From Spartobacteria bacterium (GTDB taxonomy: Bacteria > Verrucomicrobiota > Verrucomicrobiia > Chthoniobacterales > UBA10450), in contig DMCG01000253.1 in assembly GCA_003445855.1 (NCBI GenBank), positions 1 through 16,007 of the forward strand: a stretch of DNA of 16,007 bases, in the 5' to 3' direction. The position numbers were made by a program, and so were the translations under genes. The notes below the pieces were generated by a model. It searched no databases. It was not told the DNA's origin and saw only the letters and a program-made list of their open reading frames with translations. Shown here one piece after another: positions 1 to 16,007 of this stretch. Within the stretch, counting starts at the first letter, position 1. Every line of letters begins with the position of its first letter.

Positions 1-203
1 GGCGCGGCCAGCAAATCGCAACGGTGGGAACCGGCGGCGGCCGTTACTTCGCGCATCTGCATTTTGAAATGCGCGAATTCATCACGCCGTTCATCGGGCC
101 GGGTTATCGTGAAGACACACGCGGCTGGCTGGATCCAACGGCGTTTATTGAGGCACATCGCGGCGCGCCGAAAGATGACGTGGGGCGAGTGCCGACTCGT
201 TAG
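1..203 (+). CDS. M23 family metallopeptidase, C-terminal fragment
   Basis: Only the last 67 residues or so are present (reading frame begins at base 3, stop TAG at 201-203); the gene is cut by the window edge. The sequence reads RGQQIATVGTGGGRYFAHLH followed by FEMRE, the end of a LytM/M23 domain. The H-L-H-F-E segment carries the late zinc/catalytic histidines of M23 endopeptidases, and the 'G..VG.TG' stretch before it is the usual beta-strand of the fold. The tail (GWLDPTAF, then HRGAPKD) is the normal end of such proteins. M23 enzymes cut peptide cross-links of peptidoglycan in the periplasm. The catalytic start and any signal peptide or coiled coil are outside the window, so whether it is an active enzyme or an EnvC/NlpD-like activator cannot be judged. 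Confidence 0.85.
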   Translation, partial: RGQQIATVGTGGGRYFAHLHFEMREFITPFIGPGYREDTRGWLDPTAFIEAHRGAPKDDVGRVPTR

Positions 204-212
204 GCGGAAAGA

Positions 213-254
213 AAACGTCCAACGCTCAACGCCCAACATCCAACATCCAACGTC
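213..254 (+). repeat. 7-bp tandem array, copy 1 (solo)
   Basis: Five head-to-tail heptamers run from 220 to 254: CAACGCT, CAACGCC, CAACATC, CAACATC, CAACGTC, preceded by a partial unit after GAAAGAAAACG. It lies between the stop of the M23 gene (203) and the stop of the convergent DUF2752 gene (259). The same leader and heptads recur at 10936-10970 and, inverted, at 11400-11441 and 11456-11490. No gene is attached to this copy. Confidence 0.85.
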
Positions 255-258
255 GAAA

Positions 259-681
259 TCAGATGCCTGGATTCGCGATGAGCAGATAAATCCAGTTCAT
301 GGCGAGTAATGCAACGACAGCGGTGCGGACAAATTTTTTTCCTGTGGCCGTGAAACCCGCGATTCGCAAGCGCGGCGCGCGCGTGATTAAAACGACGAAC
401 GCATAAACATTAAAGATCGACAATGTGCACAACGCGACGAGGGCGAGCGGATTCCAGCTCAGTGCTGAAAGAAAATGTCCATGAAAAAATTCGATTGCCG
501 ACCTTGTCGATCCACAAGTCACGCATGGAAGACCTGTGATCGCGCGAAACATGCAGCGCGGCCACGGCAGACCCAACGCAAACCAAGACGCCGCTGCGCC
601 GAGCGAAGCGATCGAAACGCTCAGCCAAACAAGCTCGTGGTCGAGCTCACCCGGAGCAAGGCAGCGACGCGAGAGCAGCAT
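259..681 (-). CDS. DUF2752 family small membrane protein
   Basis: 140 aa. The central segment (residues 43-60) has C-x-F-R-x-x-T-G-L-P-C-x-x-C-G-x-T-R, followed by a G-H near 68 and an N-P at 77-78; this Cys-rich signature and the N-P are diagnostic of DUF2752 proteins. Hydrophobic stretches at about 18-38, 74-100 and 115-136 suggest three membrane segments with the Cys motif at a membrane edge. The family has no established function. It begins 9 nt after the stop of the GYF_2/Yip1 gene on the same strand, so the two are probably co-transcribed; DUF2752 genes often sit next to small envelope proteins. The gene carries one copy of the 12-mer AAGATCGACAAT on the opposite strand (413-424), read here as L-S-I-F. 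The 7-bp array lies just past the stop. Confidence 0.8.
   Translation of the reverse strand: MLLSRRCLAPGELDHELVWLSVSIASLGAAASWFALGLPWPRCMFRAITGLPCVTCGSTRSAIEFFHGHFLSALSWNPLALVALCTLSIFNVYAFVVLITRAPRLRIAGFTATGKKFVRTAVVALLAMNWIYLLIANPGI
413..424 (+). repeat. 12-mer AAGATCGACAAT, exact copy
   Basis: Inside the DUF2752 gene, antisense to it; read by the gene as L-S-I-F. Directly followed by G, as in four of the nine copies. Confidence 0.9.
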
Positions 682-690
682 CGCCGGCGA

Positions 691-1581
691 TCAATAATTC
701 CAGTGCTGACTCAAGGCACTGATTCCCCCAAAAAACAGAATCGCCACGAGAAATCCTCCGCCGCAGCAGACGATCAATGGAAGGAAAACCGCCAGAACCA
801 CGCGGCCGGTATCGGTTTCATGCGCACGCGCCAGTCCGATGCAGGAGAGGATGATCCTCCAGACTGCCACAATGAAAACGCCGCAGAAAGGGATAACGAG
901 CAAGGGGTCGATCGAGCCAAGGGAAAAACAAATGACACGAAATGTGGTTTCAAACGACTGCTTCGCACCGCCGACAATCATCAGACACAGATGCAAGATC
1001 GCCGAATTAATAAAAATGCCGATGACGATGAGCAGCGGTGCAAAAATGACGAGCAGAATCCATCCGATTCCGCCGAGGAGATGAACAAAAGGATCAGGCC
1101 TGCCTGAAAAAGACCAAGCTAAGTGGAACGCAAAGCGGTACAGAAAATATACGATTAACCCGAAGCTTCCGCCGATGACCGCGTAGAGCAGCGGCTCACC
1201 CAAACCGCCTTCGCGCTTCATCGCCGTGAAAGCGGTGGTCGGTTTGCTCAGAACCATCTGCAGCGTCTCGATAAACGCGTTGAAGAATCCTTTTTCCTGG
1301 CGCTGATCCCATGGCAGACCGCTGCGCGGGGCCGGAATTTCCGATGTCGATCCTGCGGCTGACGGCGTGATTGTCGATGTTGCGCCGGGTTGCGGGGGCG
1401 GCGCGGTTGGAGCAGGCGCGGCAAATTCCGGAAATTGCGAGAGTGGTTGCCAATTTGCCATGCCTTCGCGCCAGCTGAGATCGGTGGGAGCAAAACGCCC
1501 GGCGCGAAGCCCTTCGCGAACGTCTTCCTCGGAAAATGCGCCCAGACTTGTTGCGCCCCGATTAACGTGGATCATCGCCAT
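691..1581 (-). CDS. GYF_2-Yip1 domain membrane protein
   Basis: 296 aa. Residues 1-55 form a GYF_2 domain: a short beta start (MIHVNRGATSLGAFSEEDV), then G-L-R-A-G-R-F-x-P-T-D-L-S-W-R-E-G-M-x-x-W-Q-P-L, the typical 'G.....D..W..GM..W.P' pattern of these presumed peptide-binding modules. A Pro/Ala/Thr-rich linker covers about 54-90. From about 100 to 285 the protein has five hydrophobic segments and an amphipathic 'LxxPxxAFxAM' entry, as in Yip1-type membrane proteins. The GYF_2 domain would lie in the cytoplasm. It is the first gene of a probable two-gene unit with the DUF2752 gene 9 nt downstream. A second in-frame ATG two codons later could equally be the start; no clear Shine-Dalgarno sequence is seen. 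Exact function unknown. Confidence 0.82.
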   Translation of the reverse strand: MAMIHVNRGATSLGAFSEEDVREGLRAGRFAPTDLSWREGMANWQPLSQFPEFAAPAPTAPPPQPGATSTITPSAAGSTSEIPAPRSGLPWDQRQEKGFFNAFIETLQMVLSKPTTAFTAMKREGGLGEPLLYAVIGGSFGLIVYFLYRFAFHLAWSFSGRPDPFVHLLGGIGWILLVIFAPLLIVIGIFINSAILHLCLMIVGGAKQSFETTFRVICFSLGSIDPLLVIPFCGVFIVAVWRIILSCIGLARAHETDTGRVVLAVFLPLIVCCGGGFLVAILFFGGISALSQHWNY

Positions 1582-1696
1582 AAGAATGCCGTTTTATGAA
1601 ACGCAATGCGCAAAGTCAATCGCGCCGGTCTACGATTCGGGTGCCTCGCACACGCGCAGCTACAACCGCGTCCGTTGAGATGTTTGCGGCATTGCC

Positions 1697-1713
1697 ATAC
1701 GTGATTCACGTAT
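1697..1713. promoter_or_regulatory. Perfect 8-bp inverted repeat, possible operator
   Basis: ATACGTGA-T-TCACGTAT is a perfect palindrome with one central base. It lies in the 173-nt gap upstream of the GYF_2/Yip1 gene start (1581) and downstream of the glycosylase stop (1755). No T-run follows on either strand, so a terminator is unlikely; the symmetry suits a dimeric regulator site. This is inference from symmetry and position alone. Confidence 0.35.
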
Positions 1714-1754
1714 AGCAGCCGAATTCGCAGCGGCGACGCAGAGACTAGTAACGC

Positions 1755-2369
1755 TTAGGCGCGCCCTTTATTATCGAGTGCGCGCCAGAAATACCACGCC
1801 GCGACCGAGCGATAGGGGCGCCATTTTTCGCCGAACTTCATGAGCTGTTTGGGCGTGGGAAGTTTCCTTCGACCAAAAGTTTTCGCGAAACCTTTGCGCA
1901 CTCCGTAATCGTGCACCGGCCAGATATCGGGCCGGGCAAGATCGAAAAGCAAAAGCATCTCGACGGTCCAGCGGCCAATCCCGCGCACCGTAATCATGCG
2001 CGCGACAATTTCCTCGTCAGTCATACGCGCGAGTGCCCGGGCCGAGGGAACAGTGCCGTCCAGTGTCTTGGCCGCGAGATCTTTGAGGGCGGCGATCTTC
2101 GCGCGAGAGAGACCGGCGGCGCGAAGCGATCCATCCGCAGTGGCGAGCACACGTTTGGGATCGAGCCATCTGTGCTTGGGATAAAGCGCGCGAACCCGGC
2201 CAAAGATGGTCGCGGCCGCTTTGCCGCTGAGTTGTTGATAGGCGATCGATTCGGCCAGCGAATCGAAGGGTCGAATCAATGCCGGCGGTTTGATGTTGTA
2301 GCGGAGCGTGCGCGCGATGAGCGCAGCCATGCGAGGATCAGTCGCGGCGAGATGTTCTTCGGGAGTCAT
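1755..2369 (-). CDS. DNA-3-methyladenine glycosylase II (AlkA/MAG1-like, HhH-GPD)
   Basis: 204 aa. Base-excision repair enzyme that removes alkylated bases such as 3-methyladenine by cleaving the N-glycosidic bond. The helix-hairpin-helix is seen at about 125-140 (T-V-R-G-I-G-R-W-T-V-E-M), followed by the loop D-I-W-P-V-H-D-Y-G, where D154 fits the catalytic aspartate of the HhH-GPD family. An early motif S-L-A-E-S-I-A-Y-Q-Q-L-S (about 37-48) is the usual conserved helix of MAG/AlkA proteins. No four-Cys iron-sulfur loop follows, unlike MutY/Nth. Length matches the short MAG1-type enzymes that lack AlkA's N-terminal domain. It is transcribed alone, divergent from the outer-membrane protein gene at 2636. 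The upstream gap holds a 12-mer copy at 2440-2451. Confidence 0.9.
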   Translation of the reverse strand: MTPEEHLAATDPRMAALIARTLRYNIKPPALIRPFDSLAESIAYQQLSGKAAATIFGRVRALYPKHRWLDPKRVLATADGSLRAAGLSRAKIAALKDLAAKTLDGTVPSARALARMTDEEIVARMITVRGIGRWTVEMLLLFDLARPDIWPVHDYGVRKGFAKTFGRRKLPTPKQLMKFGEKWRPYRSVAAWYFWRALDNKGRA

Positions 2370-2635
2370 TGGCGCGGAGTTTACGCGGCTTGGCTACTCG
2401 TTAAAGCGCTGGAGACAAAAAGACTTTTTTCGTCGCGTTATTGTCGATCTTGGGACGGGATGGTAAATCGCGGTTGAAACACGGCCTCCGAAAGCGACCA
2501 TGCCGATTATGGAGAGGGCAGTTTGGTTCAGAACTGTCGGCGTCTCGAATCAGCCCTTGCTAAAATGTTTCCATTCCGATAGACGGATTTCGGCTCGCTC
2601 ATGCGATTCATCGACATCCACCGGCTAGAAGTACC
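2370..2635. other. Divergent intergenic region
   Basis: This 266-nt gap lies between the glycosylase start (minus strand) and the outer-membrane protein start (plus strand), so promoters for both should be here. I could not pick a convincing -35/-10 pair. The only clear structure is one exact copy of the 12-mer, in minus orientation at 2440-2451. Confidence 0.5.
2440..2451 (-). repeat. 12-mer AAGATCGACAAT, exact copy
   Basis: Lies in the divergent gap between the glycosylase and outer-membrane protein genes, outside any coding region. Confidence 0.9.
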
Positions 2636-3538
2636 ATGAAAAAAATCCGCCTCGTTTTTTTGACCCTGTTTCTCGGCACGACACTCCCCGCTCTCAGCGG
2701 CACTACCGCGTCCGAAGCACAGCCTTCTGCGACGCCGGAGGAACAAAATTCACGCGATCTTTTTGCTATCGAGACGACGTACACGCTGGACAGCGATTTT
2801 CGCGAATCCAAGCTCGGCCACGGGGATTCCCTCTACAATGATTTTAGCTACGACCATCGCTTTCTCATTACGGGCAATTGGTATTTCCGAGCCGGAGTCG
2901 AATACGAGCGGTTCGATTTCGGCGGCACGGACAACGGCCTGCCCGACCATTTGCAAGCGATCTATGGCCATCTGGCGCTTGAATACATCATGCACGATCA
3001 CGCCGGCGTGGGGCTTCAACTCAATCCGGGCGCTTATTTTCAGAACCACATTACCGGCGACGCCATCGATGTGCCGTGGAGAGCTTTCGTCACGTTCCCG
3101 TTGAAGAAAGACAAAATCTTCGGCGTGATCGGCGTCGGTGGCGGCATTTACCAGGACCCGATCGTGGCTCCGGGTGGCGGGCTCATCTGGCTTTTCAGTG
3201 ATAAGATGCGGCTCGAAGGTGTTTTCCCGAAGCCCGCGCTGGTTTACAATCCAAATGACGACTGGGAATTCCGTCTGCTCGGCGATCTTCTCTTCGAAAG
3301 TTTCCGCACCGATGACGTCGTAACGCCGGAGAAGAAATTGCAACTGCACAACGCCGTGGTGCAATACAGCGAGGAGCGCGGCGGCGTGCAGGCGACTTAC
3401 TCCGGGTTAAAACCGTTTGAGATCATGGCAGGGGCCGGCTACACCTTCCAGCGGGATTTCGATTTTTTCCGCGCCAATCGGCGCGCAACAACTGATCCCG
3501 CGCCTTACTTCAAGGTCGCTATCGAAGCTAAATTCTAG
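2636..3538 (+). CDS. Secreted outer-membrane beta-barrel protein (DUF6268-like)
   Basis: 300 aa. The N-terminus (MKKIRLVFLTLFLGTTLPAL) is a clear signal peptide with cleavage likely around residues 22-26. The rest alternates polar and hydrophobic/aromatic residues in short strands (for example WYFRAGVEYERFDFG, HLALEYIM, GVGLQLNPGAYF, IMAGAGYTF) separated by charged turns, and it ends K-V-A-I-E-A-K-F with the terminal phenylalanine expected by the BAM machinery. The pattern resembles DUF6268-type proteins of Verrucomicrobiota and Planctomycetota; this family name is from memory and uncertain. Probable role: small outer-membrane barrel, substrate unknown. The upstream sequence has only a weak AGAAG ribosome site. 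Its stop overlaps the stop of the convergent SCP-2-like gene by a few bases. Confidence 0.7.
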   Translation: MKKIRLVFLTLFLGTTLPALSGTTASEAQPSATPEEQNSRDLFAIETTYTLDSDFRESKLGHGDSLYNDFSYDHRFLITGNWYFRAGVEYERFDFGGTDNGLPDHLQAIYGHLALEYIMHDHAGVGLQLNPGAYFQNHITGDAIDVPWRAFVTFPLKKDKIFGVIGVGGGIYQDPIVAPGGGLIWLFSDKMRLEGVFPKPALVYNPNDDWEFRLLGDLLFESFRTDDVVTPEKKLQLHNAVVQYSEERGGVQATYSGLKPFEIMAGAGYTFQRDFDFFRANRRATTDPAPYFKVAIEAKF

Positions 3539-3945
3539 GGAAAGATCTCGTCGAGCTTTCTCGCCAGCCCTTTATCGCCGCGAACCTTCAGTCGGCCGGT
3601 CATAAAGGCCCACGAGCCTTTCAATGTTCCGTTGGACATCGCGACCCAATCTTTATCGCTCGTAATAAAGGCGACGCTAGGATTGTCGATCTTTCCCCGG
3701 CCCATCTTAAATGTTCCGTCGTTAACGTCGATCCACCATTCACCGCCGTTCGGACCACTCAGCTCCCACTGGTAGCGCGCATGCACACCCTTCGCCTTCT
3801 CGGCCCGGAAACTCTGGCACATTCCGTCGAACACCTGCTGCGGGGTCGAATTGTCAGGCTCGTTTGACGCCGCGCTCGCCGCGCACAACGAAAGAGCCGC
3901 AGCCGCCATTGTCGTTAGGCAAAAGCTCACGCTCTTCGCTTTCAT
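3535..3945 (-). CDS. Secreted SCP-2 sterol-transfer-like protein
   Basis: 136 aa from the ATG at 3945. An upstream in-frame ATG at 4038 was not chosen because the extension runs through the hairpin element and would bury the signal peptide. Residues 1-27 are a signal peptide ending in a plausible A-S-A site. The mature part has the SCP-2 core: Y-Q-W-E-L-S-G-P-N-G-G-E-W-W-I-D-V-N-D-G, then K-I-D-N-P-S-V-A-F-I-T-S-D-K-D-W-V-A-M, then a final S-W-A-F-M-T-G-R-L-K-V-R-G-D segment before an amphipathic helix. SCP-2 domains hold lipids or other hydrophobic ligands in a tunnel; periplasmic ones are poorly characterised. The K-I-D-N codons (3682-3693) are one exact copy of the repeated 12-mer, at a place where the family normally has a similar K-x-(D/E)-N-P. 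Confidence 0.8.
   Translation of the reverse strand: MKAKSVSFCLTTMAAAALSLCAASAASNEPDNSTPQQVFDGMCQSFRAEKAKGVHARYQWELSGPNGGEWWIDVNDGTFKMGRGKIDNPSVAFITSDKDWVAMSNGTLKGSWAFMTGRLKVRGDKGLARKLDEIFP
3682..3693 (-). repeat. 12-mer AAGATCGACAAT, exact copy
   Basis: In sense orientation in the SCP-2-like gene, read as K-I-D-N. Confidence 0.9.
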
Positions 3946-3996
3946 TACATTATTGGATCGCTCTCGTAGCCCAAATTGGCTGTAGCAACTCGTGTC

Positions 3997-4086
3997 GGTA
4001 GGGCGACGCTCTGCGGAGCCGATGAATTCACATTTCACCAGCGCGGCTCGTGAAGTTTCGTCGGCTCGACAGAGTCTCGCGCTACC
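3997..4086. repeat. REP-like imperfect inverted repeat A
   Basis: The left arm at 3997-4026 (starting GGTAGGGCGACGCTCTGCGG) pairs with the right arm at 4057-4086, whose reverse complement starts GGTAGCGCGAGACTCTGTCG. The arms are about 30 nt with six or so mismatches and enclose a 30-nt loop. The element starts 2 nt past the nitrilase stop codon and ends about 50 nt before the SCP-2-like start, so in RNA it would form a long hairpin right after the nitrilase gene. The arm pattern (GTAGCG..., CTCTG, GAGC) resembles that of element B at 15655-15740. Confidence 0.8.
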
Positions 4087-4088
4087 CC

Positions 4089-4874
4089 CTAGTACAGATC
4101 CATCCGACGATGAGCGAATACAGCCATTCGATTTCGGACAGAATCGATTACGTGGTCTGAAATCTCGGCTTGGATAATCTCTTCGCGATCGACCGAGGCA
4201 GCCGCGACAATCGCACCGTAAGGATCGATAATCGCTGATGTGCCGCAGAAAGTAACTCCGTCATCTGTCCCCACACGATTCGCCAGGATAAGGTAACTCT
4301 GGTTTTCAATCGCACGCGCCATCGCCAAGATTCGCAAATGCTCCACCCGAGGGAAGGGCCATGCCGAGGAGGTAATAAATACGTTTGCACCATGCTCGAC
4401 GGCGAGCGTGCGACACATCTCAGGAAATCGAAGATCGTAACAAATGCTCAATCCGAAGCGAAATCCGGCCACGGTGAGACTGGCAAACTCATTTCCCCCT
4501 GAGAAGCACGTGCGCTCTTCAATCGGAGCAGCCGTAACCAGATGAGTCTTTCGATATTTTGCAACGACTTGACCGTTTGCATCGACAACGAGTTGCGAAT
4601 TGTAGATGGCCGCGCCATCCCGCTCCGAAACGCCGCCGATAATCGCTATCGAAAAGTTCTTCGCAATCTTCCGGAGTTCGGGGACAGCTCCGTCAGTCCA
4701 GGGAGTCGCGTGCTTTTGAATTACTGGCATCGAATAACCAGTGTCGACCATTTCCGGAAAAACGATCAGCTCAGCACCGGCATCTTTGGCGCGCGAAGAA
4801 AATTCGCGAATCTTGCTAAGATTTGCGTCCAGATCACCGAGTGCGCACGAAATCTGGGCTGCGGCAATTTTCAT
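4089..4874 (-). CDS. Carbon-nitrogen hydrolase (nitrilase superfamily amidase)
   Basis: 261 aa from ATG 4874; a longer in-frame start at 4937 would overlap the MFS gene and adds no family residues, and MKIAAAQISC is the normal nitrilase N-terminus. The catalytic triad is visible: E41 in I-V-F-P-E-M, K109 in Y-R-K-T-H-L, C145 in L-S-I-C-Y-D-L-R-F-P-E-M. The C-Y-D-L-R-F-P-E signature and length match small omega-amidase/Nit2-like and related branch-10 enzymes, cytoplasmic hydrolases of simple amides such as alpha-ketoglutaramate. The exact substrate cannot be told. It follows the MFS gene with a 14-nt gap that holds a copy of the 12-mer, and is probably the last gene of that transcript. Hairpin element A lies directly after its stop. 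Confidence 0.87.
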   Translation of the reverse strand: MKIAAAQISCALGDLDANLSKIREFSSRAKDAGAELIVFPEMVDTGYSMPVIQKHATPWTDGAVPELRKIAKNFSIAIIGGVSERDGAAIYNSQLVVDANGQVVAKYRKTHLVTAAPIEERTCFSGGNEFASLTVAGFRFGLSICYDLRFPEMCRTLAVEHGANVFITSSAWPFPRVEHLRILAMARAIENQSYLILANRVGTDDGVTFCGTSAIIDPYGAIVAAASVDREEIIQAEISDHVIDSVRNRMAVFAHRRMDLY

Positions 4875-4878
4875 GATA

Positions 4879-4890
4879 ATTGTCGATCTT
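4879..4890 (-). repeat. 12-mer AAGATCGACAAT, exact copy
   Basis: Overlaps two bases of the MFS stop codon (TAA) and fills most of the 14-nt gap before the nitrilase ATG. It occupies the place where the nitrilase ribosome-binding site would be. Confidence 0.9.
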
Positions 4891-6307
4891 AGCGCAAATT
4901 TTTGTCGAGCGCGCCAATCTTGCGCGTTTCCGGCCAACCGAATGCCACCGCCAGCACAACCAGGATCGTACCGATGCCTCCGCCCACAACGGAAATGACC
5001 GGCCCGAAGAGCGCAGCGGTTAATCCAGATTCAAGCGCGCCAAACTCATTCGAGGTTCCAATAAAAATGTTGTTTACGGCGGAGACACGTCCGCGCATTT
5101 CATCTGGCGTGACCAGTTGCACGATGGAGCCGCGGATGATCACGCTCACACTGTCGAACGCGCCCGCAAGAAAGAGCATGCCGAGCGAGAGCCAGAAAAC
5201 TTTCGATATGCCGAACAGGACGGTGGCAATTCCGAAACCGGTTACACACCAAAGCAATTTTTTGCCGGCGTGTTTCATGGGCGGCAAGTAAGCGACCGCG
5301 AGCGCGATCACGAACGCGCCCACCGCTGGCGCCGCGCGCATCCAGCCCAGCCCGACCGGTCCACAATGCAAGATTTGATCGGCATAAATCGGAAGCAACG
5401 CGGTCGCTCCGCCCAGCAACACCGCGAATAAATCGAGCGTGATCGTCGCCAGAATCACTTTCTTGCTGAAGACGAATCGCATGCCCGCAATCAAACTGCG
5501 CCACGGATTTTTCTCGGCGTCATTCGCGCTGCGCGTGCCGCGGCGAATTGGCAGGACGAGCAGGAAAAACGAAAACGCGCAGAGAGCATCGAGCGCGTAA
5601 ACGAATGGGAAACCGATGTGCGCGATAAGAAGGCCGCTGATGCCTGGGCCGACGACTGATCCGATTTGGAACACGCTGTTGTTCCACGTCACTGCGTTTG
5701 TAAAAGTATCGCGGGAGACCAGCGTCGGAAAAAACGAGCTGCGCGCAGCCCATCCAAAAGTGCGGGCCGTTCCATAGATGAAAAGTAAAAGGTAGATCAC
5801 CGGGATGGAGGCATCATCGAAATGAAACGCGGGATGGTGGCGCTCGAAGATGGTGGCAATGCCTCGCAATATTCCGTTTCCCTGCCGCAAGATCGACATC
5901 TGCGGAATCGCGAGATGTTTCCAGGAAACCAACGCCAGCGCCACCGAAGCGAGTGCGCTGAAAATCTGCGACACCAGAATGATTCGTTTGCGGCTGAATC
6001 GGTCGGCCAGATGACCGGCCGGCAGTGACAGTGCGACCACCGGGACCGCGATCACCAGTCCGACGAGGCCAAGCGCGGTCGCGGAATGTGTGCGCGCGTA
6101 AATTTCCCATTCGACCGCGACCGCGAGCATCTGGCGGCCCATGATCGACAATAAATTGCCAAGCGTGAACAAGCTGAAACCGCCGAATCGAAACGCAGCG
6201 TAGGGATCATGCGGTCGCGCCTCCGGCCGGCCCGGCGGAGCGATCGCGGCGCGTTGGCCGCGGGGCGAATCATATCGGTTCGGCGGCACGTCGGTTTCTT
6301 GCGGCAT
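4889..6307 (-). CDS. MFS transporter, EntS-like (MFS_3)
   Basis: 472 aa from ATG 6307; an in-frame ATG at 6337 adds ten Arg-rich residues and cannot be excluded. Inner-membrane major facilitator with about 12 segments. After a Pro/Arg-rich 38-residue N-terminal tail comes G-N-L-L-S-I-M-G-R-Q-M, and the loop 2-3 motif G-H-L-A-D-R-F-S-R-K-R at 98-108. The segment N-S-V-F-Q-I-G-S-V-V-G-P-G-I-S-G-L is typical of the EntS/MFS_3 group of exporters (siderophores, drugs). Substrate unknown. A polar stretch at about 134-168 between membrane segments 3 and 4 looks longer than in relatives and has a near copy of the 12-mer (5889-5900). The stop codon overlaps an exact 12-mer copy. Probably co-transcribed with the nitrilase gene. 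Confidence 0.85.
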   Translation of the reverse strand: MPQETDVPPNRYDSPRGQRAAIAPPGRPEARPHDPYAAFRFGGFSLFTLGNLLSIMGRQMLAVAVEWEIYARTHSATALGLVGLVIAVPVVALSLPAGHLADRFSRKRIILVSQIFSALASVALALVSWKHLAIPQMSILRQGNGILRGIATIFERHHPAFHFDDASIPVIYLLLFIYGTARTFGWAARSSFFPTLVSRDTFTNAVTWNNSVFQIGSVVGPGISGLLIAHIGFPFVYALDALCAFSFFLLVLPIRRGTRSANDAEKNPWRSLIAGMRFVFSKKVILATITLDLFAVLLGGATALLPIYADQILHCGPVGLGWMRAAPAVGAFVIALAVAYLPPMKHAGKKLLWCVTGFGIATVLFGISKVFWLSLGMLFLAGAFDSVSVIIRGSIVQLVTPDEMRGRVSAVNNIFIGTSNEFGALESGLTAALFGPVISVVGGGIGTILVVLAVAFGWPETRKIGALDKNLR

Positions 6308-6412
6308 GTTCGAGCGCGTTCGCACAAACACGCGCACCAGATTCTAAATTCCGCAAACGCCACCGCAACTCCGCGATGCCGAGATTCCGGCTCCCGAAGA
6401 TCGATGGCAACG

Positions 6413-7939
6413 TTATTGACAGCACACCCCGGGGTCGCGCGGGAATTTGGCGTAGGGCAAACGGACGCCGAGGTAAAAGAATTGGTCGGCGCGGATGGCG
6501 TAGGGCGCCAGAAAATTATGCGTGCCGGAAGCAGCCACGATGTCGTCCTGGTCCACGCCGTCCCCACTCACACCGATGGCGCCGATGAGCACACCGTTGC
6601 GATATAGGGGAAATCCGCCGGGAAAAATCGTGACGCCATTGGGCAAACTGGCATTTGGTGGAGGCCCCGCGCTAAGTGGGGATACGCTTTCCTGAAAACC
6701 ATGGTAAGGACCGGGTGGGTTGGCATCGATTCCAGGCGGATAATGGCTCTGGGCGAGGAAACCCACCGTCCGACTGGACATTGCAATCTGGTGAGAGAAA
6801 AGCGGGTAGTAGCTTTTCGAAAAATAAACTGCCGTGCGCCCCTTTTGCACGGCCACGTCCCAACTGAACATGGTCGCTTCACCGGTGCGGAAAGTCCCGA
6901 GCACCGCAGGCCCGACACCGAACACGTTGGGATTGTTTACCACCGAGATAAAGGCCTGCATCTGTGACCCGATGGGAAGCCGGATGGCAGAACGGGTGAT
7001 TCCAACCTCGTACGCGGCATAGTTGATAATGCCTGCAACCTCTGCCGCACTAAGTCGCGCCTGACCGCTGATCGACGTGGTGAGCGGATCGCTCCTGATC
7101 GGTTGGCGAATTTGTCCCGATACTCCGCTGAATGTGGCAAGCGGATATGGATATGGCGTGGGCGGATTTCGAATCGGATAATAAATCGAGGCATTGCCGT
7201 GCAAAACAAACGTGCTGGAAAAAACCGTCGAGGTTGCCGTATAGGGAAGCCTGATGCCGTTGATAAAAACGTTGGTCGCGAGAATGCCTGAGGCCGGCGC
7301 GTAATATCTTTGTCCGGCCAGGGCAACGTCCTCATCCTTGTCGGGACCTGAAATATAGGGAATCGAATAATCGGTACCATCCCCGGTAACCCCGACACCG
7401 CCTACGAGGTGTCCGTATTTGTAGAGCGGCACGCCGCCCGGGGATCCACTCAGGGAAGTGCCGACGATTGGGGAACCGAACGTGCCGGGCGATGAGCTGG
7501 TGTGAACGGAATCCACCTTTTTGAACCGGTTAACATCCGAGAAAGGCAAATTTGAAAATCCAACCCCGACCAGCGGCCCGGGCGCGGTGTTGAGGACGCC
7601 GGGCGGGAAATGCTGTTGGATAATGAAACCGGCGGTGCGCGAAGTGAACGCATTCTGATCGCTGCTCAGAAATGCAGCGGTGCCTGCTTTTGACACGGCG
7701 TTAGCGACTTGAGTGCCTGTCGGCTCGCCGCCGCCAACATTCCAGACACCAATTACATAACCTTCGCGGTCGGTGACGGCAATGACACTCTTCGGTGAAA
7801 CCGTTCCTGCTCGCGTGACTGCCTGATAAATGATCGTTTGGACGTCAAAGGAGCTAAGCGGCACGACCGACGCCATCATTACCCGACAAACCGAACAGAG
7901 TGTCGCGCCCACCAGAATGAACGCAACCCGACATTTCAT
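6413..7939 (-). CDS. Secreted protein with two GlcG/HbpS-like domains
   Basis: 508 aa. A hydrophobic signal peptide covers residues 1-23. Two homologous halves follow: G-G-V-P-L-Y-K-Y-G-H-L-V-G-G-V-G-V-T-G-D-G at 168-188 and G-G-F-P-L-Y-R-N-G-V-L-I-G-A-I-G-V-S-G-D-G, ending V-D-Q-D-D, at 441-466. Each is preceded by an R-T-(A/V)-G-F-x-x-Q-x-H-(F/Y)-P-P-G motif (101-114, 390-403). The GGxPLxxxGxxxGxxGVSG signature is that of GlcG/HbpS (Haem_degrading) proteins, which bind haem or other cofactors and are usually single-domain, about 140-160 aa. The linker (about 250-290) is Pro/Tyr/Thr-rich. A good ribosome site (AGGAACGAGGA) precedes the ATG. The FkbM gene ends 48 nt upstream on the same strand. 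Role unknown; ligand binding in the periplasm or outside is an inference. Confidence 0.78.
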   Translation of the reverse strand: MKCRVAFILVGATLCSVCRVMMASVVPLSSFDVQTIIYQAVTRAGTVSPKSVIAVTDREGYVIGVWNVGGGEPTGTQVANAVSKAGTAAFLSSDQNAFTSRTAGFIIQQHFPPGVLNTAPGPLVGVGFSNLPFSDVNRFKKVDSVHTSSSPGTFGSPIVGTSLSGSPGGVPLYKYGHLVGGVGVTGDGTDYSIPYISGPDKDEDVALAGQRYYAPASGILATNVFINGIRLPYTATSTVFSSTFVLHGNASIYYPIRNPPTPYPYPLATFSGVSGQIRQPIRSDPLTTSISGQARLSAAEVAGIINYAAYEVGITRSAIRLPIGSQMQAFISVVNNPNVFGVGPAVLGTFRTGEATMFSWDVAVQKGRTAVYFSKSYYPLFSHQIAMSSRTVGFLAQSHYPPGIDANPPGPYHGFQESVSPLSAGPPPNASLPNGVTIFPGGFPLYRNGVLIGAIGVSGDGVDQDDIVAASGTHNFLAPYAIRADQFFYLGVRLPYAKFPRDPGVCCQ

Positions 7940-7987
7940 TCCTCGTTCCTATTCGGTCAAACGCCGCGAGTAAAGAAAAAACAGCAG

Positions 7988-8755
7988 TTAAGCGTGCCGT
8001 CCAAACCTGGATAATCGGCCGAAGAGTCGGAGGCGATAACTCTCGATGCGCGCGTGAGCATACGGCAACCATTCGTGTTTAAGCCGAAGCCATGCCTCGC
8101 GGTTCCGTGTCAGAAATACAAAACGGCGGTTTAAAAATAAAACGTCCATATTTGATGGAAACTCGCCTCGAAGGACCAGGAACCCGAGGGAACAAAGCCG
8201 ACCGATGACGCGGCTGGTTTGCAATGAGAGATCGAAATGAAAAACCGGGTCATCGTGAAACTCCACGGTTATTTGCGGTACCGAAGACAAGGTTTCATCC
8301 GACAGGCTGTCGAGCGCTGCGCACTCGGCGCCTTCAATATCAAGTTTGATAAGATCGACAATCGGCAGCGATAGTCTGTCAAACAGGCTGCGCAGAGACA
8401 AACCGGCGATAACAATCTGGTTTGACTCTTTCCCGGAAACCTTCATTTCGGATGAGAGTTTCAGAATCGTGCTCGCCTCAGGATTTTCAGCCAGGTTAAG
8501 GAACACTTCCTTATCCTCATCCGTGACCGCGCAGTTCAAGCGCGTAAACGGCTCTTCGCTTGGCAGAACCGCGTAGAGCTCCGGATTTGCTTCAGCGAGA
8601 ATGAACTTTCCACGTATCCGCGCCGAAAGGATTTTTGAAAAAGCTCCTTTGTGCGCGCCGAGATCAAGGATCGTTGCGTCGTCGTGCAAAAGGCTTGTGC
8701 AGACCAAATGGCCGCGGATTCTTTCTATTCGGACAGGTGTCCTTTCCTTAGACAT
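7988..8755 (-). CDS. FkbM family SAM-dependent methyltransferase
   Basis: 255 aa. Class I methyltransferase fold with SAM motif I D-L-G-A-H-K-G-A-F-S (31-40), the acidic end of strand 2 in A-E-A-N-P (54-58), and the FkbM signature L-I-K-L-D-I-E-G-A-E (135-144) followed by a V-E-F-H-D segment (164-168). FkbM enzymes O-methylate hydroxyls of polyketides, glycans and lipopolysaccharide-like molecules; acceptor unknown. The C-terminal 40 residues are Arg/Leu-rich and amphipathic. The gene is divergent from the porin-like gene (117-nt gap) and lies upstream of the tandem GlcG-like gene. The I-V-D-L codons at 8351-8362 are an exact copy of the 12-mer on the opposite strand. No convincing Shine-Dalgarno sequence is seen before the ATG. 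Confidence 0.87.
   Translation of the reverse strand: MSKERTPVRIERIRGHLVCTSLLHDDATILDLGAHKGAFSKILSARIRGKFILAEANPELYAVLPSEEPFTRLNCAVTDEDKEVFLNLAENPEASTILKLSSEMKVSGKESNQIVIAGLSLRSLFDRLSLPIVDLIKLDIEGAECAALDSLSDETLSSVPQITVEFHDDPVFHFDLSLQTSRVIGRLCSLGFLVLRGEFPSNMDVLFLNRRFVFLTRNREAWLRLKHEWLPYAHARIESYRLRLFGRLSRFGRHA
8351..8362 (+). repeat. 12-mer AAGATCGACAAT, exact copy
   Basis: Antisense inside the FkbM methyltransferase gene, read by the gene as I-V-D-L just before its K-L-D-I-E-G signature. Confidence 0.9.
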
Positions 8756-8872
8756 AGTCGGCGCCGAGCGGTGAGCTGAACCTGCAATTGAGAAGTTGTC
8801 CTGCCAAGTTAGCGCACTGTCCAGCAGCGCTCACGCCTTGAGCTTGCAAACAAGGAGCGCATTCAGGCATTC

Positions 8873-10918
8873 TTGCCTGCCATGCGCTGGTCAGCTCCGT
8901 TGTTTACCGGCGCGATTGTGCGCCCAGCCGTCGCGATATTTCTTTTTTGCTGGATCGACATCGCGACTGCTCGCGGTCAGGCGGTTGAAATTAAACCGCC
9001 GCCGCCTGTGCTCGCGCTGCAATGCGATTTGATTTTCGCCAACACGGTTCTCCTTGCCCAGAACGATCAATTTAACCCTGATCCAGGCGCGCCGCAGCAA
9101 GTCGAGCCACAAGCGCCGCCCGAGCTTTTCCCGCCGATCCTGCCGCAGCTTCCGGAATATGGTCGGGAGGCGCTCCCGCGCTCGCTCCAGTTGCCACGCA
9201 AAGGCGTGCGCGAAGTCGTTCCGCGCCGGCGCAAATTGGAGTACGAAACTTATCCGCAATCGGAGCAAGGCGAAGGCTTGCTGCCGAACTCAGAACCGGT
9301 GCCGAATCGGTGGTTCATTGGATTCGGCCGCTGGAAACGCTACGCCGATCCGTCAACGGAGACGACCTACCAATCCGATCTGCATCTGTGGCATCCGTAT
9401 TTGCAGAGCAAACTCAAAGGCGACGCGCCCATTATCGGCCAGGACATTTTCCTCAACCTCACGGTTGAAGATTTCTTCCAAGTCGAACCGCGCAAACTTC
9501 CCACGCCAAGCGGTGTGAGCACAGACCGGCCGAACAGCTCGGAATTCTTCGGACTGAGCGACCAATTGTTTTACTCGAACGATTTCTCCATCGGTGTCGA
9601 TCTTTTTAAAGGCGAGACCGCCTTCAAACCGGTCGATTGGGCGGTGCGTTTGCTTGGCGTTTACAATCACAACTACATCGATGTGGAGGAGAGAAACGTC
9701 GTCAATCCCAATCCGCAAAACGGAACGACGCGAGAAAAAGAATTCTATTCGCTCCAGGAAGCGTTCGCGGAAATTCACCTGCGCGATTTGTCGAACAATT
9801 ACGATTTCATTTCGGCGCGCGCCGGCATTCAGCCGTTCGTGAGCGATTTCCGCGGTTTCATTTTCAACGACACCAATCTCGGTGTGCGCATCTTCGGCAA
9901 TTACGATAACAACCGCTGGCAATACAACATTGCCGGCTTCGACATGCTCGAGAAGGACACCTATTCCGACCTGAACGAATTCAAACGGCGCGACCAGCAA
10001 ATCTACGTCGCGAATATTTTCCGGCAGGATTTGATCTGGAAAGGTTACACCGGCGAACTCAGTTTCCTCTCTAACTTCGACAACACCAGCCGCCATTTCG
10101 ACAAAAATGGTTTCATCACCCGCCCGGCACCCATCGGCACCGTGGCAGATCATTATGTCCAAGCCTATTATCTCGGCTGGGCTGGCGATGGACACATCGG
10201 CTGGCTCAACATTGACCACGCGTTTTACCAAGTTCTCGGCGAAGACGGCTTAAACGGGATCGCCGGACAACGCGTGGACATCAATGCGCAAATGGCCGCG
10301 TTGGAATTGTCGGTCGACAAAAACTGGATGCGACACAAGTTGTCGATCTTTTATGCGAGCGGCGATCACGATCCGGTCGATTCGCACGCGACCGGTTTCG
10401 ACACGGTATTTGATCGGCCGTTTTTCATCGGCGGGCCCTTCAGCTTTTTTTCGCATCAAGGCTTCAATCTCGCCGGCACATCGGTAAACTTTAAGCAGCG
10501 CGACAGTCTCGTGGTCGATTTCCGCGCGAGCAAATCGGAAGGCCAATCCAACTTCGTCAATCCCGGCGCATTCATCGTCGGGTACGGTCTCGACGCCGAC
10601 ATCACGCCAAAGCTGAAAGGCTTCGTGAATGTGAACTACATCCGGACGATCGACACCGCCACGACCGAGCTGGTCCTGTTCACCAATCGCGCGAGCAACG
10701 ATTTTGCGCTCGATTGCAGCGCCGGATTTGAATGGCGACCGCTGCTCACCGAAAACATCATCGTCACGGCCGGCGCCGGTTTTCTCATCCCGCGCCGGGG
10801 TTACAAAGATATTTATCGCACGAACACGGAACCGGTCTTCGGTTATCCAAGCCCGTCGCCGGGGCACGTCGATCCATTTCTTTACAGCGCGATCGTGACG
10901 TTGACGCTCACTTATTAA
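8873..10918 (+). CDS. Large outer-membrane beta-barrel, porin-like
   Basis: 681 aa from the TTG at 8873, or 678 aa from the ATG at 8882. An AAGGAG at 8852-8857 lies 15 nt before the TTG and 24 nt before the ATG, so the start is undecided. A signal peptide is seen (hydrophobic AVAIFLFCW region, cleavage near residue 37). A Pro-rich, Gln-rich segment (about 41-110) is followed by long runs of alternating strands with aromatic girdle residues and acidic turns, ending Y-S-A-I-V-T-L-T-L-T-Y with a C-terminal aromatic residue. No CxxCH motif is present. The size is close to that of MtrB/PioB-type barrels (about 700 aa), but I see no recognisable family motif. It is the first gene of the plus-strand block that leads to the decaheme cytochrome. 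It could be the porin partner of that cytochrome, or an ordinary uptake porin. Confidence 0.72.
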   Translation: MPAMRWSAPLFTGAIVRPAVAIFLFCWIDIATARGQAVEIKPPPPVLALQCDLIFANTVLLAQNDQFNPDPGAPQQVEPQAPPELFPPILPQLPEYGREALPRSLQLPRKGVREVVPRRRKLEYETYPQSEQGEGLLPNSEPVPNRWFIGFGRWKRYADPSTETTYQSDLHLWHPYLQSKLKGDAPIIGQDIFLNLTVEDFFQVEPRKLPTPSGVSTDRPNSSEFFGLSDQLFYSNDFSIGVDLFKGETAFKPVDWAVRLLGVYNHNYIDVEERNVVNPNPQNGTTREKEFYSLQEAFAEIHLRDLSNNYDFISARAGIQPFVSDFRGFIFNDTNLGVRIFGNYDNNRWQYNIAGFDMLEKDTYSDLNEFKRRDQQIYVANIFRQDLIWKGYTGELSFLSNFDNTSRHFDKNGFITRPAPIGTVADHYVQAYYLGWAGDGHIGWLNIDHAFYQVLGEDGLNGIAGQRVDINAQMAALELSVDKNWMRHKLSIFYASGDHDPVDSHATGFDTVFDRPFFIGGPFSFFSHQGFNLAGTSVNFKQRDSLVVDFRASKSEGQSNFVNPGAFIVGYGLDADITPKLKGFVNVNYIRTIDTATTELVLFTNRASNDFALDCSAGFEWRPLLTENIIVTAGAGFLIPRRGYKDIYRTNTEPVFGYPSPSPGHVDPFLYSAIVTLTLTY

Positions 10919-11386
10919 ATGCGAAAGAAAACGCCCAACGCTCAACGCCGAACACCCAATATCGAATGGGAGACACGCGGACTTCGAGTTACCGAGTCAG
11001 CAAATTCCGAATACGGTGCGAGCAAGAATCGGAAGTATGATCTTGAAGACAGACTGCTTGAATTCGCAGTGACTGTCGTTGAACTCACCGAATCCTTGCC
11101 GAACACGAGAGCTGGAAATCACATTGCGGGGCAGCTCTTGCGTTGCGGAACATCACCTCTTTCCAATCACGGTGAGGTTGAGGCAGCGGAGTCACATAAG
11201 GATTTTCTCCACAAGTTACGAATTTGCTTAAAAGAGCTGCGTGAAACGAAGCGTTGGTTGCGCCTCGTCGGTCGATTGAAAAAGTTGGGGCAGCCCGCAA
11301 ATCTGACCGCTTGCCTCACGGAGATCGAAGAGCTTATCCGGATTTTCGCAGCCCGCGTTCGCACAGCAGAAAAAAACGCAAAATGA
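10919..11386 (+). CDS. Four-helix bundle protein, S23 / 23S rRNA intervening-sequence family
   Basis: 155 aa, cytoplasmic. The core (about 40-150) has the family pattern: R-K-Y-D-L-E-D-R-L-L-E-F-A, T-R-A-G-N-H-I-A-G-Q-L-L-R-C-G-T-S, then E-A-A-E-S-H-K-D-F-L-H-K-L-R-I-C-L-K-E-L-R-E-T and a last helix. Such proteins are found inside 23S rRNA intervening sequences, near diversity-generating retroelements (Avd-like) and, often, alone among short repeats; the role of the free-standing ones is unknown. The ATG directly follows the porin stop (TAA), and residues 2-16 are simply the translated 7-bp array, so the ancestral protein probably began near residue 35. Its stop TGA overlaps the cytochrome ATG (ATGA at 11383-11386), giving translational coupling. 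Inverted arrays on both sides suggest a mobile cassette. Confidence 0.85.
   Translation: MRKKTPNAQRRTPNIEWETRGLRVTESANSEYGASKNRKYDLEDRLLEFAVTVVELTESLPNTRAGNHIAGQLLRCGTSPLSNHGEVEAAESHKDFLHKLRICLKELRETKRWLRLVGRLKKLGQPANLTACLTEIEELIRIFAARVRTAEKNAK
10936..10970 (+). repeat. 7-bp tandem array, copy 2
   Basis: Five heptads CAACGCT, CAACGCC, GAACACC, CAATATC, GAATGGG, preceded by the same GAAAGAAAACG leader as copy 1. The copy sits in the 5' end of the four-helix gene and is translated as N-A-Q-R-R-T-P-N-I-E. Its inverted partner is copy 3 on the other side of that gene. Confidence 0.85.
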
Positions 11387-14300
11387 GGGCGCGATTCTCC
11401 GAGTTCGACGTTGGACGTTCGGCGTTGGATGTTCGGCGTTTCTTTTTTGTCTCCGGCATTCAGCGTTGGACGTTGAGCGTTGAATGTTTTCTGCTCGTTC
11501 TTCTTAGCATCTCCAGCTCAGCAATTGCGCAAGAAGTCGCCACCTCCGGCTACGGCCCGCCGACTTCCGTTCCCGTTACAAGATCGACAATGGAGCCGGC
11601 GGGAGTCGAGCGACATAGACGGGAAGGCAGCGAGTCAATCGCACGTGCGGCTTTGCCGCCGCGAAATTGGATCGATCAAACGCAAGCCGAAGCCGACGCA
11701 AAAAGCATCGGCTGTTTGCAATGTCATCAAGGCGTCGAGCCCATGCACAAAGCCGAGCAGGTCGTGCTCGGCTGCACCGATTGCCACGGCGGCAACCCAG
11801 CGCGCGGCCTAACGAAAGACCAGGCGCACGTTTTGCCGCGCAACAAAGAGTTTTGGAAAACGTCCGCCAAACCGCCGAACTCAAACGCCTGGCTCAATCA
11901 CGAGTCGCCGGAATTCATCCGTTTCCTCAATCCCGGCGATTTGCGCGTCGCGCAGCAGGCCTGCGGCCTTTGTCACGGCGAGATCATCCGCAATGTCGAC
12001 CACAGCATGATGAACCACGGTGCGATGCTTTGGGGCGCTGCTCTATATAATAATGGCGCTTATCCGGAAAAGAATTACCGCTTCGGCCAGGCCTACGGCG
12101 GGGACGGCGCGCCGCTCAAGCTCGTTAACTACACGCCGGTCACGGCAGAAGACACGAAACTGCACGGGATTCTGCCGTTCATCGAACCGTTGCCGCGCTT
12201 CAATTTAAGCAATCCCGGAAACATTTTGCGCATTTTCGAAAAGGGCGGTGAAAGACAATTGCAGCTTGGACTTCCGACGAGCGCGGAACCAAACGGCCGG
12301 CCGCGCAATCGTTTGTCCGAGCGCGGGCTCGGCACGCTCAATCGCACCGATCCGGTTTTTCTCGGTTTACAAAAAACGAGATTACACGATCCGCTTCTAG
12401 GATTTTTCGGATCGAACGATCATCCGGGCGATTATCGATCGAGCGGTTGCTCGGCTTGTCACGTGGTTTACGCAAACGATCGCTCGCCGACAAATTCCGG
12501 CTGGTGGAGCAAATACGGCCACCAAGGTTTGAGTTTCACGGCCGATGAATCGATTCCGAAAGCCGAGCGCGGTCATCCCATCCTGCACCAGTTCACGCGC
12601 TCGATTCCCTCGAGCCAATGCATGAATTGCCACATGCACCAAGGGAACCTCTTCGTGAATCCGTACCTCGGTTACACCTGGTGGGACCAGGAAACCGATG
12701 GCGAGTTGATGTATCCGCCGGAACAGCGCAACCCCACCGACGACGAGCTAGTAAGATCGACAATGATCAACCCCGAAGCCGCGGCCGCGCGCGGTTTATG
12801 GGGCGACAAAGATTTTCTCGACCACGTCGCGGAATTGAATCCGCAACTGAAGCACACGCAGTTCGCCGATTATCACGGACATGGCTGGGTTTTTCGCGCC
12901 GTTTTCAAACACGATCGCAAAGGCAACCTGCTCGATCTCGACGACAACAAGATCGACAATGAGGATCCGCACAAATTTTCAAAAGCGGTGCATCTGAAAG
13001 ACGTGCATCTCGCGCACGGCATGCAATGCGCCGATTGTCATTTCAATGTCGATGTGCACGGCAACGGTATGCTTTACGGAGAGCCGCGCAACGCCACGAC
13101 AATCAATTGCATCGATTGTCATGGCGCGATCGACCAACGCCCAACACTCGTCACTTCCGGCAACGCGGGGCAAATCGACTTGCTCAACACGAGCAACACG
13201 CCGTTTGGTCCGCGGTTCACTTGGGAAGGCGACAAACTTTGGCAGCAATCAACGATGTCGCCGGACGTGCGCTGGGAAATTCCACAAACGATCGACACCA
13301 TCGATCCGCTTTCGCCGCACTACAATCCGAAGTCCGCCTATGCGAAAACGCTCCGGCGCGATGGAACGACATGGGGCGGCATTTTGCCGACGACACCCAA
13401 CGACCGTCGCGTCAAACTTGCGCACGACAACAGCGCGATGGATTGCCAGATCTGTCACACGTCGTGGGCGACGAGTTGTTTTGGTTGCCATTTACCGATG
13501 AAAGCAAACCAGCGCGTCCCGCAAAATAAATTCGAAGGCGTGACCGATCGGAATTTCACAACTTACAATCCGCAAGTCGTGCGGGACGACGTCTTCATGC
13601 TCGGTATCGACGGCACGGTGAAGAAAAACCGCATGGCGGTGATTCGATCCTCGAGCGCAGTCGTGGTCAGTTCGCAAAACGCAAATCGCGAGTGGGTTTA
13701 CTCGCAGCAGCAAACTTTTTCGGCGGAAGGTTACAGCGGCCAGGCGTTCAATCCGCATTTTCCGCACACCACCAGCAGCGCCGGCACGACAAAAAATTGC
13801 ACCGACTGCCATTTGGCGAAGGACAACGATAACAATGCGTGGATGACGCAATTGTTAGGCTTCGGCACCGGCACGGTGAATTTCTTCGGCCGCTACGCCT
13901 ACGTCGGCGAAGGGCGCGAAGGATTTCACGCTGTCGTTTGGACTGAACCGGACGAACCGCAAGCCGTGATCGGCAGCCATCTGCACAAGATCGCTTACCC
14001 GGCGAACTACCAGAGACATGTCGATCTTGGGTCCGAATTGCAGGAAGCGTACGAACATTCCGGCAAAGAAATCCAAGACAGCGTTTTACGCGGCGAGTAT
14101 CTCTACACCGCGAACGGTCCCGGTGGTTTCGAAGCCTTCGACGTCGCGAACGTCGATCAAAAAGGATTTTCCGAGCGCATTGTGACCTCGCCGGTTTCGC
14201 CGCTTGGTCAGCGGACCTATGTCCACACGCCGTACGCAACTTCAATTGCTTTGCCGAGCACGCTCGCGCTTGATCCGTCACGGCAACACATTCCTGAAAA

Positions 14301-15375
14301 TGAAGAGCAACCAATCGATCTCTTCTACGCCTTCGCTTACGTCTCCGATCGTGAGGAAGGTCTCGTCGTTATCAATGTCGCCACGCTCGTCGATGGAAAT
14401 CCCGATAATAATTTCCTGAACAAGGATGTCGTTTTTAATCCGGACGGAGTTTTGAGTGGCGCAACGTTCGTCGCCGCCGCCGGTCATCGGCTTTACATGA
14501 CAACGCCGCGCGGACTGTATGTTGTCGATGTTGGCGATCCGATGCATCCGCGCATCGCCGGACAATTGACCGGAAATTTTCTGCGCAACCCGCGTTGCAT
14601 CGCCGTGCAGTTTCGGTACGGCTTCATCACCGACGATGACGGATTGAAGATTGTCGATCTTACGGAGCCGACACGGCCGATCCCGATTCCGCGCGCAACC
14701 GTACGATTGAATCACGCGGGACGTTTGTACGTCGCGCGCACTTACGCTTATGTCGCGAACGGACCGGAAGGCTTGGCCATTGTCGATGTTGAGAATCCGG
14801 AGTCGCCGCATCTCGATCAAATGTTCAATGCTAACGGCGTGTTGAACGACACGCGCGCGGTCCAAATCGGCAGCGTGAATGCTTCACAGTTCGCGCTCGT
14901 GGCCGATGGCAAAAATGGCTTGCGCGTGGTGCAATTGATTTCGCCCGACACAGTCGCGGGCGCGCAAGGATTCAGCCCGCGACCAAATCCGAAATTGATC
15001 GCGACGTATCGCACCAAAGGGGAAGCGATCTGCGTTTCGCGCGGACTCGAACGCGACCGCGTGGTTGATGAAACCGGCGGACAAACGGTTGTCTTTGGCC
15101 GACGCGGCGCGCGCCCGTTTCATCTCAATGAGATGGAACGCTTTTATCGCCAAACAGAAATTGTCGATGCAAAAGATGTCGATCTTCGGCGCAAGGGAGA
15201 ACTCTATCGCGTGGAAGACGTCATGCTTTCGGGCGGCGTGCTCACGACAAAGAGCGGCGCAGTCCTGACGCCGACGCCTTCACCCGCGCCGGAAAATTTG
15301 CCAAGTGCAACACCGGAAGTGGAGCCGAGCGCAATCCCGAGCGCGACGCCAAAAATCTTTCGGCGCGGCTATTGA
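11383..15375 (+). CDS. Decaheme c-type cytochrome with C-terminal LVIVD propeller
   Basis: 1330 aa from ATG 11383 (overlapping the upstream stop); the reading frame is open further upstream, but that part overlaps the four-helix gene. The signal core C-F-L-L-V-L-L-S-I-S-S-S-A-I-A-Q is at 35-50. Ten CxxCH haem sites begin at residues 111, 131, 194, 356, 413, 549, 576, 688, 699 and 806, many with extra histidines nearby as possible distal ligands. From about 835 to 1240 follow repeats of the LVIVD type (G-L-V-V-I-N-V, G-L-Y-V-V-D-V-G-D-P, G-L-K-I-V-D-L-T-E-P, G-L-A-I-V-D-V-E-N-P), a predicted beta-propeller used for surface or protein contacts. The tail (1296-1325) is rich in Thr/Pro/Ser. Being secreted, it would carry electrons in the periplasm or outside the cell. 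Next to a porin-like barrel this suggests an electron conduit, but no catalytic haem (CxxCK) is present and the partner is unproven. Four exact 12-mer copies lie inside. Confidence 0.88.
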   Translation: MRARFSEFDVGRSALDVRRFFFVSGIQRWTLSVECFLLVLLSISSSAIAQEVATSGYGPPTSVPVTRSTMEPAGVERHRREGSESIARAALPPRNWIDQTQAEADAKSIGCLQCHQGVEPMHKAEQVVLGCTDCHGGNPARGLTKDQAHVLPRNKEFWKTSAKPPNSNAWLNHESPEFIRFLNPGDLRVAQQACGLCHGEIIRNVDHSMMNHGAMLWGAALYNNGAYPEKNYRFGQAYGGDGAPLKLVNYTPVTAEDTKLHGILPFIEPLPRFNLSNPGNILRIFEKGGERQLQLGLPTSAEPNGRPRNRLSERGLGTLNRTDPVFLGLQKTRLHDPLLGFFGSNDHPGDYRSSGCSACHVVYANDRSPTNSGWWSKYGHQGLSFTADESIPKAERGHPILHQFTRSIPSSQCMNCHMHQGNLFVNPYLGYTWWDQETDGELMYPPEQRNPTDDELVRSTMINPEAAAARGLWGDKDFLDHVAELNPQLKHTQFADYHGHGWVFRAVFKHDRKGNLLDLDDNKIDNEDPHKFSKAVHLKDVHLAHGMQCADCHFNVDVHGNGMLYGEPRNATTINCIDCHGAIDQRPTLVTSGNAGQIDLLNTSNTPFGPRFTWEGDKLWQQSTMSPDVRWEIPQTIDTIDPLSPHYNPKSAYAKTLRRDGTTWGGILPTTPNDRRVKLAHDNSAMDCQICHTSWATSCFGCHLPMKANQRVPQNKFEGVTDRNFTTYNPQVVRDDVFMLGIDGTVKKNRMAVIRSSSAVVVSSQNANREWVYSQQQTFSAEGYSGQAFNPHFPHTTSSAGTTKNCTDCHLAKDNDNNAWMTQLLGFGTGTVNFFGRYAYVGEGREGFHAVVWTEPDEPQAVIGSHLHKIAYPANYQRHVDLGSELQEAYEHSGKEIQDSVLRGEYLYTANGPGGFEAFDVANVDQKGFSERIVTSPVSPLGQRTYVHTPYATSIALPSTLALDPSRQHIPENEEQPIDLFYAFAYVSDREEGLVVINVATLVDGNPDNNFLNKDVVFNPDGVLSGATFVAAAGHRLYMTTPRGLYVVDVGDPMHPRIAGQLTGNFLRNPRCIAVQFRYGFITDDDGLKIVDLTEPTRPIPIPRATVRLNHAGRLYVARTYAYVANGPEGLAIVDVENPESPHLDQMFNANGVLNDTRAVQIGSVNASQFALVADGKNGLRVVQLISPDTVAGAQGFSPRPNPKLIATYRTKGEAICVSRGLERDRVVDETGGQTVVFGRRGARPFHLNEMERFYRQTEIVDAKDVDLRRKGELYRVEDVMLSGGVLTTKSGAVLTPTPSPAPENLPSATPEVEPSAIPSATPKIFRRGY
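11400..11441 (-). repeat. 7-bp tandem array, copy 3 (inverted)
   Basis: Six heptads in reverse orientation: CGAGTTC, GACGTTG, GACGTTC, GGCGTTG, GATGTTC, GGCGTTT, followed by a T-run that mirrors the A-rich leader of copies 1 and 2. It begins 13 nt after the four-helix stop and is translated in the cytochrome frame as S-E-F-D-V-G-R-S-A-L-D-V-R-R-F. Confidence 0.85.
11456..11490 (-). repeat. 7-bp tandem array, copy 4 (inverted)
   Basis: Five heptads GCATTCA, GCGTTGG, ACGTTGA, GCGTTGA, ATGTTTT follow copy 3 after 14 nt in the same inverted orientation. They are translated as I-Q-R-W-T-L-S-V-E-C-F, which runs directly into the hydrophobic core of the cytochrome signal peptide. Confidence 0.8.
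11580..11591 (+). repeat. 12-mer AAGATCGACAAT, exact copy
   Basis: Sense inside the cytochrome gene, in the segment just after the signal peptide, read as T-R-S-T-M. Confidence 0.9.
12753..12764 (+). repeat. 12-mer AAGATCGACAAT, exact copy
   Basis: Sense inside the cytochrome gene between haem sites 5 and 6, read as V-R-S-T-M, the same frame as the copy at 11580. Confidence 0.9.
12949..12960 (+). repeat. 12-mer AAGATCGACAAT, exact copy
   Basis: Sense inside the cytochrome gene just before haem site 6, read as K-I-D-N within an acidic, loop-like stretch. Confidence 0.9.
14650..14661 (-). repeat. 12-mer AAGATCGACAAT, exact copy
   Basis: Antisense inside the cytochrome gene, read as I-V-D-L in one of the LVIVD propeller repeats. 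Confidence 0.9.
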
Positions 15376-15418
15376 AAGACGTTGCTCCGCGTGTGGCGAT
15401 TTAGTAGAAAGAAATTCT

Positions 15419-15649
15419 ATGGCGGACAAAGCAAGCAAACAGCCTCAGAACGTTCCCGGACCGTGGTATGTGGACACAACCTGCACGCCTTGCCGTGTCT
15501 GTCTGGAGGAGGCGTCCAATCTTTTGAAATACAACGACGACGAGACTGCGGTTTACTTTTTTAAACAGCCTGGAACGCCGGAAGAAACTGCCGCCGCCCA
15601 ACGCGCCATGGAAGTTTGCCCGACGCTGGCGATTGGAAACGACGGCTAG
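15419..15649 (+). CDS. Small ferredoxin, one [4Fe-4S] cluster
   Basis: 76 aa from ATG 15419; the frame is open upstream but that part overlaps the end of the cytochrome gene. Cluster ligands are C22, C25 and C28 (C-T-P-C-R-V-C) and C67 followed by Pro (E-V-C-P-T-L-A-I-G), the C-x2-C-x2-C...C-P pattern of single-cluster bacterial ferredoxins. V-D-T-T-C at the start and A-M-E-V-C-P at the end are typical. It has no signal peptide, so it is a cytoplasmic one-electron carrier. It starts 43 nt after the cytochrome stop and is followed, after hairpin element B, by a flavoprotein reductase, a sensible electron partner. A weak purine-rich site (AGAAAG) precedes the ATG. Confidence 0.87.
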   Translation: MADKASKQPQNVPGPWYVDTTCTPCRVCLEEASNLLKYNDDETAVYFFKQPGTPEETAAAQRAMEVCPTLAIGNDG

Positions 15650-15654
15650 AGATC

Positions 15655-15740
15655 TTCTGTAGCAGCGGTCTGTGATTGCCGATCACCTGAATTCCATGAA
15701 AGCCAAATTTTTGCGACGCTCATAGAGCGCCGCTACAGAA
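15655..15740. repeat. REP-like imperfect inverted repeat B
   Basis: The left arm from 15655 (TTCTGTAGCAGCGGTCTGTG) pairs with the right arm ending at 15740, whose reverse complement begins TTCTGTAGCGGCGCTCTATG. The arms are about 25-30 nt with several mismatches. The element fills the 96-nt gap between the ferredoxin stop (15649) and the flavoprotein ATG (15746), leaving five bases on each side, and could form a hairpin in the shared transcript. Similar 'CTGTAGCGGCGGTCT' hairpins are frequent in Verrucomicrobiota intergenic regions as I remember them. Confidence 0.85.
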
Positions 15741-15745
15741 AATAC

Positions 15746-16007
15746 ATGCCGGAAGCCACCGCTCCTCCAAAACCAGCCGCGCCCGCGTCGCAGTACACGC
15801 GTGCCAATCCGTTTCCGGCGAAGCTCGTCGTTAATCGCACCCTCTGCGGCGAAGGCTCGAAAAAGGACACGCGCCATTTCGAACTCGATCTAAGAGGCTG
15901 GGGTTTGAGTTACGAAGTCGGCGACTCAATGACGGTATGGCCGACGGACGATCTCACGGTGGGCGATGAAATCATCAAGACCATTGGTGCCAGCGGCGAC
16001 GAAGAGG
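15746..16007 (+). CDS. CysJ-like FAD/NAD(P) reductase (sulfite reductase flavoprotein type), 5' part
   Basis: The first 87 residues are visible; the gene runs off the window. After a short Ala/Pro-rich tail comes N-P-F-P-A-K-L-V-V-N-R-T-L-C-G-E-G-S, then K-D-T-R-H-F-E-L-D-L-R-G-W-G-L-S-Y-E-V-G-D-S-M-T-V-W-P-T-D, the start of the FAD-binding domain of the CysJ/P450-reductase family. There is no flavodoxin-like FMN domain in front, unlike E. coli CysJ, so electrons would pass directly between FAD and an iron-sulfur partner, plausibly the ferredoxin encoded just upstream. Usual family roles are assimilatory sulfite or nitrate reduction; the partner reductase is not in the window. Only five bases separate the hairpin from the ATG, so no free Shine-Dalgarno site is visible. 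Confidence 0.8.
   Translation, partial: MPEATAPPKPAAPASQYTRANPFPAKLVVNRTLCGEGSKKDTRHFELDLRGWGLSYEVGDSMTVWPTDDLTVGDEIIKTIGASGDEE

Follow-up and report, generated by a model that had tools for sequence, protein, structure and literature searches.

A genome-wide word in Chthoniobacterales is a candidate DNA uptake sequence

Why should one non-palindromic 12-mer, AAGATCGACAAT, recur on both strands and in different genes of a 16,007-nt stretch of Spartobacteria DNA (the whole of this stretch is the window below)? A sequence-only reading of the window had reported nine exact copies and four with one mismatch (1370, 6141, 10339 and 14779), and we found all of them at the positions claimed. Allowing up to two mismatches, the window holds 21 matches, whereas 200 dinucleotide shuffles gave 1.72 on average and 7 at most. 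The word is best described as a 10-nt core, AAGATCGACA, with A or T as the next base (96% of the copies in Centralia_MAG_126, a genome of the related genus G013), and the core is present 14 times, starting at 413, 2442, 3684, 4881, 5889, 8351, 9595, 10341, 11580, 12753, 12949, 14019, 14652 and 15177. The copies are placed as follows:

413..424, plus strand, exact 12-mer, antisense within the DUF2752 gene, read LSIF
1370..1381, minus strand, one-mismatch copy AACATCGACAAT, Yip1/GYF_2 gene
2440..2451, minus strand, exact 12-mer, intergenic
3682..3693, minus strand, exact 12-mer, SCP2-like gene, read KIDN
4879..4890, minus strand, exact 12-mer, junction of the MFS and nitrilase genes
5889..5898, plus strand, core 10-mer, antisense, MFS gene
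6141..6152, plus strand, one-mismatch copy, MFS gene
8351..8362, plus strand, exact 12-mer, antisense, FkbM methyltransferase gene, read IVDL
9595..9604, minus strand, core 10-mer, antisense, 681-aa ORF 8873-10918
10341..10350, minus strand, core 10-mer, antisense, ORF 8873-10918
11580..11591, plus strand, exact 12-mer, multiheme gene, read RSTM; heads a longer dispersed repeat
12753..12764, plus strand, exact 12-mer, multiheme gene, read RSTM
12949..12960, plus strand, exact 12-mer, multiheme gene, read KIDN
14019..14028, minus strand, core 10-mer, antisense, multiheme gene
14650..14661, minus strand, exact 12-mer, antisense, multiheme gene, read IVDL
14779..14790, minus strand, one-mismatch copy AACATCGACAAT, multiheme gene
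15177..15186, minus strand, core 10-mer, antisense, multiheme gene

The same reading had spread the copies over six genes and two gaps; the two gaps held, but by gene reading the exact copies fall in four genes (DUF2752, SCP2-like, FkbM methyltransferase and multiheme protein), and exact and one-mismatch copies together occupy seven genes and two gaps. Position 4879 is intergenic only with an inner ATG as the nitrilase start; the mechanical ORF, which runs from a TTG, would include this copy. The readings KIDN, RSTM, IVDL and LSIF were correct, and so was the idea that the constraint is on DNA: coding copies use every frame and orientation, one of these rarely, which rules out a constraint at the protein level. 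The copies are slightly more often antisense to genes (428/778 and 119/196 in the two genomes scored), and intergenic DNA is enriched 1.83-fold in G013 and not at all in G000, the window's own genome (0.79-fold).

The signal reaches well beyond the window. In its own draft genome (2.1 Mb, close to Candidatus Udaeobacter), AAGATCGACAAT has 491 exact matches and the core 1509, and the 2.9 Mb of G013 contain 4653 core copies, while a reversed-pattern control gave 0-1 copies. CTAG is rare in many bacteria, and because the reversed core contains it, Markov expectations are the better yardstick. A third-order model expects 7.0 copies in 600 kb of G013 and 2.4 in sampled G000 sequence, where 988 and 244 were seen, and a fourth-order model expects 14.6 and 4.4, against 989 and 244; in G013 the core thus exceeds expectation roughly 70- to 140-fold. 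With hundreds to thousands of copies seen, few expected and no confinement to the window locus, the over-represented word is confirmed as a genome-wide signal.

The core is also more conserved than the DNA around it. It is intact at 35 of 55 aligned sites over ten relatives, compared with 5-22% for background 10-mers and 0-33% for flanking ones, although these sites are not independent, since the alignments span one 16-kb region and related genomes. At 76% identity, G013 keeps the core at 10 of 11 aligned sites (background 9.7%); in G014 only 3/8 and in G034 only 1/7 sites keep it. The copy at 413 has an intact core in G001, G002, G003, G013 and G022 and 2-3 mismatches in G014 and G015; that at 3682 is intact in G001, G002, G003, G013, G022 and G025; that at 4879 is intact in G003, G015 and G013, with 2 mismatches in G022; and that at 2440 is alignable in G003 only and intact there. 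The 8351 site could be aligned in none of the ten relatives, and no aligned relative shares the core at 15177, from which G015 differs by 1 mismatch. In genomes dense in the word, forms with one mismatch are scarce, with a ratio of excesses of 0.12 for G013 and 0.28 for G000; where the word is less dense they are numerous (ratio 1.0-3.6 for G015, G022, g5 and G016, some of them very small samples), as expected for upkeep of a dense word and decay of a sparser one.

In a joined tree of 17 genomes, from which G003 and G027 were omitted for having too few columns, the seven motif-rich genera fall together on the same side of a well-supported split (SH-aLRT/bootstrap 100/99). The sister genera g2 and g10 carry a second, unrelated word, GCCTAACGA, of similar behaviour and with up to 4605 copies, and the dense word is wholly different between branches of one family; G013 carries both AAGATCGACA and GCCTAACGA. 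We dropped the idea that CGTTAGGC/GCCTAACGA in locus L055 is an integron attC site, since copies occur throughout G013, evenly and on either strand. No word of comparable density was seen in G008 and G009, G005 had modest repeated words only, and a scan of single loci longer than 9 kb, with small samples, gave no further clear case outside this family. Within G013, a zone of 104.8 kb has 0 core copies, where 173 would be expected, and carries TrbI and TraG-type conjugation genes, resembling a conjugative element. The word's absence from this zone, the one island examined, agrees with the absence from recently acquired DNA expected of an uptake sequence.

Taken together, the genome-wide counts, equal strands (see below), conservation and island exclusion support the uptake-sequence interpretation offered by the sequence-only reading, and we think it probable that AAGATCGACA(A/T) serves as a DNA uptake sequence, a self tag like DUS or USS, in a Chthoniobacterales clade close to Candidatus Udaeobacter. 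A pilus-associated DNA-binding protein on the cell surface would prefer free DNA bearing the word; such fragments would enter through the secretin and ComEC, be handed over by DprA and recombine with the chromosome, and word-bearing alleles would be copied into the population more often than word-less ones. On this proposal, the build-up of the word, its restoration after mutation and the persistence of a word-free conjugative island would all follow from preferential copying. GCCTAACGA would then be a second, unrelated dialect in the sister genera, and the presence of both words in G013 would suit a switch in what the receptor prefers. From these patterns we infer uptake, a receptor, drive and which word came first. 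The chances seem to us evenly balanced that this is a third independent origin of transformation guided by uptake sequences, outside Proteobacteria, with two unrelated dialects and turnover between them, GCCTAACGA being the older word, decaying in the AAGATCGACA clade, and G013 having both.

Genes for parts of the competence machinery occur in these genomes. ComEC and DprA were each found in 17 of 18 genomes and PilM in 19 of 19, and in G013, where the secretin was looked at, it lies near PilM; for the genome of the window, ComEC matches in two pieces, through either an assembly error or a broken gene. The check for competence genes that had been proposed thus turned up comEC and dprA, but ComEC, DprA and PilM are equally present in motif-poor relatives. 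Because those relatives and E. coli have both ComEC and DprA, the two do not discriminate, and none of the tested genes (ComEC, DprA, PilM) tracks the word. In Neisseriaceae the DUS receptor is ComP. The GspH/FimT-type pilin (PF12019) had no match in 19 genomes, and a pilin scan of stretches of G013 returned T2SS-type and unassigned N_methyl proteins.

Could the copies instead be remnants of a spreading mini-insertion or of a longer dispersed repeat? At four well-aligned window sites, eight motif-poor relatives hold unrelated DNA of equal length, so the word is no insertion there, and a gap is touched at only 3 of 55 aligned sites (52 are gap-free). The exception comes from the multiheme gene of G013, where, of nine sites, one starts within a stretch that 10 of the 11 other rows lack. 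In the sampled part of G000, 8 of 240 copies, including window copy 11580, head a longer dispersed repeat with a flank similar to that of another copy (0 of 220 random positions); by this test the other 232 share no flank, and we reject longer repeats as the cause. In G013 such flanks accompany 39 of 984 copies, as against 6 of 947 random positions, and in all eight examples inspected the flank contains the word again, exactly or nearly so. Same-length replacement and the scarcity of gaps contradict an insertion, and we give this origin practically no weight. Chi is orientation-biased, and a Chi-type recombination signal or a KOPS-type polarity signal would, like the word, be over-represented, non-palindromic and taxon-specific. 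The core is split 2314/2339 and 735/774 between the strands in the two genomes, does not correlate with GC skew (Spearman 0.15, p 0.44, 30 stretches), and its neighbouring copies are not significantly co-oriented (508/958 and 111/224, p 0.065 and 0.95). On these draft contigs, with origin and terminus not placed, the segregation or recombination motif offered as an alternative thus lacks the orientation bias it would call for. Chi in E. coli, according to a table in the consulted part of PMC1939737, is over-represented several-fold (1008 copies against 151), far from the 70 to 140 times of G013, and we judge this explanation very improbable.

The word contains GATC, and a DNA modification enzyme that recognised it, marking self DNA by methylation and not by sequence, would also exclude foreign islands. 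To our knowledge, modification sites are usually not enriched this strongly, and HIP1, a comparable case with a methyltransferase site in the excerpt of PMC1939737, is palindromic, unlike the word; a modification site we likewise judge very improbable. A binding site for an abundant intracellular protein, nucleoid-associated or chromosome-organising, with each site under selection, would suit the dense spread (988 copies in 600 kb of G013 outside the island) and the conservation in place. Side-by-side binding would also suit the direct pairs 15 or 16 bp apart in G013 (40, with 1.6 expected; 1 in G000), which we count against the uptake-sequence reading. Such a protein would, however, need thousands of individually selected sites within genes, and the dense word is an entirely different one in different branches of the family and does not occur in a large island that shares its chromosome. 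We consider it unlikely, if less so than a modification site. Inverted pairs forming terminators are often seen for DUS and USS, though they are not required of an uptake sequence; here opposite-strand pairs within 65 bp are not enriched (24 in G013, 46 expected; 3 in G000, 6 expected). This too weighs against an uptake sequence, as do the competence genes of motif-poor relatives, the divided ComEC match, the lack of a PF12019 match, the intergenic enrichment confined to G013, the slight antisense excess and the few intact sites in G014 and G034.

We know of only two unrelated bacterial families so far with self-recognition words for DNA uptake. Within open-licence PubMed Central papers, the literal 12-mer is not mentioned, the matches listed for two shorter words include no bacterial genome-wide motif, those listed for uptake sequence with Verrucomicrobia, Udaeobacter or Verrucomicrobiota contain nothing relevant, and no uptake or transformation reports for these organisms were found. 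A third unrelated case in Verrucomicrobiota, if true, would mean that uptake words evolve repeatedly, and would provide independent material on selfish drive versus safe recombination. It would also imply that soil bacteria which we know chiefly through draft genomes transform often. With a third origin and two dialects, a DNA password would give sexual structure to widespread soil bacteria. Word-free zones can also serve in practice to locate mobile elements in genomes of this kind.

Among known systems, the word shares with cyanobacterial HIP1 the extreme genome-wide over-representation of a short word (excerpt of PMC1939737), but is non-palindromic, and with Chi it shares being short, non-palindromic, genome-wide and taxon-specific, but is unbiased. 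Like the USS of Pasteurellaceae, it has a short core with weaker flanks, lies largely in coding DNA and comes in more than one dialect. It differs in sequence and in having no T-rich flanking blocks like those of the H. influenzae consensus in the consulted part of PMC1939737, and the PF12019 pilin was found in 0 of 19 genomes here; the predicted USS receptor is ComN/PpdA, according to an excerpt of PMC12616744. From the DUS of Neisseriaceae it is set apart by an unrelated sequence and phylum, by uptake and a receptor that we infer here, by direct 15/16-bp pairs in G013 in place of enriched inverted ones, and by two dialects without a common word, where the DUS dialects share a CTG core (sections consulted of PMC3630211). 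Like DUS, it is a non-palindromic word of 10-12 nt with thousands of copies, conserved in place, missing from a zone that resembles a conjugative element and divided into clade dialects, with one genome carrying two. The same sections of PMC3630211 give 5918 copies of kingDUS in 2.4 Mb, clade-specific dialects and a genome that combines two of them, and excerpts of other papers describe DUS as highly conserved and absent from recently acquired genes (Treangen 2008, PMC2397512) and as missing from ICEs (PMC7371117).

The sequence-only reading had reported nine exact and four one-mismatch copies of a 12-mer in the window, and all of them were found there; allowing up to two mismatches, the window holds 21 matches against a shuffle mean of 1.72 and a maximum of 7 (200 shuffles). 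The window is contig C183 of the draft genome G000 (2.1 Mb, 260 contigs, 73% complete), and across that genome the 12-mer has 491 exact copies, 244 and 247 by strand, with 0 matches to its reversed pattern. Its 10-nt core, AAGATCGACA, occurs 1509 times (735 and 774 by strand; reversed pattern, 1). The excess that had been proposed also holds against Markov models: 244 cores lie in 275,100 sampled G000 bases, where a third-order model trained on the same bases expects 2.4 and a fourth-order model 4.4. With the fourth-order model, the core is the top over-represented 10-mer in samples of G000 and of the relatives G013 (Centralia_MAG_126) and G015 (palsa_1382). The word is best described as the core followed by A or T; among 989 copies in a G013 sample of 662,633 bases, position 11 holds A in 51% and T in 45%, with weaker preferences just 5′ of the core (S, G, C) and at bases 12 to 15 (C at base 15 in 56%).

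We then counted the core in 83 genomes of the family.

Core copies per genome (G, genome; g, genus)
G013 (2.9 Mb, 98% complete): 4653
Window's genus, four genomes: 996-1509
G010: 1070; G014: 715; G015: 760
g14: 147-1016; g5: 74-755
g4: 22-85; g6: 25-69
g2, g3, g7, g9, g10: 9-29

Outside the family the core reaches at most 53 copies per genome (371 outside genomes in a class-wide draw of 384), and the exact 12-mer has 0-3 in other families of the order (44 genomes). In a ComEC+DprA+PilM tree of 17 genomes, a split supported at 100/99 (SH-aLRT/bootstrap) has all seven motif-rich genera on the same side, within which branching is weakly supported; a ComEC-only tree recovers the same group at 93/91, under the tool's firm-support mark.

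Is the word kept in place? When the window was aligned to stretches from ten relatives, 35 of 55 aligned core sites were intact, while background 10-mers were intact in 5-22% and flanking 10-mers in 0-33%, most in G003 and G002, both of the window's genus. In G013, at 76% identity, 10 of 11 core sites are intact; the corresponding share is 9.7% for 10-mers overall and 6.4% for flanking ones.

Intact core sites in the other relatives
Window's genus: G003, 5/5; G002, 3/3
G001, 2/3
G015, 6/11; G014, 3/8; G022, 3/4
G034, 1/7; G025, 1/2; G010, 1/1

The sites lost from G014, G015, and G034 may reflect decay in lineages that hold fewer copies of the word. The window's multiheme/LVIVD-repeat protein (11254-15375, 1373 aa) has relatives at 80 or more loci, mostly in Verrucomicrobia. 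Among the matches listed from a search of genome contigs, the named ones include Spartobacteria bacterium palsa_1382 and Candidatus Udaeobacter sp. AEW3, with 85% over the best segment, Centralia_MAG_126 (77%), and further Chthoniobacterales. Agreement of word counts identifies Centralia_MAG_126 with G013, palsa_1382 with G015, and AEW3 with G054, a member of genus g5. Four of the six window core sites in this gene are common to the window, G015, and G013. At those four, eight motif-poor relatives carry 3-8 mismatches and 0 indels, and a Udaeobacter row (L052) carries 1-2 mismatches at each; the remaining two lie inside or beside alignment gaps, and one of nine G013 sites starts in a stretch absent from 10 of 11 other alignment rows.

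Position was scored in 30 G013 stretches, leaving out three island stretches and one 2.6-kb copy-free contig. Genes were called with a simple home-made codon model, so the following fractions are rough: 778 copies lie in called genes, 175 are intergenic and 35 sit on edges; the enrichment factor for intergenic DNA is 1.83 for G013 (p 6e-15) and 0.79 for G000 (p 0.11), and copies antisense to the gene are somewhat favoured (428/778, p 0.006; G000 119/196, p 0.003). Coding copies use all six reading frames (rarest 9, commonest 304, G013). As for the replication polarity that had been raised as an alternative, neighbours share orientation in 508 of 958 cases in G013 (p 0.065) and 111 of 224 in G000 (p 0.95), and orientation shows no link to GC skew (Spearman 0.15, p 0.44, 30 stretches).

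Copies in G013 also form direct pairs. All 31 pairs at exactly 15 bp are same-strand, as are 9 of 10 neighbours at 16 bp, giving 40 against 1.6 expected (examples at L135:10839, L144:14791, and L158:4108); G000 has just one. G013 shows no excess of opposite-strand pairs within 65 bp (24 vs 46 expected). The direct pairs may reflect a receptor binding side by side, or the way copies arise. Eight of 240 cores in a G000 sample head a roughly 40-nt dispersed repeat, found elsewhere in G000 at, e.g., L165:5905, L165:6526, L170:1316, and L172:1430. Words similar to a further repeat, of AACGTCCAACGCTCAACG type, are frequent in several relatives.

Dispersed repeats in the window
11578-11634: repeat of about 40 nt starting with the core
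207-250, 10923-10966, 11398-11440, 11458-11492: AACGTCCAACGCTCAACG type

The core is absent from G013 contig C14 between 354,865 and 459,713 (104.8 kb, 173 expected; stretches L154, L328, L155, L329, L156, and L330), where the second word, GCCTAACGA, has 10 copies against 65 expected. The biggest core-free gap in other sampled G013 stretches is 4.4 kb.

Ten proteins scanned from the C14 zone and its left edge
Conjugation: one TrbI; one TraG P-loop domain
Other: one CagX, under cut-off; three RND-type (ACR_tran) pumps; one Mrr_cat, at the edge; three of no family

The zone looks like an integrative conjugative element; Hughes-Games 2020 (PMC7371117) traced such elements in Neisseriaceae through atypical distributions of DNA uptake sequences (DUS). 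G000 contig C200 (L182), with 4 core copies in 20 kb, is possibly another acquired region.

GCCTAACGA, unrelated to the core, is evenly distributed over G013.

GCCTAACGA copies per genome
g10: G027, 4605; G021, 2754; G033, 2183; G012, 1980; G039, 1410
G004 (g2): 2147
G013: 1802

Genera g2 and g10 are sisters (100/100, ComEC+DprA+PilM tree). Counts are 94-587 in g3, g6, g7, and g9 and 42-469 in g1, g5, g8, g12, and g14; because g1, g3, g5-g9, g12, and g14 stand above the level of other families of the order (at most 30 per genome, 130 genomes), this suggests that the word is older and is decaying in some of the family's branches. However, in g4 (19-95), G015 (60), and many g5 genomes the count is at most about twofold above the genome's own reversed control, or under it. 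In G013, the ratio of one-mismatch to exact excess is 0.90 for GCCTAACGA and 0.12 for AAGATCGACA.

A search for competence genes, put forward as support for an uptake sequence, found ComEC and DprA each in 17 of 18 genomes and PilM in 19 of 19; in G013 a gene for a secretin sits close to PilM. None of 19 genomes gave a PF12019 pilin. The G000 ComEC match is split into two separate pieces (G000:C31:14735-15728), through either misassembly or a broken gene. As ComEC, DprA, and PilM are equally present in motif-poor relatives and the same families occur in E. coli, the machinery is only permissive.

Passages on DUS in PMC2397512 describe high conservation and absence from recently acquired genes, and those in PMC3630211 describe dialects that track phylogeny, as well as a single genome that carries two of them. 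The pattern of AAGATCGACA agrees in conservation, absence from acquired genes, dialects by phylogeny, and a two-dialect genome, and it points to a putative DUS, a word that would work like one. At one copy per 630 bp, it is less dense in G013 than the DUS is in Kingella oralis, for which PMC3630211 gives 5918 copies in 2.4 Mb.
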